Assembly: GCA_025359565.1 (NCBI GenBank)
Contig: JANYFY010000016.1
Location: 124,001 to 188,000, forward strand
Length of the DNA stretch: 64,000 nucleotides
Direction of reading: 5' to 3'
Origin: Gammaproteobacteria bacterium
Lineage (GTDB): Bacteria > Pseudomonadota > Gammaproteobacteria > Steroidobacterales > Steroidobacteraceae
Shown one piece after another: positions 1-64,000 of this stretch. The notes under the pieces are model-generated. The model saw only the letters and a list, made by a program, of their open reading frames with translations, did not search any database and was not told the origin of the DNA. The position numbers and the translations under genes are program-made. The stretch's first letter is position 1, and each line of letters opens with the position of its first letter.

Positions 1-899
1 GACAACGCCGTGCCGTGATCCACGCTGGTCCGCAATATGGGTAGCCCCAGCGTAATATTAACTGCTCTACCAAATCCTAGCGCTTTAAGTACGGGCAGTC
101 CTTGGTCGTGGTACATAGCGACAACGACGTCCGTATTGGATAGAAATTTCGGTGCAAAAGCAGTGTCGGCGGGTATGGGTCCTAATAAATTTAACCCTTC
201 GGCGCGTAAAAGTCGAATGACCGGTTCAATGATCTCGATTTCTTCACGCCCTAAATGACCGGACTCACCCGCATGAGGATTGAGACCGAGGACGGTAACA
301 CGGGGTGAATCAATAGAGTAAAGCCGTTGCATATCCATATGCACAATGCGCAAAGTCGTGAGCAGACGTTCGCGAGTGATAGCGCTGGGAACATTTTTTA
401 ATGCTAAATGAGTGGTCACCAAGGCAACTCGTAAAGTGTCGCATTGCAATAACATCACCGGAAGCGCGGCGCGGGTTCTGGCTGCAAGATACTCGGTGTG
501 CCCACTAAATTCGAACCCAGCATCTAACAACACGCTTTTTTGCACCGGCGCCGTGACCATTGCTGCAAATTCACCGTTCATACAACCGTCGCAGGCACGG
601 TCCAGCATAGCTATTACGTAGTGCGCGTTGCGCGGATCTAGCGTCCCGGCAATGATTGGTTGTGCCGGAATGTGTAGGACTTTTAGAGAACCCGCGACGT
701 GCCTAATGACCGGCTCGCTAGGATCATAGCTAGTGACTGCTAGCCGCGCGCCGAGGATGACCGCAGTATTTTTTATCAAAGATTCGTCAGCGGCGACTAC
801 AATATCAGCACGCCAATCCCGTTCCGCCAACATGACGCAGGTGTCGGGCCCGATACCCGCGGGCTCGCCCGAAGTAATGACGATTCGCGGAATGTACAC
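1..899 (-). CDS. pdxA: 4-hydroxythreonine-4-phosphate dehydrogenase PdxA, C-terminus beyond window
   Basis: NAD-dependent dehydrogenase of the DXP-dependent pyridoxal phosphate pathway; it oxidises 4-phosphohydroxy-L-threonine in the cytoplasm. Reading leftward, an open frame of 299 codons runs to the window edge; the family is about 330 residues, so roughly 30 are missing. The N-terminus contains GEPAGIGPD, a conserved NPHAGE stretch lies mid-protein, and SVDHGTAL near the edge matches the conserved C-terminal region. The likely start is a GTG whose first G is also the last base of the surA TAG stop (TAGTG), so translation is probably coupled to surA. The order lptD-surA-pdxA is the usual one in gammaproteobacteria. 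Confidence 0.95.
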   Translation of the reverse strand, partial: MYIPRIVITSGEPAGIGPDTCVMLAERDWRADIVVAADESLIKNTAVILGARLAVTSYDPSEPVIRHVAGSLKVLHIPAQPIIAGTLDPRNAHYVIAMLDRACDGCMNGEFAAMVTAPVQKSVLLDAGFEFSGHTEYLAARTRAALPVMLLQCDTLRVALVTTHLALKNVPSAITRERLLTTLRIVHMDMQRLYSIDSPRVTVLGLNPHAGESGHLGREEIEIIEPVIRLLRAEGLNLLGPIPADTAFAPKFLSNTDVVVAMYHDQGLPVLKALGFGRAVNITLGLPILRTSVDHGTAL

Positions 900-2200
900 T
901 ACATTTTTATTTCGACGAACGCGTCATCGCGTAGTCGGCGTAGCCATAACTCAGTTTCTTCGTCGGCTTTGCTTTCCCGAATGGCGGCAAATGCACGTTG
1001 ACGGCGTACATCGTCGGTGCTGTCATAAGTGCGCGTGCCGAGCATCTGAACAATGTGCCAACCGTAGCGACTTTTAAAGGGTTCGCAAATTTCGTGGTCT
1101 TTAAGATCGGCTATCGCTTTATCGAATTCTGGAACAAATGTTCCGGGACCGCTCCAGCCTAAGTCGCCACCATCCGGCGCAGATCCTGGATCCTCGGAGT
1201 TAGTAGAAGCAATGCCAGCAAAATCCTCACCTTTTAAGATTCGCTCGCGCAGTTTGCTGAGTTTTTGCCGAACGGTCTCATCATCGTCAAGCTCGTTCGG
1301 CTTCTTTAGGATATGCCGAACATGGATTTGGTTAACTATGACTTGGGCTTCGCCATTGCGTCGTTCATTGAGTCGAACGATGTGAAATCCGCTAGGTGTA
1401 CGTGTGGGCGCACTGACTTCCCCTGGTTTCATTTTGGTAACCAGCTCTAAAATAAATTGCGGGAGTTGAGTACCTTTACGCCACCCCAACTGACCCCCAT
1501 CCAAAGCTGTTTGACCGTTCGAGTTTGCGATGGCCAGCTGCCCGAAATCCTCGCCTTTGGCGGCGCGCGCTGCAAGATCAGAGGCTTTATGCGTGATTTC
1601 GTCAATTTGCTGAGGTGTGGCCGCTGATGGCAGTGACAATAAAATATGTGAGACATTAAATTCATCGTTGGCCGCGGAATTTTGCTGGCGCGCTAACGAT
1701 TGGTCGAGTTCATGCGGTGTGACGTTAATGTGTGCGATTACGTCGCGCTGGCGAAGCGTGCTTAAAGTCAACTCGCGCCGCATTGACTCGCGATACTGCT
1801 TATAGTCGATTCCTTGAGAAGCTAACGTCGTAGGTAATTGGTCAAAGGGAATCTTATTTCGACCAGCAATCTCTTGGAGCGCACTATTGAGCTGCTCATC
1901 CGTGATCGTCAGACCTACCCGTTTGGCATGCTGAACCTGAATTTCTTGCACAATTAGCCGCTCGAGGACTTGTTGCTTGAGTACACTTTGAGAGGGAAGG
2001 TCGACTTTTTGCTCCTGGAGCCGCTTGGTCACGGCGTCCATCTGGGCGTCTAATTCGCTTTTAAGCACCAGCCCGTCGTTTACGATGGCGGCAACCCGGT
2101 CGAGCATTTGGCCGTGAACGCCAATATCGCGGGTTTGCGCAGTCACAGGGAAGGGCAAAAACCCAACTAAAATTGCGAAAAAAACACCATATTTATGCAT
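899..2200 (-). CDS. surA: Periplasmic chaperone / peptidyl-prolyl isomerase SurA
   Basis: Periplasmic chaperone that escorts unfolded outer-membrane beta-barrel proteins to the BAM complex. The 433-residue product has a signal peptide ending near PVTAQ (about residue 22), a SurA N-terminal chaperone domain (about 30-170) and two parvulin domains starting near NVSHILL (about 180) and HVRHILK (about 290); the length is normal for the family. It lies between lptD and pdxA on the same strand, 22 bases after lptD, so it is probably co-transcribed with its best-known client, LptD. Confidence 0.97.
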   Translation of the reverse strand: MHKYGVFFAILVGFLPFPVTAQTRDIGVHGQMLDRVAAIVNDGLVLKSELDAQMDAVTKRLQEQKVDLPSQSVLKQQVLERLIVQEIQVQHAKRVGLTITDEQLNSALQEIAGRNKIPFDQLPTTLASQGIDYKQYRESMRRELTLSTLRQRDVIAHINVTPHELDQSLARQQNSAANDEFNVSHILLSLPSAATPQQIDEITHKASDLAARAAKGEDFGQLAIANSNGQTALDGGQLGWRKGTQLPQFILELVTKMKPGEVSAPTRTPSGFHIVRLNERRNGEAQVIVNQIHVRHILKKPNELDDDETVRQKLSKLRERILKGEDFAGIASTNSEDPGSAPDGGDLGWSGPGTFVPEFDKAIADLKDHEICEPFKSRYGWHIVQMLGTRTYDSTDDVRRQRAFAAIRESKADEETELWLRRLRDDAFVEIKM

Positions 2201-2222
2201 ATATCAAGATACCTACGGTTGA

Positions 2223-4424
2223 CTAGTCACGGCTCGCATAACCGCGAATGGAGCGCTCTAAAAAGGAGTCACTGGGCCTTTCGACCGCACTTAAGCCCGT
2301 CAGTTCGAATTGTAATGCATACGAGGTGTCGATTCCGGCGCGATTGCTTGTACCAGTGGCTCGAGAGCTCAAGTAACGGCGCTGGACTACCTGAATGCGC
2401 CAGCAACAGCTTTTGTACTCGAACCCCGCCACGCGCTCGATGGTTTGATTGCCCTGCAAGGAATACACCATACGGCCGACCGTGTTCCAGTGAGAATCGA
2501 TAGGCCAGGCGAAAGAGCCATCCCATTGTTTTAAAAGAACATCGGGTTGGTACCGATAACCCAAATTGAGTTGTCTTTCTGAATCTGGATTGTAACGTAT
2601 CGAAAATTCAGATTTTTCCGTTTTTGCATGGTCTGGATTCCACTGGTGGTCCACATTCACGCTCCAATTTTTGTAGGCGGTCAGTAAAATTTGTCCGACT
2701 AGGTCTGAATTGTGATGTTCGGGAGTCTCGCATGGCAGGTTTGTACACGGCAAAACAATCCGTGAGTCTTGGAAATAACGAACTTGGCCTACGGTTGCCG
2801 ATAGATATTGCTGCCCGCTTTGGTGATCAAATAGGCGGGTGGTTATACCGAGGCTCAAGCGGTTAGCATCACTAATGCGATCGGCTCCTACGTAGCGGTT
2901 GGTCCGAAATAATTCGGTAAGATTTAAATCTGGCAATCCGGTATCGAATATGGGTAAAGCGTCTTGATTTCGGTAGGGGATATAGCTATAGACAACTCGT
3001 GGCTCGAGAGTGTTAGTGCGTTGTCCCTCAGATCCCGCTGCACGTTCGAATACTAAACCACCGTCTAGGCGAACAAAAGGTAGAGATCGAGTTGGCGCGG
3101 AAGGTTTGCCTATTGCCGTGTCATGCAAATCGTATTGCGTAAAGCGCCAGCCTATGGCGGGTTCAAAGAAATATCCTGCTGCGCGAGTCGACCAGCGTAA
3201 TTCCGGAGCAAGATCCACTCGTACCCCGTTAGGGCCAATATTGCGTAAGAAGTTTATGGCTTCGCTATTGAGTGCCAATTCAAAGTGGTGCAAAAGCGGC
3301 CAAATTCCTTGGGCTTGTATGCCAGGAACACGCGCGTAAGGACGGTCAGCGGCCAAAATTGAAGTGTCAATAGTTTGAAAATTCTGAAGCTGTGCTCTAA
3401 CTCGCCAGCTATTATCGTAGTACAACAAATTAGCGCGCCGTTCGAGGTAGGTTACGCTGGTTTGCTCGGAGCCGATGGCAAAGTCCTGAAAATAATTGCT
3501 GTCGCTGACGCTCGCAATATCCGTGTCTAAACGCAAACCCTGTTTGAAATCAGTAATTTCGTGTAAGTGTAGGTAGCTTCTTTGGCGCATCGCTAGCGCA
3601 TCGCTAGGCAGTAAACTAATGTCGAGTTGACCATTGGAATTTTTAGTGAGGATGCGTGATTCTGAGTTTAAATACACGCCACGTGCGGTAAGAATGCCAG
3701 GGGTGAGCGTGATGTCGTAATTCGGCGCGAGATTGAAGTAGTAGGGAGATGATAATTCATAACCACTCTTTCCAGAATGGCGAAAATTTGGAAATAAAAA
3801 TCCAGATTTGCGTTCGTTGCCGACCGGGAAAGTAAATATTGGGGTGTACAGGATTGGAATTCCTTTAAAGCGCAGCACCATTCCCCTCGCACGCCCTTGA
3901 TGGAGTTCCGTATCCAGGGTGATAGAAGAAGCTTGTATCATCCAATCTTGATTGCCTACTGGACAGCTGGTGTAGCGAACATCGGTTAAAGCTATGCTGC
4001 CGGGCCGAACCGCAAGTTCGTGCGCGAAACCTCGACCATTGCGCTCCAGTAATTGAAATTGGGCCTCATCGAAACTTGCGCTGCCGCGGGCATCATAGTT
4101 CCCCGCCACACTGCGAACCCTTACTTTGGGGTCTTCAAAATCGACTGTGCCCTTGACCGCCATACGGCCAGCTTTGTCATAAGAAACGGAGTCGGCGGTT
4201 ATACTACGGGCGTCTTGACGAATTACGACTCGACCTTGCAATTGGCCACTACCATCAGCGGTACCGAGAGTCGCTGCATCGCTGTCGATGTATATGCGGT
4301 GGTCGTCAGGCGCAACCAATACCGGGGTATGCGGTGCTGGAGTGGGGCATAAATCACCCGCATTCGCTACTTGAATTGCGCTTAGGCACAAAATGGCCAC
4401 AGTGGCTCGAACATCACAGACCAT
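2223..4424 (-). CDS. lptD: LPS-assembly outer-membrane protein LptD
   Basis: Outer-membrane beta-barrel that, with LptE, inserts lipopolysaccharide into the outer leaflet. The 733-residue protein has a signal peptide ending near QVANAG, an N-terminal OstA/jellyroll domain (about 40-180) that docks to the periplasmic LptA bridge, and a long C-terminal barrel. Paired cysteines in YKSCCW near residue 675 and upstream cysteines (near the mature N-terminus and in SCPVG) match the disulfide pattern known for LptD. The gene is divergent from amgK across 93 bases, an arrangement also known in pseudomonads. It is somewhat shorter than the E. coli protein (784). Confidence 0.96.
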   Translation of the reverse strand: MVCDVRATVAILCLSAIQVANAGDLCPTPAPHTPVLVAPDDHRIYIDSDAATLGTADGSGQLQGRVVIRQDARSITADSVSYDKAGRMAVKGTVDFEDPKVRVRSVAGNYDARGSASFDEAQFQLLERNGRGFAHELAVRPGSIALTDVRYTSCPVGNQDWMIQASSITLDTELHQGRARGMVLRFKGIPILYTPIFTFPVGNERKSGFLFPNFRHSGKSGYELSSPYYFNLAPNYDITLTPGILTARGVYLNSESRILTKNSNGQLDISLLPSDALAMRQRSYLHLHEITDFKQGLRLDTDIASVSDSNYFQDFAIGSEQTSVTYLERRANLLYYDNSWRVRAQLQNFQTIDTSILAADRPYARVPGIQAQGIWPLLHHFELALNSEAINFLRNIGPNGVRVDLAPELRWSTRAAGYFFEPAIGWRFTQYDLHDTAIGKPSAPTRSLPFVRLDGGLVFERAAGSEGQRTNTLEPRVVYSYIPYRNQDALPIFDTGLPDLNLTELFRTNRYVGADRISDANRLSLGITTRLFDHQSGQQYLSATVGQVRYFQDSRIVLPCTNLPCETPEHHNSDLVGQILLTAYKNWSVNVDHQWNPDHAKTEKSEFSIRYNPDSERQLNLGYRYQPDVLLKQWDGSFAWPIDSHWNTVGRMVYSLQGNQTIERVAGFEYKSCCWRIQVVQRRYLSSRATGTSNRAGIDTSYALQFELTGLSAVERPSDSFLERSIRGYASRD

Positions 4425-4517
4425 GAATTGGATAGCGCCTTAAGGGAAGAGATAAGCCTTCTTATTATAGTCGGTATACTTGCCAACACCGCATATGCGG
4501 CGTACCAATAGTTAATT

Positions 4518-5585
4518 ATGTTGGAAAAAGAATCTTCTGATTTTCGTCTTCAGGCGTTGAGCCGCTGGGTCTTTGATGATCTCGGTTTTGCCGGCAGTGA
4601 GCTTGCACCGGCTTCGGCCGACGCGAGTTTCCGACGCTATTTTCGACTGTCCAGTGGTAACGATACTTATATCGTCATGGATGCGCCACCGGAAAAAGAA
4701 AATTTGGCTCCTTTTGTGCAGGTGGCAGGAAGCCTTGCGGATATGGGGTTGAATGTACCCTTGCTGCTGGCTCGCAACTTACCCCAAGGGTTGTTGTTGT
4801 TGTCAGATTTGGGGTCAACCTCCTATCTCACTGTGCTTAACGCAAGTAATGCCGATAGCCTGTATGCGGATGCTTTCGCAGCGTTGATAACACTTCAAAC
4901 AGCAGGTGCTGGGAGTGGAAATTTCTTGCCTGCCTATGATGCGGCATTGCTGGAGCGCGAAATGGATATCATGCCAGAATGGTTTCTGGGCAAGTATTTA
5001 GGTCTTAAGCTAAGTGTTGCGGAGCGTTCCCTACTTAAAACATTATTTGAGCGGCTGACGCAAGTGGCTTTAGAGCAGCCGTGTGGTTTCGTACATCGAG
5101 ATTATCATTCGCGAAATTTGATGGTATGCGCGCAGCAAAATCCTGGCATTTTGGATTTTCAAGATGCGGTCTGGGGGCCAATTACTTACGATCTCGTCTC
5201 GCTGCTTAAAGATTGTTATATCGAGTGGCCCGAGCCAACCGTTCACCATTGGGCTTTAAATTTTCGTCGGCGTTTATTGGCGCACGGCCTTGCTGCTGGA
5301 GCCAGCGACGCAGAATTTATTAGCTGGTTCGATCTGATGGGGCTGCAACGTCACCTTAAAGTCCTGGGAATTTTCGCACGACTTTTCTATAGAGACGGGA
5401 AATCACAGTATCTAAAAGATCTGCCTCTGGTGTTTCGATATGTTCAAAACGTTATTAACAAATATCCGCAAACTATTGAATTCTCAAAGTTTTTTAATTC
5501 AATTTTGGCGCCTGCATTTGCGCGTGCCCGGGCCGAACGTAAGGCTGACACGGAGGTTTTAGGCAAGGCTCGTAATGCGCACTGA
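4518..5585 (+). CDS. amgK: N-acetylmuramate/N-acetylglucosamine kinase AmgK
   Basis: Anomeric sugar kinase of the peptidoglycan-recycling shortcut that makes UDP-MurNAc without de novo synthesis. The 355-residue protein has the aminoglycoside-phosphotransferase fold: catalytic loop VHRDYHSRNLM (about residue 193) and metal-binding ILDFQDAVWGP (about 212). It overlaps murU by 11 bases, so the two consecutive steps are translationally coupled. The family is often annotated generically as aminoglycoside phosphotransferase; the murU partner and the position divergent from lptD decide the name. It is not a resistance gene on this evidence. Confidence 0.92.
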   Translation: MLEKESSDFRLQALSRWVFDDLGFAGSELAPASADASFRRYFRLSSGNDTYIVMDAPPEKENLAPFVQVAGSLADMGLNVPLLLARNLPQGLLLLSDLGSTSYLTVLNASNADSLYADAFAALITLQTAGAGSGNFLPAYDAALLEREMDIMPEWFLGKYLGLKLSVAERSLLKTLFERLTQVALEQPCGFVHRDYHSRNLMVCAQQNPGILDFQDAVWGPITYDLVSLLKDCYIEWPEPTVHHWALNFRRRLLAHGLAAGASDAEFISWFDLMGLQRHLKVLGIFARLFYRDGKSQYLKDLPLVFRYVQNVINKYPQTIEFSKFFNSILAPAFARARAERKADTEVLGKARNAH

Positions 5586-6261
5586 AGAGGACCGTCCGCA
5601 AGCCGCCATGATACTAGCTGCGGGTCGCGGTGAGCGTATGCGGCCGCTCACCGACACCGTCCCCAAACCTTTGCTAACTGTTCGTGGTACGCCGCTTATC
5701 GAATATCATGTGCGCGCTCTCGCTGCGTCAGGAATTCGGCGTATTGTCGTTAATCTTCATTGGTTGGGAGCGCAGATTCGAGACTATCTCGGCGATGGAG
5801 GGCGGTACGGCGTGGCAATTACGTACAGCGAGGAGTCGCCGCAGGCGCTAGACGCAGGCGGCGGTATATTTAAAGCGTTGCCCGCTTTGTTGCCGGGGCC
5901 TTTTATCGTCGTCAACGGCGATATCTTTTGCGACTTATCCTTGCGCGAACTACAAATCAGCGCAGGCAGTGATGCGCACCTAGTTCTGGTGGCCAATCCG
6001 CCGCAACATACCAGCGGGGATTTTGGGCTGCAACAGGGGTTGGCGGTTGAGGTTGCATCTGAAAAATACACTTATTCAGGTATCGGTCTTTACCGTGCAA
6101 CGTTCTTTACAGGATGTAGCGAGGGAGCCTTTCCGTTGAAACCGCTATTGCTACGTTCCATGTCGGCAGGGCGCTGCAGCGCACAACTCTACGCGGGACT
6201 ATGGGCTGATGTCGGCACTCCGGAGAGACTATTAAAGTTGAACGCTAGAGTACAATATTAA
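5575..6261 (+). CDS. murU: N-acetylmuramate alpha-1-phosphate uridylyltransferase MurU
   Basis: Nucleotidyltransferase that converts MurNAc-1-phosphate and UTP to UDP-MurNAc in cell-wall recycling. The 228-residue protein begins with the sugar-nucleotidyltransferase signature [14 protein letters not shown] followed by VPKPLL, and VNGDIFCD carries the metal-binding aspartate. The chosen ATG overlaps the end of amgK by 11 bases; an internal ATG at 5608 (MILAAG) would also keep the signature. The stop lies one base before lipA, so all four genes amgK-murU-lipA-lipB may be one transcript. Confidence 0.92.
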
Positions 6262-6262
6262 T

Positions 6263-7231
6263 ATGGCGAGAACCATTAATAGCGGTGAGAAATATACGAC
6301 GGCGCAAGGTTTTACCGCCATTAAAGACGGCGTAAAGTCGCGTCAACAAATGCTGGCTACGGGGTTGTTGCCGCAAAAGCCTGCTTGGTTACGCGCGTCG
6401 CTGCCGTTAGGTCGGGAATATGAGACCGTCAAACAAATCGTTCGCGAGCATCGTTTGAGTACCGTGTGCGAGGAGGCTAAATGTCCAAATATTGGTGAGT
6501 GTTGGAATGCCGGTACTGCCACAATTATGTTAATGGGCGCCGTATGTACGCGCGCCTGTCGTTTTTGTGCGGTGGATACCGGTAATCCGCGCGGTTGGTT
6601 AGACTCAGAAGAACCTGAAAATGTAGCGCGATCGGTGCAGTTGATGCGATTGCGCTACGTGGTGCTGACCTCGGTGAATAGGGATGATTTACCCGATGGG
6701 GGTGCTCGGCATTATGCCGCAGCGATCCGCGCCATTAAGCGGGTCAATCCTGGGACCGCAGTTGAGGCGCTGACACCGGACTTTCAGGGACTTATGCCAG
6801 ACGTGCAAACCGTACTGGATTCAGGATTAGATGTATTCGCACAAAATGTGGAAACGGTAGAGCGATTAACTCATCCGGTACGCGATCCCCGCGCCGGTTA
6901 CGAGCAGACAATCCGCGTGCTCAGAGGAGCCAAGTCTTACCAAAGCCGCGTTCTTACCAAGACCAGTCTAATGCTGGGTTTGGGTGAAACAGATGCCGAA
7001 ATATTGCAGACTATGCGCGATCTGCGGGCGGCTGCAGTAGATGTTCTCACCTTAGGGCAATACCTGCGACCTACGCGGTACCATCTTAATGTGGAGCGTT
7101 TCGTGACGCCACAACAATTTGATGATTATCGCGATCAGGCTTTAGCTTTGGGATTTTTGGAATGTGTAGCAGGTCCCTTGGTACGCTCGAGTTATCGAGC
7201 CGAGCAAGCACTGTCGCGCTTAGTTAAATGA
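6263..7231 (+). CDS. lipA: Lipoyl synthase LipA
   Basis: Radical-SAM enzyme that inserts two sulfur atoms into protein-bound octanoyl groups to make lipoyl cofactors. Both iron-sulfur sites are visible: the auxiliary-cluster motif [13 protein letters not shown] (about residue 70) and the radical-SAM motif [11 protein letters not shown] (about 93). The C-terminal RSSYRAEQ is also typical. At 322 residues the length is normal. The stop overlaps the start of lipB by four bases (ATGA), pairing the two steps of lipoate synthesis. Confidence 0.98.
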
Positions 7232-7893
7232 CTGACGTCCCGGTGCTGCGGCATTTAGGGTTGGTTGCTTATGAGGTGACCTGGGCGGCAATGGTTAAAT
7301 TTACCAATGAGCGTGATGAATTAACCCCGGATGAAATATGGTTTGTTGAACACCCGTCGATATTTACTTTGGGACTTAACGCTAACGTTAGAGATGTGCT
7401 GGATCGCGGAAATATTCCCGTGCTTAAAATTGACCGCGGGGGTCAAGTGACTTACCACGGACCGGGTCAACTTGTAGTGTATCCATTGGTAGATTTGCGA
7501 AGACGTGCGATGGGGGTGCGTGATTTGGTGGTCGCGCTTGAGACTGCTATCGTTACCTACGTGGCTCAGTTAGGGATAACCGCGATGGGATCGCGTGCCG
7601 CTCCAGGGGTTTATGTCAACGGCGCTAAGCTCGCCAGCATCGGTTTACGAATTCGCCGTGGCGCAAGTTATCATGGGATTTCGCTGAACGTGGCCTTAGA
7701 CTTACAGCCCTTCGAACGTATCAATGTCTGCGGCAAGCAGGGCCAGGCGATGGTTCGTCTAACGGATCTGTGTGGCCCTATCGATGTGTTGGCAGCAGCT
7801 ATAGGTCTTGCACCGCACTTGATTCAGGCCTTGGGCTACGGGATCGCTCATAGCGCCATTAGAACCGATTTGCAGGCACTCAATTCGCGATAA
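7228..7893 (+). CDS. lipB: Octanoyltransferase LipB
   Basis: Transfers octanoyl from acyl carrier protein to lipoyl domains, the substrate of LipA. The 221-residue protein shows the family signature [17 protein letters not shown] (about residue 71), the catalytic lysine region [10 protein letters not shown] (about 132) and the catalytic cysteine in [10 protein letters not shown] (about 170). Coupled to lipA by a four-base overlap. Its 3' end overlaps the convergent ybeD gene by 46 bases, so the last 15 codons are antisense to the ybeD C-terminus. Confidence 0.97.
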
Positions 7894-8105
7894 ATACCGT
7901 CCATTTCTGCGCGGCTTTCAGCTCGTACCAGGTAGGTGAGAGCAATATAATTACCATCGGCACTTGGACGGATGCGCACCTTTGATTCATCTAAAGGACC
8001 TGTATGACGCTCGATGATGGCTTGCGTAATGGCACGCAGGTTATCCGGTTTGCCCATCACCTTAATCGGAATTTCACATGGAAATTCAAGGGTGTCAACG
8101 CGCAT
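7848..8105 (-). CDS. ybeD: YbeD/DUF493 family small protein
   Basis: Conserved 85-residue protein with a ferredoxin-like (ACT-like) fold and no settled biochemical role. FPCEIPIKVMGKP at the N-terminus and the Tyr-rich centre are typical of the DUF493 family, and the length is normal. It follows dacA by 20 bases on the same strand, as in the common dacA-ybeD-lipB order, but here lipB is on the opposite strand and the two genes overlap tail to tail by 46 bases. Function is not assigned; its conserved place beside dacA and lipB is the only context. Confidence 0.88.
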   Translation of the reverse strand: MRVDTLEFPCEIPIKVMGKPDNLRAITQAIIERHTGPLDESKVRIRPSADGNYIALTYLVRAESRAEMDGIYRELSACKSVLMAL

Positions 8106-8125
8106 TTGGGTCTCTCGAGATTAAT

Positions 8126-9262
8126 TTAGGCGAACCAAAGGCGGACCGTGTCGAATATGCGTTGCCACCAGCTACCAGCGCTGACAGTTTTTAACGGATG
8201 AAGTGGAACGCTTTGCACTGGCTGCCCGGCAACGATAATGCGCAACTGGCCGACATTAGAATTGAGGCTCAGCGGCGCAATGAGCCGTGGTTGTAACTCA
8301 ACCGCTGTCTTGATGTCTTTGGACTCGCCACGGGCAAGCGTAAGGTAGAGATCGTTGATCGGGCCTACCTCAACTTTAGAGATTGCGGCCTTCCAGACTT
8401 GTGCCGTTGCGACGTTGGAACCACCTTTAATTATCAACTTAGTCTCGTAAAAAGCATACCCGTAATTAATGAGAGATGTGCTGGCATCTTCACGCGCTTT
8501 CATGCTGGTCGAACCGAGGACTACCGAAACCAACCGCATACCGTCGCGTAAGGAGGATACAACCAGGCAATATCCTGCCGAATCGGTATGGCCAGTTTTT
8601 AGTCCATCGACGCTAGGGTCTCTTCCGAGCAATCCATTGCGATTCTGTTGTTTGATGCCGTTGAATTCAAATTCGCGTACCGAAAACCACGGGTAGTACT
8701 GCGGGAATTCACGAATCATTGTGGTTGCGAGTAAGCTTAAATCGCGCGCTGTACTGTAGTGTTGGCGCGAAGGAAGACCTGAACTATTTTCGAAATGAGT
8801 ATCTACCATCTTTAAGCGCTGAGCAGTCGAGTTCATCATCTGCACAAAGGTCTCTTCGCTGCCAGCAACTCGTTCAGCCAGCGCGATAGTTGCATCGTTG
8901 CCTGATTGAACAATCATTCCGAAAATTAAAACCCGAAGTGGTACTGGCTTGCCTAACTCCATAAAGGTTCGCGATCCTTCTGATCGCCAAGCTTTTTCGC
9001 TAACCATGACAGGTTCATCAAGTTTGAGTTTGCCGGAGCTAAGTTCCTGAAATACGATGTAAGCGGTCATCAGTTTCGTGAGACTCGCCGGTTCCATTCG
9101 CGCAACTGCATTTTTTGCTGCCAAAACTGTATCGGTGCGGTAGTCCACCAGAATGTAGGCGCGTGCATCTACGCTAGGCGCGGTGGGAATAGGCGTTGCC
9201 GCATAACTCGGATTTACCCAAAAAAAACCTAGGGAAGCAATGAAAAACAAATGACGGAACAT
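8126..9262 (-). CDS. dacA: D-alanyl-D-alanine carboxypeptidase (PBP5/6 type) DacA
   Basis: Low-molecular-mass penicillin-binding protein that trims the terminal D-Ala from peptidoglycan stem peptides. All three active-site motifs are present: SLTK (about residue 61), SGND (about 118) and KTGHTDSAG (about 222). A signal peptide ends near PSYAA, a C-terminal beta domain follows the catalytic domain, and the last residues (WWQRIFDTVRLWF) form the amphipathic membrane anchor typical of PBP5. Length 378 is normal. It lies 77 bases after rlpA and 20 before ybeD in the leftward cell-wall operon. Confidence 0.96.
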   Translation of the reverse strand: MFRHLFFIASLGFFWVNPSYAATPIPTAPSVDARAYILVDYRTDTVLAAKNAVARMEPASLTKLMTAYIVFQELSSGKLKLDEPVMVSEKAWRSEGSRTFMELGKPVPLRVLIFGMIVQSGNDATIALAERVAGSEETFVQMMNSTAQRLKMVDTHFENSSGLPSRQHYSTARDLSLLATTMIREFPQYYPWFSVREFEFNGIKQQNRNGLLGRDPSVDGLKTGHTDSAGYCLVVSSLRDGMRLVSVVLGSTSMKAREDASTSLINYGYAFYETKLIIKGGSNVATAQVWKAAISKVEVGPINDLYLTLARGESKDIKTAVELQPRLIAPLSLNSNVGQLRIIVAGQPVQSVPLHPLKTVSAGSWWQRIFDTVRLWFA

Positions 9263-9339
9263 AACTTAAGAGTACCTGGCTAAAAGTCGTTTAGTCTACC
9301 GACGATTAGGCCGGAGCAACAGGGTCGCGCGCTGGGGAA

Positions 9340-10137
9340 TTAGTTGGGAGCCAGGCGCGCATCGGTAATGCCGGCGTGTTCAAGCGCTGCAACAATGCGG
9401 TCGAATTCGTTAACGCCGGATACTGGGCCGATTTGCACGCGGTACACTCGACGGCCATTCTCAGGCGCGCGTACGAGTACTTGGCCGTAACCGTCGGCAC
9501 GCAGCTTCTGGGCTAATTTCTCGGCATTGGCAGGCTCAGAAAACGCGCCTGCCTGTACGAAAAAACTCGGATGATTAACCATAGGGACGGGGGTGACGGT
9601 ACGCTGGGCTGAATCAATTACGCGCACCTCAACGATGGCTGTACCAGCCTGCAGCATATCGAGCTTAGCGGCGGCCGTGTAGGACAAATCAATTAGGCGA
9701 TTGCCGACAAAGGGACCGCGGTCGTTGACACGTACTATGATACTCCGATTGTTTTCTAAATTCGTGACACGTACATAGGCCGGTAGGGGAAGAGTTTTGT
9801 GCGCAGCCGTCATACCGTACATGTCGTAACGTTCACCGCTTGAGGTGCGTTCTGCGTGAAACCCTGGCCCGTACCAGGATGCTATTCCCTGTTCGATGTA
9901 GCCGTTGCTTGTTGAAAGCACGTAGTAGCGCTTGCCGTACACCTCATAAAATGGAGGATTGCCATCGTGCGAGTGCGCTTCCCAACGCGGTATAGCATCT
10001 GGAATCGATGCTGCAGGGGGCGTGGCCGGAGGCGAACTGATCGGTGGGGGCCAGGCATGAGGCAGGGGTAAGGTATGGCAAGCAGCAAGGCTAAGGCTGA
10101 TTGCAATCGCAAGGGCGGTTCCTACTCGGTATGCCAT
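9340..10137 (-). CDS. rlpA: Septal-ring lytic transglycosylase / lipoprotein RlpA
   Basis: Outer-membrane lipoprotein that in characterised species cleaves peptide-free (denuded) glycan strands at the septum. The lipobox is LAAC (about residue 20). A double-psi beta-barrel domain carries GIASWYGPGFHAERTSSGE (about 85) with the conserved WYG and RTSSGE, and a C-terminal SPOR domain begins near FFVQAGAFS (about 190). I chose the ATG at 10137, which shares one base with the mltB stop (TGATG), over an in-frame GTG one codon earlier. Confidence 0.95.
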   Translation of the reverse strand: MAYRVGTALAIAISLSLAACHTLPLPHAWPPPISSPPATPPAASIPDAIPRWEAHSHDGNPPFYEVYGKRYYVLSTSNGYIEQGIASWYGPGFHAERTSSGERYDMYGMTAAHKTLPLPAYVRVTNLENNRSIIVRVNDRGPFVGNRLIDLSYTAAAKLDMLQAGTAIVEVRVIDSAQRTVTPVPMVNHPSFFVQAGAFSEPANAEKLAQKLRADGYGQVLVRAPENGRRVYRVQIGPVSGVNEFDRIVAALEHAGITDARLAPN

Positions 10138-11153
10138 CACGGGCCTGTTGGTGCTTGCAATAGCAGGGCAACCCGTTCCTTTATGGTGTTAGCCAATTCA
10201 AATACCGCCATGGCATACAACGCACTATGATTATAACGAGTGATCGCATAGAAATTTTGGTATCCAACTCGCCAGCGAATGGTGTCGGCCTCATCCGCCG
10301 CAATAAGCATCGCTGGCGCCTCGTCAGGAAGACTGGAGTCGAAGGTGATGCCTTGAGCTTTAAGTGCGCCGATGGTTTGCGTAAAAGCTAATTGACGTCC
10401 GTCCAAATCGCTTGGTTTGTACGAATTTAAATTCGCTTCGGAAAGCACGGGTTGTCCGGAAATCCAGCCGTGCTCCTTAAAATAATTGCCGACGCTGGCA
10501 AACACATCTGGCCAGTTTTTCCACAGATCGATATGGCCGTCAGCCATCGCATCAACGCTGAATTTTCGGTAATTAGAGGGCATAAACTGCGGCGCTCCCA
10601 TGGCGCCCGCATAGCTGCCCAATGCGGTTCTCGGATCGATGGGAGTTTCGCGCGTTAACACCAGAAACTGTTCAAGCTCCTCCAAAAAGAACTTGGCTCT
10701 TGCAGGATAATCGAAACTCAGCGTGGCGAGCGCGTCGAGAACGCGGAAATTACCCATTAATCGACCGTAGAAAGTCTCCACTCCAAGAATCGCTACTATA
10801 TATTCCTGCGCTACTCCGGTACGAAGAGTCGCGAGGTCAAGTTCGTTTCGGTGAGCGATCCAGAAATCACTGCCAGCAGCGATACGTTTTTCCGTCAAAA
10901 AAATACTGCGGTATTCATGCCAAGGTTTGGCTTTTTCCGCAGGTCGATCCATGGCTGTGATAATCGTGGGTTGAGATTGGGCGTTTTTTAGCAAGTGACG
11001 CAGTGCAGACTTATTGAACCCATACTTCTCGTGCATATGATCGATAAATTGCGATACATCAGCGCGTTGGGTATCGAAAGCCATCGCCGGGGTGAACGAG
11101 AGCGCTGCCATTGCCATAAGAGCGATTAGGAAAGGATATCTTGTCTGTTCCAT
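10137..11153 (-). CDS. mltB: Membrane-bound lytic murein transglycosylase B (MltB)
   Basis: GH103 lytic transglycosylase that cleaves the MurNAc-GlcNAc bond in peptidoglycan to give 1,6-anhydro ends. The 338-residue protein has an N-terminal signal segment ending near TPAMAFD; the catalytic glutamate is in ILGVETFYGR (about residue 126) and MGAPQFMPSNYRKF (about 190) is the family substrate-site motif. No lipobox cysteine is evident after the signal peptide, so it may be soluble periplasmic rather than lipid-anchored. It starts one base after the rodA stop region and is coupled to rlpA. Confidence 0.95.
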   Translation of the reverse strand: MEQTRYPFLIALMAMAALSFTPAMAFDTQRADVSQFIDHMHEKYGFNKSALRHLLKNAQSQPTIITAMDRPAEKAKPWHEYRSIFLTEKRIAAGSDFWIAHRNELDLATLRTGVAQEYIVAILGVETFYGRLMGNFRVLDALATLSFDYPARAKFFLEELEQFLVLTRETPIDPRTALGSYAGAMGAPQFMPSNYRKFSVDAMADGHIDLWKNWPDVFASVGNYFKEHGWISGQPVLSEANLNSYKPSDLDGRQLAFTQTIGALKAQGITFDSSLPDEAPAMLIAADEADTIRWRVGYQNFYAITRYNHSALYAMAVFELANTIKERVALLLQAPTGP

Positions 11154-11154
11154 T

Positions 11155-12294
11155 TTACGAGCCCACTAATTTGCGGTGGGAATGTAGTGACATGAGGATG
11201 CCGAAACCTGCAAGTAAAGTGACCATGGATGTACCTCCATAGCTAATCATAGGCAACGGTACGCCCACCACCGGCAGAATTCCGCTGACCATACCCGAGT
11301 TGACGAACACATAAACAAAGAAACTTAAGGCTATAGCACCGCCGGTTAGACGTGAAAATGTGTCCTGACCTTGCATGGCAAGGTACAAGGCTCTCCAAAT
11401 TACAATGCCATACAGTGTCAGTACTAATAGTTGACCTAGTAGGCCAAATTCCTCGCCGATAACCGCAAATATAAAATCCGTGGAGCGCTCGGGCAGAAAC
11501 TCTAGCTGCGCCTGACTACCATTCATATAGCCCTTTCCGAATACGCCGCCGGAGCCTATCGCTATTTGCGATTGGATAATGTGATAGCCGGTACCAAGCC
11601 TGTCGTTTTCCGGATTTAGAAACGTAAGTACTCGCTGGCGCTGATACTCGTGGATATAGTGCCAGCCAGCCCAGGCCGCCCCACCCAGTAGAGGAATAGA
11701 CAGCAGGATGATTTGAATCTGAAGGCCGGCAAACAGCATCACGATGAGGCCTGAGGCGGCAATCAGTAATGCGGTGCCAAGATCGGGTTGAACCACAATC
11801 ATTGCGGTGGGTATGGCTATTAAAATAGCCATGACCAACAGATCTTTGAGGCTGGGCGGTAACGGCCGTTCGTGCATGTACCAGGCGCACATCATCGGAA
11901 CCGCCAATTTCATAATTTCGGAGGGTTGAAAGCGCATGAATCCAATATCAAGCCAACGCTGAGCGCCTTTACCAACATGACCTGAAATATCGACCACGAT
12001 CAGTAACAGCACGCCCAGAACATAAGCAAAGGGCGCAAATAGTCGTAAGTATTGCGGCGTGGCGAGACGTGCGAGGACTAAAAGCGCGGCCACAGCGATG
12101 CCCATATTGGCTAAATGGCGTTCGACCATTTTTATGTTTTGACCCGACGCGCTGTATACCACCAGTACGCCAATGCATAAAATGATGGCAAGAACACCGG
12201 TTAATGGACCGTCAAGCCCAAGCGCACGCAGGGTGCGCCCGCCAGAGGTGAGCGTCCGGCGGGTCCGTGATTGTGCGAATTCACTGGCGATCAT
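11155..12294 (-). CDS. rodA: Rod-shape peptidoglycan glycosyltransferase RodA
   Basis: SEDS-family polytopic membrane glycosyltransferase that polymerises lipid II in the elongasome, normally with PBP2. The 379-residue protein has about ten hydrophobic segments and the family motifs PDLGTALL (about residue 168) and, near the C-terminus, PLPMISYGGTS. The start overlaps the end of mreD by 14 bases. The usual partner gene mrdA (PBP2), normally directly upstream, is missing, so its transpeptidase partner must be encoded elsewhere. Confidence 0.96.
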   Translation of the reverse strand: MIASEFAQSRTRRTLTSGGRTLRALGLDGPLTGVLAIILCIGVLVVYSASGQNIKMVERHLANMGIAVAALLVLARLATPQYLRLFAPFAYVLGVLLLIVVDISGHVGKGAQRWLDIGFMRFQPSEIMKLAVPMMCAWYMHERPLPPSLKDLLVMAILIAIPTAMIVVQPDLGTALLIAASGLIVMLFAGLQIQIILLSIPLLGGAAWAGWHYIHEYQRQRVLTFLNPENDRLGTGYHIIQSQIAIGSGGVFGKGYMNGSQAQLEFLPERSTDFIFAVIGEEFGLLGQLLVLTLYGIVIWRALYLAMQGQDTFSRLTGGAIALSFFVYVFVNSGMVSGILPVVGVPLPMISYGGTSMVTLLAGFGILMSLHSHRKLVGS

Positions 12295-12760
12295 GGAGAC
12301 GCCTTAGGATACCTACCATGAGCGGCCAGATAAGTGCACCGATAATAGGGGCAAGCCAGCGCGCGAAATTAGTCACCGGATTGCCCGTGGCCCCGTCTAC
12401 CCAGAATAAAATAAATTGATAACCAGTCAATAGGGCGAAAATAGTGAGCGATTGCGAGAGTACTGAAAACACGCGTAGACGTAATCTTAAATGAGTGGCC
12501 CACGCGGCCGTCAAAGTTAGTGCAAGCGCATGTTGGCCTAGCACCACTCCCTTAATCACATCAAGAGCTACCCCTGCAAAAAACGCAAGAGATAAGCCAC
12601 CTGCCTGCGGCACTTCAATTGACCAATAAAATACTACTAGAACTAAAAAATCTGGACGGAAGGGCTGTAATAATGCAGGCAGAGGCACTATGCTTAAAGC
12701 GAGAGCGACCAAGGCTGACAATGCCATTGGCAAGCGGCGTATTCGAACTTCGCGCATCAT
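12281..12760 (-). CDS. mreD: Rod-shape-determining protein MreD
   Basis: Small inner-membrane protein of the elongasome that binds MreC. The 159-residue product is almost wholly hydrophobic with about five membrane segments, and FRPDFLVLVVFYWSI is typical of the family. It lies between mreC (four-base overlap, with tandem ATG codons at the start) and rodA (14-base overlap). Assignment rests on size, hydrophobicity, this motif and position. Confidence 0.94.
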   Translation of the reverse strand: MMREVRIRRLPMALSALVALALSIVPLPALLQPFRPDFLVLVVFYWSIEVPQAGGLSLAFFAGVALDVIKGVVLGQHALALTLTAAWATHLRLRLRVFSVLSQSLTIFALLTGYQFILFWVDGATGNPVTNFARWLAPIIGALIWPLMVGILRRLHDRQ

Positions 12761-13650
12761 TTCGGCGCGGCTCCATTGGGTGCTTTGACCGGCAGCGTAA
12801 AAGTCGAGGGTTCAGGCTCAGGACTTGGCCAAACAAACATAAGCTCACGAGATCGGTCGAGGGCTGCAGCGGGTTTCACGTCAATGTCGGCCAGTGACTG
12901 AGCAGGTTCGCGTTTGACTTTCGCAATAGTGCCGACCGGATAGCCGCTGGGGAATCCGCCGCCTAGGCCGGAGGTGACCAGCAGATCGCCGGTGCGTACA
13001 TCGGCGCTGGTGGGTAGGTAGGGAAGCTTGAGTCTACCCACATTACCGGTGCCCAGCGCGACAGTGCGCAGGCCATTGCGATTAATTTGTACGGGAATGG
13101 CATGGCTCGCATCGCTAATCAAAATGATTTCGCTGGTCAGTTGACTCACACGCGCCACTTGTCCAAAGACACCGCCAGCATCGAGAACCGCTTGCCCCAC
13201 AAACACGCCGTCTCTGGCTCCCTTATTCATGAGTGCTCGTTCCCGAAAAGCATCGAGATCTACATCCATCATATTGCCGATAATAAACCGTGCAGCAACC
13301 CCGGTTGTGTTATCCCTTAACGCATGCAGGCGTTGAATTTCCGCTTCCAACGCCTCGTAACGTTGTAGCCTAAATTGAGCCAAACGAAGTTCCTGCTCTA
13401 ATTCGCTATTATGGATTCTTAACGCGTCGCGGGTGGTTACGCTTTCTCTAAACCAGGCCCAACCCTCAAATGGACTCGCGACCGCAACCTGGACGGGATA
13501 CGCTGCTACCGACAGTACACGGCGAATCCGTTGCAGATGATCGTATCGTTTATCGACGATGATTAGGCCGAGCGCCAGCAGCGCGAAAAGCACGCAACGC
13601 AGCAATAGTCCCGTTCGACCGGAAGAGTCGGTGTTACGAAATGCGACCAT
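12757..13650 (-). CDS. mreC: Rod-shape-determining protein MreC
   Basis: Bitopic inner-membrane scaffold of the cell-elongation machinery; its periplasmic part links MreB filaments to PBP2/RodA. The 297-residue protein has one N-terminal transmembrane segment (about residues 13-30), a predicted coiled coil (about 70-110) and the C-terminal beta domain with DLLVTSGLGGGFPSGYPVG (about 223). It follows mreB by 27 bases and overlaps mreD by four. Confidence 0.96.
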   Translation of the reverse strand: MVAFRNTDSSGRTGLLLRCVLFALLALGLIIVDKRYDHLQRIRRVLSVAAYPVQVAVASPFEGWAWFRESVTTRDALRIHNSELEQELRLAQFRLQRYEALEAEIQRLHALRDNTTGVAARFIIGNMMDVDLDAFRERALMNKGARDGVFVGQAVLDAGGVFGQVARVSQLTSEIILISDASHAIPVQINRNGLRTVALGTGNVGRLKLPYLPTSADVRTGDLLVTSGLGGGFPSGYPVGTIAKVKREPAQSLADIDVKPAAALDRSRELMFVWPSPEPEPSTFTLPVKAPNGAAPK

Positions 13651-13677
13651 AGGCTGCTGGTTCCCTAGGCGCTTGCA

Positions 13678-14817
<1,140 letters not shown>

Positions 14818-14819
14818 CT

Positions 14820-15110
14820 ATGAGCCTAACCCGTCAAGACGTCGAAAAAATAGCGCACCTCGCGCGCTTGTCAATCACCGAGCAGCAAATGCCCGCCTAC
14901 GTCACCAGTCTCTCTAATATTGTGGATTTTGTCGCAGAATTATCGAGTATCGATACCGGTCAAGTGCTACCCATGGCGCATCCGCTTGAAGGCCAATCTC
15001 AGCGTTTACGAGCGGATGAGGTGTCAGAGGCTGACCAGCACGTGAAATACCAAGTAAATGCCCCTGAGGTCCAAGCGGGTCTTTACGTGGTACCGCGAGT
15101 GATCGAGTAG
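14820..15110 (+). CDS. gatC: Asp/Glu-tRNA amidotransferase subunit C (GatC)
   Basis: Small clamp subunit that stabilises the GatA-GatB heterodimer of the transamidase making Gln-tRNA(Gln) and/or Asn-tRNA(Asn). The 96-residue protein starts MSLTRQDVEKIAHLARLSI, the standard GatC N-terminus, and contains NIVDFVAELSSIDT. I prefer the ATG at 14820 over an upstream in-frame ATG at 14799 because it matches the family start. gatA follows after 30 bases. Confidence 0.96.
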   Translation: MSLTRQDVEKIAHLARLSITEQQMPAYVTSLSNIVDFVAELSSIDTGQVLPMAHPLEGQSQRLRADEVSEADQHVKYQVNAPEVQAGLYVVPRVIE

Positions 15111-15140
15111 GACTACTGAAATTAAATAAAGGACAGCATT

Positions 15141-16592
15141 TTGCACGACCTATCTATTGGCGACCTTTTATCCCGCCTCGCCAAGGGTGAAGTTTCAAGC
15201 GTCGAACTGACCCAGCATTTCTTAAGCCGAATTGAGCGGCTGAACCCCGGGCTCAATGCCGTGATTACCCTCACCGGGCCGCAAGCACTACAGGACGCGG
15301 CTGTCGCTGATCGCCGACGGGTCGCTGGGGAGCGGACTCCGCTGCTAGGCATTCCACTTATTCATAAAGACATTTTTTGTACCGATGGGGTGCGTACTAG
15401 TTGCGGATCGCGCATGTTGGATAATTTTATCGCTCCCTACGATGCGACTGTGGTAGCTCGCCTGAAAAGTGCGGGGGCCATTATGCTGGGCAAGGCGAAC
15501 ATGGATGAATTCGCTATGGGGTCTTCTAATGAGACCAGTTTTTACGGACCCGTCAAAAACCCCTGGGATACCACTCGAGTGCCAGGGGGGTCGTCCGGTG
15601 GTTCCGCGGCAGCGGTGGCGGCGCGATTGGCGCCTTTTGCAACCGGTACGGACACCGGCGGATCTATACGCCAACCAGCGGCTTTAACGGGTGTAACCGG
15701 TGTAAAGCCTACCTATGGGCGGGTATCACGCTACGGCTTAATTGCGTTTGCCTCCAGTCTCGATCAGGCCGGGGTATTTGCTCGCTCGGCGGCCGATGCG
15801 GCTCTCGTGTTGAGGGAGATTGCCGGATTTGACGTTCGCGATTCAACCAGCGTCGATGTGCCGGTGCCTGATTACAGTGCAAGCCTGTCGACGCCGCTCA
15901 AGGGTCTAAAAATTGGTTTATTGAAAGAATTTTTTACAGGGTTAGAGCCGCGCAATGAAATGTTGATTCAAGACGCGCTAAAAATATATCGCTCGCTGGG
16001 CGCAACCACGGTTGATGTCAGTTTACCGAGCTTGCCGTTGTCGGTACCCGTCTATTATGTGGTGGCTCCTGCGGAGTGTTCGTCTAACTTATCGAGGTTC
16101 GATGGGGTTCGTTTTGGCTATCGATGTGAACAACCCAAGGACTTGATGGATTTATACAAGCGTTCGCGAGGTGAGGGTTTTGGTACCGAGGTTAAGCGGC
16201 GCATCATGACCGGGACCTATGTGTTGTGCGCTGGATATTTCGACGCTTATTACTTGAAAGCGCAAAAAATACGCAGGCTTATAACGGATGAATTTTTGGC
16301 GGCGTTTGCTCAAGTTGATTTGTTGGTTGGACCGACCACGCCGACCCCGGCTTTTCCCATTGGAGCCAAAGTTGATGATCCGTTGACTATGTATTTGAAC
16401 GACATCTATACCATTGGCGCGAATCTGGCTGGACTCCCTGCTTTGTCACTGCCCTGCGGATATGTGGATCAACTACCGATGGGATTACAATTAGTGGGAC
16501 CTCATTTTGCGGAAGCGCGGTTATTGAACGCCGCTCATCAATTCCAGCAAGTTACCGACTGGCATCGCCACGTGGCGCATGGGTACGAATAA
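15141..16592 (+). CDS. gatA: Asp/Glu-tRNA amidotransferase subunit A (GatA)
   Basis: Amidase subunit that releases ammonia from glutamine for tRNA-dependent amidation. The 483-residue protein has the Ser-cisSer-Lys machinery: lysine in PLIHKD (about residue 76) and the amidase signature [13 protein letters not shown] (about 151) with [14 protein letters not shown] after it. The start is a TTG at 15141 preceded by AAAGGA with eight bases of spacing; this start gives [10 protein letters not shown], typical of GatA. The stop TAA shares its last base with the gatB ATG. Confidence 0.97.
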
Positions 16593-18097
16593 TGAGTGAA
16601 TGGGAAACGGTGATTGGGCTTGAGATACATGCTCAGCTCGCAACTCGGTCTAAAATTTTCTCCGCTGCGGCAACCGCATATGGTGCGCCACCTAATACCC
16701 AGGCTAGTCTCGTCGATTTGGCTTACCCCGGCGTGTTGCCGGTGCTCAACGCTGAAGTGGTTCGCATGGCGGTAAAGTTCGGTCTGGCAATTGGTGCGCA
16801 AGTTGCGCGACGTTCGGTGTTCGCACGCAAGAATTATTTTTACCCAGATTTGCCAAAGGGCTATCAGATTAGTCAGTATGAACTCCCCGTCGTAGGGCGC
16901 GGAAAAATACAAGTGATGTTGGAAGATGGCTCGCGTAAGACTATCGGTATAACGCGCGCGCATTTGGAGGAGGATGCGGGAAAATCGCTGCACGAGGGTC
17001 TCGCCAATGCCAGCGGCATTGACTTGAATCGAGCCGGTACGCCTCTGTTGGAGATAGTCTCTGAGCCCGATATGCGATCTGCAAAAGAGGCGGTCGCCTA
17101 TATGAAGAAAATACATACTTTGGTGCGCTATTTGAATATATGTGACGGCAATATGCAGGAAGGATCTTTTCGGTGTGACGCCAATGTATCTGTGCGTATT
17201 TTGGGCCAAGAAAAATTTGGCACTCGCGCTGAAATCAAGAATTTAAATTCATTCCGTTTTGTGGAAAAAGCTATTAACTACGAAGTTGCACGGCAAATTG
17301 ACCTGTTAGAGAGTGGCGCTAAAGTGTTTCAGGAAACTCGACTTTATGATTCCGATAAAAACGAGACGCGGTCAATGCGCTCTAAAGAAGAGGCTAACGA
17401 TTATCGGTATTTTCCCGATCCCGATCTTTTGCCCGTTGAAATTAATGAGCATTATATACAGGCGGTAAAAAACACTCTTCCGGAGTTGCCGGATGACAAG
17501 GCTGCGCGGTTCGCTCGAGATTTTGGTTTGTCTACTTATGATGCGGGCGTGCTGAGCACGAGCCGGGATCTTGGCGACTATTTCGAGGCGATAGTGAATC
17601 CTGCGGGTGTAGTGCCCCCTCTCGCGGGTGCAGTGCCTCCCGCTGCAGTGAATACGGAATACGCTAAACTTGCAGCGAATTGGGTCATGGGTGAATTATC
17701 CAGTGCACTCAATCGGGAGGCGCTAGATATTTCCGCCGCGCGCGTGACAGCCGTGGCTTTAAATGGCTTGTTATTGCGCATTGTGGATCAGACAATTTCC
17801 GGAAAGATTGCGAAAGAGGTATTCGGAGCCATGTGGTTGCATGGTCAGTCGGCAGATAGCATTATCGCCCTTCAAGGGTTAACCCAGATTACCGACACAA
17901 GCACCATTGAGGGTGTAGTCGATACAGTGATAGCCGCGAATCCAAAGCAATTAGCTGACTACCGAGCAGGTAAAGACAAATTGTTCGGTTTTTTTGTGGG
18001 CCAGGTGATGAAAGTGACCGAAGGTAAGGCAAATCCGGGGCAGCTCAATGAACTATTGAAAGCCAAGCTTGCAAGATCCGAAAGCGGTGGTGCTTAA
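16592..18097 (+). CDS. gatB: Asp/Glu-tRNA amidotransferase subunit B (GatB)
   Basis: Kinase/tRNA-binding subunit that phosphorylates Glu or Asp on misacylated tRNA before amidation. The 501-residue product starts with [13 protein letters not shown] and contains [19 protein letters not shown] (about residue 80) and the metal-site region HLEEDAGKS (about 128); the C-terminal YqeY-like tail that binds tRNA is present. It is directly coupled to gatA, and its end abuts the hslO start. Confidence 0.97.
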
Positions 18098-18098
18098 G

Positions 18099-19022
18099 GT
18101 GCATAACCGCGATTCACTGCGCCGTTTCATGTTTGAGCAATACCCAATTCGGGGTCATTTGGTGCATCTCGATGCCGCTTGGGTAGCATTAATACAGCAT
18201 CGAAATTATCCGCCGGCAATTCGAAATTTATTAGGTGAAGCAGTAGCCGCCTCGTTATTGCTAGGCGCCACGATTAAATTTGAGGGCGCGTTGTCGCTGG
18301 AGTTACGCGGTGACGGCCCGGTACACCTGTTGCTTGCGCAGTGTACTAATAACTTGGCTGTTCGGGGATTGGCGCGTCATAGTGAACAAGCGTTGCAGGA
18401 TGAACGCTTCTTAGTTGAAACTGACATTGGCGCTTTATTGGGCAGCGGTCGCTTAACCGTAACGTTAGATACAGAAGATCAAGCGCAGCGCTATCAGGGT
18501 ATTGTTTCGTTAACGGGCAAACGATTGGCGGATTCGTTGCAAGTGTATTTCGAGAATTCCGAACAAATTCCAACTCGTATTTGGCTACACGCTGATGCCG
18601 AAGGTGCCTCGGGTCTATTGCTACAAAGTTTACCCGAAGGATTGTCTGGCCCATTTGCCGCGAATTCTGAGCCGTACATTGAGGACGCCTGGCGACGCGT
18701 ACAATTACTTGCTGACACTTTGACACCCGCAGAATTGGCCACACTGCCCGATACGGAAATTCTACATCTTCTTTTTAACGAAGATGATGTGCGCGTCTAT
18801 GATTATTCACCGGTATTTTTTAAATGCCGATGTTCGGTTCAACGGGTGACCGGCATGCTGCAGGGGCTAGGCGAGGTCGAAACTCGTTCTATTTTGGCTG
18901 AGCGTGGTACTGTAGAGATATGTTGCGATTTTTGTAATCGCACCTATGTGTTGGACTCGGTAGACGTAGAGAAACTGTTTAATCCGGCTACTTCCTTTGC
19001 GAAAAGGCAATCGGTGCACTAG
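18099..19022 (+). CDS. hslO: Redox-regulated holdase chaperone Hsp33 (HslO)
   Basis: Cytoplasmic chaperone activated by oxidative unfolding. The C-terminal zinc motif is visible as CRCS (about residue 244) and CDFC (about 278). I chose the GTG at 18099, one base after the gatB stop, because VHNRDSLRRFMFEQ aligns with the E. coli start region; the longest frame from 18069 runs inside gatB and an ATG at 18129 would cut the first strand. The resulting 307 residues are close to the family length. Position behind gatB suggests read-through transcription. Confidence 0.95.
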   Translation: MHNRDSLRRFMFEQYPIRGHLVHLDAAWVALIQHRNYPPAIRNLLGEAVAASLLLGATIKFEGALSLELRGDGPVHLLLAQCTNNLAVRGLARHSEQALQDERFLVETDIGALLGSGRLTVTLDTEDQAQRYQGIVSLTGKRLADSLQVYFENSEQIPTRIWLHADAEGASGLLLQSLPEGLSGPFAANSEPYIEDAWRRVQLLADTLTPAELATLPDTEILHLLFNEDDVRVYDYSPVFFKCRCSVQRVTGMLQGLGEVETRSILAERGTVEICCDFCNRTYVLDSVDVEKLFNPATSFAKRQSVH

Positions 19023-19161
19023 TTTAGTCAGTGCTTAAAAAGCGACGTTTCAGTATAAACTTATTTATATTTAACATATTTTTATTGGAAATGCGCACGG
19101 TGCACTTACTGCAGTTTTGCCGCAATTTATCATTGGGCATTAGAGTATTTGACGAATCGCT

Positions 19162-21228
19162 ATGAATGATCCCTTCGTACGCACTAAAACTGGCGTGAGT
19201 GCTGCGCCTGATGTCGCGCTAGAAGCTCTGGTTGAATCCTTGGTGCGTGGGGAATGTGGTGAGCACGATTTTGTGCGTGATGTAGCCATATTAAGGAAAT
19301 CGACACCGGAGCCCGATTGGAATGTTCTTGATCTGCTCGATCAGCGTTGTACTCGCGGTCAAATTTCACCGACTCAGTTGCGTTCCGTTAAGGCAAAAAT
19401 TGAACAATGGGAAGTAGACGATAAAAATTATGGAGTGACCGTACGCCTAGACTCGACGGTGAAGGCGGCTCCTCCTGCTTCAATAACAGCTCCAGCACCA
19501 GCAAGCCTGCCAGTGCCCACCATGATTGAAAGACTTGTCGCACAGGTAGCAAAAGCGCCGCTTGATCGCCCGCTTCCCGCTAATCCGGTCCTCGGCGCTA
19601 CCCCAAATGGACGTGTGATATCTGCCACGCCGCACAGTCCCGACGGCCGTGTGTTACGTAATCGTTACATTATTGAAAAACTTTTGGGTCGAGGCGGAAT
19701 GGGTTCGGTGTATAAAGCGGTCGATCAATTCCGTGCTGATCTACCGGAAGATAGTCGCCATGTCGCGATAAAAATTTTGCATGAAAAAGTCAGTCAACGC
19801 CCCGAGATATTCTCAGATTTGCGGCGTGAATTTTATTGTGCACAAGCATTATCGCATCCCAATATTGTCAATGTTTATGAAGTTGATCATGACGGAGACG
19901 TGATTTTTTTCACGATGGAATATTTGGAGGGTGAGCTACTGAGTGGTGTGATTGAACGCATGCAGCCGCGACCGCTGGCCCGCGATCACGCTTGGACAAT
20001 TATTCGAGATGTCGGCGCAGGCTTGGCGCATGCTCATCTGCACAAGGTCGTACATGGCGATTTAAAACCGCAAAATGTGATGATTACCAATTTAGGTGAG
20101 GTCCGGATATTGGATTTTGGTGCGTCCAGTAAATCGTTGCGGTCGCGTGTGTCCAACCCTACAGTAACCAAAGTTCAGCCCCCGTCTGTCACAGCAGCCT
20201 ACGCAAGTTGTGAATTGTTGGAGGGTCAAGGTACCGACCCGCGTGATGATTTATACGCTCTGGCGTGCCTTGCATATGAATTGCTGGCGGGGGCACATCC
20301 CTTTAGGCGGCGTCGTGCGACCGAGGCTCGAGATGTTGGAATGGTGCCGCGTCGACCTCTAGGTCTCAATTCGCGGCAATGGAAAATGTTATTGCAAGGG
20401 TTGCAGTGGTCGCGAGAACATCGATCGATTTCTGTTAAGGATTGGATCGTAGGCCTTGACATTAAGCCAGGCCTTGAGCGCCTGCCGGCGCCTCAAGTGC
20501 TGGGGAGCCGGCACACGCCTATGTGGGATCTTCCCACTGTGCGCTATGCCACCGCATTGGCGGTGTTAGTGGCAGTGCTAGGCATCGGCGTGGCCGTTAA
20601 TCGAAAATCAGAAAACACGCCGCTGATAGTCGGCAATGGCGGGAGGACGGCTGCGCCGGTTGCAAACTTGCTCCCTTCAAAGCCCCAGGCAGCGCTGCCC
20701 GTTCCACTCGTGATGCCTGCGCTCCCAGAAGCGCCAGCCCCACAGATAGTGAGCACTGTTGAAGCTGCGGTGAGGAGTCCTGTAGCAAACGAGGTCACAT
20801 CAGGGGTCAGAACAAAATCTGTTGTTAGAGTTCGAGTCGTGTCAAAAGCTACACCCAAAAAAGTATTGTTGGCGGCCAATGCGATCAGTACCGTTAGCTT
20901 TGCTGCGCCTACATTTCGGGTCACAGGTTCTGGAAAATTCGCTGAGATACGCATAATTCGCTCAAACGCAGCCGCGGCGCAAGATAGCTTTGTCTGGTGG
21001 ACTGAAGCGAGCTCGGCTATACCCGGTTTAGATTTTGTAGTACAGCCTCGCATGAGGCAGTTTTTCTTGAAAGGCAGTCACTCGGCTAAATTGTTTGTAA
21101 AAATCTTACCTAACGTCGCGCGCAAACGCTCGGTTGAGATCATCTTAGGGCTAAGTGAACCGAGTGCCGGTACCAAACTAGGAGTTTTCTCACACGCGCG
21201 AATTGTAATCCCCGCTCGCCGGAGTTAA
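19162..21228 (+). CDS. Membrane-anchored Ser/Thr protein kinase with C-terminal Calx-beta-like domain
   Basis: Hanks-type kinase of 688 residues. A variable N-terminal region (1-165) is followed by the kinase domain: glycine loop GRGGMGSVYKAVD (about 175), VAIKIL lysine (about 203), catalytic loop VHGDLKPQN (about 296) and ILDFGASS as the DFG segment (about 313). One hydrophobic segment (about 459-476) precedes a Pro/Ala-rich linker and a beta-rich C-terminal domain (about 585-688) with a SxxxxFVWWTEAS...GLDFV pattern like Calx-beta domains. The catalytic loop has HGD instead of HRD, so it is a non-RD kinase, probably not activated by loop phosphorylation. It is single-standing between hslO and convergent putA. 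No clear ribosome-binding site precedes the ATG. Substrates unknown. Confidence 0.88.
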   Translation: MNDPFVRTKTGVSAAPDVALEALVESLVRGECGEHDFVRDVAILRKSTPEPDWNVLDLLDQRCTRGQISPTQLRSVKAKIEQWEVDDKNYGVTVRLDSTVKAAPPASITAPAPASLPVPTMIERLVAQVAKAPLDRPLPANPVLGATPNGRVISATPHSPDGRVLRNRYIIEKLLGRGGMGSVYKAVDQFRADLPEDSRHVAIKILHEKVSQRPEIFSDLRREFYCAQALSHPNIVNVYEVDHDGDVIFFTMEYLEGELLSGVIERMQPRPLARDHAWTIIRDVGAGLAHAHLHKVVHGDLKPQNVMITNLGEVRILDFGASSKSLRSRVSNPTVTKVQPPSVTAAYASCELLEGQGTDPRDDLYALACLAYELLAGAHPFRRRRATEARDVGMVPRRPLGLNSRQWKMLLQGLQWSREHRSISVKDWIVGLDIKPGLERLPAPQVLGSRHTPMWDLPTVRYATALAVLVAVLGIGVAVNRKSENTPLIVGNGGRTAAPVANLLPSKPQAALPVPLVMPALPEAPAPQIVSTVEAAVRSPVANEVTSGVRTKSVVRVRVVSKATPKKVLLAANAISTVSFAAPTFRVTGSGKFAEIRIIRSNAAAAQDSFVWWTEASSAIPGLDFVVQPRMRQFFLKGSHSAKLFVKILPNVARKRSVEIILGLSEPSAGTKLGVFSHARIVIPARRS

Positions 21229-21232
21229 TGGT

Positions 21233-24200
21233 TTACCCTAGATTAAGCAATGCGGCATTGCCACCGGTTGCGGTGGTGTTCACAGTAAGCGTTCGTTCGT
21301 TGGCGAACCGGGTTAAATAATGAGGACCACCCGCCTTAGGTCCCGTGCCCGAAAGTCCCGTACCACCAAAAGGTTGCACCCCGACTACCGCGCCGATCAT
21401 ATTGCGGTTGATGTAAGTATTGCCAACAACCGTATTTTTAAATATTTCGCGCCAAAATGATTCCAGGCGAGTTTGGACGCCAAGCGTTAAGCCAAAATGG
21501 GTATTGCGTATATCTCGTAGCACTTGCTGTAGGTCGCAGGATTTGTAGCGCACGATGTGTAAGATGGGGCCAAATTCCTCGCGGGTCAATTGTGCGGCGT
21601 TATTTAATTCGATCAGGTGTGGTGCAAAAAAACTCCCGTATGCGTGAGTATCATTTAGCTCGCACGCTTTGATTATACGGGCTTCCACTCGCATCTTGGC
21701 CACATGTGCAGCAAGCATTCGCGCCGCACTTAGCGATATAACCGGCCCCACGTCGGTCGCTAACCGCGCTGGGTTGCCAATCACTAGTTCGTCCATAGCG
21801 CCGACGATCATTTCAATCACGGTATCAGCAATTTCTTCCTGCAAAAATAATATTCGAAGTGCCGAGCAGCGTTGACCCGCGCTCATGAATGCCGATGTGA
21901 CCACATCATCGACGATCTGTTCTGGTAACGCAGTAGAATCAACAATCATGGCGTTCATGCCACCCGTTTCAGCGATGAGCGGGACTATGGCGCCATCGCG
22001 GGCTGCCAATAAGCGGTTTATAGTGAGCGCTGTCGCGGTTGATCCAGTCATAGCGACGCCGGCAAGGCTTGAATGTGCAAAGGCAACTTCACCAAATAGT
22101 CGACCCGGTGCGGGCACTAGGTGCAGGACATGCGGGGGAACTCCCGCTTCGTGCAGCAAAGTTATCAGGCGTGCTGCAACAAGCGGAGTGGGTTCGGCGG
22201 GTTTTGCCACCACCGAATTACCCGCTGCAAGCGCTGCGGTAATTTGACCTGCAAAAATAGCAAGCGGAAAATTCCACGGGCTGATGCAAGCGAATACGCC
22301 GCGTCCCTGAAGTGATAACTCGTTAATCTCGCCCGTGGGTCCCTGCAGGCGTAGCGATGTTGCAAACTCCTCGCGCGCACGGTTGGCATAATAACGACAA
22401 AAATCAACGGCTTCGCGAACTTCAGCGATGGCATCCGGTAAAGTCTTGCCAGCTTCTCGAACTAATAGACTATAAAAATCACTACGCCGTGCTTCGAGTA
22501 GATTCGACGCGTGTTCTAGAAAATTGGCTCGCAAGTTACCGCCTTGCGCATTCCAATCAGCTTGCGCGGCGTCCGCAGCGTTAAAGGCTGCCGAAATTTC
22601 CGCCGCCGTTGCATCACGCGAGGTACCGACGCGTTCACGCCTATCGGCAGGATTAGTCACCGGTTGATTAGCTCCCGGCGATTGAACCCCGCTGATGATT
22701 GGGCCCGCATAAGCTTCCGTTGATCCCGGGCCGGCAGCCACTTTTGATAGCGCGAGCAGCTCGTCTGGATTGCCGAGGTCAACGCCAAGCGAGTTGCGCC
22801 GATCGCTGAAGAGGGCGGTCGGTTTACATAAGCGCGGATGAGCATAGCTATCAAGGCGCTCAGTTGCTAGCAGCGGATCCCCAACGATTTCCGCGACTGC
22901 GATCTCTTCGTCCATGAACCGATTGACAAAAGATGTGTTGGCCCCGTTCTCTAAGAGCCGCCTCACTAAATAGGCCAGTAAGTCCTTGTGTTCGCCGACC
23001 GGAGCGTATACTCGAACGGCAGGAAAATTTGCTATTTGTCGTGCGGCTTCTGCGTAAAGGAGTCGCCCCATCCCGTGAAGTCTCTGAAATTCAAAGCTGG
23101 CTCCGCGCGGTGCAAGCTCTAATATGGAGGCAATGCTGTGAGCATTGTGGGTCGCAAATTGCGGATATATCACGTCGAGATTGCGTAGTAGCGTGTCGGC
23201 GCACGCGAGATAAGATACGTCGGTGGTTGTCTTTCTAGTGTAAACCGGGTACTCAACCAATCCACGCTCTTGGGCCGCTTTAATTTCGCTGTCCCAATAG
23301 GCACCTTTTACTAAGCGAATGCTCATGCGGCGACCGTACTGCCTGGCAATCGCCGCAACCCAGTCGATAACGTTGAGGGCACGTTTACCATACGCCTGCA
23401 CGGCAAGCCCCAGCCCTGGCCAGTTCAAAGTACTTTTATCGCGGGCTAATGCTTCGATAATATCTAGCGACAAGTCCAAGCGATTAGCTTCCTCAGCATC
23501 AATAGTCAGTTGAATGCCAAGTTTGGCCGCTCGTCGTACCAAATTCGTAACTAATGGTACTAAGCGCTCAACTACACGAGCGTGTTGCAACAAGAGGTAG
23601 CGCGGCTCCAGTGCCGAGAGCTTAATAGAAATACTTGAAACTTGGTGCGCAGCTCGACCGTTCGCCGCGGCGCCAATCACGTCAATGGCATGTTCATAGG
23701 ATTTCAAGTAACGCTCAGCATCGTTACGAGTTCGAGCGCCCTCACCCAGCATATCAAATGAGCAAAGCGCAACTTCTGGCTCGCGCGCACTGCGCGCCAA
23801 TGCTTCTTCTATGGTACGTCCTACCACGAATTCCCCACCGATTATCCGCATTGCTCGCCTTACGGCTAGCCTTACTAAAGGTTCGCCGGCCTTACGGGTT
23901 AATTTCCGCATCCAACCCGGCGCGTCTGATTTAATCAACGGATCAAGGTCTAGAATGCCGCCGGTCAGCATCAAGCCCCAGGTCGAGGCGTTGACGAAAA
24001 GGGATTCTGATTTTCCGGCGTGGGCCGACCAATCGCCGCTAGATAATTGTTCCGCTATTAGGCGATCAGCGGTTGCGTCGTCCGGAATGCGAAGTAAGGC
24101 TTCGGCAATACACATAAGGGCAATGCCCTCTTGATTCGATAAGCCAAATTCTTGCAAAAAGGCATCCAGAAAAGGACGCTCATCGCGGCGCGACCGGGCA

Positions 24201-24358
24201 CCTTCAACTAACGCAATGGCCACTGCCACTGCGCGATGCCGGGCTCCGCCCGTAAGCTCAAGGCGGTGTAACAGCTGGGTTACCGAGGTATCTTCGGCAA
24301 TTAGGCCGTTGTCGCGAATGACTTTTCGCATTGAATCGAGTGTGGTGCTAGGGTCCAT
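21233..24358 (-). CDS. putA: Bifunctional proline dehydrogenase / L-glutamate-gamma-semialdehyde dehydrogenase PutA
   Basis: Oxidises proline to glutamate in two channelled steps using FAD then NAD. The 1041-residue protein has the PRODH barrel (about 170-470; SIRLVKGAYWDSEIKAAQ, and YAPVGEHKDLLAYLVRRLLE for the FAD/proline site) and an aldehyde dehydrogenase domain (about 560-1030) with ISPWNFPLAIF, the glutamate in AETGGMNAMIVDS and catalytic cysteine in SAGQRCSALR. It lacks the N-terminal ribbon-helix-helix DNA-binding domain of E. coli PutA (1320 residues) and so should be an enzyme only, of the minimalist class. It is the last gene of the ocd-arginase-putA run, six bases after the arginase. 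Confidence 0.97.
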   Translation of the reverse strand: MDPSTTLDSMRKVIRDNGLIAEDTSVTQLLHRLELTGGARHRAVAVAIALVEGARSRRDERPFLDAFLQEFGLSNQEGIALMCIAEALLRIPDDATADRLIAEQLSSGDWSAHAGKSESLFVNASTWGLMLTGGILDLDPLIKSDAPGWMRKLTRKAGEPLVRLAVRRAMRIIGGEFVVGRTIEEALARSAREPEVALCSFDMLGEGARTRNDAERYLKSYEHAIDVIGAAANGRAAHQVSSISIKLSALEPRYLLLQHARVVERLVPLVTNLVRRAAKLGIQLTIDAEEANRLDLSLDIIEALARDKSTLNWPGLGLAVQAYGKRALNVIDWVAAIARQYGRRMSIRLVKGAYWDSEIKAAQERGLVEYPVYTRKTTTDVSYLACADTLLRNLDVIYPQFATHNAHSIASILELAPRGASFEFQRLHGMGRLLYAEAARQIANFPAVRVYAPVGEHKDLLAYLVRRLLENGANTSFVNRFMDEEIAVAEIVGDPLLATERLDSYAHPRLCKPTALFSDRRNSLGVDLGNPDELLALSKVAAGPGSTEAYAGPIISGVQSPGANQPVTNPADRRERVGTSRDATAAEISAAFNAADAAQADWNAQGGNLRANFLEHASNLLEARRSDFYSLLVREAGKTLPDAIAEVREAVDFCRYYANRAREEFATSLRLQGPTGEINELSLQGRGVFACISPWNFPLAIFAGQITAALAAGNSVVAKPAEPTPLVAARLITLLHEAGVPPHVLHLVPAPGRLFGEVAFAHSSLAGVAMTGSTATALTINRLLAARDGAIVPLIAETGGMNAMIVDSTALPEQIVDDVVTSAFMSAGQRCSALRILFLQEEIADTVIEMIVGAMDELVIGNPARLATDVGPVISLSAARMLAAHVAKMRVEARIIKACELNDTHAYGSFFAPHLIELNNAAQLTREEFGPILHIVRYKSCDLQQVLRDIRNTHFGLTLGVQTRLESFWREIFKNTVVGNTYINRNMIGAVVGVQPFGGTGLSGTGPKAGGPHYLTRFANERTLTVNTTATGGNAALLNLG

Positions 24359-24364
24359 GGGGCG

Positions 24365-25294
24365 CTACGGGTTCGCTACGGGGTTTCGCATGAGAGTGCT
24401 TTTTCCGAACAACGACTCTAGTAAATCGACGGCTAAGATCGCGGTTTTATTGCGCACATCCAGAGCTGGATTTAATTCCATAACATCGACCGATGCAACA
24501 CTATTAGTGTCAGCAATCATTTCCATAAAAAGCTGAGCTTCACGGTAAGACAATCCGCCGGATACCGTGGTTGCGACTGCCGGTGCTATTTCGGGATCAA
24601 GACCGTCGACGTCAAAACTCACATGCACATGAGTGTCTGAATCTATGTCTTGAAGTGCAATTTCCATCACCTTACGCATGCCCATTTCATCGATACTGCG
24701 CATATCAAAAACGTCCAACCCTTGTTCGTGAACAAAGGCGCGCTCGCCGGGATCGACGCTGCGGATTCCAATTTGACGTACCCAGGCTGGTTTGATTGCA
24801 GGGATGCGATGACCAATGTTTAGTAAATCTGGAGGACCAAATCCGCATAAGATGGCTACCGGCATGCCATGCAAGCTACCGCTTGGGCTTAGTTCGCGAG
24901 TATTGAAATCGGCATGTGCATCTAACCAGAGGATGCGCAATTTTTTGGCGTTTAAATGACAATAGCGCGCGATAGCGGCAATCGATCCGATGCTCAGGCT
25001 ATGGTCGCCGCCCAGCAAAATAGGAAGCCGACCCTCATTAAGTTCGCGATAAACGGTGTCGTGAATTTCGCGGCACCAGGCGGTGACCTCCCCTAGATTC
25101 CGGTAACCGTTGACGGCTGGACCGCCCCTATTGGCAGGTCCGCTAATGTTTCCCTGATCTATGACCTTAAGGCCGCGTTGTGTGAGGGCCGAATAAATTC
25201 CAGCCACTCGCAGTGCCTCAGGTCCCATGGACGCGCCGCGATCGCCCGCTCCGACATCAGTGGGAGCCCCAATGAGGCTTGCCGTAATTGGCAT
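24365..25294 (-). CDS. rocF: Arginase
   Basis: Mn-dependent hydrolase producing ornithine and urea from arginine. Metal-ligand motifs are all present: GGDHSLSIG (about residue 98), DAHADFNT (about 126) and SFDVDGLDPEIAP (about 226). I chose the ATG at 25294 (MPITASLIGAP) since AAGG lies five bases upstream and the family starts there; a longer frame from 25354 would overlap ocd by 38 bases. About 309 residues, normal for arginase. Agmatinase-type ureohydrolases are related, but SxDVDGLDP with the SLHG active-site loop and the ocd/putA neighbours favour arginase. Confidence 0.92.
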   Translation of the reverse strand: MPITASLIGAPTDVGAGDRGASMGPEALRVAGIYSALTQRGLKVIDQGNISGPANRGGPAVNGYRNLGEVTAWCREIHDTVYRELNEGRLPILLGGDHSLSIGSIAAIARYCHLNAKKLRILWLDAHADFNTRELSPSGSLHGMPVAILCGFGPPDLLNIGHRIPAIKPAWVRQIGIRSVDPGERAFVHEQGLDVFDMRSIDEMGMRKVMEIALQDIDSDTHVHVSFDVDGLDPEIAPAVATTVSGGLSYREAQLFMEMIADTNSVASVDVMELNPALDVRNKTAILAVDLLESLFGKSTLMRNPVANP

Positions 25295-25316
25295 ACCAGC
25301 CTTCATATCACGCTGC

Positions 25317-26411
25317 TCATACCAAGGCGATAGGCTTAGTCGGTACTTTTCCAACCAGGGCCGCAGGGTGAGGTTTTTCCGTGCCAGTCAATCCACCCCA
25401 GAGATTTTTCGGATCATTCAGCAGCGGCACTAAGTCAATGAGTGCGCGTCCCGCGGATTGTTCCCGGTTGAGTTTGTACACATAACGCAGTGCCGAGAAA
25501 TCGTTGAGTGCGAATCCCACCGAATCAAAAATCGTTACCTCGTGGTCAGAAGTGCGGCCCGCCTTAGTTCCACACAGTACATCAGTTAATTCAATGACGA
25601 GCTCAGTGGTTTTGAGTTGTTGAATCTCGCCCTCGATACGAGCTTGTGGTTCATATTCCACCACTATACGTGCGTCGGATCTCCGTAATATATCTATGTG
25701 AAGCTCGGTCTTCCCAGGACAATCGCCGCCCACCGCGTTCAAATGCATGCCGGGTTCAACCATTTCCGGTGTCAAAATGAGCGCATTTCGTTTATCCGCA
25801 GTCACGGTCGTAACAATGTCTGCCCCCCGTGCCGCCTCGGCGGTTGATTTGCTGCATATTATTTTCAGATCAGGAATTTTTAACGCCGACAGGTTGCGCA
25901 GCAATTTTTCGGTGGCAGCTTTATCGGTATCAAAGAGCCGCACTTCTCTTATTCTGAGCATGCGATGAAAAGCCAAGATCTGAAATTCACTCTGCGCACC
26001 GTTACCAATCATGGCCATGACGCGGCTGTTAGAACGGGCCATTTTTTGTGCTGCTAATGCTGAAATAGCCGCTGTTCGCAGCGCGGTGATGTACGTCATC
26101 TCGGATAATAAGAGGGGATAACCGGTTGCTACATCAGCCAAAATACCAAAAGCTGTCACTGTCAGAAGGCCATCGTGGGTATTCTTAGGATGTCCATTCA
26201 CATACTTAAATGTATAAAGTTTGGAATCGCTAATAGGCATCAGCTCGATGACGCCTACCGACGAGTGTGCCGCATGCCGCGGTGATTTATCAAAGTCATG
26301 CCAGCGACAAAAGTCGACTTCAATTTCTCCAGCGAGGGCCTCCATAAATGAAGCTGTGCCCACGTGAGCTAGAAGTTCTGCGATACGCGTTGTTCCGACA
26401 TAATCGACCAT
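25317..26411 (-). CDS. ocd: Ornithine cyclodeaminase
   Basis: Converts ornithine directly to proline and ammonia using tightly bound NAD. The 364-residue protein has the Rossmann segment AMIGNGAQSEFQILAF (about residue 140) and the diagnostic VGGDCPGKTELH (about 232), whose aspartate is the catalytic residue in characterised OCD; this distinguishes it from mu-crystallin and alanine-dehydrogenase relatives. The ATG at 26411 is preceded by GAGAGG with six bases of spacing, better than a GTG two codons earlier. It is first in an ocd-arginase-putA operon giving arginine to glutamate. Confidence 0.93.
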   Translation of the reverse strand: MVDYVGTTRIAELLAHVGTASFMEALAGEIEVDFCRWHDFDKSPRHAAHSSVGVIELMPISDSKLYTFKYVNGHPKNTHDGLLTVTAFGILADVATGYPLLLSEMTYITALRTAAISALAAQKMARSNSRVMAMIGNGAQSEFQILAFHRMLRIREVRLFDTDKAATEKLLRNLSALKIPDLKIICSKSTAEAARGADIVTTVTADKRNALILTPEMVEPGMHLNAVGGDCPGKTELHIDILRRSDARIVVEYEPQARIEGEIQQLKTTELVIELTDVLCGTKAGRTSDHEVTIFDSVGFALNDFSALRYVYKLNREQSAGRALIDLVPLLNDPKNLWGGLTGTEKPHPAALVGKVPTKPIALV

Positions 26412-26447
26412 AAACACCTCTCAATCACCAACAGCCAACCTTCAAGG

Positions 26448-26465
26448 CTATATGATTGCATATAG
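26448..26465. promoter_or_regulatory. Perfect inverted repeat upstream of ocd
   Basis: CTATATG and CATATAG form a perfect 7-base inverted repeat separated by ATTG, 37 bases upstream of the ocd start. The location fits an operator for the arginine-catabolic operon, and regulators of the Lrp/AsnC or GntR type often control such operons, but no regulator gene is adjacent. The role is an inference from position and symmetry only. Confidence 0.35.
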
Positions 26466-26521
26466 AAAGGCGACTATTCGAGTTTTACATAATTCCAACC
26501 ATTTTCTTGAAGCGATCGTTG

Positions 26522-28387
26522 CTAACCCGAAATTTCTATTGCAGCGCGGTGAGCGCTGTCGATGGCTTTATGGGCGTAGGCGTCCCAGGCGCTGTCTGCA
26601 CCGGCAAAATGAATGCGGCCCAGCGGTTTCGCTGCTAACTTGCTGTATTCTGCTTCTTCGGCTGTATCGAACAGAGGGTCGAAATCGTAACTATAGCCGT
26701 GCCCCCATCGGTTCACGGTAATCGCCGCAATATCGCGTTCCGCGTTAAAGCCACCCGGACCTAGAATCCGACCAAGCTCATCGCGGGCGTGCATCTCAAA
26801 TTCTTCGAAACTACGACTATAGACAAGTGCCCGCGCGGCACGATACGCGCTGCGTAAGTTTGTGATGGGACCATCCGGCCACGGCACGTGAATGAGGTGC
26901 AGAATCATGGGCTCATCGGGGTTTGTCGGGAAACGATAATCACCGAGACTTACCGGATAGTCGAGTTTTAAGTGACTGTAGAATCCGGCGGGATTGTTTA
27001 CGTAGTGCACGCCTTGTTTGACCCACGAGCGCCAGTTTCGAATCGCCACGTTCACGTAAACTAACGGCGCTTTGACTTGGGCTGCGACGGCTTTGCGTTG
27101 GGCGCCTCCTAAATCAGAACATATGTATGGCAGCATCGCAGAATATCCAGAATAGACCGCGTGTCCAGCACTTATTTTAGTGAGTTTTTCGTTTTGCGAG
27201 TACAGCAGTTCGACCCCATGTTGGCCGCGAGTGCGGTTACCCAACGCGACTACAGTCGATGCTAAGCGCAGACGAATATTCTGGCCGGTCTGATCAAGAC
27301 GTGAATAGTCGAACGGTGCAGTGACTATATCCTCCATGCTGTGGCCTGGCGCTACGCCCGGAATTAGTTCGCGTACAAATAGTCGTGCAAGCGATGCGTT
27401 TCCATCGGGGAAGTGATAAATATAGGGATCGGTTTCCAGCACCCCGTCTGCAGGCACAGGTAGATTTAGTCCCTGAAACCCTGGCATTTCCACCGCCCAT
27501 GCGGCGACGGCCGGCACTGCTTCAGTTTTGCACGCGTACAGATCAAGGGTGCGACCTCTGAACATCGCTAAAGACGCATCATCTAGGCCAAAGTAATGCT
27601 GTTGGTAGTCGCGGTACGATATCTTCGCGAGTATGTCTAGTTTTTGCGCTACGCTTTTTCCCGGAAAAAGATCGGTAGTGTCGGTAAATAATTTAAGTAG
27701 GGCGGCTTTTTGCGGTTCGCTAACGGGGCAGTCGGCAATGAAAGCGGCAGGGGTGCGACCGTTGTGTCGATTGGCGGGGACATCGCTGGGTAACGAGCGT
27801 ACGGGGTCTCCAGTGATTAATCGATCGGTTCCATAGACTTCGCGTGGAAAGAACAGCCCTGATGATAGTCCCATGTTGGAATATAAACTTTGATGGAAGG
27901 CGGTTTCGAAACGCTGCAGATTAATGCCGATGTCTGAAACACAGTCAAGAGCGACACGGGTCCAGCGTCGATTAGGTCCTTCTAATGATTCGCTGCCACC
28001 GTAACCCAATAAAAACCTTCCATCGACATTAAATTCATTGCGACGAGCGTGGCCGCCAAAGTCATCATGATTGTCGAGTATTAAAATACGTGCATTCGGC
28101 CTGGCTTTTCGCAGATAGTGCGCAGTCGCGAGTCCGCCGATCCCGGCGCCGATGATGACAATGTCATAGTGTTCAGTAGTGGCTTGGCCACTTAAGTCGT
28201 AACGCTTACCGTCGCGAATACCGTGGGCAATTGCAAAATCTTTGGGGGCACTTCCGCCATAGCCGGTACGTGCGGGAGGATAAGAGCTACTTTCGCTTGC
28301 GAGTCCCCTTCTGGAATTTAAACCGCTGATAATGACGGCACATGCGACTCCATCCATGAAATCTCGCCGAGTTACTTGGTTAGTCAT
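26522..28387 (-). CDS. Tat-exported FAD-dependent oxidoreductase, spermidine-dehydrogenase-like
   Basis: 621-residue flavoprotein. The N-terminus has a twin-arginine signal (TRRDFMDG followed by a hydrophobic stretch), and the FAD-binding loop is IVIIGAGIGGLATAHYLRK (about residue 77) followed by ILDNHDDFGGHARRNEF (about 108). The C-terminus IHFAGADSAWDAYAHKAIDS is the second FAD contact. Whole-protein features match the SpdH-like family of periplasmic amine oxidoreductases. A paralogue lies at 44694-46685. Its start overlaps the stop of the phosphatase-like gene by four bases, so the two are coupled. Spermidine as substrate is not established from the sequence. Confidence 0.8.
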   Translation of the reverse strand: MTNQVTRRDFMDGVACAVIISGLNSRRGLASESSSYPPARTGYGGSAPKDFAIAHGIRDGKRYDLSGQATTEHYDIVIIGAGIGGLATAHYLRKARPNARILILDNHDDFGGHARRNEFNVDGRFLLGYGGSESLEGPNRRWTRVALDCVSDIGINLQRFETAFHQSLYSNMGLSSGLFFPREVYGTDRLITGDPVRSLPSDVPANRHNGRTPAAFIADCPVSEPQKAALLKLFTDTTDLFPGKSVAQKLDILAKISYRDYQQHYFGLDDASLAMFRGRTLDLYACKTEAVPAVAAWAVEMPGFQGLNLPVPADGVLETDPYIYHFPDGNASLARLFVRELIPGVAPGHSMEDIVTAPFDYSRLDQTGQNIRLRLASTVVALGNRTRGQHGVELLYSQNEKLTKISAGHAVYSGYSAMLPYICSDLGGAQRKAVAAQVKAPLVYVNVAIRNWRSWVKQGVHYVNNPAGFYSHLKLDYPVSLGDYRFPTNPDEPMILHLIHVPWPDGPITNLRSAYRAARALVYSRSFEEFEMHARDELGRILGPGGFNAERDIAAITVNRWGHGYSYDFDPLFDTAEEAEYSKLAAKPLGRIHFAGADSAWDAYAHKAIDSAHRAAIEISG

Positions 28388-29502
28388 GGAGTTCCTAATT
28401 TATTTTGAAAAATCGGTAAAGCAGCCGCCGCTCCAAGCTTTGCTTTGCGGTAGTCCTGACCAACGAGAGCGGCAATGGTTGTTGCAATCTGCGCTTGTGT
28501 AACTCTTGGTAAGTCGTGACGTTCGCCCAGCTGCGGAGTATCAGGACCCATGACCGCAATCCAAATATTGCCAGATCCAGGCTGTTCGGTACCATGGTCT
28601 TTCCATAGCTCAGGTCCGCTGCCGCGGCCATGATCCGTGGTAATTATAAGCGTTGTTTGATCGTGGTATTGCGGTATTGATTGTATTTGCTGCCAAAAAT
28701 CTGCAACAAACTGATCGAAGTTATGCGCTGTTTGCAGGACTAAATCATAGCGTCCTGAGTGGGCCCAATTGTCAGTATCACCGAATCCTATAAACAATAC
28801 CCGCGGGTGCGTGCCTCGGAGATGCTCACGCACCGTAACTGCAAGTAATGCATCTGCGGGATCGTCATCTTCCAGCCGCGGTGTGGTCAGATAAAGTTCG
28901 GTTAATAAACGCTTAGTGGGACCCTCTTGCAGCGAGTCCAAAAAACTTTTACCAGAATATATCGGAAGGCCACTACGCGACCCATTAAATATATCGTGGA
29001 AAGTTTGCCACGTTCCAAGAACTTCAACTTTCGATTTAAACTCCGCTTGATTGTTCAGCCATTCAAATACGGTGGAATTCGGGTTGGGTCCGAATTCATT
29101 GCTGTTAATCTTTGGATCGGGTACGCCGCTCGCCATCTCGTTATAACCAGGATAAGAGAACCACAATCCGTTAGTTACTTCTGCCGCGCTACCCAACAAT
29201 TGATTACCGTAAAGTTGGCCTTGTTTCGCGAGGGTGTTCCATATGAACGGAAACAATAGTTTGCGTCGCTCGATAGGATCATCGTTCCAGTAGCGTTTCC
29301 TTAACTCTGCAACGGACATCCAACTGCCGCCCGCTTTTTCATTATTAACAAGTTCAAGATCTGCCCCGGAAAAAATTTCTTGCCAACGAAGTCCATCACT
29401 TACGATAAGAACTACGTTTCGCGTTTTCAGGGGGGTGGCAGTGCTAGGCAGTGTGAAGGCAAGGGCGAGAAGGGTGAATGCAGTGCAGCGTAGTTTGGTC
29501 AT
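28384..29502 (-). CDS. Exported alkaline-phosphatase-superfamily hydrolase
   Basis: About 372 residues with a signal peptide (MTKLRCTAFTLLALAFTLPS). Metal-ligand motifs of the alkaline phosphatase/phosphopentomutase/sulfatase superfamily are visible: VVLIVSDGLRWQEIF (about residue 32), FGDTDNWAHSGRYD (about 240) and IITTDHGRGSGP (about 290). I chose the ATG at 29502 since it begins the signal peptide; the longer frame adds residues with no family support. The substrate (phosphate monoester, diester or sulfate) cannot be read from the sequence. It is co-transcribed with the FAD oxidoreductase and divergent from the S33 hydrolase. Confidence 0.82.
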   Translation of the reverse strand: MTKLRCTAFTLLALAFTLPSTATPLKTRNVVLIVSDGLRWQEIFSGADLELVNNEKAGGSWMSVAELRKRYWNDDPIERRKLLFPFIWNTLAKQGQLYGNQLLGSAAEVTNGLWFSYPGYNEMASGVPDPKINSNEFGPNPNSTVFEWLNNQAEFKSKVEVLGTWQTFHDIFNGSRSGLPIYSGKSFLDSLQEGPTKRLLTELYLTTPRLEDDDPADALLAVTVREHLRGTHPRVLFIGFGDTDNWAHSGRYDLVLQTAHNFDQFVADFWQQIQSIPQYHDQTTLIITTDHGRGSGPELWKDHGTEQPGSGNIWIAVMGPDTPQLGERHDLPRVTQAQIATTIAALVGQDYRKAKLGAAAALPIFQNKLGTP

Positions 29503-29543
29503 GGGGCGAGTAGAATATAGTGTCTTGTCGAAAGGGGGAACCC

Positions 29544-31481
29544 ATGGGCAAATTGACCACAATTAGCGTAGTAACGCTACTGTATTTTTTCGGGGATGTT
29601 GACTTTGCGCAATCCGTGACCTCTATGCGGTTCATGCCTTGTGCAATAAGCGGCGCCCGTTGCGGCCGCTTGGTTCGTGCACTTGATCCCAGTGGGCGCA
29701 TCAGCGGCACCCTTGATATCTATTTTGAATACTATGTCGCACGTGGAACGAATCCGAAACACGAGGCCTTGGTGGCGACTGAAGGGGGACCTGGCTATCC
29801 TGCAACTGAGTCACGCGATGAATATTTACGTCTTTTCGAGCCATTTCGCGCCGACCACGATGTCATTATCATGGACAATCGCGGGACGGGAAAATCTGCG
29901 GCAATCGATTGTGCTGCCTTGCAGAAAGCGCCAAGTCTTAGCATCAAGAATATCGGCGAGTGTGGTGAGCAATTGGGAGCACGCGCAGCGTTTTTTAGTA
30001 CTACCTACGCGGTGGATGATCTTGAGGCGGTGTTGGCGGAGCTGGGTGAGGGTGCAGTGGATTTGTATGGCGATTCTTATGGCACATTTTTCGCGCAAGT
30101 TTTTGCGGTGCGTCACCCGCTGCGTTTGCGTTCCGTGGTATTGGATGGCGCTTACCCACTCAATGGGCCGGAAGTGGCGTGGTATAAAAACTACGCACCT
30201 GCGATGCGCGATAAATTCAATCAAGCCTGCGAACGCTCGGTGGTCTGCAAGAATATTCCGGGACCTTCGATGGAGCATATTCAGTTGGCTTTGGATCGAT
30301 TGCGTACTCATGCAGGTCTAGGGGAGGGGCCTGACGCTGATGGTATTACTCGACACTTTACTGTCAATGCATCTACTTTGGCGATCGTGTTGTTTGGTTC
30401 AGCTCCACCGCTAGCCACATTACGGGAGGGAGACGCTGCCGCGAGGGCGTATGCATTGGGGGATGCGCTACCGCTCCTTCGCCTGATGGCAGAGTCTAGT
30501 GTATCGGTCGATTCGCGGGATGCCACCCAAGATCCGAAGCAGTACAGTGAGGGACTTGCAGCAGCGGTTACCTGCCAGGATATGCCGCAGATTTTTGATA
30601 TGCGGTTGGCTCCTGCGCAACGCGTTATTTCACGCGATCAGATTTTCGACAAACATAGACGCGCAAATCCGGATAGTTTTGCACCGTTTACATTGGATGA
30701 GTATCGAGGCATGCCGTTGGACTACGCATATCTAGAGCAGTGTGTTAGCTGGCCCAGGGTTGGCGAGCAGTTGCCCGCATTTCGTGAGGGAGAGGTTCAC
30801 GGGTTTCCAAGGATCGCGATACTAGTTCTTTCTGGCGAGTTCGATAATATTACCTCCGTGGCTGAGGGGGCGGCCGCCGCGGCGCAATTTTCTCTGGGCC
30901 ATCAGGTCGTGTTACGCAATAGTTTTCATGTAAACGCATTGCCTCATGCGCGCAGCGATTGTGGCGTAAAGATTGCGCGCCAATTTATCCGCTCACTGCA
31001 ACCTGGCGATATCACCTGCGCGCAGGAGATTGCCCCGCTGAGACTGGCGCCATCATTTGCGATGGATTACGCGGCGGTTATGCCCGCAACCGCATTGGTG
31101 GGCAATCAAGTGTCGCAATCTGGACTACAAGTTGCAGCGGCATCGCTTGCGACCTGTGGTGATTTGTTGGCGCGCTTAGTCGCAAATACGAGCGGTCAAG
31201 GGGTGGGACTGAGAGGAGGGCACTTTACCGTACGCCATGATTCCCTCGGATTACATGCGACCTTAGATCGAATTCGCTGGACACATGATCTTGAGGTCAC
31301 AGGCAATTTAGATGTCGATTTACAAGGTGATGGTGGAGTGGTCAGACTTGATGTCCGTACCGACGATGGAGTTAGCGCAAAGATAGCAGCGAGTTGGCCC
31401 CGCGGTGGCAATGAGGTGAACGCGCGACTTACCGGCTCGGTGGCGGGGCGGTTGTTGATAGCGGATGCTAGGGCTCCTTAG
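29544..31481 (+). CDS. Exported alpha/beta hydrolase of the S33/TAP-like peptidase type
   Basis: About 645 residues with a signal peptide ending near DVDFAQ. The oxyanion region GGPGYPAT (about 74), DNRGTGKS (about 112), nucleophile elbow GDSYGTFFAQ (about 175), acid region SGEFDN (about 430) and histidine in NSFHVNALPHARSDCG (about 457) match the proline-iminopeptidase/TAP-like family. The family normally ends soon after the TAP domain; here another 150 beta-rich residues follow. The ATG at 29544 has AAGGGGGA upstream and starts the signal peptide, unlike the ATG at 29520. Likely periplasmic aminopeptidase or esterase. Confidence 0.82.
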   Translation: MGKLTTISVVTLLYFFGDVDFAQSVTSMRFMPCAISGARCGRLVRALDPSGRISGTLDIYFEYYVARGTNPKHEALVATEGGPGYPATESRDEYLRLFEPFRADHDVIIMDNRGTGKSAAIDCAALQKAPSLSIKNIGECGEQLGARAAFFSTTYAVDDLEAVLAELGEGAVDLYGDSYGTFFAQVFAVRHPLRLRSVVLDGAYPLNGPEVAWYKNYAPAMRDKFNQACERSVVCKNIPGPSMEHIQLALDRLRTHAGLGEGPDADGITRHFTVNASTLAIVLFGSAPPLATLREGDAAARAYALGDALPLLRLMAESSVSVDSRDATQDPKQYSEGLAAAVTCQDMPQIFDMRLAPAQRVISRDQIFDKHRRANPDSFAPFTLDEYRGMPLDYAYLEQCVSWPRVGEQLPAFREGEVHGFPRIAILVLSGEFDNITSVAEGAAAAAQFSLGHQVVLRNSFHVNALPHARSDCGVKIARQFIRSLQPGDITCAQEIAPLRLAPSFAMDYAAVMPATALVGNQVSQSGLQVAAASLATCGDLLARLVANTSGQGVGLRGGHFTVRHDSLGLHATLDRIRWTHDLEVTGNLDVDLQGDGGVVRLDVRTDDGVSAKIAASWPRGGNEVNARLTGSVAGRLLIADARAP

Positions 31482-31496
31482 ACGGTACTAGGAGCC
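31472..31496 (+). terminator. Hairpin at the end of the S33 hydrolase gene
   Basis: GGCTCCT and AGGAGCC form a perfect seven-base GC-rich stem with an 11-base loop spanning the stop codon at 31479-31481. There is no following T-run, so an intrinsic terminator is only a possibility; it could also be an mRNA-stabilising hairpin. Confidence 0.35.
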
Positions 31497-31670
31497 GCTC
31501 CCTTAGCTACTAGCGCTGAGGTAAAAAGATCTATGAGGCGAATGCAAAAGTACACAGATAATTAGCCGTTCGAGGGGTCGGCGGCAGGCGTAAAGTGTCA
31601 TGAACCGGCCACAGTGCCGCGGCACTCAACGGTCGCGTTGAGGCGACCCGTTAGCTGCGAGGTACCAGCG

Positions 31671-32045
31671 ATGCAACCCGACGATCTCGCAATCCCAACC
31701 CTACCGTGCCGCTCTGTGAGCGTCACTGTTGAGTTCTACAACCGCCTCGGCTTCGAGGGCGGCGCACATGATTTTAATAGCGAGTACGCGATACTAAAGC
31801 GAGGGGCTATCGAAATTCATTTTTTCACGCATAACGAACTTGTGCCAGCCGAGTCATCTGCCGGCTGCTATATTCGCGTTCTAGATGTCGAGAGCGTCTA
31901 TCGCTCTATCTGCGCCAGCCAGCTCCCGCGTACAGGTATCCCGCGCATGGATACCTTGGAAGACAACCCATGGGGGCTTAGAGAGTTTGCCGTAGTAAAC
32001 CCCGATGGCAATCTTCTACGCATCGGACAAATCATTGCAAAGTAA
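31671..32045 (+). CDS. VOC-family protein, bleomycin-resistance type
   Basis: 124-residue vicinal-oxygen-chelate protein. LAIPTLPCRSVSVTVEFYNR followed by LGF is the usual start of bleomycin-binding proteins, and WGLREFAVVNPDGNLLRIGQ is the C-terminal signature. Such dimers bind bleomycin-like glycopeptides, but many homologues have no tested role, so resistance is only possible. I chose the ATG at 31671 because it matches the family start; an in-frame ATG at 31614 adds an unlikely leader. The gene stands alone between an upstream GTTAGCT and a downstream GCCTAAC, partial integron-like core sites, and may be a captured cassette. Confidence 0.8.
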   Translation: MQPDDLAIPTLPCRSVSVTVEFYNRLGFEGGAHDFNSEYAILKRGAIEIHFFTHNELVPAESSAGCYIRVLDVESVYRSICASQLPRTGIPRMDTLEDNPWGLREFAVVNPDGNLLRIGQIIAK

Positions 32046-32073
32046 CCATATGCCCAACCGCGCCTCTGCGCCG

Positions 32074-32163
32074 CCTAACAACGCGTGAGAGCGGTTCGTG
32101 ATGCGTCGGCGTGCGCGCCAGCCGCCGTCGTGCGGCGGCACAAACTTATCTAAGTAGTTGAGC
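32074..32163 (+). other. Degenerate attC-like segment behind the VOC gene
   Basis: GCCTAAC (32074-32080) matches the RYYYAAC core of integron attC sites and GTTGAGC (32157-32163) matches GTTRRRY; the 90-base interval holds a GC-rich hairpin (GCCGCC/GGCGGC). The two cores pair with two mismatches and I cannot find a convincing inner L''/L' pair, so at best this is a decayed attC. A GTTAGCT at 31650-31656 would be the 5' boundary. Confidence 0.25.
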
Positions 32164-32196
32164 TTTAAGATCCCGAACGCGCCGGCTAGCTCGGGC

Positions 32197-33021
32197 TTAG
32201 ATCGCGGCCAATCTTCGTGCTCGCGCGATACGCCATTGTGCATCGGGCTCGCTAGCGTAAACCTCGTCGGGAGTAGCACCGGTTTGTTTAAGGTTGGCGT
32301 CAAGGCTCACGCGATTGTCAAACACAAAGCACTCGCCTTGCCACTCGCCCTGTGGGTTGGGCATTTGCGCCAGATAGTTGAGTATGCCACCCTCCAACTG
32401 GTAGACGGATACGCCTAAATCTGCCATCCAGGCGCTGGCTTTTTCGCAGCGAATGCCGCCGGTACAGTACATAGCGAGTTTTTTCCCCTCTGCCCGCCAT
32501 CGTGGAAGATTTTGTTCAATATATTTTGGGAAGTCACGAAAATTTCTAACTTGTGGGTTCACGGCATTATTAAAGTGCCCCATTTGATATTCGAAGCTAT
32601 TGCGATTGTCGATCACCACGACGTCGTCACGCGCAATTAACTCCCTCCAAGCCTCAGGGTTGACCTTAATACCTGTTTTCTTCGTGGGATCTACGCTCTC
32701 AATCCCTAGTGGTACGATCTCTTTCTTTAAATGAATTTTTAAGCGACCAAATGGTTTAACAGCGCAGCGTGTGCGTTGGTAGGTAATACCCGCGAACATT
32801 CCGTGGAAATTAGCGTGCAAAGTCAACGCCTCGATAAATGCATCGAGTTGCGCGGCAGTTCCTGCAAGCATGCCATTGATGCCTTCACTGGCGACCAAGA
32901 TACTGCCCGTAAGATTTTCCGTGACCGTAGTTAGATCGTTGACTATGGCTTTAGGGTCGGCAAGTCGCACGAATTTATAGAATACGATGTGAAATAACGA
33001 GGGAATAGTCATACTTGCCAT
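32197..33021 (-). CDS. trhO: tRNA uridine(34) hydroxylase TrhO (rhodanese family, YceA)
   Basis: Oxygen-dependent hydroxylase making 5-hydroxyuridine at the wobble base of some tRNAs. The 274-residue protein has the N-terminal acylphosphatase-like domain (GSILVASEGINGMLAG, about residue 37) and a rhodanese domain with VVIDNRNSFEYQMG (about 134) and active-site cysteine in MYCTGGIRCEKASAWM (about 185); GECFVFDNRVS (about 230) is also typical. Start ATG at 33021 or 33012; no strong ribosome-binding site separates them. Last gene of the leftward hemA run, 19 bases after mtgA. Confidence 0.94.
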   Translation of the reverse strand: MASMTIPSLFHIVFYKFVRLADPKAIVNDLTTVTENLTGSILVASEGINGMLAGTAAQLDAFIEALTLHANFHGMFAGITYQRTRCAVKPFGRLKIHLKKEIVPLGIESVDPTKKTGIKVNPEAWRELIARDDVVVIDNRNSFEYQMGHFNNAVNPQVRNFRDFPKYIEQNLPRWRAEGKKLAMYCTGGIRCEKASAWMADLGVSVYQLEGGILNYLAQMPNPQGEWQGECFVFDNRVSLDANLKQTGATPDEVYASEPDAQWRIARARRLAAI

Positions 33022-33040
33022 AATAGGGTAGTTAATGCCA

Positions 33041-33781
33041 TCACCTTAATCTCCGGTTCGGATACGCATCAATTTCATTCAGCATTTCCGGTCCACCCAA
33101 CGCCTGCATCTGGTGCATTATCCAATCATGTCGCTGCAGAATATAGCGCGAGGGTTTGGTAACAAAAAAACGTTGCGGATTGGGTAATACCGCTGCCATT
33201 AATGATGCGTCTTGCCGTGTCAAGCGTGACGCGGGTTTATGGAAAAAATATTCGGAAGCAGCTTCGGCGCCGTAAATCCCATCGCCGAATTCCGCAACGT
33301 TAAGGTATATTTCCAATATGCGACGCTTGGGTAAAAAGCATTCAATTAACACCGTGAAGTACGCCTCTAGCCCTTTACGTAGATAACTACGGTCTGACCA
33401 GAGGAATAAGTTTTTTGCCACTTGTTGGCTGATGGTGCTTGCGCCCAAGATTTTGTGACTGTGCTGATTTAGAGCATAGGCTTTTTCAATAGCCTGCACG
33501 TCAAATCCCCAATGCGCAGGAAATTTTTGGTCTTCGGATGCCACCACTGCTAACGCGAGGTTAGGTGATATTTCGTTTAAATTTACCCAGGCATGACGGA
33601 ACACGTAAGTGTTATCGCCGCGCAATATAGCGGCGCCCCGCGATTCGAGCATGAATGCGCTGACGGATGGATTGACTCGTTTGCATAGGAATACCAGCGT
33701 CGTGGAGATTGCCAGCAGGGCAATAAGGGAAATAAAAAAGGCGCGCAGCACTCTTGTTAGCCAAGATTTCTTGCGCGACAT
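33041..33781 (-). CDS. mtgA: Monofunctional biosynthetic peptidoglycan transglycosylase MtgA
   Basis: GT51 glycosyltransferase that polymerises lipid II into glycan strands at the inner membrane. The 246-residue protein has one N-terminal transmembrane segment (about 10-32) and GT51 motifs: EDQKFPAHWGFD with the catalytic glutamate (about 83), GASTISQQVAKNLFLW (about 112), KRRILEIYLNVAEFGDGIYG (about 152). No transpeptidase domain. Located between ppiB and trhO with spacers of about 20 bases. Confidence 0.96.
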   Translation of the reverse strand: MSRKKSWLTRVLRAFFISLIALLAISTTLVFLCKRVNPSVSAFMLESRGAAILRGDNTYVFRHAWVNLNEISPNLALAVVASEDQKFPAHWGFDVQAIEKAYALNQHSHKILGASTISQQVAKNLFLWSDRSYLRKGLEAYFTVLIECFLPKRRILEIYLNVAEFGDGIYGAEAASEYFFHKPASRLTRQDASLMAAVLPNPQRFFVTKPSRYILQRHDWIMHQMQALGGPEMLNEIDAYPNRRLR

Positions 33782-33801
33782 TTTTTTTCTTGGTGTAGGT
33801 T

Positions 33802-34290
33802 TTATGGCGTGATTCTACGCACGCTGCGCATGATGACCGGATCAAGGGGAACATCGTCGAAGCCGCGTCTATTGCCGGTTTTTACCGCAGCAATTTTATC
33901 AATAACATCCATTCCATCCGTGACCTTAGCAAATACCGCGTAGCCAAAGTTGCCGCGCTGGTTGTCAAGAGCATTGTTGTCCTTTAAGTTGACAAAGAAT
34001 TGGGAGGTGGCGCTATTAATATCGTTGGTGCGGGCCATAGATAGGCTACCACGGGTATTTTTTAAACCATTGTCAGCCTCGTTTTTAATCGATGCTCGGG
34101 GCTTTTTTTGGGTCATATCTTCCAGAAACCCGCCCCCTTGAATAACGAATCCGGGGATTATTCGGTGAAATATGCTGGCATCGAAGAAGCCATCATCGAC
34201 GTATTTTAGGAAATTGGCGACCGATAGCGGCGCCTCTTTCTCAAAAAATTCTACGGTAAAATTTCCTAGGGAGGTTTCGACACGGATCAT
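33802..34290 (-). CDS. ppiB: Peptidyl-prolyl cis-trans isomerase, cyclophilin type
   Basis: Small cyclophilin (162 residues) catalysing prolyl isomerisation. FHRIIPGFVIQGG (about 40), SATSQFFVNLKDN (about 95) and FGYAVFAKVTDGMDVID (about 118) are the active-site and core motifs. No signal peptide is visible, so it should be cytoplasmic like PpiB. It sits 19 bases downstream of prmC and 20 upstream of mtgA in the same leftward run. Confidence 0.93.
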   Translation of the reverse strand: MIRVETSLGNFTVEFFEKEAPLSVANFLKYVDDGFFDASIFHRIIPGFVIQGGGFLEDMTQKKPRASIKNEADNGLKNTRGSLSMARTNDINSATSQFFVNLKDNNALDNQRGNFGYAVFAKVTDGMDVIDKIAAVKTGNRRGFDDVPLDPVIMRSVRRITP

Positions 34291-34309
34291 GAACTTGTCC
34301 TACGGTTGA

Positions 34310-35197
34310 CTAAATAGCGCCGCGCGTGACGCGGGGTTTGTTCGAGAAGTCTAAATGAGTTTCGATTGCTGTAAAGCCGTGTTTTTTTAATAACGTTACG
34401 ATATCCCCCGCTTGTGCGCAACCATGCTCCAAAATTAACCATCCTGATTTATTGAGATGTGAGGCCGCGCCCGCAACGATCAGATTGAAAGCCTCAAGGC
34501 CGCTGGGGCCGGGCGATAAAGCGATCGAAGGTTCCGCTTTCAACAGCTTCAATGACGGATCGTTTGAAGCGACATAGGGCGGATTCGAAACAATGAGGTC
34601 GAAGCGTTGGCCAGGCGTGGCATCGAACCACGATCCTTGGCGCCAATGAATTCTGGTGAATCCGAATTGCCTGGAATTCTCGCGAGCGATGGCGAGTGCG
34701 TTCATCGATATATCGACAGCGGTGATGTGTGCTTGAGGCCTTTCGTTCGCAATGGCCAGTGCAATGGCGCCGCTACCCGTGCCTAGATCGAGAACGGCTG
34801 CGTTGGCATACGGCGGCAATAGACGTAACGCGACTTCCACCAAAGTCTCGGTTTCCGGTCGCGGAACGAGTACCGCGGGACTGACTCGTAGGTTCATCGA
34901 CCAAAACTCACGGGTGCCCGTCAAATAGGCAATCGGCGTGCCCTGCTGGCGACGGACGACAAGCCTGGAAAAGGCCTGTTGCGTGCTGTCAGAAATAGAG
35001 TCGAGGCTACGTGCGATTAATGCGGAACGTGAAATTCCGAGGATAGTTGCTAACAGCAATTGAGCATCCAACCGCGGCGAATCGCTGTGCGCCTGCAGTT
35101 GGCGAGTAGCTCCACGGAGTACCTCGTTAACGGTGACCTCGTCGGCCGCGCAAGAGGGGGCGGTCACTGTCGTACTGGCGCTGCGGTTTTCGATCAT
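34310..35197 (-). CDS. prmC: Peptide chain release factor N5-glutamine methyltransferase PrmC
   Basis: SAM-dependent enzyme that methylates the glutamine of the GGQ motif in release factors RF1 and RF2. The 295-residue protein has an N-terminal helical substrate domain, the SAM loop [15 protein letters not shown] (about residue 136) and the catalytic NPPYV (about 203). It overlaps its substrate gene prfA by four bases, the classical prfA-prmC coupling. It is slightly longer than usual because of a short N-terminal extension. Confidence 0.96.
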
Positions 35198-36276
35198 TCG
35201 ACTTGATGCGCGAGTTCTTCGGCCTGATGTTCTTGGTTTAATGCTTGGATGAGTTCATCCACGTGACCACCCATGACATCGTCTAATTTATACAGAGTGA
35301 GGTTAATACGATGATCGGTCACGCGGCCTTGCGGAAAGTTGTAAGTTCTTATTCGTTCCGAGCGGTCACCCGAACCCACCTGAAGTTTGCGCGATTGGGC
35401 TTGCTGAGATTGCTGCTTTTCACGTTCACTCGCGAGTAGACGCGATTTTAGCAGGGACATGGCGCGTGAACGGTTTTTGTGCTGCGAGCGCTCATCTTGG
35501 CACTCCACCACGACTCCGCTAGGTATATGAGTGATGCGAATAGCAGAGTCCGTTTTATTGACGTGCTGGCCACCGGCGCCTGAGGCGCGAAAAGTGTCTA
35601 TGCGTAAATCGGCAGGATTTAAGTCCACCGCCTGAACTTCGTCGAGTTCGGGTAAAATTGCCACAGTGCAGGCCGAGGTGTGAATGCGGCCTTGAGCTTC
35701 CGTTGCGGGAACGCGCTGCACGCGATGCGTGCCGGATTCGAATTTCAGTAGCGAATAGGCTCCTCGCCCAATCACTCGACTGATTATTTCTTTATAGCCA
35801 CCATGTTCTCCGGAGCTTTCGCTTAATACTTCCACTGCCCAAGATTTTGATTCTGCATAGCGCGTGTACATTCGGAATAAATCGCCCGCAAATATAGCGG
35901 CTTCATCGCCACCCGTGCCAGCACGTACTTCGAGAAAAATATTGCTGTCGTCATTAGGGTCTTTGGGAACGAGTAAGCGTTGTAGCTGAAGCTCTTCGGC
36001 AGCAATCTTGGGCGTTATCGCGGCAATTTCTTCGAGACCCATAGCCTGTATGGCAGAATCGGAGTCCGCGCAAAGCTCATGAGCAATCGCTATATCTCCT
36101 TCCAAAGAAATAAATCGTCGATAGCCATCTACTAATGGGCCTAGTTTCGAGTACTCCATCGACAGTTCACGAAATTGATTTTGACGCGATATCACGCCCG
36201 GATCCGAAAGCAGCCGGCTGATTTCCTCAAAGCGTTCGTCGAGTTTTTCGAGTTTTCGACGGATAGAGTCTTTCAT
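35194..36276 (-). CDS. prfA: Peptide chain release factor 1
   Basis: Class I release factor recognising UAA and UAG. The tripeptide PAT (in [10 protein letters not shown], about residue 186) is the RF1 codon-reading motif and [15 protein letters not shown] (about 232) carries the GGQ hydrolysis motif methylated by PrmC. Length 360 is standard. The ATG overlaps the end of hemA by one base. RF1 presence matters for reading the TAG that interrupts the porin-like gene at 43097 as a true stop. Confidence 0.98.
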
Positions 36277-37526
36277 TAGCGATCACGCTCGTCGGTCAAT
36301 AGTCGGGTGATAGCCTCGGCCAGGCTTGAGTCGGTCAGTTCGGCAGCCTTACGCAGCGCCTGTGTTGGCGAATGGAGCAGACGATTGGTTAAGGTACTGG
36401 CGAGATACTCCAGCACTTCGTCATGATTTTTGCCGGAGCCAAGCAGACGCCGCGCTTGCTCTAATGTTTGTAATCGGATGCTATCCGCTTGAGCACGTAG
36501 CACGCGAATAGCGGGTCCTGCATCGCTGGCTCTTGATTCGATGAGAAATCGTGCAACTTCTTCTTCGATTAAAATCTTGGCGCTGTCGGCCGCTATTTCG
36601 CGTTGTTGACGGTTCTCATCGACTTGTTGCTGTAAGTCATCGATAGAAAAAAGGTAGATATCTTCAAGGTCAGCAACGGAAGGCTCGATATCGCGCGGTA
36701 CTGCAAGATCAACCATGAATATGGGACGGTGCTTACGGGCACGAATTGCCGCGGTCGCCGCGCGTTTAGTGACGATAGGTGTAGGACTAGCGGTACAGCT
36801 GATGACGATGTCAGCGGCTATTAATTCACCATCGATATCGCTTAGATTGACGGCGTGGGCCTTTAACTCCTCGGCCAGCGTCTGGGCACGCCCTAAGCTG
36901 CGATTGGCGATGACCATGCGCTTGACACCTTGCGAGGCTAAATGCCTTGCGGTCAGACCAATCATCTCGCCAGCTCCGATGAGCAACGCGCTGCGTGCGC
37001 TTAAATCTGAATAAACACGTTTCGCGAGGTTCACTGTTGCCGAGGCAATCGATACTGCATTGGCCCCGATACGGGTCTCGGTACGCACCCGTTTAGCCGT
37101 GGAAAAAGTAGCTTGAAATAACTTGTTGAGAACGGGTCCGGTAGTTCCTTCCTCTTGGGCAATACGATAGGCTTCTTTAAGTTGACCAAGAATTTGAACT
37201 TCCCCCAATACCATTGAGTCAAGACCCGAAGCCACGCTAAAGGCATGGGTTATCGCGTAATGCTCTTGATGGTGGTACAAGCTTGCCGATAGATCGCAAC
37301 TATCGTGATGCTGCGCCAGCCATTTTGATAAATCTGCTCCGCCGGCCGTGCCAGCCCAATATAGCTCGGTTCGATTGCACGTTGATAAGATGACTATTTC
37401 CGCCACGCCACCGGCGTGTTTCAACGAGCGCAACGCCCTAAGCAGCCTTTCGTCGCTGAAGGCGACCTTTTCTCGTGTTTCGACGGGGGCCGTCTTATGA
37501 TTAATGCCAAGGATATTGAATGCCAT
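36276..37526 (-). CDS. hemA: Glutamyl-tRNA reductase HemA
   Basis: First enzyme of C5 tetrapyrrole synthesis, reducing Glu-tRNA to glutamate-1-semialdehyde with NADPH. I set the start at 37526 ([16 protein letters not shown]), the family N-terminus; the frame is open a further 34 codons upstream but without similarity. The catalytic cysteine is in [11 protein letters not shown] (about residue 49), the NADPH domain has [16 protein letters not shown] (about 190). About 416 residues. It is divergent from lolB across 69 bases, as in many gammaproteobacteria, and leads hemA-prfA-prmC. Confidence 0.97.
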
Positions 37527-37595
37527 ATTCGCTATAGTGCGACCGTGTCGTCGATTTCTCGGGTATTTTATACTGTCGCGGCCGAGATAGCCCTT

Positions 37596-38195
37596 ATGCA
37601 TAAAGAACCTCGAAAAGTGGCGAGCCAATTGCTGCTGGGTCTGGCCTTTGGTTGGGTGCTGGTCGCGTGTGTGGCGCTGCGGCCCGTACGGGCGCCTATA
37701 TCCTGGTCACAGCGCGTTATTGCGCTTCAAAACAACCCTTCGTGGGACTTAAGTGGCCGAGTGGCTGTTGCCGTTGGAACCGAAGGGTGGCAAGCCACTC
37801 TAGATTGGCGGCAGCGTGCGACCTTGAGCGAGCTGCACCTTGCGGGGCCTTTGGGGTTACATGCCATGAGTTTAAGAAACACGCCGGCAGGTCTTTCAAT
37901 CGACGGTGCACCACCTAGTGACCTTAATGTAACTCAGTTGCAGGAGCGCTTGGGATTCGAACTACCCTTAGAACACTTGAAGTTTTGGCTACTGGGTGTG
38001 CCTGATCCTTCGACAACGTTTGAAATGTCGATGAATGCCGTGGGTCGAGTGGAGCATTTGATGCAGGCGGATTGGACGATGGACTATGATCGGTATGGAG
38101 CGCTGCATGGCGACTGGCTGCCGGCACATTTAATTTTGCAACACGCGGGCGTTCGTGTGCGAATTTCCGTTGATCGCTGGACTTTAGCCCCGTGA
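37596..38195 (+). CDS. lolB: Outer-membrane lipoprotein insertion factor LolB
   Basis: Outer-membrane lipoprotein that accepts lipoproteins from LolA and inserts them. The 199-residue protein starts MHKEPRK, with a hydrophobic signal and lipobox LVAC (about residue 23), then the single beta-sheet domain: WDLSGRVAVAVGTEGWQATLDW (split WDLSGRVAV and WQATLDW), HLAGPLGLHA and PLEHLKFWLLGVPDP, all LolB-like. The longest frame starts at 37416 inside hemA's promoter region and is rejected. It overlaps ispE by four bases (GTGA). Confidence 0.93.
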   Translation: MHKEPRKVASQLLLGLAFGWVLVACVALRPVRAPISWSQRVIALQNNPSWDLSGRVAVAVGTEGWQATLDWRQRATLSELHLAGPLGLHAMSLRNTPAGLSIDGAPPSDLNVTQLQERLGFELPLEHLKFWLLGVPDPSTTFEMSMNAVGRVEHLMQADWTMDYDRYGALHGDWLPAHLILQHAGVRVRISVDRWTLAP

Positions 38196-39067
38196 GCCGC
38201 AACGCGGTGATTGAACGTCCAGCGTCCTGTTGGCCGGCACCAGCAAAGCTCAACTTGTTTCTGCTTGTATTAGGCAGGCGGCCGGATGGTTTTCACGAGC
38301 TACAAACTTGCTTTCAGTTTGTAGATCTGTGTGATGAAATTCACTTTGCAGTGCGCGTCGACGGTAAGATTCATCGCTCTGACGTAAGCTCTGGTGTGCC
38401 CCACGAGTCGGATTTGTGCGTGCGCGCGGCGCGGGCCTTGCAGCAGGCGACGGGTTGTCATTTGGGTGCAGATATTAAATTGATAAAGCGCATCCCGATG
38501 GGAGCCGGATTAGGGGGTGGTAGTTCGGACGCGGCAACTACGCTAGTTGCGCTTAACTACCTCTGGAAATTGCGCCGTTCGGTACAAGAATTGGCGGCGT
38601 TGGGTTTACGATTAGGTGCGGATGTGCCGGTTTTCGTGCACGGGCGGGCCGCTTGGGCGGAAGGAATTGGCGAGCGTTTGACGCCGTTATATCCGCCAAT
38701 GGCTCCAAAAGAAGATAACTATCTGATTTTAAAGCCTAATATTGCCATTAGTACTGCGCAAGTGTTTGCTGCTCCTGAATTGACAAGAAATTCGGCGCCC
38801 ATCACAATTAGCGGTTTTATGGCGTCCGGTGGCCCCAACGATTGTTTGGGGGTTGTGGGTCGTTACAGTGAAGTGGCGGGCGCAATCGCTTGGTTGTCGG
38901 GTTTCGGTAAGGCGCGCCTGACCGGTACCGGTGCTTGCGTGTTCATAACTTGCGAATCGCGCGATCGAGCTCGTGCGATCGCGCGGGAAGTGCCGGCAGC
39001 GTTTGAGGCGTTCGTGGTTCGCGGGCTAAATAATTCACCCCTGCAGGCACGACTGGCCGCTGGTTGA
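38192..39067 (+). CDS. ispE: 4-diphosphocytidyl-2-C-methyl-D-erythritol kinase IspE
   Basis: GHMP kinase of the MEP isoprenoid pathway. The ATP-binding motif IPMGAGLGGGSSDAA (about residue 96), N-terminal PAKLNLFLLVLGRRPDGFHEL (PAKLNLFL then GRRPDGFHEL) and C-terminal GTGACVF are typical. 291 residues. The start is a GTG overlapping the lolB TGA. The conserved order lolB-ispE-tRNA(Gln)-prs follows. Confidence 0.97.
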   Translation: MSRNAVIERPASCWPAPAKLNLFLLVLGRRPDGFHELQTCFQFVDLCDEIHFAVRVDGKIHRSDVSSGVPHESDLCVRAARALQQATGCHLGADIKLIKRIPMGAGLGGGSSDAATTLVALNYLWKLRRSVQELAALGLRLGADVPVFVHGRAAWAEGIGERLTPLYPPMAPKEDNYLILKPNIAISTAQVFAAPELTRNSAPITISGFMASGGPNDCLGVVGRYSEVAGAIAWLSGFGKARLTGTGACVFITCESRDRARAIAREVPAAFEAFVVRGLNNSPLQARLAAG

Positions 39068-39102
39068 ATTTGGTATCATTTTTTAGATGATTGTTTTTTT
39101 GT

Positions 39103-39177
39103 TGGGGTGTCGCCAAGTGGTAAGGCAGCGGGTTTTGATCCCGCCATTCGGAGGTTCGAATCCTTCCACCCCAGCCA
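39103..39177 (+). tRNA. tRNA-Gln (anticodon TTG)
   Basis: 75-base cloverleaf with encoded CCA. Acceptor TGGGGTG pairs with CACCCCA, the anticodon stem GCGGG/CCCGC encloses TTTTGAT with anticodon TTG at 39135-39137, and the T arm GAGG-TTCGAAT-CCTT is present. It is 13 bases upstream of prs and probably processed from the same transcript, an arrangement shared with pseudomonads. Confidence 0.97.
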
Positions 39178-39190
39178 GTTTGAGTAAGCT

Positions 39191-40162
39191 ATGTCACGAC
39201 CTACTGAATTAGATTCACTGTCGATTTCATTATTCGCGGGTAATGCGAATCCTGCGCTTGCCCAGGAAATAGCGCGTCACCTTCGGTTGCCCTTGGGCCG
39301 TGCACATGTCGGTCGCTTTAGCGACGGTGAAGTGAATGTTGAACTCATGGAAAATGTCCGTGGCCGTGATGTTTTTATTGTGCAATCGACATGTCCGCCC
39401 GCCAATGATCATTTAATGGAGTTGTTGATGATGACCGATGCGTGCAAGCGGGCATCTGCGAAGCGCGTGACGGCGGTGGTGCCTTATTTCGGCTATGCCC
39501 GGCAGGATCGGCGGCCGCGCGCCACGCGCGTGGCGATTGGTGCCAAATTGGTGGCTAATATGATTACCATCGCAGGCGTGGATCGATTATTAACGGTGGA
39601 CTTACACGCGGACCAGATTCAGGGTTTTTTTGATATTCCAGTGGATAATGTGTACGCCTCGCCGGTGCTATTAGGCGATGCTTGGCGACAAAAATTTGAC
39701 CGCATCGTAGTGGTATCACCCGACGTCGGTGGCGTGGTACGCGCTCGGGCGCTAGCAAAACGTTTGGATGATGCGGATCTGGCTATTATCGATAAACGCA
39801 GGCCGCGACCAAATGAGTCTAAGGTAATGAATATCATCGGTGAAGTCGCCGGCCGAAACTGCGTGCTGATTGACGATATGGTGGATACCGCGGGGACTTT
39901 ATGTCATGCCGCAGAAGCCTTAAAAGAGGAAGGTGCTGCTCAAGTGGTCGCCTACATTACTCATGCGGTGCTTTCGGGCGCTGCGCTGGAACGAATTTCG
40001 AATTCGGTCATTGATCAATTGGTGGTAACCAATACTATTCCGCTATCAAGCACGGCTAATGCTTGTGCAAAAATTCGTCAACTTAGCGTAGCGGGCTTGT
40101 TAGCAGAGACCATTCGACGTATCAGCGATGAAGAGTCGGTGAGCTCTCTTTATATAGATTGA
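39191..40162 (+). CDS. prs: Ribose-phosphate pyrophosphokinase
   Basis: Makes phosphoribosyl pyrophosphate from ribose-5-phosphate and ATP for nucleotide, histidine and NAD synthesis. [14 protein letters not shown] at the start, the [16 protein letters not shown] flexible loop (about residue 97), [17 protein letters not shown] (about 137) and the PRPP loop [17 protein letters not shown] (about 225) are all present. 323 residues, a few more than the E. coli enzyme at the N-terminus. Confidence 0.98.
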
Positions 40163-40244
40163 GCTTATTTTTAAGAATTTGGTGGGTGTCCTTGCAACTG
40201 GTCGCGGTGTGAGGGTGTTGTTTTTGATGTAACTGGAGAAGATT

Positions 40245-40979
40245 ATGAAGACCTCTTTTGAACTCATCGCCGAGTTCCGCGAGATGCAAGGCAAAGGTGC
40301 GAGCCGCCGCCTGCGTCACGAAGGATTAGTGCCGGCGATTTTATATGGCGGCCAAGCGGCTGCCCGTACGTTGGCAGTAAGCCATCAGAAGCTTTTGATC
40401 ATGCTCGAAAATGAGCGTTTTTATTCCACCATTTTAAATATTAAGGTGGGCGATGAGTCGCAGGCTGCAATTTTGAAAGATGTGCAGCGCCACCCGTACA
40501 AGAATGCGATTACGCATATCGATTTGCAGCGCGTGGAAGAGAACGAGAGGATTCGTATCAGTATTCCGTTGCACTTTAAGGGGGCGGCGGTATCGCCAGG
40601 CGTAAAGACCCAAGGTGGAATTGTCTCGCATATGCGCAACGACGTCGAAGTGAGCTGTCTGCCGCGAGATCTACCTGAGTTTATCGAAGTCGATATTTCG
40701 GGACTATCACTGAATGAAAGTATCCACTTATCGCAGCTCAAAATTCCGGAGGGTGTGCAACTTCTGGAGTTAGTTAAGGAAGATGCGGCGGTCGTGGCAA
40801 TTCATAGTCCACGTGCTGAGGAGGCCGAACCCACGGCAACCGCAGCGACGGCAGCCCCTGCGGATGGTGCGGCGGCGGCGCCAGCGGCAGCAGCGGGTGG
40901 TGATGCAACTAAGAAGGCCGACCCTGCTAAGAAGGATGATGCGAAGAAGGAACCCGCTAAGAAAGACGCGAAGAAGTAA
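40245..40979 (+). CDS. rplY: Large ribosomal subunit protein bL25 (Ctc type)
   Basis: 5S rRNA-binding ribosomal protein of the long, two-domain Ctc type. The N-terminal L25 domain (about 1-95) has GKGASRRLRHEGLVPAILYG and the beta-rich second domain runs to about 195. A low-complexity tail of about 45 residues made of Ala, Lys and Asp follows, probably flexible. A GGAG ribosome-binding site precedes the ATG. Position between prs and pth is conserved in gammaproteobacteria. Confidence 0.96.
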   Translation: MKTSFELIAEFREMQGKGASRRLRHEGLVPAILYGGQAAARTLAVSHQKLLIMLENERFYSTILNIKVGDESQAAILKDVQRHPYKNAITHIDLQRVEENERIRISIPLHFKGAAVSPGVKTQGGIVSHMRNDVEVSCLPRDLPEFIEVDISGLSLNESIHLSQLKIPEGVQLLELVKEDAAVVAIHSPRAEEAEPTATAATAAPADGAAAAPAAAAGGDATKKADPAKKDDAKKEPAKKDAKK

Positions 40980-41003
40980 TTTTTCACGTGCAACTTAGCG
41001 GTG

Positions 41004-41028
41004 AGGCCGTTTCAGTGGCGGCCTTTTT
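41004..41028 (+). terminator. Intrinsic terminator after rplY
   Basis: AGGCCG (41004-41009) and CGGCCT (41019-41024) form a six-base GC stem with a nine-base loop, followed by a run of T. It lies 25 bases after the rplY stop and before pth, so it would reduce read-through from prs-rplY into pth-ychF. Confidence 0.75.
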
Positions 41029-41063
41029 CCATTTTTCGGTGCGTTGCTTGAACGGGTGAGTGG

Positions 41064-41654
41064 ATGTCGGGACTACCAATACGCATAATCGTCGGTCTTG
41101 GAAATCCAGGGCCCGAACACTTGTTGACTCGCCACAATGCGGGTTACTGGTTTGTGGACTTATTGGCCCGGCGACATGGCGGTGAGTTCCGAGATTATCG
41201 GAAATATTCGGGCGAGACCGCACGAGTGACCATCGGTGCCCGAGAACTGGTTTTATTAAAACCCACGACCTACATGAATCGCAGTGGTCTGTCGATTCGT
41301 CAGCTCAGTGAATTTTATAAAATAGCACCCGAAGAGGTCTTGGTAGTTCATGATGAGCTTGATCTGCCGGTGGGTAGTACTCGCCTGAAGCAGGGCGGTG
41401 GGCATGGCGGACATAATGGCTTACGGGATGCGATCGCGCATATTGGCGAAAGTTTTTGGCGCTTGCGTTTAGGTGTAGGCCATCCTGGGAATAAGGCCGA
41501 CGTAATTGATTATGTCTTGACTCGTGCTCCACGCGCCGAAGAAGATTCGATTTTGGAAGCCGTTGGGGCCGCCGCCGATTGCATACCCTTATTATTAGAA
41601 CACGGTGCTGAAAGAGTGATGCTGAAGTTACACACCCGCGCTGGGAAAACTTAA
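41064..41654 (+). CDS. pth: Peptidyl-tRNA hydrolase
   Basis: Recycles tRNA from prematurely released peptidyl-tRNA. [12 protein letters not shown] followed by [10 protein letters not shown] with the catalytic histidine (about residue 23), [10 protein letters not shown] (about 68) and [12 protein letters not shown] (about 113) are diagnostic. 196 residues. Its TAA shares the last A with the ychF ATG (TAATG), so translation is coupled. Confidence 0.98.
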
Positions 41655-42745
41655 TGCCTATACGATGTGGAATTGTTGGGTTACCGAATGTAGGGAAGTC
41701 CACGCTTTTTAATGCGCTGACACGGGCACAAATCGCCGCTGAGAATTATCCGTTTTGTACCATTGATCCAAACGTGGGAGTGGTTCCGGTTCCCGATCCG
41801 CGATTGCAATGTTTGGCGGCTATCGTGAACCCTGAACGGATATTGCCTACCACAGTAGAGTTTGTAGACATTGCGGGATTGGTCGCCGGCGCTTCCAAAG
41901 GTGAAGGTTTGGGAAATAAGTTTTTGGCGCACATTCGTGAGGTGGATGCGATCGCGCACGTGGTGCGATGTTTCGAGAATGACGACATTATTCACGTGGC
42001 TGGGAAGATCGACCCGGCGAATGATATCGAAGTAATCAATACAGAGTTGGCACTGGCGGATTTGGACAGCGTGGACCGTGCGTATCAAAAGGCCGTAAAA
42101 TCAGCCAAGACGGCGGATAAAGATGCGGTTAAGGCGCGTGATTTGTTGGAAAAAGTGCGCCATCAATTGAATTTGGCGAAACCAGTGCGTTTGCTAAACC
42201 TTGATACGAACGAGCGACTGTTATTGCGCGATTTACATTTGTTGACTGACAAACCAGTAATGTTCGTCGCCAATGTGGATGAGAGTGGTTTTGCCAATAA
42301 CCCACGGTTAGATCACGTGCGCGAGTTGGCGAAGCTTGAAGGCGCTATTGTGGTACCCGTCTGCGCAGCGATTGAAGCGGAGATTGCGCAGCTGGAAGAG
42401 GCGGATCGAGCGGATTTCTTAAAAGAATTGAAATTGGATGAGCCCGGACTCAATCGGGTCATTCGCGGCGGTTATTCGCTGCTCGGCTTGCAGACTTATT
42501 TTACGGCTGGGATTAAGGAAGTGCGGGCTTGGACTGTACATATGGGAGCTACCGCGCCGCAGGCTGCCGGCGTGATTCATACGGATTTTGAGCGTGGGTT
42601 CATTCGAGCCGAGGTTATCGGGTACGATGATTTCATCGCCTGTAAAGGTGAAGCGGGCGCCAAAGATAAGGGGAAATTGCGCCTGGAAGGCAAGGAATAT
42701 GTCGTGCGTGAAGGCGATGTGATGCATTTTCGCTTTAACGTTTGA
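41654..42745 (+). CDS. ychF: Ribosome-associated ATPase YchF (OLA1 family)
   Basis: Obg-related P-loop NTPase that prefers ATP and binds ribosomes; linked to oxidative-stress response. G1 [14 protein letters not shown] (about residue 8), [12 protein letters not shown] (about 33), [20 protein letters not shown] (about 73) and a C-terminal TGS domain ending VMHFRFNV are present. 363 residues, standard. Usual neighbour of pth. Confidence 0.98.
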
Positions 42746-42846
42746 GGGACTTTGTGCCTGAGGCAGTCACAGTCGCTTGACACGAGCAGGGATGCTTAAG
42801 GACAATCGCGACCCCGTTTGGGCTGCTAAGTTTGCTGATAGGGTTT

Positions 42847-42874
42847 TTGGACGTGTTCTGGATAGTTTTATAAG
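42847..42874 (+). promoter_or_regulatory. Candidate sigma-70 promoter for tRNA-Met
   Basis: TTGGAC (42847-42852) and TATAAG (42869-42874) are separated by 16 bases and end seven bases before the tRNA. If real, transcription would start almost at the mature 5' end. Judged by eye only. Confidence 0.4.
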
Positions 42875-42881
42875 GATAATT

Positions 42882-42958
42882 GGTGAGGTAGCTCAGCTGG
42901 TTAGAGCGTGGCACTCATAATGCCGAGGTCGAGGGTTCGAGTCCCTCTCTCACCACCA
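42882..42958 (+). tRNA. tRNA-Met (anticodon CAT), elongator type
   Basis: 77-base cloverleaf with encoded CCA. Acceptor GGTGAGG pairs with TCTCACC (one G-T pair), D arm GCTC-AGCTGGTTA-GAGC, anticodon loop CTCATAA in a GGCA/TGCC stem, T arm GAGGG-TTCGAGT-CCCTC. The CAT anticodon could also belong to tRNA-Ile2 with lysidine; the pairing at the first acceptor position excludes initiator tRNA-Met. Confidence 0.9.
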
Positions 42959-43006
42959 CTTCCCTTTACGCTTAACTTATGTGCTCGCATTCGGACGCGC
43001 TAAGTG

Positions 43007-43047
43007 ATTTGCTGTGGATATTTATTCACAACATCTTCACAGCAAAT
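43007..43047. promoter_or_regulatory. Inverted repeat upstream of the beta-barrel gene
   Basis: ATTTGCTGTG (43007-43016) and CACAGCAAAT (43038-43047) are a perfect ten-base inverted repeat with a 21-base spacer containing TTATTCACA. It lies about 50-90 bases before the start of the outer-membrane protein gene and could be an operator. The inner sequence resembles a DnaA box, but no replication context exists. Confidence 0.4.
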
Positions 43048-43096
43048 ATTGTAAGTTCAAGAAGGAATTGTTATCGGGTAGGAGTCTGAGGGCAGA

Positions 43097-44632
43097 ATGA
43101 TGGTCGAACGAGTATGTACGATCCGGCGATTGACTGGACTTGTGTTGATATCCATCGCGACGTGGAACGCACATGCGGCCGAGGAAGACAGTCCCATTCA
43201 GGGGTGCAAGAGTGGTTCAGAGAACGAGAGTTTCTATAGTCGCTTGAAAGACAGCTATGCCGCCCACTATGCATGGGATGGTGGCGATGTCACCGCGCCT
43301 GCTGTAAAAGTAGTCGGAGGAGCGGAGATACCGGAGTCCAACCCGCCTTGGCCTTATGCCACCTGGAATGTCGGCGGTACTGAGGCTATCGGCGTCGAGA
43401 ACATGTCCTACAACGCACTGATGGATGCGCTGTATTGCGGTAAAAGCGGTCAGAAGTTGAAAGATAGCCGCTTCACGGTTTATGGATGGGTCGAGCCCGG
43501 TGGCAATCTGAGCACTTCTCACACTCGGTACAACTATAGTACTGGGACTGGCGGAAACTATCCCGCCGCATATTCGTTTGAGCCGAATACTCTGCAGGTG
43601 GACCAGATGGCCCTCTATTTGGAGCGTACGCCGGATGAGATTCAGCGCGATCACTTCGACTGGGGCTTTCGTGTCACCGGACTATACGGAACCGACTATA
43701 AATATACGTTTAGCAACGGCATCTTAAGCAATCAATATACAAACAGAGCCAAGCAGTATGGATTTGATCCAGTAATGTACTACGTTGATCTATGGTTCCC
43801 AAAAATTGCACAAGGGGAAAATATTCGTATCGGCCGCTACATTTCGATTCCTGACATCGAAGCACAGCTCGCCCCCAACAATCTCACCTATAGTCATTCT
43901 TTGCTCTATAGCTACGATCCCTACACCAAGAATGGAATTGTCAGCACTACCAAACTCAGCAAGAACTGGCAGATACAGGCTGAAATTTCATCGGGTAACG
44001 ACGTGGCACCATGGGTCAAAAGTGAACGGCAATGGACGCCTGCGGCGTGCGTCGTTTGGACCTCGAATTCCGGGAACGATACTATCTACCCGTGCATGAA
44101 TACTCTGAATGATAGTCGCTGGCGCTGGAACAATGTGCAGCACGCGGTGGTAACGTGGTATCACAAATTCAACTCTCAGTGGCATACCGATAGTGAGCTT
44201 TGGTACATGTGGCAAAGCCATACGCCGAACGTCAACAATGTCGATGGTGCGGCCTACCTCGCTCAAGCCTATTCCTATCTCAAATTTGGCGCTCCGAGCG
44301 GGGCTCAGTGCAATCCCGCTGTGGCGTTCTGCTATTCCTATGAGTGGGCGTTCGTCAATTACATTAATTATCAGGCTGGACCTCGTGACATGGTCACATG
44401 GCGCACAGACTACCTGAACGACGCACGGGGGTAGCGCACGGGTTTCAAGACCCGGTATTTTGAATTTGATTTAAGCTATACCCACTGGGTCGGCGACATG
44501 CTTGAGCTTCGTCCCGAATTGCGGTTCGAGCATTCGCGCGAAGTAGACGCGTATGACAATCCGTCAGCTACGCCGGGCGGGGGTCGACATTCGCAACTTA
44601 TGTTTTCTGCTGACGCCATTTTTCATTTTTAA
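43097..44632 (+). pseudogene. Outer-membrane beta-barrel (porin-like) gene interrupted by an in-frame TAG
   Basis: The frame encodes 445 residues with a signal peptide ending near NAHAAEE, then aromatic, alternating beta-strand sequence typical of a large outer-membrane barrel (BBP2-like porin family). A TAG at 44432-44434 stops it, but the same frame continues for 65 sense codons (RTGFKTRYFEFDLSYTHW, GDMLELRPELRFEHS, and so on) to a TAA at 44630-44632, ending IFHF with the C-terminal phenylalanine needed for barrel assembly. The residue at the stop fits a CAG-to-TAG change. Without the last strands the product should not insert, so the gene is probably inactivated unless TAG is read through. 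GAGGG six bases before the ATG is a good ribosome-binding site. Confidence 0.8.
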
Positions 44633-44644
44633 GGCGCCAAGCAC

Positions 44645-44676
44645 GAGCCGAAAGCGAGCCGAAAGCGAGCCGAAAG
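44645..44676. repeat. Short tandem repeat, 11-base unit
   Basis: GAGCCGAAAGC occurs almost three times in tandem, flanked on both sides by GGCGCC (44633-44638 and 44677-44682), which can pair to enclose the repeat. It lies between the ends of the convergent porin-like and FAD oxidoreductase genes. It may be slippage-prone; no function is evident. Confidence 0.7.
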
Positions 44677-44693
44677 GGCGCCGAAACTGTCCG

Positions 44694-46685
44694 TCAACCT
44701 AATCCAATTTTGTTTCGCGGTGGACCCGGAAAATCGGCAAAGGCGGGGGCTCCAGCGTGAGCTCCGACCAATTCACGAACCGCCCGTACTGCTTGGTCGA
44801 TGGCGGAGTGTACATAGGCATAAGCACCTGAGTCGGAGTTCGCGATTGCTATTCGCCCCCATCCTTTGCGGGCCGTTTCAATGGGCAGCGGACCATCAGG
44901 CCAGAATTGATCCCACGGGCGCATATATTCGTACGCATAGCCGTGCGCCCAACGGTTCACGGTGATGGCCTCAATATCGCGGGCCGCGCTAAATCCGGCA
45001 CTTGATAACGTCCTGTCCAGTAGGTCACGTACTTCCCATTCGATTTTCTCAAAACTCAAGCTTTGTAGCAGCGCCCGTCCGGCATCGGCCTGTTCGCGCG
45101 GTGACGGCCCCAGGTGGGTAGACAGTGGCACTTTTGAGAGGTGCAGAATGACGGGTTCTTGCGGGTTTTGCGTGAAGTGATAGGTGCCCATCGAGACTGG
45201 GAAATCAATTCGAACCTCACGCCAAAAGCTACCCGACGTAGAGATACTGGAAATTTTTAAGGCATCGAAGGAGGTCCAATTTCTTATTTGTACATTGGTG
45301 TAGATCAGCGGCACTTTGTGTTGATCTTTGAGCGCCGTGATCTGCACTTCGGAAAGTTCGTTGGTGATATACGGGATGACTCGGTGCCAACAAGCAAGAA
45401 TTACATGGTTGGCGGTTACCTTGGCGAGTTTGCCATGACGGGCATAGGTTACTGCGACTGTTGTCGCGCTAGCGGGATTGCCCGCGTGGGCGACGTTGAC
45501 AACGGTAGAGTCTAAACGAATGCGTGCTGGAGACTTCGGGTCATCAAGTTTCTGATAATTTACTGCAGTCGTCGTGAGTGTTTCCATGCTCATCGTCGGC
45601 ACAGACTCAAAACTTAAGGCTCGCAATAAAGCTTTGGCGACCCCATGGTTCCCGTCGGGAAAATGGTAAATATATTGATCGGGATCGGTGAGCGCTAGCC
45701 GCCCTGTAGGACTCATGCTCTTGTGAGGCGTAGTCCCAAGATCCATGCCTGAAAATCCCGGGTTACCGTTTCCCCAGGCGTCCAGCGCGCCGGTTGCATC
45801 AATCCCTACCCCGAAATAACCAACGGTGGATTCTTGGTAGACGTCAACCAGTTGCGGATCGACTTTAGCAATAGTCAATAAAAATTCCTGGTAGGTCTTT
45901 TGAGAGAGGTAATCAAGTTTTTCGGCTCGCGAAAGTCCTGGTAAATAATCAGGCGGATGATCAATGAGTTGAATGAGATCGATTTTTGCGCGGGCCGAGA
46001 GCGGAGTCTTCGGAACCCACTCCGCCGCTTTGCCGGTGCGATGTACAAGAGTATCGGTGCCAAATTTTTCCTTTGAGAAAAACCAGGCATTTTGGAGTGA
46101 ACGTTTTTCGTTCCAGGTGGTATCGTAATATGACGTCTTGAATCGCTGCAGATCTAGACCGATGTCTTGTAGAAGGGTGCTGACCGCGGGGGAGAAATAG
46201 CTCGGGCTTTGCAATGATTCTGAGCCACCGTAGCCGATTAATTTTTGGCCGTTTGATGCTTCAAATTCGTTGCGCCGCGCGTGACCGCCAAAATCGTCAT
46301 GATTTTCGAGAATGAGTACGCGAGCATCTTTTCCGACACGCTGACGATAGAGTACGGCCGCGGCGAGACCTGAAATGCCGCCGCCTACCACCACTAGATC
46401 ATAGTGTTCGCGAGTATCTTCAATGGGTCCGGCTTTGGTCCAGAAGGTGCCATCGCGCAGTTGATGAGCTACCCGATTGGCACCCGGGTGTTGGCCCCGG
46501 TCACCGAGTTTTGCGGGTGGGTAGGTGGCGGCAGACTGAGTCGCTTGGGTTTGTTTTGCGGCGACATTATTCATCGCAGCACCCACTACGGTCGTGCCCA
46601 CCACAGCACTCGCTACGCCGTCTAAAAAATCACGCCGCGTGATGGGCTGGTCCATTCCTAGATGACGTTTGCGAATTTGGGTCAT
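44694..46685 (-). CDS. Tat-exported FAD-dependent oxidoreductase, spermidine-dehydrogenase-like (paralogue)
   Basis: 663-residue flavoprotein of the same family as the one at 26522-28387. Twin-arginine signal ITRRDFLDGVASAVV, FAD loop VVVGGGISGLAAAVLY (about residue 96), ILENHDDFGGHARRNEFEA (about 125) and C-terminal IAIANSDSGAYAYVHSAIDQ. The ATG at 46655 (MDQPITRRDF) would align better with the paralogue; the ATG at 46685 has an AAGAG upstream. It is divergent from the exported (alpha/alpha)-type protein gene. Substrate unknown; amine oxidation is a family-level guess. Confidence 0.8.
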   Translation of the reverse strand: MTQIRKRHLGMDQPITRRDFLDGVASAVVGTTVVGAAMNNVAAKQTQATQSAATYPPAKLGDRGQHPGANRVAHQLRDGTFWTKAGPIEDTREHYDLVVVGGGISGLAAAVLYRQRVGKDARVLILENHDDFGGHARRNEFEASNGQKLIGYGGSESLQSPSYFSPAVSTLLQDIGLDLQRFKTSYYDTTWNEKRSLQNAWFFSKEKFGTDTLVHRTGKAAEWVPKTPLSARAKIDLIQLIDHPPDYLPGLSRAEKLDYLSQKTYQEFLLTIAKVDPQLVDVYQESTVGYFGVGIDATGALDAWGNGNPGFSGMDLGTTPHKSMSPTGRLALTDPDQYIYHFPDGNHGVAKALLRALSFESVPTMSMETLTTTAVNYQKLDDPKSPARIRLDSTVVNVAHAGNPASATTVAVTYARHGKLAKVTANHVILACWHRVIPYITNELSEVQITALKDQHKVPLIYTNVQIRNWTSFDALKISSISTSGSFWREVRIDFPVSMGTYHFTQNPQEPVILHLSKVPLSTHLGPSPREQADAGRALLQSLSFEKIEWEVRDLLDRTLSSAGFSAARDIEAITVNRWAHGYAYEYMRPWDQFWPDGPLPIETARKGWGRIAIANSDSGAYAYVHSAIDQAVRAVRELVGAHAGAPAFADFPGPPRNKIGLG

Positions 46686-46761
46686 AAGAGGCTCTTACTG
46701 GTTTAATGTCATGAGTGTACTATCATGTCACAACAAAAATCGTTCTAGCGAAGGCAATAAA

Positions 46762-48687
46762 ATGACTCACTTGATGCGTTTGACCGCTCTCATAGTCGTG
46801 GTGGTTGCTCCTGCTATGAGTAAGGCGGCTGATTCTTTCGTCCACTCCTCGCTTACTCTGCGCGCTACGGATGTGATTGCTACGGGTAACGAATGGATTT
46901 CTCTGCCGGATATTCGGGTTTCGGACGGAGCGCTGGCAACTTTTAATGCCCTATCAATGCGCGATCGAGGTTTATTGCAGGCTAGTGGTGAGTCGCGGCC
47001 GGTGCTGGAGCCCTATTTCAAGGTGGGTGATAAAAAACTTGAGCTGCACGATCTGTCGTGGACATTATTGGAATACTGGATACCTCAGGCGCGAGAAACT
47101 GTGGACGGGTTAGAGTTAACCCTAACGTATTGCGCACCCAATGGATATCGTGCTGCATTTGTGCGGTTGACTGTTACCAATCACCGGCTGGAGCCGGTTC
47201 CGGTCACTCTTGGGATGAAGTCTTCTTTCGGTCGGTTAAGTCGGGTGACTTATGTACCGGTTGCTTTGAGGGGCGAGCGCAGTGTGGCACCCACCGCTTG
47301 GGTTGAGCCGGGAGAGGCGTATAGCTATATCACCAATGACACGCGATTTTCATGGGCGATTGTCCATCCAGGATCCAAGGCCACATTAGGATCGCCACCG
47401 CTTACGCTGTCGCCTGAGGCGGATGCTGCTCATACAGAGATACTTAAGACAGGTGAGGCGACCGAAGCTTTATTTGTATTGGCGGTGGGGGTTGAGGAAT
47501 TCAGTTCGGCGCATAACGCGCGTTCGTTGCGCGAGATATTAGATCGGTCGGGATCTGATGCCGTACTGAATGAGGCTGCCGCATGGTGCAAAGCGCGTAC
47601 TCGAACCACGGGTCATGCAGATCTTGATCTCGTAATGAATCGCAATTTTCTCTTCACCGAGCTCTACGCCTGGGGTCGCACCATTGATACAGAGCAATTA
47701 GTCGGGGTCACTTCGCGCAGTCCACGCTACTATGTGTCGGCTGCGTATTGGGATCGGGACGCGATGCTGTGGAGCTTTCCGGGGTTATTGGATGTGGACA
47801 CGCCTGCGGCACGAGAGGCTTTAGATTATGCACTGACCACTCAGTTGCGGAACACGGGAACCCATAGTCGATTTATTGATGGGATAGTGCTGGAGGATGG
47901 ATTTCAGTTGGATGAAGGTGTCGCGCCGATTATTGCACTGAGTTCCTATATGCGCGCTACTAATGACGTAAATTTTTTGACCGCACATCGTGATGCAGTT
48001 TATTTTCTTCGTGATCGACTTCTAGGTCGCTATGATTCTAATATCGGTATGTATTCGTCCCTACAAGACTCGCAGGATGAATTTCAAAAAGCACCTTTTT
48101 TGACCTACGACAACGTGTTGGCGTGGCGTGCATTATCGGATTTAGGAGTGTTGTTTCGACGGCTGAAGGATTCTACAGGTGCGGCCGAGATGAATCGCCG
48201 CGCGAAGCAACTGCACATCGCTATTCTCGCTCATACGGTGGATGCAGTGCCGGGTGCATCGGGGTCGGTATTTGCGGCCGCAACGGATGGAAGTCAATTT
48301 GTGCATACCGATATCCCGCCGGGGTCGCTCATGAAATTGCCGACGTTAGGATTTATTTCTGAAGACGATCCCTTGTTTGTGCGAACCTATAATTGGTTGC
48401 ACTCGGTAAATTATGCATATTCGTATTACGATAAGCGCTATGGAATACCGGGAAGTTATCGTCTTCCCATTACCACATCGTGGGTGATTGCTGATGAGTT
48501 GTTGCTCAAGCGTTCACGCGAGCGGGCGCAGAGCATACTGCTCGCGAGCACGTGGGATGCTGGGATTATCTCAGAAGGAATTGACCCTGATACGGCGAAA
48601 ATGGATATTGCGGGTGGGGCCTTTGCTACTGCGGCGGGATATGTCGCGCATGCTATTTGTGCGGTGGCGTGTCTGCCGCGGCCCTAA
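46762..48687 (+). CDS. Exported protein with six-hairpin-glycosidase-like architecture
   Basis: 641 residues with a signal peptide ending near MSKAAD. The first 250 residues are beta-rich, like the N-terminal sandwich of inverting glycosidases; the rest is helical with WDRDAMLWSFPG (W330, D331, D333) and EGIDPDTAKMDIAGG near the C-terminus, patterns found around acid residues in (alpha/alpha)6-barrel glycoside hydrolases. I do not recognise the family with certainty. The start at 46762 has GAAGG eight bases upstream and begins the signal peptide; the open frame from 46669 is not supported. Its position at the edge of the glucan locus, convergent with the GH3 gene, suggests an exo-acting periplasmic glycosidase. 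Confidence 0.6.
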   Translation: MTHLMRLTALIVVVVAPAMSKAADSFVHSSLTLRATDVIATGNEWISLPDIRVSDGALATFNALSMRDRGLLQASGESRPVLEPYFKVGDKKLELHDLSWTLLEYWIPQARETVDGLELTLTYCAPNGYRAAFVRLTVTNHRLEPVPVTLGMKSSFGRLSRVTYVPVALRGERSVAPTAWVEPGEAYSYITNDTRFSWAIVHPGSKATLGSPPLTLSPEADAAHTEILKTGEATEALFVLAVGVEEFSSAHNARSLREILDRSGSDAVLNEAAAWCKARTRTTGHADLDLVMNRNFLFTELYAWGRTIDTEQLVGVTSRSPRYYVSAAYWDRDAMLWSFPGLLDVDTPAAREALDYALTTQLRNTGTHSRFIDGIVLEDGFQLDEGVAPIIALSSYMRATNDVNFLTAHRDAVYFLRDRLLGRYDSNIGMYSSLQDSQDEFQKAPFLTYDNVLAWRALSDLGVLFRRLKDSTGAAEMNRRAKQLHIAILAHTVDAVPGASGSVFAAATDGSQFVHTDIPPGSLMKLPTLGFISEDDPLFVRTYNWLHSVNYAYSYYDKRYGIPGSYRLPITTSWVIADELLLKRSRERAQSILLASTWDAGIISEGIDPDTAKMDIAGGAFATAAGYVAHAICAVACLPRP

Positions 48688-48756
48688 CAATGCCTACCGC
48701 GGCTTCGCAAAGGGGCGCGGGCGGCGTTCAACTGCGGCTTCCACAAAGTCTTCTGG

Positions 48757-51063
48757 CTATCCAGCCAGTAACTCAAAGCTCGCCTTCGTCCCGGTCGTCG
48801 CAGACGATGATATCCACACATCGAACATACCTGGCTCCGCAATGCGAGCCAAGTCGGTAGTTATAAATTCGAGATCATGACGCCCTAAATCAAATTGTAC
48901 CGTCTCTGCTTGCCCAGACGATAATGAAACCTTGCGGAACGCTTTTAGGAGCCGCACGGGCTGCACGATGCTTGCGACGCGATCATGGATGTAGAGTTGC
49001 GCGGTTTCTTCGGCATCGCGTTTGCCGTGATTGGTGAGTGTGGTGCTGACGGTGACTTTGCCGTCCCACTGCATCTGTATCTTATCGACGCTGGGCGTAC
49101 TATATTTAATCTCACCGTAGGTTAGGCCATGGCCGAAGGGGTAGAGTGCTTGGTTGGGTATGCCAATGAAGTGCGAAGTAAAAGGTTCGGTGGCAGAATC
49201 GGTGGGACGACCCGAAGATTCGTGGCAGTAATAGTAGGGGACTTGGCCCGGAACAATCGGGAAGCTCATGGGTAAGCGGCCGGAGGGGGCGGCGTCACCA
49301 AATAATAGGTCGGCGATGGCACTGCCCGATTCAGTGCCTAAAAACCAAGTAACAAGGATGGCTTGGGCGTTACGCACCGCGCCGGTCAGTGCTAGCGCGC
49401 GGCCATTTTTCAAAATCACAATGACGGGCTTGCCGGTGGCTGCCACCGCCTCTGCCAGTGCTTGTTGAGCAGCGGGGACTATAATCTCAGGGCGTGAGGA
49501 GGACTCACCAGACATATCGTTGGATTCGCCGATAGCAAGCAATACGATGTCGGCATTAGTGGCAGCAGCTACAGCAGACTCAATACCACCGGGCAGGGGT
49601 TTCTCAATATCCGAACCGGCCACCACAGTGAGGCTTGCGCCATCGTGAAGAGCCGCCTTAATTCCAACGTCTAACGCGGTAGGTTTGACACCTGTAAAGA
49701 TAGGTTGCCACGGACCGTTCAGATGTAAATCGCCTGTGCCGAATGGACCGATCAATGCAATGCGTTGACCGGACTTCGCGAGCGGCAATAAACCGCCTTC
49801 ATTCTTGAGTAACACAATCGATTTAATCGCAGCCTCACGAGCTAACGGTCGATGCGCCTTAATGTGCAAGGCTTCGCTATTGCGGTTGCCATCCAGGCGA
49901 CGGAACGGATCGTCGAATAGACCCGCCGCTTCTTTGACTTTCAAGAGTCGAGCAACGGCGCGGTCGAGTACTTCCATGGGCACTAGTTTGGCGCGCACAA
50001 GCTCAGGTAAATAATGCAGGAATATGCCGCTGATCATGCTGACATCGCAACCGGCGAGTATCGCCAAGCGGGCTGCGTCGCGTTCATCGACTGCGAAACC
50101 GTGTTTGACCAATTCTTTTTCGCTCTCGAAGTCGGAGACGACCGCACCTTGGAATCCCAGTTCATCGCGCAGGATGCCGGTGAGTAGTCGATGATTGCCG
50201 GTGTTAGGCACCCCGTCGATCGTATTAAACGATACCATGGTCATCATGGCACCCGCTTTATACGCCGCGGCAAAGGGCGGCAAATAAACACTGTGCAGTA
50301 TCCGTTCAGTGATGGGTGCGCCGGCATAGTCGAGTCCGGCTTCGGCAGCACCGTAGGCGGCAAAGTGTTTGGGGCAGGCGAGTAGGCTGTCGGCATTGCT
50401 GGGCGAGGTCCCTTGGAAGCCCTCCACTCTGGCAGCCGCAAACAGTGTTCCTAGCAGCACGTCCTCTCCGGCGGCTTCAACGACACGGCCCCAGCGCTGA
50501 TCGCGCGCGATATCGACCATGGGCGCGTAGGTCATATCATGTCCCGCCGCGCTGGCTTCGATTGCCGAGGCACGCGCCGTACGCCGGGCAAGATCAGGTT
50601 CAAAGCTTGCCGCTTCACCGACCGGCACCGGGAAGACGGTATGAAAGCCGTGAATGATGTCGCCTGCACAGAGTAGGGGGATTCCTAAGCGAGACTCCTT
50701 GACGGCAGCGTGTTGCGCAAGCCGCATCAGATCGAGCGTCAGTGGCGACATCACCATCCCAACTTTGCCGGCTCGAATGCGGACAAGCTGGGCTTTATGG
50801 TTTGCTATAGCGGCGGCGAGATTGGCTTTTCGCTCGACCGGATTGACGGCTTTTACACCCCAAGGGTCTTCGGTGGGCGATTGGATGCCTTCGAGATTGA
50901 GTTGACCCGCTTTCTCTTGGAGGGTCATGCGGGCGATGAGAGCGGCGTGCTCATTCCGCGATGCAGTAGTTTCGGCGGCACCTGATTTTCCCAAGGCTGT
51001 CAGAGTTCCAGCCGCGAGACCTGCAAGCACGATGATTCGGCGTTCGATGTCTATTGGGTTCAT
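48757..51063 (-). CDS. bglX: GH3 beta-glucosidase (BglX-like), exported
   Basis: 768-residue glycoside hydrolase of family 3: N-terminal TIM-barrel with KHFAAYGAAEAGLDYAG (about 232) and nucleophile D311 in AVVSDFESE, a C-terminal sandwich with LLKNEGGLLPLAKSG, and a fibronectin III-like domain after FGHGLTYGEI. A signal-like hydrophobic stretch (about residues 10-30) suggests periplasmic location. In beta-1,2-glucan pathways GH3 enzymes split sophoro-oligosaccharides to glucose. It lies 81 bases after the 51145-53211 gene on the same strand, the third gene of an apparent GH144-unknown-GH3 operon. Gene symbol by family only. Confidence 0.9.
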   Translation of the reverse strand: MNPIDIERRIIVLAGLAAGTLTALGKSGAAETTASRNEHAALIARMTLQEKAGQLNLEGIQSPTEDPWGVKAVNPVERKANLAAAIANHKAQLVRIRAGKVGMVMSPLTLDLMRLAQHAAVKESRLGIPLLCAGDIIHGFHTVFPVPVGEAASFEPDLARRTARASAIEASAAGHDMTYAPMVDIARDQRWGRVVEAAGEDVLLGTLFAAARVEGFQGTSPSNADSLLACPKHFAAYGAAEAGLDYAGAPITERILHSVYLPPFAAAYKAGAMMTMVSFNTIDGVPNTGNHRLLTGILRDELGFQGAVVSDFESEKELVKHGFAVDERDAARLAILAGCDVSMISGIFLHYLPELVRAKLVPMEVLDRAVARLLKVKEAAGLFDDPFRRLDGNRNSEALHIKAHRPLAREAAIKSIVLLKNEGGLLPLAKSGQRIALIGPFGTGDLHLNGPWQPIFTGVKPTALDVGIKAALHDGASLTVVAGSDIEKPLPGGIESAVAAATNADIVLLAIGESNDMSGESSSRPEIIVPAAQQALAEAVAATGKPVIVILKNGRALALTGAVRNAQAILVTWFLGTESGSAIADLLFGDAAPSGRLPMSFPIVPGQVPYYYCHESSGRPTDSATEPFTSHFIGIPNQALYPFGHGLTYGEIKYSTPSVDKIQMQWDGKVTVSTTLTNHGKRDAEETAQLYIHDRVASIVQPVRLLKAFRKVSLSSGQAETVQFDLGRHDLEFITTDLARIAEPGMFDVWISSSATTGTKASFELLAG

Positions 51064-51144
51064 TATGATTAGCGCCTTAGGTGGTAAATTCTGTACGGTT
51101 TAGTCTAATAGTTGGCGACGACATTGTCCTGTATTAGTGATTGC

Positions 51145-53211
51145 TCACGGGTGCACATAAGCAGCATTATCAAACCGTAGCGCCTCGCCATTTTTTAGAT
51201 CGAACGACACCGTGGAAGTTGCGTCACGCCACGCGGTTCTTAATCGCTTGAGTTCCTTTGGCTTAATAGTGAAATTCTGATCGTGACTCTCCGGCGAACG
51301 AACAACAATCGTGGCGTCCATGTCGCCATCGTTATAGGCATCGATACCCACAAAGATGCGTGGGCTGCAAAACCGGAACTCTGCGTGGCGAGTTTTTGGC
51401 TCGGCAAGGGTGAGGTTAAAAGTTCCGAACTTCCCGTAGGGTATTCCAATTCGCCACGCGCCTGGGCTCCAATCAATGACGCCGGAAGGGTATTCGCCTA
51501 GTAACAATGTCCCCGCCGCAAGGTGAGGATCGTCGAAGGTAATATAGGACGGCACTAACGGTCCTTTGCGGCCTTGAATATCGACGTCTCGAGAATTTTC
51601 GTGACGAATTACAATAGTGCGATTCTTATCGTCGAAGACGTAACCCTCGTATGCGCCATGCTCTAAGTCCTTGAGTCGGCTGATCGACTTTCCTCCGACG
51701 GTGATGGAGTTTGGGAGGAAGGCTAAACGGAGTATGTCGGTCGATTGGGTGTCGAAAGTCGAATAGGTAACAGAATTTTCGCCGTACGCTATTCTCGTGA
51801 CGACCGAAACGGAGCCCAATAAATGCGACTCATCGGCGGGAGCCCATTCGGGTACTGCCCAAAAAGCATCCATCATGCGGCGCGGGCCATCGGCAAACTC
51901 ATCGGTAAACCACCATTGGTTCACGAAAGGGGCGTGGGCAGCTCCCGGAAGTCCCTGAAAATAGGTGACAAAGTTATAGGTGCGGTAAGCCTCTTCTTTG
52001 TAGGACAGGTCTCCGGTTTTCGCGTAGTAAAGCGCCTCTGCAGCGGCAAGCCGTGCGCTATGGCTATCGCAGCACTGGGGCGGGGGATTACAACAATATT
52101 CCTTGCCATCTCCCTGCTCAGTCGTCACGGTTGCTCCGTGTACGATGTACTTGGGCCATTTGGGCGTGGTTTTTACCCATTCGATTAGTTTGCGAGAATG
52201 TTCACGCCAATCGGTGTCTTTTTCAGGATGCAGCAGTACATAACGGGCAAACTCTAGTGGGATGACCTGATTCATGTTTGCCATGCTCGGATGGACATCC
52301 TCGAAGTATCCGACCCAGACGTTATTTCGCAGCGGATATTTAATCAGCCAAGCCCAGGCGCCATCCCGCACGGTTTTATACGAAGCAGTATTACCCGCAC
52401 CAAGGCGAATGAGTTCATCCAGTAATATGATCGGGTCGACTACATTCGCTGAATAGCCAAACATCCCTTTGCCATTGACTTGACCATCGCGTGCGAAATT
52501 TCGATACGGCCAAGGTGAATTTAATGCATCACCTTCTTTAAAATTTTTTGCGAGTGCCTCGCCACAGCGAATCGCAGCATTGAGATACCGAGTGTTTCCG
52601 GTCATCTCATAGAGCCGAAGATATCCGTACCCGTCCTGGCCCACGACATGGGGTTCTACATAGTCTTCGCCGTGTTCGCTCCAGCCGGTGTAGCGATGAG
52701 CACCCGGATTTGCAGAGGCATAGGGGACCTGAGCCCAGACATACCCTTCTGGTGTAAGACCATTGTCGAGTTCGTAATCAACGAAATTCCGAATGAATTC
52801 CAGGGTTCTAGGATCTCCCGTGTAGGGGTAGAGACGCTCGACAAAACCCTGCAACATAGCGCGCAAATAGCCGGTGGAATTTGCCCAGTGTTCGTCCGGC
52901 TTCATTTCAAAGGTGACACGATCAAAATCGAAGCAGCAATAAAAGTAGGGGAGCCGCTGGCGATTGTACTGGTCCCACAGAATAGTCCACTGCGAGAGAA
53001 AATAGGCGGAGTAGGAATATCCAATGTTGTCAGCTATTGGCCATGGCTGCAATTTTCTCTGGTCATCCAGCTGAACGGTCCTTCCAGCAATAGTGGGTGC
53101 ATTTGCTATCGACGTGACCGGAAAGAGTCGCTGCCCGATACAAACAGATGTACTTAGCGAGAGCGCGAAAAGAAAACCTGCGCCAGGTTTTATTTTTGTG
53201 ATTCGAGCCAC
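51145..53211 (-). CDS. Exported protein of unknown family, likely carbohydrate-active
   Basis: About 688 residues if started at the GTG at 53211 (an ATG at 53277 would overlap the upstream gene by 88 bases). The GTG start gives a clean signal peptide (ARITKIKPGAGFLFALSLS) with cleavage near SVCIGQ. The mature part begins with a helical region containing YFYCCFDFDRVTFE, then GYVWAQVPYASANP and DGYGYLRLYEMTGN, a repeated helical pattern like (alpha/alpha) toroids, and a C-terminal beta domain. A cluster YCCNPPPQCCDSHSARLAAA suggests a cysteine-rich active-site or metal site. No family recognised. It is translationally overlapped with the upstream GH144 gene and followed by GH3. Confidence 0.65.
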   Translation of the reverse strand: MARITKIKPGAGFLFALSLSTSVCIGQRLFPVTSIANAPTIAGRTVQLDDQRKLQPWPIADNIGYSYSAYFLSQWTILWDQYNRQRLPYFYCCFDFDRVTFEMKPDEHWANSTGYLRAMLQGFVERLYPYTGDPRTLEFIRNFVDYELDNGLTPEGYVWAQVPYASANPGAHRYTGWSEHGEDYVEPHVVGQDGYGYLRLYEMTGNTRYLNAAIRCGEALAKNFKEGDALNSPWPYRNFARDGQVNGKGMFGYSANVVDPIILLDELIRLGAGNTASYKTVRDGAWAWLIKYPLRNNVWVGYFEDVHPSMANMNQVIPLEFARYVLLHPEKDTDWREHSRKLIEWVKTTPKWPKYIVHGATVTTEQGDGKEYCCNPPPQCCDSHSARLAAAEALYYAKTGDLSYKEEAYRTYNFVTYFQGLPGAAHAPFVNQWWFTDEFADGPRRMMDAFWAVPEWAPADESHLLGSVSVVTRIAYGENSVTYSTFDTQSTDILRLAFLPNSITVGGKSISRLKDLEHGAYEGYVFDDKNRTIVIRHENSRDVDIQGRKGPLVPSYITFDDPHLAAGTLLLGEYPSGVIDWSPGAWRIGIPYGKFGTFNLTLAEPKTRHAEFRFCSPRIFVGIDAYNDGDMDATIVVRSPESHDQNFTIKPKELKRLRTAWRDATSTVSFDLKNGEALRFDNAAYVHP

Positions 53212-54626
53212 CCACCGGTGAACCCGGCGCGCAAGAGGCCCCGCCGCAGATAGGGGTTGCCGCGCATCAGTTTCCAAATTAGCCCGCTACGATAGTTTTC
53301 AACCATACCTATGATTAAACCTTGATCGATCCCCAAATAGTCGACATCGAACCAGCCGAGTCTAGGTACGAATTTACCCGTTTTGGGTAGCCATGAAAAA
53401 CTAGGGTTGAATGAATCGCGAAATCCGTAGGTGGAGTATAAATATCCGCCGTATCGATTGCGCATTTCAGCTATCGCGGGTAAAACGATTTCCGGCGCAA
53501 AAGGCAGGGAGCCAATGGCACCGTTCGGAGCCAAAGTGCCATCGTCGAACAACGCGATACCTCGGCCCGCATATCCCAAAAAGCGTCGAATCTTTCCGCC
53601 GTGAGGTCGATACGCTAGACCTGGCCCATCGCAGGCAGTAAGTCCCCAGAGATTTTCACTGAAACCGCTCCAAGATTTTGGATTGGCAATGGCATAGTCG
53701 CGATTCGCATAGGTGGCACGGCGCGCGTTTTCGAAGTAGTCGATTCCCTTCGCACGCATAAACGCGTCTTGGACACCCCGTAGATCCACCCACAGCGGTG
53801 TGAATTGATGCACGAACAGTGTGGGATAAGCGAGGTAATTCTGACCGAATTCGAAGCGCCAATTTTTCTCATAAGTGGTGGTCCAAAGTTGCCACGAAGA
53901 GTCAGTCAGGGGATGCGTGGGTGAGCCGAGACCGAGCAGATAAATCAACATGCCCTCGTTAAATCCCAACCAACTTTTTTGCATGAGTCCGGTTTCAGGA
54001 TTCCAACCCATCGCCACCCCGCCGTCATCGTGGGACGCCCAGTTCCAGTCAACCCTCCGGTACAGATCATCGGCGAGGGTGCGTAACTCGACCTCAATGG
54101 GATCACTCGCGTCAAAATATGCGGCACTCGTGAGCGCGCCAGATATTAAAAGGGCAGTATCTATAGTGGACAATTCGGTGTTCCGATAGCGCAAGCCAGT
54201 TTGCATGTCGAGGAAGTGATAGAAAAAGCCCCGAAAACCACTTCGACCTCGTGATTCGGGACCTTGAGGTGCACCATGAAAAAACTTTAAAGTGGTAAGC
54301 GTCCGCGCGGCACCTTGTTCCCTGGAGATATAGCCACGTTCAATACCGATGGTATAGGCGGTCAGTGCGAACCCAACTGCTGCGATACTCGAAAAAGACG
54401 GCGTTGGATAACGATCTGGAATGAGGCCATTGCTAGGATTAACCGTCTGCCAAAAATAATCAAAAGTGCGTCGCTCGAGATCATCAACCAACGCCGGATC
54501 GTTCGCATGGACTAACGTGGATGCTGAAATAGCAGAGGGATACTCGGGTTTGTTTAGCGAAACACACGCGGATAGGTTAATCAACGATACGAATGCGACG
54601 CTTGGCCAGATATTTTGCAAGGTCAT
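53190..54626 (-). CDS. Glycoamylase-like/GH144 protein, probable endo-beta-1,2-glucanase lipoprotein (copy 1)
   Basis: 478 residues in the glucoamylase-like (alpha/alpha)6 family that CAZy lists as GH144, whose studied members are endo-beta-1,2-glucanases. LSAC (about residue 20) is a lipobox, so it is probably a lipoprotein; I chose the ATG at 54626 for that reason over the longer frame from 54719. Family motifs: RTFDYFWQTVNPSNGLIPDR (split as FDYFWQ and NGLIPDR), GFFYHFLDMQTG, SENLWGLTACDGP, YGFRDSFNPSFSW and DVDYLGIDQGLIIGMVENYR. It starts the leftward run to the GH3 gene and is divergent from the OpgG-like gene. Confidence 0.85.
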   Translation of the reverse strand: MTLQNIWPSVAFVSLINLSACVSLNKPEYPSAISASTLVHANDPALVDDLERRTFDYFWQTVNPSNGLIPDRYPTPSFSSIAAVGFALTAYTIGIERGYISREQGAARTLTTLKFFHGAPQGPESRGRSGFRGFFYHFLDMQTGLRYRNTELSTIDTALLISGALTSAAYFDASDPIEVELRTLADDLYRRVDWNWASHDDGGVAMGWNPETGLMQKSWLGFNEGMLIYLLGLGSPTHPLTDSSWQLWTTTYEKNWRFEFGQNYLAYPTLFVHQFTPLWVDLRGVQDAFMRAKGIDYFENARRATYANRDYAIANPKSWSGFSENLWGLTACDGPGLAYRPHGGKIRRFLGYAGRGIALFDDGTLAPNGAIGSLPFAPEIVLPAIAEMRNRYGGYLYSTYGFRDSFNPSFSWLPKTGKFVPRLGWFDVDYLGIDQGLIIGMVENYRSGLIWKLMRGNPYLRRGLLRAGFTGGWLESQK

Positions 54627-54695
54627 CTCGCACGTCGAATTAGCGATGCAATCATAGTAAGCCAGTGTCGCGCATCCAGTCGCAAGCGGCAATCC

Positions 54696-54762
54696 TTTCA
54701 TGAAACATACTGCCGACATCTTGCGCTAGGGCTTCAGTCGTTCACATAATGAAACATGTTTC
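54696..54762. promoter_or_regulatory. Palindromes in the OpgG-like/GH144 divergent promoter
   Basis: TTTCATGAAA (54696-54705) and GAAACATGTTTC (54751-54762) are perfect palindromes sharing the half site GAAAC; the nonamer ATGAAACAT occurs twice (54700 and 54749), 49 bases apart. The second overlaps the start codon of the OpgG-like gene. This could be an operator for a shared regulator of the divergent genes. The spacing is by inspection and no regulator gene is present in the window. Confidence 0.35.
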
Positions 54763-56348
54763 GACGTCAAATTCTAAAATCAGCTCTGCTGGTGTCTACG
54801 AGCCAATTAGTGTTCTCCCGTTGCGTGGATGCCCTGGCAATAGCCGCCGCTAGACACGGCGGCGCTACCGGACAGCTCTTTGATTTTGCCTGGCTTAAAG
54901 GGCATGCGCGTTGGCTCGCCGGTAGTCCGTATATTGCAACTCCCAATACTTTGCCCATTGAATTTTCTAAGATGGGATATGACCAATACCAGTCGATTCA
55001 CTTTCGTGAGGAGCGATCCCTTTGGTCCGATGCTGACCTTGGGTTTCAACTGCGATTTTTCCATGTGGGAAGTGGATTTATGCAGCCGGTAAGTATGTTT
55101 GAGGTCAATGCGGGCAAAGCAACTGAGATTATTTACGACCCTACAATGTTTGATTTGGATGATAGTGGTATCAATACTCGATATATGAAAGGAAAAGCTG
55201 GCTTTGCGGGTTTTCGGGTGCAGTTCGCCTCTAACTGGGAAGTGGACGTCGCTGCATTCTTGGGAGCGGCGTATTTTCGCGCGGTGGGTAGCGATGCACG
55301 GCAATACGGAATTTCAGCACGCGTGCTCGCTGTCGATACGGCGTTGAATCGCCCGGAAGAATTTCCGCGCTTCACGGCATTCTGGTTCGAGCGACCCGAT
55401 AAGAATTCGAGCACATTGACGTTGTATGCGCTATTTGACTCCCCCAGCGTCGCAGGCGCGATGCGGCTCTCGTTAACGCCTGGGGGCACTCAGGTCATGG
55501 ATACTGATGTGGCGTTCTACCCCCGCAGGGCGATAGAGCGTTTTGGTATTGCTCCTCTAACTAGTATGTTCTATTACGGGAAGGGTGACCGACCCGCCAC
55601 CGGTGAGTGGCGCCCGGAGATTCACGATTCCGACGGTTTGTCATTATGGACAGGGGCCGGTGAATGGATTTGGCGTCCGCTGACAAATCCCCGGGACTTG
55701 CATGTAAATGCGTATGTCGATAGTAACCCTCGCGGTTTTGGGCTAAGCCAACGCGACCGCAATTTCGACCATTATCAAGACGATGGTGCTTTGTATGATC
55801 GACGTCCAAACTTGTGGATTGAACCGAAGTCGGGCTTGGACGGAGGGTGGGGAAGGGGCGCCGTGCAGTTGGTTGAGATTCCAACCAGTGACGAATTTCA
55901 CGATAACATCGTTGCATTCTGGGTGCCGACCGACCCACCTAAGCCCGGGCAAGAACTCTTATTCAGTTATCGAATGCATTGGGGCATGCAAATGCCATTT
56001 GCGTCGTCGTTAGGGCAAACGATTGCGACGCGTGCGACCAACGGCGGCATGCCTGGCCAAATGCTGACACATCCTGCGGGACGTTTCGCCGTTGATTTTG
56101 CGGGGGGCGAACTTGGAACTATCGCAAAAAATGCTTTGGTCGAAGCGGTGGTCAGTGTGTCTCGCGGTCAGGTCGATGAGTTTGTGACCGCGCATTACGT
56201 GCCGCAATTCAACGGCTACCGAGCGCTATTTGAAATCCTCTCGCCGGATGACAGCGTAGAGCCTATCAACCTGCGGTTATACTTGCGGCTGCATGGTCGA
56301 CCGCTTACCGAAACATGGATCTACCAATGGACGCCGCCTGCGCACTGA
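54756..56348 (+). CDS. OpgG/OpgD (MdoG/MdoD) family periplasmic glucan protein, possible GH186 beta-1,2-glucanase
   Basis: 530-residue member of the MdoG/MdoD family. The N-terminus has a Tat-like start FRRQILKSALL, as in OpgD. The core shows RPEIHDSDGL (residues 286-295), DRNFDHYQDDGALYDRRPN (334-352) followed by LWIEP, and ends with the Ig-like domain. The two aspartate-bearing segments are the most conserved in the family and hold the acid residues of OpgD enzymes. Such proteins take part in making osmoregulated periplasmic glucans, but some OpgD/OpgG act as endo-beta-1,2-glucanases. The membrane synthase opgH is not adjacent, and GH144 and GH3 genes are, which favours degradation. Role inferred. 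Confidence 0.85.
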   Translation: MFRRQILKSALLVSTSQLVFSRCVDALAIAAARHGGATGQLFDFAWLKGHARWLAGSPYIATPNTLPIEFSKMGYDQYQSIHFREERSLWSDADLGFQLRFFHVGSGFMQPVSMFEVNAGKATEIIYDPTMFDLDDSGINTRYMKGKAGFAGFRVQFASNWEVDVAAFLGAAYFRAVGSDARQYGISARVLAVDTALNRPEEFPRFTAFWFERPDKNSSTLTLYALFDSPSVAGAMRLSLTPGGTQVMDTDVAFYPRRAIERFGIAPLTSMFYYGKGDRPATGEWRPEIHDSDGLSLWTGAGEWIWRPLTNPRDLHVNAYVDSNPRGFGLSQRDRNFDHYQDDGALYDRRPNLWIEPKSGLDGGWGRGAVQLVEIPTSDEFHDNIVAFWVPTDPPKPGQELLFSYRMHWGMQMPFASSLGQTIATRATNGGMPGQMLTHPAGRFAVDFAGGELGTIAKNALVEAVVSVSRGQVDEFVTAHYVPQFNGYRALFEILSPDDSVEPINLRLYLRLHGRPLTETWIYQWTPPAH

Positions 56349-56354
56349 ACGGTC

Positions 56355-56385
56355 CTTAGATCGCTTGCAAGCGATAGAGCCTAAG
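56355..56385. terminator. Palindromic hairpin between convergent OpgG-like and halogenase-like genes
   Basis: ATCGCTTGCAAGCGAT (56360-56375) is a perfect 16-base palindrome, with CTTAG/CTAAG as an outer partial stem. It lies in the 39-base gap between the two stop codons. A bidirectional terminator is plausible, although no clear T-run follows on either strand. Confidence 0.4.
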
Positions 56386-56387
56386 TG

Positions 56388-57899
56388 TTAGCGCTGCGCG
56401 GCTGCGCAATAGCGTGCAATGAACTGCGCGTGCATCGGCATGGCATCCACGCAGGCGGCGATAACTTTACGCACGCCGTCAACGAACTCGCCGATCTGCG
56501 CGTCGGGCATTTGATCAACGACGGGATGGTATTTTTTCGGGATGATGCGCTGACCTAGCATCACCTGTACCCAGCTAGTGACTGCAAACATTTCCTCGGC
56601 ATTGCGGAATACGCGGCCGCTATCCTTAAATAAGTGGGTATAGCTTTCAAGCTGCGACGGAATACTCATTGTGCGGCAATAGTTCCAAAACGGTGTGTCG
56701 GTTCGTGAGGTCGCATGATAGTGCAGAATTATAAAATCGCGGATCCGCTCAAGTTCGAATGCGGACTGTGCGTTATAGCGCTCAATGAGCACGGGACTGA
56801 AGCCCTGATCCGGGAGTAGGTTGATGAGCCTCGCTATGCCTGACTGAATCAGGAAAATACTGGTGGATTCCAGTGGCTCCAAAAATCCGCTCGCTAGCCC
56901 AATTGCAACGCAATTTCGATTCCAGAATTTTTTACGCATTCCTGTAGTAAATTTGAGTGTGCGTGGGTCCGCCAAAGTCCGTCCATCAAGATTTTGCAAA
57001 AGAGTCGCAGCGGCCTCGTCATCGCTTACATAGGCGCTTGAATACACGTAGCCATTGCCGGTGCGGTGTTGCAGCGGAATTCGCCATTGCCAGCCGGCCG
57101 CACGTGCGGTAGAGCGCGTGAACGGAGTAGGTTGCCCGACGTTTTCGCAAGGAACAGCCACTGCCCGGTCGCAGGGCAGCCAATGAGTCCAATCCTCGTA
57201 GCCGGTATGTAGCGTCTGCTCAATCAGTAATCCGCGAAAGCCGGAGCAATCGATAAATAAATCGCCGCTGATCAACTCGCCCGCCTCGAGGCGCACGGCT
57301 TCTATGAAACCGTCCTCGCTACGTAATTTGACTTCAACTACCTTGCCCTCAATACGACGTATGCCGCGCGCTTCGGCATAGCGACGTAAGTATTGCGCGT
57401 ACAATCCGGCATCGAAATGATAGGCATAGGCAATGTTGCCCAGCGGCGAGTTTGGTGGCGCGTCACTTGCCGACGCCATGAATTTACCTTGTGTGCTGGC
57501 CACTGCATTTAGGGAATAAGCGCCGATGCCTTGCGCTGAACCTGCGAGATATTGTTTAAGCCAATACTGATAAAACGGCAGGAGACCATGGTCGTGGCCG
57601 ATGGTGCCGAAGCCGTGGATATAGCGGTCACCTATTCGCGCCCAATCAACAAACTCTATGCCGAGCTTAAAGGTTCCTTGAGTTTGTTTAACGAACTCTA
57701 TTTCGTCAATTTCGAGAATTTGGTTGAATAACTTTAGATGTGGCACCGTCGCTTCGCCCACGCCCACTGTACCGATCTCCTCCGATTCTACTAACTGAAC
57801 CGAGTAGTCCCGGCTCAGTAACTTCGAAAGGGCCGCGGCGGCCATCCAACCCGCGGTGCCGCCGCCGACGATGACAATTTTTCTTATTCGGCTATGCAT
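56388..57899 (-). CDS. Flavin-dependent tryptophan-halogenase-like protein
   Basis: 503-residue FAD protein of the tryptophan halogenase family. FAD loop IVGGGTAGWMAAAAL (residues 10-24), the lysine equivalent to the catalytic one in TFKLG (K78), the WQWRIPLQ signature (WxWxIP) and GLASGFLEPLESTSIF with the conserved glutamate are all present, so the halogenation machinery looks intact. It begins seven bases after the TonB receptor stop region, on the same strand. In Xanthomonadales and related groups such proteins commonly accompany TonB-dependent receptor genes of glycan loci with no known halogenated product; the role is open. Confidence 0.88.
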   Translation of the reverse strand: MHSRIRKIVIVGGGTAGWMAAAALSKLLSRDYSVQLVESEEIGTVGVGEATVPHLKLFNQILEIDEIEFVKQTQGTFKLGIEFVDWARIGDRYIHGFGTIGHDHGLLPFYQYWLKQYLAGSAQGIGAYSLNAVASTQGKFMASASDAPPNSPLGNIAYAYHFDAGLYAQYLRRYAEARGIRRIEGKVVEVKLRSEDGFIEAVRLEAGELISGDLFIDCSGFRGLLIEQTLHTGYEDWTHWLPCDRAVAVPCENVGQPTPFTRSTARAAGWQWRIPLQHRTGNGYVYSSAYVSDDEAAATLLQNLDGRTLADPRTLKFTTGMRKKFWNRNCVAIGLASGFLEPLESTSIFLIQSGIARLINLLPDQGFSPVLIERYNAQSAFELERIRDFIILHYHATSRTDTPFWNYCRTMSIPSQLESYTHLFKDSGRVFRNAEEMFAVTSWVQVMLGQRIIPKKYHPVVDQMPDAQIGEFVDGVRKVIAACVDAMPMHAQFIARYCAAAQR

Positions 57900-57905
57900 C
57901 GCACC

Positions 57906-60900
57906 TCAAAACTTATAGCCCACCGTCAAGCGCAAGGTCTGAGGAGCGCCTGATATATTTCCAGTGGCGTTATAACGGACTGGCTTTGGATTTGCTACCC
58001 CGTTCGAACCATAACTGGATATTGTGTCTGTATAATTATGCGAGTTAAGCGCGTTGATCAAATCTACACGGATATACGCCGTTTGTTCCCCATACACGGT
58101 GAAGTTTTTAGTGGCTTGTAGATCGAGCGAACTAAATCCTATCGCATCTAAAGGTGTGTTGGATACCGGCGTACAACCGCTACCTGTCGCGTAGTACGTT
58201 TTGTCAGGCAAAATCCCGCAGGCTAAGTCGTTAACCGGTAGAGGCGAAGCCACGCTCAGCTTGCCGGCGAAAATCATTTCCCAGGGACCACTGATCGAAG
58301 CAGTCGCGACAATACGATGCCGGGGGGCCGCGCTCGACGCAATTTGGGGATATTGAGCGACTGTGCGCTCATCAAATGCGCAGCAATCGTCGATATGGAT
58401 ATGATTCTGTTTCGCGCCCGTGAAGGTATAAGCAATAGTGGTACCCCAGCCGGATTCCATCGTGAAGGGCTTTTCTGCCGACAACAATACTTGTGTGGTT
58501 TTCCTTTCGAAGCCTGTGCCTCCCAAGATCAGCGAACCAAAGCCTGGAATGCCGTTCCCCCATGGCTGACCGCCGTTTACCCAGAACGCGCCGTCGGGAT
58601 ACCGGTTGCCAAGCGTCAAGGCAAAGCCGTCGTAACTTAAGATTCGCGAAACGGTTGCGCTTGTATTCCAATCGCCTACCTTATTGCGCATACCTAGGCT
58701 GAACTGATCAGAGTGCGGAGGTTTGATGTGATTGTTCATTAAATCGGCTTCCTGCCCGACGTTGGTCCCCGCGACGAGTGCCTGGAGATTGGTGATGCCA
58801 TTAAGATACTTCGGGTCCCAGGCGAAGCACGGCGAACCCGTATTGCCTTTCACACTGGTACACCCGGTAGGGGGATCGAAGTACACCGTGATCTGCGGCA
58901 ACGCAGTCTTGGTTTGCTCAACCTGCAGATTCTGATATAGATCCCGATCGTAGGAACGTCCATAACCGCCGAATATTACATGCTGCTGATCGGCGTTGAT
59001 ATCGAAGGAGAAGCCTAAGCGCGGTTGAAATTCACCCATGTAGGCACTGCGATTGTGTCCGGTGCTAATGTAGTCGTTGATATTGACTCCGCCCTTGGCG
59101 AGCGTCTGAGCGTAGGTCTGACCCGGAAACAAAGTTTGCGCGTTCAAATCTAGGTTGTTTAAAGCGGCCACCACATTAGCCGGCGTTACATTATTAAGAT
59201 AGGAGGAATTTTTTTCCACATCCCAGCGAACGCCTAAATTCCAGATTAAGCGCTCATTAACCACCCAATCGTCTTGAAAATACAGGCCAAATTGTTTGTC
59301 TTTCGATTTTGCGGTCGGGTCCAATCCTGCCACCGGGTTTGTAAACAAGGCTCTGTATGGAGAGCCTGCAAAGCCCGTCTGCGTAGCGTTAAGATCAAAA
59401 GTAAATTGCGGATTGATGTTTAAAGCGTCCGCTGCGGTCAATTTAATTTCTTTGTACTTGAAGCCGGTCTTCAGCGTGTGATCGCCCATCCAATGGAGAT
59501 CGTGAAAGGTCAGATCGTCCTGAAAACCCGGTCCTCGTTGACCTTTGTTTTGACTTGCACGCGGGTCAGGGGCACCTGTGCTGAGCACGGTTTGGTCATT
59601 CTTATCGCGAATCGCGTAAACCGTTCCATTGCCGATGTTTTGACCGACCTTATTGTAGAAAGTATCCTCATCAGTAAACAACGCATCATTGAACCAGCGG
59701 TCGGCACTATGCTGCCAGCGCGCGGCAAGGCGGGTATCAGTATTCTTGATGTTTTGACTAGATGATGGCGCACTTTGGTTGCCGATGCCATCAACTTGTT
59801 TCTCGTCGCGAATTTTGGCGCTGAATTCAAAACGATCATATTCTGATAATTCCCAGTCCAATTTGCCGAAATACAGACTTTCCTTAAAAGGTAGGTCTGA
59901 CGGCCCCAACTCCGCGACCGCATTCGCGGGAAGCAACAGGGTTATTGGCGTCCCATTCACGGACAAAACCCCGGGGACCACGGTAATCGGCGTATTGTAT
60001 TTCTTGCCTTCGTAGGTTACAAAAAAATGCAGTTTGTCTTGGATGATGGGGCCGCCAAAGGCGACGCCGTATTCTTTATCTTGAGATTTGGTTTTTACCC
60101 CGGCATTCAGCTCTGAAGGCGTGTAAGCCCGCAGCCCGTCGCTGGTATAGGTGCCAAACGCTTCGCCATGAAATTCATTAGTGCCGGATTTCGTTCCCGC
60201 GGTGATCGCTGCGCTCGAAACCTGATCGAATTCGGCCTTGTAGTTTGAGGTGATGACTTTATACTCACCGATGGCTAGCTGCGGAAAGGGGTTGCCCTGG
60301 GTGAAGCCATTGCCGTTGACTCCTCCGAACACATAGTTCTTTTGGCCCACACCGTCGATAAAGACGTTGGTAGCGCTCTTATCCTGTGCGCCGCCGCGTA
60401 GGGAACCGTTGCCCTTGTTATCTACGCTAAATGCCAGACCCGGTACCGTATCTGCAAACTCCAGAAAATTGCGCGTGAGTTGCGGCACCGTTTGAATCTG
60501 CTGCAGCGATACAGTACCGCCGACTTCGGATGTTTTGACTTCAACCAGACGCCTCGAGCTAACTGTAATTTCTTGCAACGATTCTCCGGCGACTGCAGGT
60601 GCCGCACCGGCCGCAAGATCCAAAGTAGCCGTTGAAGCGACCGTCAATGTAACGGCGGCCTCCGTGCCAGGACCTGCATCGACTCGATACGTTCCGGGAG
60701 CCAAACCTACTAGCGTATAGGTGCCTTCGGCACTCGCCTTGGTGCGGCGCGTTGTACCGGTGGCGACATTCTTTGCAGTGACCTCAACGTTGGCCGCGGC
60801 TTTACCCCTTAGGGTTGCGTCGGCCGTTTGCGCCCAAACAGTTGTGGGCGACGCGAGGATCGACGCTATGGCGGTAGCGAGGAGCGACTGGTTAATTGAT

Positions 60901-60923
60901 TTCCGGGTGCATCGCGTTTTCAT
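57906..60923 (-). CDS. TonB-dependent receptor with N-terminal carboxypeptidase-regulatory-like domain (Oar-like)
   Basis: About 1005 residues. Signal peptide ends near TTVWAQ; a beta-sandwich (about 35-105; GTYTLVGLAPGTYRVDAG) like the carboxypeptidase regulatory domain precedes the plug (about 110-240; TVPQLTRNFLEFADTVPGLAF split as TVPQLTRNFL and VPGLAF) and the barrel, ending LTVGYKF with terminal phenylalanine. I chose the ATG at 60923 because AGGGG is eight bases upstream, rather than the ATG two codons earlier. It is followed by the halogenase-like gene after six bases. It probably imports an oligosaccharide made by the surface GH144 enzymes; the substrate is inferred from neighbours. 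Confidence 0.92.
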   Translation of the reverse strand: MKTRCTRKSINQSLLATAIASILASPTTVWAQTADATLRGKAAANVEVTAKNVATGTTRRTKASAEGTYTLVGLAPGTYRVDAGPGTEAAVTLTVASTATLDLAAGAAPAVAGESLQEITVSSRRLVEVKTSEVGGTVSLQQIQTVPQLTRNFLEFADTVPGLAFSVDNKGNGSLRGGAQDKSATNVFIDGVGQKNYVFGGVNGNGFTQGNPFPQLAIGEYKVITSNYKAEFDQVSSAAITAGTKSGTNEFHGEAFGTYTSDGLRAYTPSELNAGVKTKSQDKEYGVAFGGPIIQDKLHFFVTYEGKKYNTPITVVPGVLSVNGTPITLLLPANAVAELGPSDLPFKESLYFGKLDWELSEYDRFEFSAKIRDEKQVDGIGNQSAPSSSQNIKNTDTRLAARWQHSADRWFNDALFTDEDTFYNKVGQNIGNGTVYAIRDKNDQTVLSTGAPDPRASQNKGQRGPGFQDDLTFHDLHWMGDHTLKTGFKYKEIKLTAADALNINPQFTFDLNATQTGFAGSPYRALFTNPVAGLDPTAKSKDKQFGLYFQDDWVVNERLIWNLGVRWDVEKNSSYLNNVTPANVVAALNNLDLNAQTLFPGQTYAQTLAKGGVNINDYISTGHNRSAYMGEFQPRLGFSFDINADQQHVIFGGYGRSYDRDLYQNLQVEQTKTALPQITVYFDPPTGCTSVKGNTGSPCFAWDPKYLNGITNLQALVAGTNVGQEADLMNNHIKPPHSDQFSLGMRNKVGDWNTSATVSRILSYDGFALTLGNRYPDGAFWVNGGQPWGNGIPGFGSLILGGTGFERKTTQVLLSAEKPFTMESGWGTTIAYTFTGAKQNHIHIDDCCAFDERTVAQYPQIASSAAPRHRIVATASISGPWEMIFAGKLSVASPLPVNDLACGILPDKTYYATGSGCTPVSNTPLDAIGFSSLDLQATKNFTVYGEQTAYIRVDLINALNSHNYTDTISSYGSNGVANPKPVRYNATGNISGAPQTLRLTVGYKF

Positions 60924-61280
60924 TCTCATTTCCCCTACTCGACTAAATTAATTAAGTTTCAAGTCCAAATAGCTTAAGTCTCATGGCTGTGCCTCATACG
61001 CAACGTCTCAATTAACCGAGAATTCTTAACCTTTCGCTTCGCGAACTTACACAGCAATACTTTAAATAGATTACGCCTACAATCTTAGTGACGTCAATTG
61101 TCTGTAGGACGAAAGGAAAATTTTGCGTTTTATTTTTTGGCAGTACATAATCGTTGTATTTTTGCCACAATCGAATCGGGGGTAAGTACAAGCGCAAGAA
61201 TTGTTTGCTGGCGAAACATTTATTGACAGGGCGTACCTGCCGTTCTACTAACAGCGATTGAGTGCGCTGTGCACGACGGA
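60924..61280. other. 357-base intergenic region upstream of the TonB receptor
   Basis: No coding sequence, tRNA or recognised riboswitch is seen. It is AT-rich next to the receptor start and holds TTAATTAA. A candidate promoter for the receptor is listed separately. The end of the second GH144 gene borders it, and no clear terminator hairpin for that gene was found. Confidence 0.6.
61068..61097 (-). promoter_or_regulatory. Candidate sigma-70 promoter for the TonB receptor
   Basis: On the minus strand TTGACG (61097-61092) and TAATCT (61073-61068) are separated by 18 bases, giving a leader of about 140 bases before the receptor start. The -35 is good and the -10 weak, so confidence is low. Confidence 0.3.
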
Positions 61281-62765
61281 TTAGCTTTGACCGGCGGGCG
61301 CTTGAGCCAGCCAGCCTCCCGAGAAACCCGCTCGCTCCAGTCCGCGGCGCACGGTGGGATGGTTGCGCATCGTGCGCCACACGAGTTCGGTGCGATGATT
61401 GCCGATCATCGCGAGGGTTGATCCTTGGTCGATGCCGAGATAATCAATATCTACCCACCCAAACTCTGGTACAAGTCGTCCGTAGCGCAAAGGCTTGTCA
61501 TAGTCAAAACTTAAATTGAAGGCGTCTAGAAATCCATACTGACTATAGATGGTTTTTCCGTACTCTTTGCCCATTTGTTGTAGAGCGGGTATCACGATTT
61601 CGGGGGCGAAGGCGATCGACGTGGCGGCAGCCGTCGGCGCGATAGTGCCATCATCATTAATGCCCAAGATGCCGCCACCGCGCGCGCTGTAGGCGTTAAA
61701 TTGCAGGGTTCTACCGGATTTGTGAATGTTAACGTCGGCTGGACCGTCGCTGGCCGTGAAGCCCCAGACGTTTTCGCCGTAACCTGTCCAGCGTTTCGGA
61801 TTGGCGATGGCATAAGCGCGATTCGCATAAGTAGCCCGGCGAGAATTTTCGAAATAATCCAGATCTCGTCGCTGCATGTAGGTGTCGCGGATACCGCGAA
61901 AATCGATCCACGTGTGTGAAAATTGGTGACCGAATAAAGCCGGAAAGGTCAAATGTTCTTGGCCATGCCAAGTACCCCAAGATCGATCATAAGTCGAACA
62001 CCACTTGGCCCATGCCGCGGGGTGGACGGCGAACGTCGGTGATCCCAGCGCCAAAATATAGACTAGCATGGCTTCGCAATAGCCGAGCCAGTCGTGCTTG
62101 ATGAAGCCAGATTCCGGTCGCCACCCATGGCAGATGGCAGGCGCGCGCGGCTGCGCCCATTTCCAGTCGATGCGCGCTTCGATCTCATCGATCAAGTTAC
62201 GGAGTTCCGACTCGACTAAATTCGAACCGTCAAAATAAGTTCGACAAAAAAGCATTCCGCCCATCAGGAAGGCCGTATCGACCGTCGACAACTCGAATTG
62301 CCGAACGCGCGTCCCGGTCTGCATGCCTAAATAATGGTAGTAAAATCCCTTGTAACCCGCAGTGCCGGTGGCCTGGGGACCCTGCGGCGCGTTACGAAAA
62401 AATCGCGCGGTTGCAAGAACTCTATTTGCTGCCTGGGAACGTGATACATAGCCACGTTCAACACCAATCGGATATGCCGTGAGTCCGAATCCGACCGACG
62501 CGACGCTGGCAAATTCCTCATTTGGCCACCGGTCGCATACCAAACCATTGGCCGGGTTAGTAGTATCCCAAAAAAATTTGAAGGCCCGTTGAGCGAGGTC
62601 GTCTATCAATTGCTCGGGCTCGAAGGGAATCGAGACGGGTTCTGATATGGTAAAACGGCCATCGCTTTTGCGCAGCGCACATCCGCTGGCAATCGCAAGG
62701 CCTGCGCCCAGAATTAAGCGGCGTCGATTATCGATTGGCTGTGTCGCATGCCCTTCATCAAACAT
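61281..62765 (-). CDS. Glycoamylase-like/GH144 protein, probable endo-beta-1,2-glucanase lipoprotein (copy 2)
   Basis: About 494 residues from the ATG at 62765. The N-terminus RRRLILGAGLAIASGC combines a Tat-like start with a lipobox ASGC. GFYYHYLGMQTG, GENVWGFTASDGP, FLDAFNLSFDYDK and DIDYLGIDQGSTLAMIGNHR match copy 1 almost motif for motif. It lies upstream of the TonB receptor on the same strand and is divergent from the esterase gene. Like copy 1 it is expected on the outer membrane or in the periplasm. Confidence 0.85.
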   Translation of the reverse strand: MFDEGHATQPIDNRRRLILGAGLAIASGCALRKSDGRFTISEPVSIPFEPEQLIDDLAQRAFKFFWDTTNPANGLVCDRWPNEEFASVASVGFGLTAYPIGVERGYVSRSQAANRVLATARFFRNAPQGPQATGTAGYKGFYYHYLGMQTGTRVRQFELSTVDTAFLMGGMLFCRTYFDGSNLVESELRNLIDEIEARIDWKWAQPRAPAICHGWRPESGFIKHDWLGYCEAMLVYILALGSPTFAVHPAAWAKWCSTYDRSWGTWHGQEHLTFPALFGHQFSHTWIDFRGIRDTYMQRRDLDYFENSRRATYANRAYAIANPKRWTGYGENVWGFTASDGPADVNIHKSGRTLQFNAYSARGGGILGINDDGTIAPTAAATSIAFAPEIVIPALQQMGKEYGKTIYSQYGFLDAFNLSFDYDKPLRYGRLVPEFGWVDIDYLGIDQGSTLAMIGNHRTELVWRTMRNHPTVRRGLERAGFSGGWLAQAPAGQS

Positions 62766-62842
62766 CGCGTGAATTCCTCGTTTTGATATAGTACCTTTTA
62801 TGCTCAAAGCCGCGTTGTGAATCATCTGCATGAGGTATTTTA

Positions 62843-63634
62843 ATGCTACTCCTTAATCGGTTTGTACTGACGTTCTTAATTTGTATCGTCGTTACGGGTC
62901 CTGCTGAGGCGAAGCACGAAACTGGTTTTCTGGATCGTTTGGTGGTGGTTAACGCTGTTTCCTACAAGTACCAGGTCTACGTGCCCGAAAATTGGACCGC
63001 TGCCAGGCAATGGCCGGTGATTCTTTTTCTGCATGGTTCAGCTGAAAGGGGTGAGGATGGACTTGTTCAAACGGAGGTGGGCATTGGCACCGCAATCCGT
63101 CGCGATCGTGCCCGCTTTCCCACCATCGTGGTCATGCCGCAAAGCCGCGCAGATGGGTGGTGGACTGAGCCGTCAATGACGGCGGTGGCGATGGCTGCCT
63201 TGAGCGCAGCTTCGAAAGAATTTCGCGGCGATCTTGCGCATACTTACTTGTCGGGTCTATCGATGGGGGGCTACGGTGCATGGCGTATCGCTGGCGAATA
63301 TCCCAACCGATTCGCCGCGCTCGTACCCATATGCGGCGGTATAGTGAAGCCTGAAGAAGCTCGAAGCCACGCCTCGGATGATATGAGTGTTTACACTGAA
63401 GCTGCGCGAAAGATCGGATCGCGCACTCCGGTTTGGATATTTCATGGAGGCGATGATACGACCGTGCCAGTACTTGAATCGCGGCGTATGTACGAGGCAT
63501 TAAAAGCACTGGGTGCTGACGTTAAATATACGGAATATCCGGGCGTCGGCCACGCTTCTTGGGAGAACGCGTATGCTGAATCTGAGCTGATGCCGTGGAT
63601 ATTGTCGAAGTCGCTACTTACCCGCCACTTCTAA
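62843..63634 (+). CDS. Exported alpha/beta-hydrolase esterase
   Basis: 263 residues with a signal peptide ending near PAEAKHE. Oxyanion region [14 protein letters not shown] (about residue 56), nucleophile elbow [12 protein letters not shown] (about 140), acid region [10 protein letters not shown] (about 215) and [11 protein letters not shown] with the histidine (about 245) match predicted esterases of the phospholipase/carboxylesterase or PHB-depolymerase-like type. In carbohydrate loci such enzymes often remove acyl groups from glycans. It overlaps the convergent third GH144 gene by 21 bases at the 3' end. Confidence 0.85.
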
Positions 63635-64000
63635 CTTTTTGAGCATACTCGGGATCTCAGGATTCGACATAAAGGTCTTCCACAGAAGGCCAGTACGGTA
63701 GTTCTCCACCATCGCCACAATGGGCGCTTGATTGAGACCCATGTAGTGCCACGACACCCAGTGTTGGGAGGGATTGTAGTTGTCACGAGGTCCGTAGATT
63801 CCCCATAGCTCCGTGCCAAGATCGCGATAGTAATGTTTGAACGCTGCCATTGACGCCTCGGGCGTGTACGGGAAGGAGGACAGTGCACCCGTCAGCGTAA
63901 TGGTTCCTTCGTCGTTGGCAGTGTCGGGTGCTGGAGTGCTGTATCCATTAAAACCGAAGCTCGCGGTAAGGCCCCACGCATCGGGTCCGTAGCCTGCAAA
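63614..64000 (-). CDS. Glycoamylase-like/GH144 protein (copy 3), N-terminus beyond window
   Basis: The last 128 codons of a leftward gene cut by the window edge. [30 protein letters not shown] and [16 protein letters not shown] match the C-terminal third of copies 1 and 2, and [20 protein letters not shown] is the shared C-terminal helix. The segment that reads YLGIDQG in the other copies is YMGLNQA here, so the active-site surroundings differ and the substrate may too. The start and signal peptide are not visible. Confidence 0.82.

Follow-up and report, generated by a model that had tools for sequence, protein, structure and literature searches.

Beta-1,2-glucans are sugar polymers held in the cell envelope of many bacteria, and to our knowledge little is known of their fate outside the cell. 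The nearest described counterparts of the locus reported here are presumably the Bacteroidota GH144-GH3 beta-1,2-glucan systems, for which we take BDI_3064 and BT_3567 as representatives and BDI_3064 to be a sophorose-releasing enzyme. XccOpgD, a GH186 protein, is an alpha-1,6-cyclised beta-1,2-glucohexadecaose synthase. Production of a DP18 glucan with alpha-1,6 cyclisation is reported for Cereibacter sphaeroides (PMC11842490). In the parts of the sources available to us, beta-1,2-glucans are described from many Gram-negative bacteria, with roles in osmoregulation, symbiosis and pathogenesis (PMC11842490), and an exo-type GH144 that releases sophorose is on record together with GH3 partners (PMC11842490, PMC12369401). 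Sophoro-oligosaccharide clusters of Listeria (lin1839-1841) and Streptomyces (SGR_2422-2427) combine, in the accessible text, a phosphorylase or glucanase with an ABC binding protein and a GH3 or GH1 enzyme (PMC12369401). The GH144 enzyme XcSGL (XCC2207) of Xanthomonas campestris was active on beta-1,2-glucan and, in the portion of the report at hand, inactive towards every other polysaccharide examined alongside (PMC12102758). Here we describe a gene cluster at the right end of the window, by which we mean the whole stretch of 64,000 nucleotides that was analysed, and we put at roughly four in five the probability that this locus takes up and digests beta-1,2-glucans from outside the cell, judging from sequence comparison.

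Gene content and extent of the locus

All of the genes that an earlier sequence-only reading had named between 46.8 and 64 kb, comprising GH144 and GH186 genes, GH3, a TonB receptor, an esterase and exported proteins, were found (Table 1), with two of the three GH144-type genes complete in the window and the third cut by its end. Of the two exported proteins which that reading had left as of unclear family, the first could be assigned as GH125-like (GH125L), whilst the second (P4) is still without a family; a tryptophan-halogenase-like gene, flanked by those for OpgD and the receptor, had been absent from its list. Pfam scores were far above the curated cut-offs, at 241.7 and 265.2 bits for PF10091 (cut-off 27) and 605 bits for PF04349 (cut-off 25), so that chance matches are excluded.

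Table 1. Genes of the locus, with coordinates in the window
Feature	Position	Strand	Evidence
GH125L, GH125-like exported protein; proposed exo-alpha-1,6-glucosidase	46762..48687	+	PF06824
GH3 beta-glucosidase, BglX-like	48757..51063	-	PF00933/PF01915/PF14310
P4, exported protein without Pfam family	51145..53277	-	alpha/alpha-barrel and beta domains
GH144a, putative XcSGL-type endo-beta-1,2-glucanase, lipoprotein by eye	53190..54719	-	8xul 546 bits
OpgD-like MdoG/GH186 protein, diverged extra copy	54756..56348	+	PF04349 605 bits
Tryptophan-halogenase-like flavoprotein, receptor's companion	56388..57899	-	PF04820 678.4 bits, E 6.8e-204
Oar-like TonB-dependent receptor, proposed glucan importer	57906..60929	-	PF25183, PF00593, PF13620
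GH144b, putative XcSGL-type endo-beta-1,2-glucanase, lipoprotein by eye	61281..62831	-	8xul 611 bits
Secreted esterase/dienelactone-hydrolase-like	62843..63634	+	PF00756 E 7.5e-12
GH144c, BDI_3064-type; C-terminal part in window	63614..64000	-	whole gene 63614-65869

The last 128 residues of GH144c lie inside the window, and its gene was completed on the flanking contig. Past the window end this contig carries two MFS transporters, one of FHS type and one sugar porter, as well as ORFs that by eye resemble cytochrome b561 and PhyH; the locus probably extends ∼7 kb beyond the window. Among the ten proteins scanned against Pfam (nine locus proteins and the neighbour on the left) no SusD domain was found, and within this set the locus is not a SusCD-type polysaccharide utilisation locus, as defined by a SusD-like lipoprotein beside SusC. 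Recent insertion of the whole locus from a foreign source was considered and set aside, as its composition bears no strong sign of it: GC3 of the locus genes is 0.505-0.584, most of them one to two standard deviations above the mean of 32 ORFs on the left (0.509, sd 0.031). For GH144c and GH125L, quick trees without bootstrap place both among Acidobacteriota rows, which suggests that this pair was acquired by transfer.

GH144 proteins and their recurring neighbours

Membership of GH144 was established from PF10091 and from nearest relatives among GH144 structures, and the same seven PDB chains were matched by every GH144 query. Two of these chains are named glucanases, 8xul (XcSGL) and 5gzh (endo-beta-1,2-glucanase), the others being labelled putative glucoamylase or uncharacterised, although 5z06 (BDI_3064) is presumably a glucanase. 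The best PDB match of both GH144a and GH144b, which share 49 % identity, was XcSGL, and GH144c aligned with 5z06 from residue 37 to residue 747 of its 751 (653.5 bits). A tree restricted to matches of at least 350 residues grouped the proteins in the same manner, GH144a and GH144b with XcSGL and GH144c with BDI_3064; on sequence, all three group with characterised proteins, and the sequence-only reading, which placement outside the characterised clade would have refuted, is not contradicted. The SGL-clan residues, defined here as the counterparts of XcSGL E239, F286 and Y367 (Glu, Phe and Tyr; positions counted from the printed chain, offset 14) and an acid at the position of CpSGL E142, are retained in all four full-length GH144 proteins of the genome; their roles are taken from the part of PMC12102758 available to us. 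We accordingly name GH144a and GH144b as putative endo-beta-1,2-glucanases by family, and GH144c as a predicted BDI_3064-type enzyme.

The linkage of a TonB receptor, GH144 and GH3 recurs in related genomes, once beside an ABC sugar importer and GH94, as would be expected of the co-occurrence that the earlier reading had proposed to look for. The halogenase-like gene adjoins the receptor or GH144 in relatives, and the complete receptor-halogenase-GH144 set was seen in G442, G398, G433 and L140. In G442 a binding protein, a permease and GH94 lie near the set; that of L140 also includes GH125L, GH3 and a LacI regulator, with an ABC importer and GH1 behind GH144. A separate ABC-GH144-GH15 cassette is present in relatives as well.

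The GH3 protein belongs to its family, with the periplasmic beta-glucosidase 6r5i as best structure match and Lin1840 (4zoa, 4zo6) also among the 25 matches listed, but it falls short of the BglX equivalog NF011678 of NCBIfam (657.1 against a cut-off of 666 bits). An Arg at Lin1840 R572 (subsite +1) marks sophorose-preferring GH3 enzymes in the available part of PMC4757417. For P4, neither Pfam (at E 0.001) nor the PDB sequences gave a match, and translation may begin within the ORF as listed, GTG at 53223 being one candidate. A model from ORF residue 20 (pLDDT 64.8) gave a usable core whose Foldseek matches (best E 8.9e-7) were assorted alpha/alpha-barrel enzymes, including epimerases, GH47-type mannosidases, GH127, glucuronyl hydrolases and GH76. 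PF07944 (GH127) reached E 0.091 on P4 and 0.0012 on its G397 homologue, both under the Pfam cut-off. Because the structural matches are scattered, with TMq <0.4 among the best 50 listed, no family is claimed. P4 and the G397 homologue have a CC...CC motif in common, which we record as a lead only.

The extra OpgD copy and the GH125-like protein

The OpgD-like protein is a GH186 (MdoG family) member by its PF04349 match and by the presence of the general acid/base aspartates equivalent to D291 and D379. Its best PDB match was 8x18 (XccOpgD) at 598.5 bits, ahead of EcOpgD (428.3/426.1 bits) and EcOpgG (357.4/354.9 bits). Like XccOpgD, it further retains D342, D343, E376 and Q431 and has no GW motif on loop A, the mark of EcOpgD-type hydrolases (GH186 clade 2); unlike XccOpgD, it has Tyr for W76, His for R477 and a loop A (TRATNGGMPGQMLTHPAGRF) that is diverged even from OpgD of the genus. 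XccOpgD-type cyclases (GH186 clade 3) are recognised by a Trp or Tyr at W76 together with D343 and R477, and with R477 replaced the protein is not assigned as a CbG16alpha synthase, yet may work like one. In the tree it lies inside the genus's own OpgD clade, of which we regard it, by its sequence, as a diverged copy; that clade, XccOpgD's group and EcOpgD meet at one unresolved fork. The family given by the sequence-only reading was correct; its suggestion of a glucanase is amended, scores and residues being closer to the transglycosylase XccOpgD than to the glucanase EcOpgD. That the copy is a transglycosylase is conceivable at a little under even odds, and we lowered this estimate slightly because the tree leaves it and EcOpgD unseparated.

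An OpgD-type gene within a GH144 locus was found in no other genome, and neither OpgD nor OpgH occurs in any of the 54 GH125L loci. With distances compared by eye on contigs that are often short, the only other contig common to MdoG and PF10091 in 148 relatives was one of G392, where the two are ∼22 kb apart. An MdoG/OpgH pair ∼7 kb from GH144 in G548 was rejected as a second case, as genes intervene and the pair looks biosynthetic.

GH125L is GH125-like by a PF06824 match of 40.1 bits (cut-off 23.4), in which residues 420-612 alone are aligned; all 14 family members scanned matched PF06824 (E ≤ 0.001). Its family profile matches GH125 structures, seven of them strongly, and its C-terminal half can be aligned with the exo-alpha-1,6-mannosidases CpGH125 (2nvp), SpGH125 (3qry) and BtGH125 (2p0v). 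It differs from these in its gene context, in being ∼150-200 residues longer and in its distance, too great for single-sequence detection (a weak PDB match, E 0.024). D439, invariant in the 14 members, stands opposite the proposed catalytic acid D266 of 2p0v in a hand pairing that assumes agreement of chain and published numbering; E605 is likewise invariant, E393 of 3qry serving as reference for the catalytic base. An AlphaFold model on a 10-row alignment was poor (mean pLDDT 49.1), and profile comparison detected no homology to GH15 from the ABC-GH144-GH15 cassette (probability 1 %). The GH125L tree held the window protein and 49 of the 54 loci (L167, L172 and L186 were dropped as short, and L180 and L192 lacked a sufficiently long ORF match). 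Homologues occur in the named isolates Acidicapsa dinghuensis 4GSKX (L142) and Asticcacaulis sp. AC466 (L188).

Known GH125 enzymes are exo-alpha-1,6-mannosidases, as are the seven strong profile matches wherever an activity is named, and GH125L might be an ordinary alpha-1,6-mannosidase, no more than a passenger among glucan genes. We consider this rather unlikely, as 18 of 50 GH125L genomes had GH144 inside the stretch fetched, against 0.35 expected, an enrichment of ∼50-fold; scans of locus proteins and their neighbours gave no mannan-degrading family; and GH125L has 641 residues against 426-489 for the seven chains, with a Pfam match confined to the region given above. The enrichment was calculated from 50 of the 54 loci, leaving out L184 (same genome as L183) and L189-L191 (only ∼30 % identical), and from 98 hand-entered GH144 counts that exclude frames >1400 residues and small fragments. 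A non-CGS GH144 is held by 48 of the 50 genomes, and 36 of the 54 loci have no GH144 in the fetched stretch (22 of 38 among stretches of at least 15 kb). In Acidobacteriaceae all eight genomes with a strong GH125L match also have PF10091, a co-occurrence that means little because PF10091 is common in this family anyway (86 of 120 genomes). Our own reading, tentatively held, is that GH125L takes off alpha-linked, probably alpha-1,6, glucose from glucans. Our searches of the open-access literature, in which subscription papers are mostly missing, gave no report linking beta-1,2-glucan to GH125 or to a catabolic copy of OpgD, and no description of a pathway for eating alpha-1,6-cyclised periplasmic glucans.

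Proposed function and comparison with known systems

Gene content, family membership, retained residues and linkage are direct observations, and from the GH144 grouping and the recurring receptor-GH144-GH3 linkage, which support import and degradation of beta-1,2-glucan at the genomic level, we infer the substrate and the direction of flow. Surface-anchored GH144a and GH144b would cut the glucan outside, and the Oar-like receptor with its halogenase-like companion would carry the pieces into the periplasm, where GH144c could release sophorose and GH3 glucose from the non-reducing end, the MFS permeases beyond the window taking the sugars in. The parts of GH125L, the OpgD copy, P4 and the esterase are likewise deduced: GH125L could clear alpha-linked (probably alpha-1,6) glucose where beta-specific enzymes stop, as in alpha-1,6-cyclised glucans made by OpgD; the extra OpgD may act on long linear chains, as a transglycosylase; and the esterase, similar to one adjoining GH125L in 3 of 54 loci (L140, L167 and L192), may strip acyl groups from the glucan. 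The target named by the earlier reading thus stands, amended to a beta-1,2-glucan possibly carrying alpha links.

Alternatively, the locus might turn over or remodel osmoregulated periplasmic glucans made by the cell itself, with OpgD cyclising or trimming them and GH144 and GH3 recycling them. Two more MdoG genes are present in the genome, on either side of an OpgH-like glycosyltransferase gene, as is a cyclic glucan synthase-like protein of 2898 residues; the position of the locus copy in the genus's own OpgD clade fits such a role, and the relatives' ABC-GH144-GH15 cassette would suit recycling. A TonB receptor, however, points outward, GH144a and GH144b read as lipoproteins, and 41 of the 50 GH125L genomes are without an MdoG match, which together make this explanation improbable. 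A different or mixed target in which beta-1,2-glucose is just one component, such as a hemicellulose-like glycan or plant compounds bearing sophorosides, is highly improbable: GH39, found with a query matching beta-xylosidases in 17 of 54 GH125L loci and not needed for beta-1,2-glucan breakdown, the mannosidase activities of GH125, the distant GH127 likeness of P4 and the esterase would fit it, but the window locus showed no GH39 and has three GH144 genes with a narrow assayed relative in XcSGL, and GH94 and an ABC importer accompany GH144 in a related genome.

Uptake and digestion of external beta-1,2-glucan, our preferred reading, opens a proteobacterial catabolic route to testing and singles out two protein families as targets. 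We would go further only against the odds, to a pathway in which GH125L, as founder of an uncharacterised enzyme family, removes alpha-1,6 glucose and, with GH144 and GH3, eats alpha-1,6-cyclised glucans, the OpgD copy being a GH186 transglycosylase drawn from synthesis into catabolism. If true, it would be used mainly by Acidobacteriota and Proteobacteria feeding on the glucans of other bacteria, and an enzyme breaking the alpha-1,6 bond would be a tool for analysing cyclised glucans.

Listeria and Streptomyces are Gram-positive, and hence have no TonB receptor. The window locus resembles their clusters in joining glucan enzymes with GH3 and differs in its TonB receptor, with no ABC or GH94 gene seen in it. 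With the Bacteroidota systems it shares GH144, GH3 and TonB-dependent uptake, and its GH144c matches BDI_3064 over nearly the full length. It differs in having no SusD among the proteins scanned and an Oar-like receptor with a halogenase-like companion, and to the Bacteroidota set it adds a GH125-like enzyme, an OpgD copy and P4.

Layout of the locus

All genes named in the sequence-only reading were found at their stated positions in the window (G000:C11:124001-188000, source assembly 3.14 Mb). The assignment to Gammaproteobacteria comes from near relatives among named contigs and from the sequence-only reading, whose proposal of beta-1,2-glucan uptake and digestion remains the best reading by gene content and comparisons, with a probability of about 0.8. 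The locus probably extends to the sugar porter, since PhyH and sugar-porter genes (75 % and 84 % identical) also adjoin the GH125-like gene (GH125L) in one relative, G397.

Genes of the locus, in window coordinates continued beyond the window end
Feature	Position	Strand
GH125-like (GH125L)	46762-48687	+
GH3	48757-51063	-
Exported protein P4	51145-53277	-
GH144a	53190-54719	-
OpgD copy	54756-56348	+
Tryptophan-halogenase-like flavoprotein	56388-57899	-
TonB receptor	57906-60929	-
GH144b	61281-62831	-
Esterase	62843-63634	+
GH144c	63614-65869	-
FHS-family MFS	66551-67819	+
Cytochrome b561-like and PhyH-like ORFs (named from sequence)	between FHS-family MFS and sugar-porter MFS	
Sugar-porter MFS	end at 70771	

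On the left, housekeeping-like ORFs stop at ∼42.7 kb. Between them and the locus lies a BBP2-type outer-membrane porin (43097-44434; PF07642, E 6.7e-18) that may or may not be part of it. Two exported FAD amine-oxidase-like proteins, mutually similar by eye, are encoded at 26522-28387 and, directly left of the locus, at 44694-46685; the domain scan covered the latter.

GH144 glucanases and the recurring core

GH144c aligned with BDI_3064 (5z06; 653.5 bits) over residues 37-747 of 751, including the N-terminal domains, and we take BDI_3064 to be the sophorose-releasing exo-type GH144. Such an exo-type enzyme is known (PMC11842490, PMC12369401). For GH144a and GH144b, the top PDB match was XcSGL (XCC2207, 8xul; 546 and 611 bits, respectively), active on beta-1,2-glucan and inactive on every other polysaccharide examined alongside (PMC12102758). 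The clan-defining, acid and candidate-base positions given by the same source are kept in all three enzymes and in GH144d, a fourth full-length copy elsewhere in the genome. A quick tree placed GH144a, b and d within a 26-row group including XcSGL (SH-aLRT 95), and GH144c within an 11-row group including BDI_3064 (SH-aLRT 100) where it joins genome G447 and three Acidobacteriota rows to form a set of five (SH-aLRT 98).

GH144d sits at the end of contig C8 (L008 8191-12368), flanked by GH39 and by a gene that by eye resembles flavin disulphide reductases; G371 (L126) shows the same arrangement. Contig C33 of the source genome carries a GH144c-like gene just 135 residues long (L010 6483-6890), whose ends match GH144c residues 12-102 and 705-747; it adjoins a second TonB receptor and halogenase-like gene, followed by weakly matching GH94 (948 aa) and GH31 proteins and by a GH2 protein. 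This set (also L010 7117-11807 and L133 1172-8923) reads as a decayed or altered sister locus. Acidobacterial proteins of ∼1500 residues have a weak PF10091 domain (e.g. G528:C220:142483-143103, G530:C132:10571-11191); several are encoded only a few kb away from a GH144.

PF10091 was present in 52 of 148 relatives, counting the source genome. Among the wide stretches examined, the receptor-halogenase-GH144 core was complete in G442, G398 and G433, with GH3 adjoining the receptor in the last two, and G445 had receptor and GH144; in G397, a halogenase fragment lies next to GH144, with GH3. Beyond the core, G442 encodes permeases with a binding protein as well as a 1165-residue GH94, and in G378 a GH94 adjoins the GH144. 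Between the G442 ABC importer and GH94 lies a 1034-residue protein without a Pfam family (L115 13094-16198), a candidate further enzyme of a beta-1,2-glucan locus. One named contig (L140) carries, consecutively, esterase, GH125L, GH3, LacI regulator, receptor, halogenase and GH144, after which come an ABC importer and GH1 (L211). Both ABC binding proteins and enzymes of GH3 and GH1 that handle sophoro-oligosaccharides are known (PMC12369401).

The GH125-like family and P4

GH125L passes the Pfam GH125 cut-off over residues 420-612, and all 14 members scanned matched PF06824. Searched against the PDB, a profile of these 14 matched seven chains (E 1.2e-10 to 2.2e-7), the remaining two rows up to E 1 being weak and unrelated in name; 5m7i, among the seven, is named exo-alpha-1,6-mannosidase, and the matches 3p2c, 3qt3 and 3on6 are presumably GH125. 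Also among these matches, 2nvp, 2p0v and 3qpf/3qry are GH125 (PMC9425025). D439, invariant in the 14 members, pairs by hand with 2p0v D266, a proposed catalytic acid (PMC9425025), provided that chain and published numbering agree.

A scan of species genomes found 54 GH125L loci, by record title 29 in Acidobacteriota, 21 in Proteobacteria (including Sphingomonas, Siculibacillus and Asticcacaulis) and four in others. Within the stretches examined, GH144 lay nearby in 18 of the 54 loci, GH39 in 17, GH3 in 10 and any of the three in 27; for GH144, 0.35 were expected for the 50 genomes with known GH144 counts, and 200,000 simulated draws reached a maximum of 6. At genome level, PF10091 occurred in 49/50 GH125L genomes (48/50 without CGS-only, G529 and G546 then missing). 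This counts for less, since in one Acidobacteriaceae family 86 of 120 genomes carry it anyway, including 8/8 of those with a strong GH125L match (E < 1e-100). PF04349 was matched in only 9/50, so most GH125L bacteria seem to be without OpgG/OpgD-type glucan synthesis and would feed on such glucans of other bacteria; neither OpgD nor OpgH was found in the 54 loci. A quick tree placed the window protein in a seven-row Pseudomonadota group (98) nested in an 18-row set (94), the rest Acidobacteriota. In Occallatibacter savannae (L172 9911-11847), the GH125L reading frame is recorded in two pieces, with GH144c immediately after.

P4 matched only the source genome in a class sample of 369, and 15 of the 148 relatives (source included); similarity spans most of the P4 length in just two of these, G397 (54 %) and G369 (35 %). 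Its predicted model has an alpha/alpha barrel and beta domains; a structure search with this model gave no clear match, and GH127 is a weak lead. In G384, a short P4 relative overlaps a GH3 gene next to a GH144 cassette, and no GH3 was found within 1.5 kb in the remaining short-relative loci.

OpgD copy and a proposed role for alpha-1,6 links

GH125 clan enzymes act on alpha links, and plain beta-1,2-glucan has none. GH125 includes alpha-1,6-mannosidase activity (PMC9425025), and XccOpgD, a characterised GH186 protein, closes its ring by one alpha-1,6 bond (PMC11228985). GH144 would open such a ring and GH3 trim the opened chain until the alpha-1,6-linked glucose stopped it; an exo-alpha-1,6-glucosidase, the putative role of GH125L, would remove this block.

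GH15 and GH31 enzymes are mostly alpha-glucosidases. An ABC(SbmA/BacA-like)-GH144-GH15 cassette (L127 5242-11939, L128, L125, L136 and the short loci L061-L078) occurs in 10 of 29 GH144 loci of relatives, with GH3 adjoining in the four wide stretches, and at locus L145 a GH31 follows GH125L and GH144c; both would fit a need for alpha-link removal. The cassette GH144 is without an obvious signal peptide and MdoG is present in all 10 genomes (versus 43/148 relatives). The cassette may serve to recycle self-made glucans within the cell.

The source genome has three MdoG genes, two flanking an OpgH-like glycosyltransferase on contig C20 and the third in the locus. This OpgD copy scored highest against XccOpgD (598.5 bits versus 428.3 and 426.1 for EcOpgD) and, in the tree, forms a long branch (0.56) within the clade of OpgD proteins from its own genus (99/97). 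Since that clade, the XccOpgD group and long-branched EcOpgD join at one unresolved fork, its closeness to XccOpgD is a matter of scores and residues. Judged by published residue and loop criteria (PMC11228985, PMC10514313), it retains the catalytic pair, D342, D343, E376 and Q431; W76 is Tyr and R477 is His, as in the genus OpgD; and in its loop A the SWHF stretch present in its kin is gone, with no GW motif of hydrolytic clade 2. It is neither clearly a cyclase nor clearly a hydrolase, our best guess being a transglycosylase-like enzyme. New in this locus are the way its genes are combined, the GH125-like family and the recruitment of an OpgD copy.
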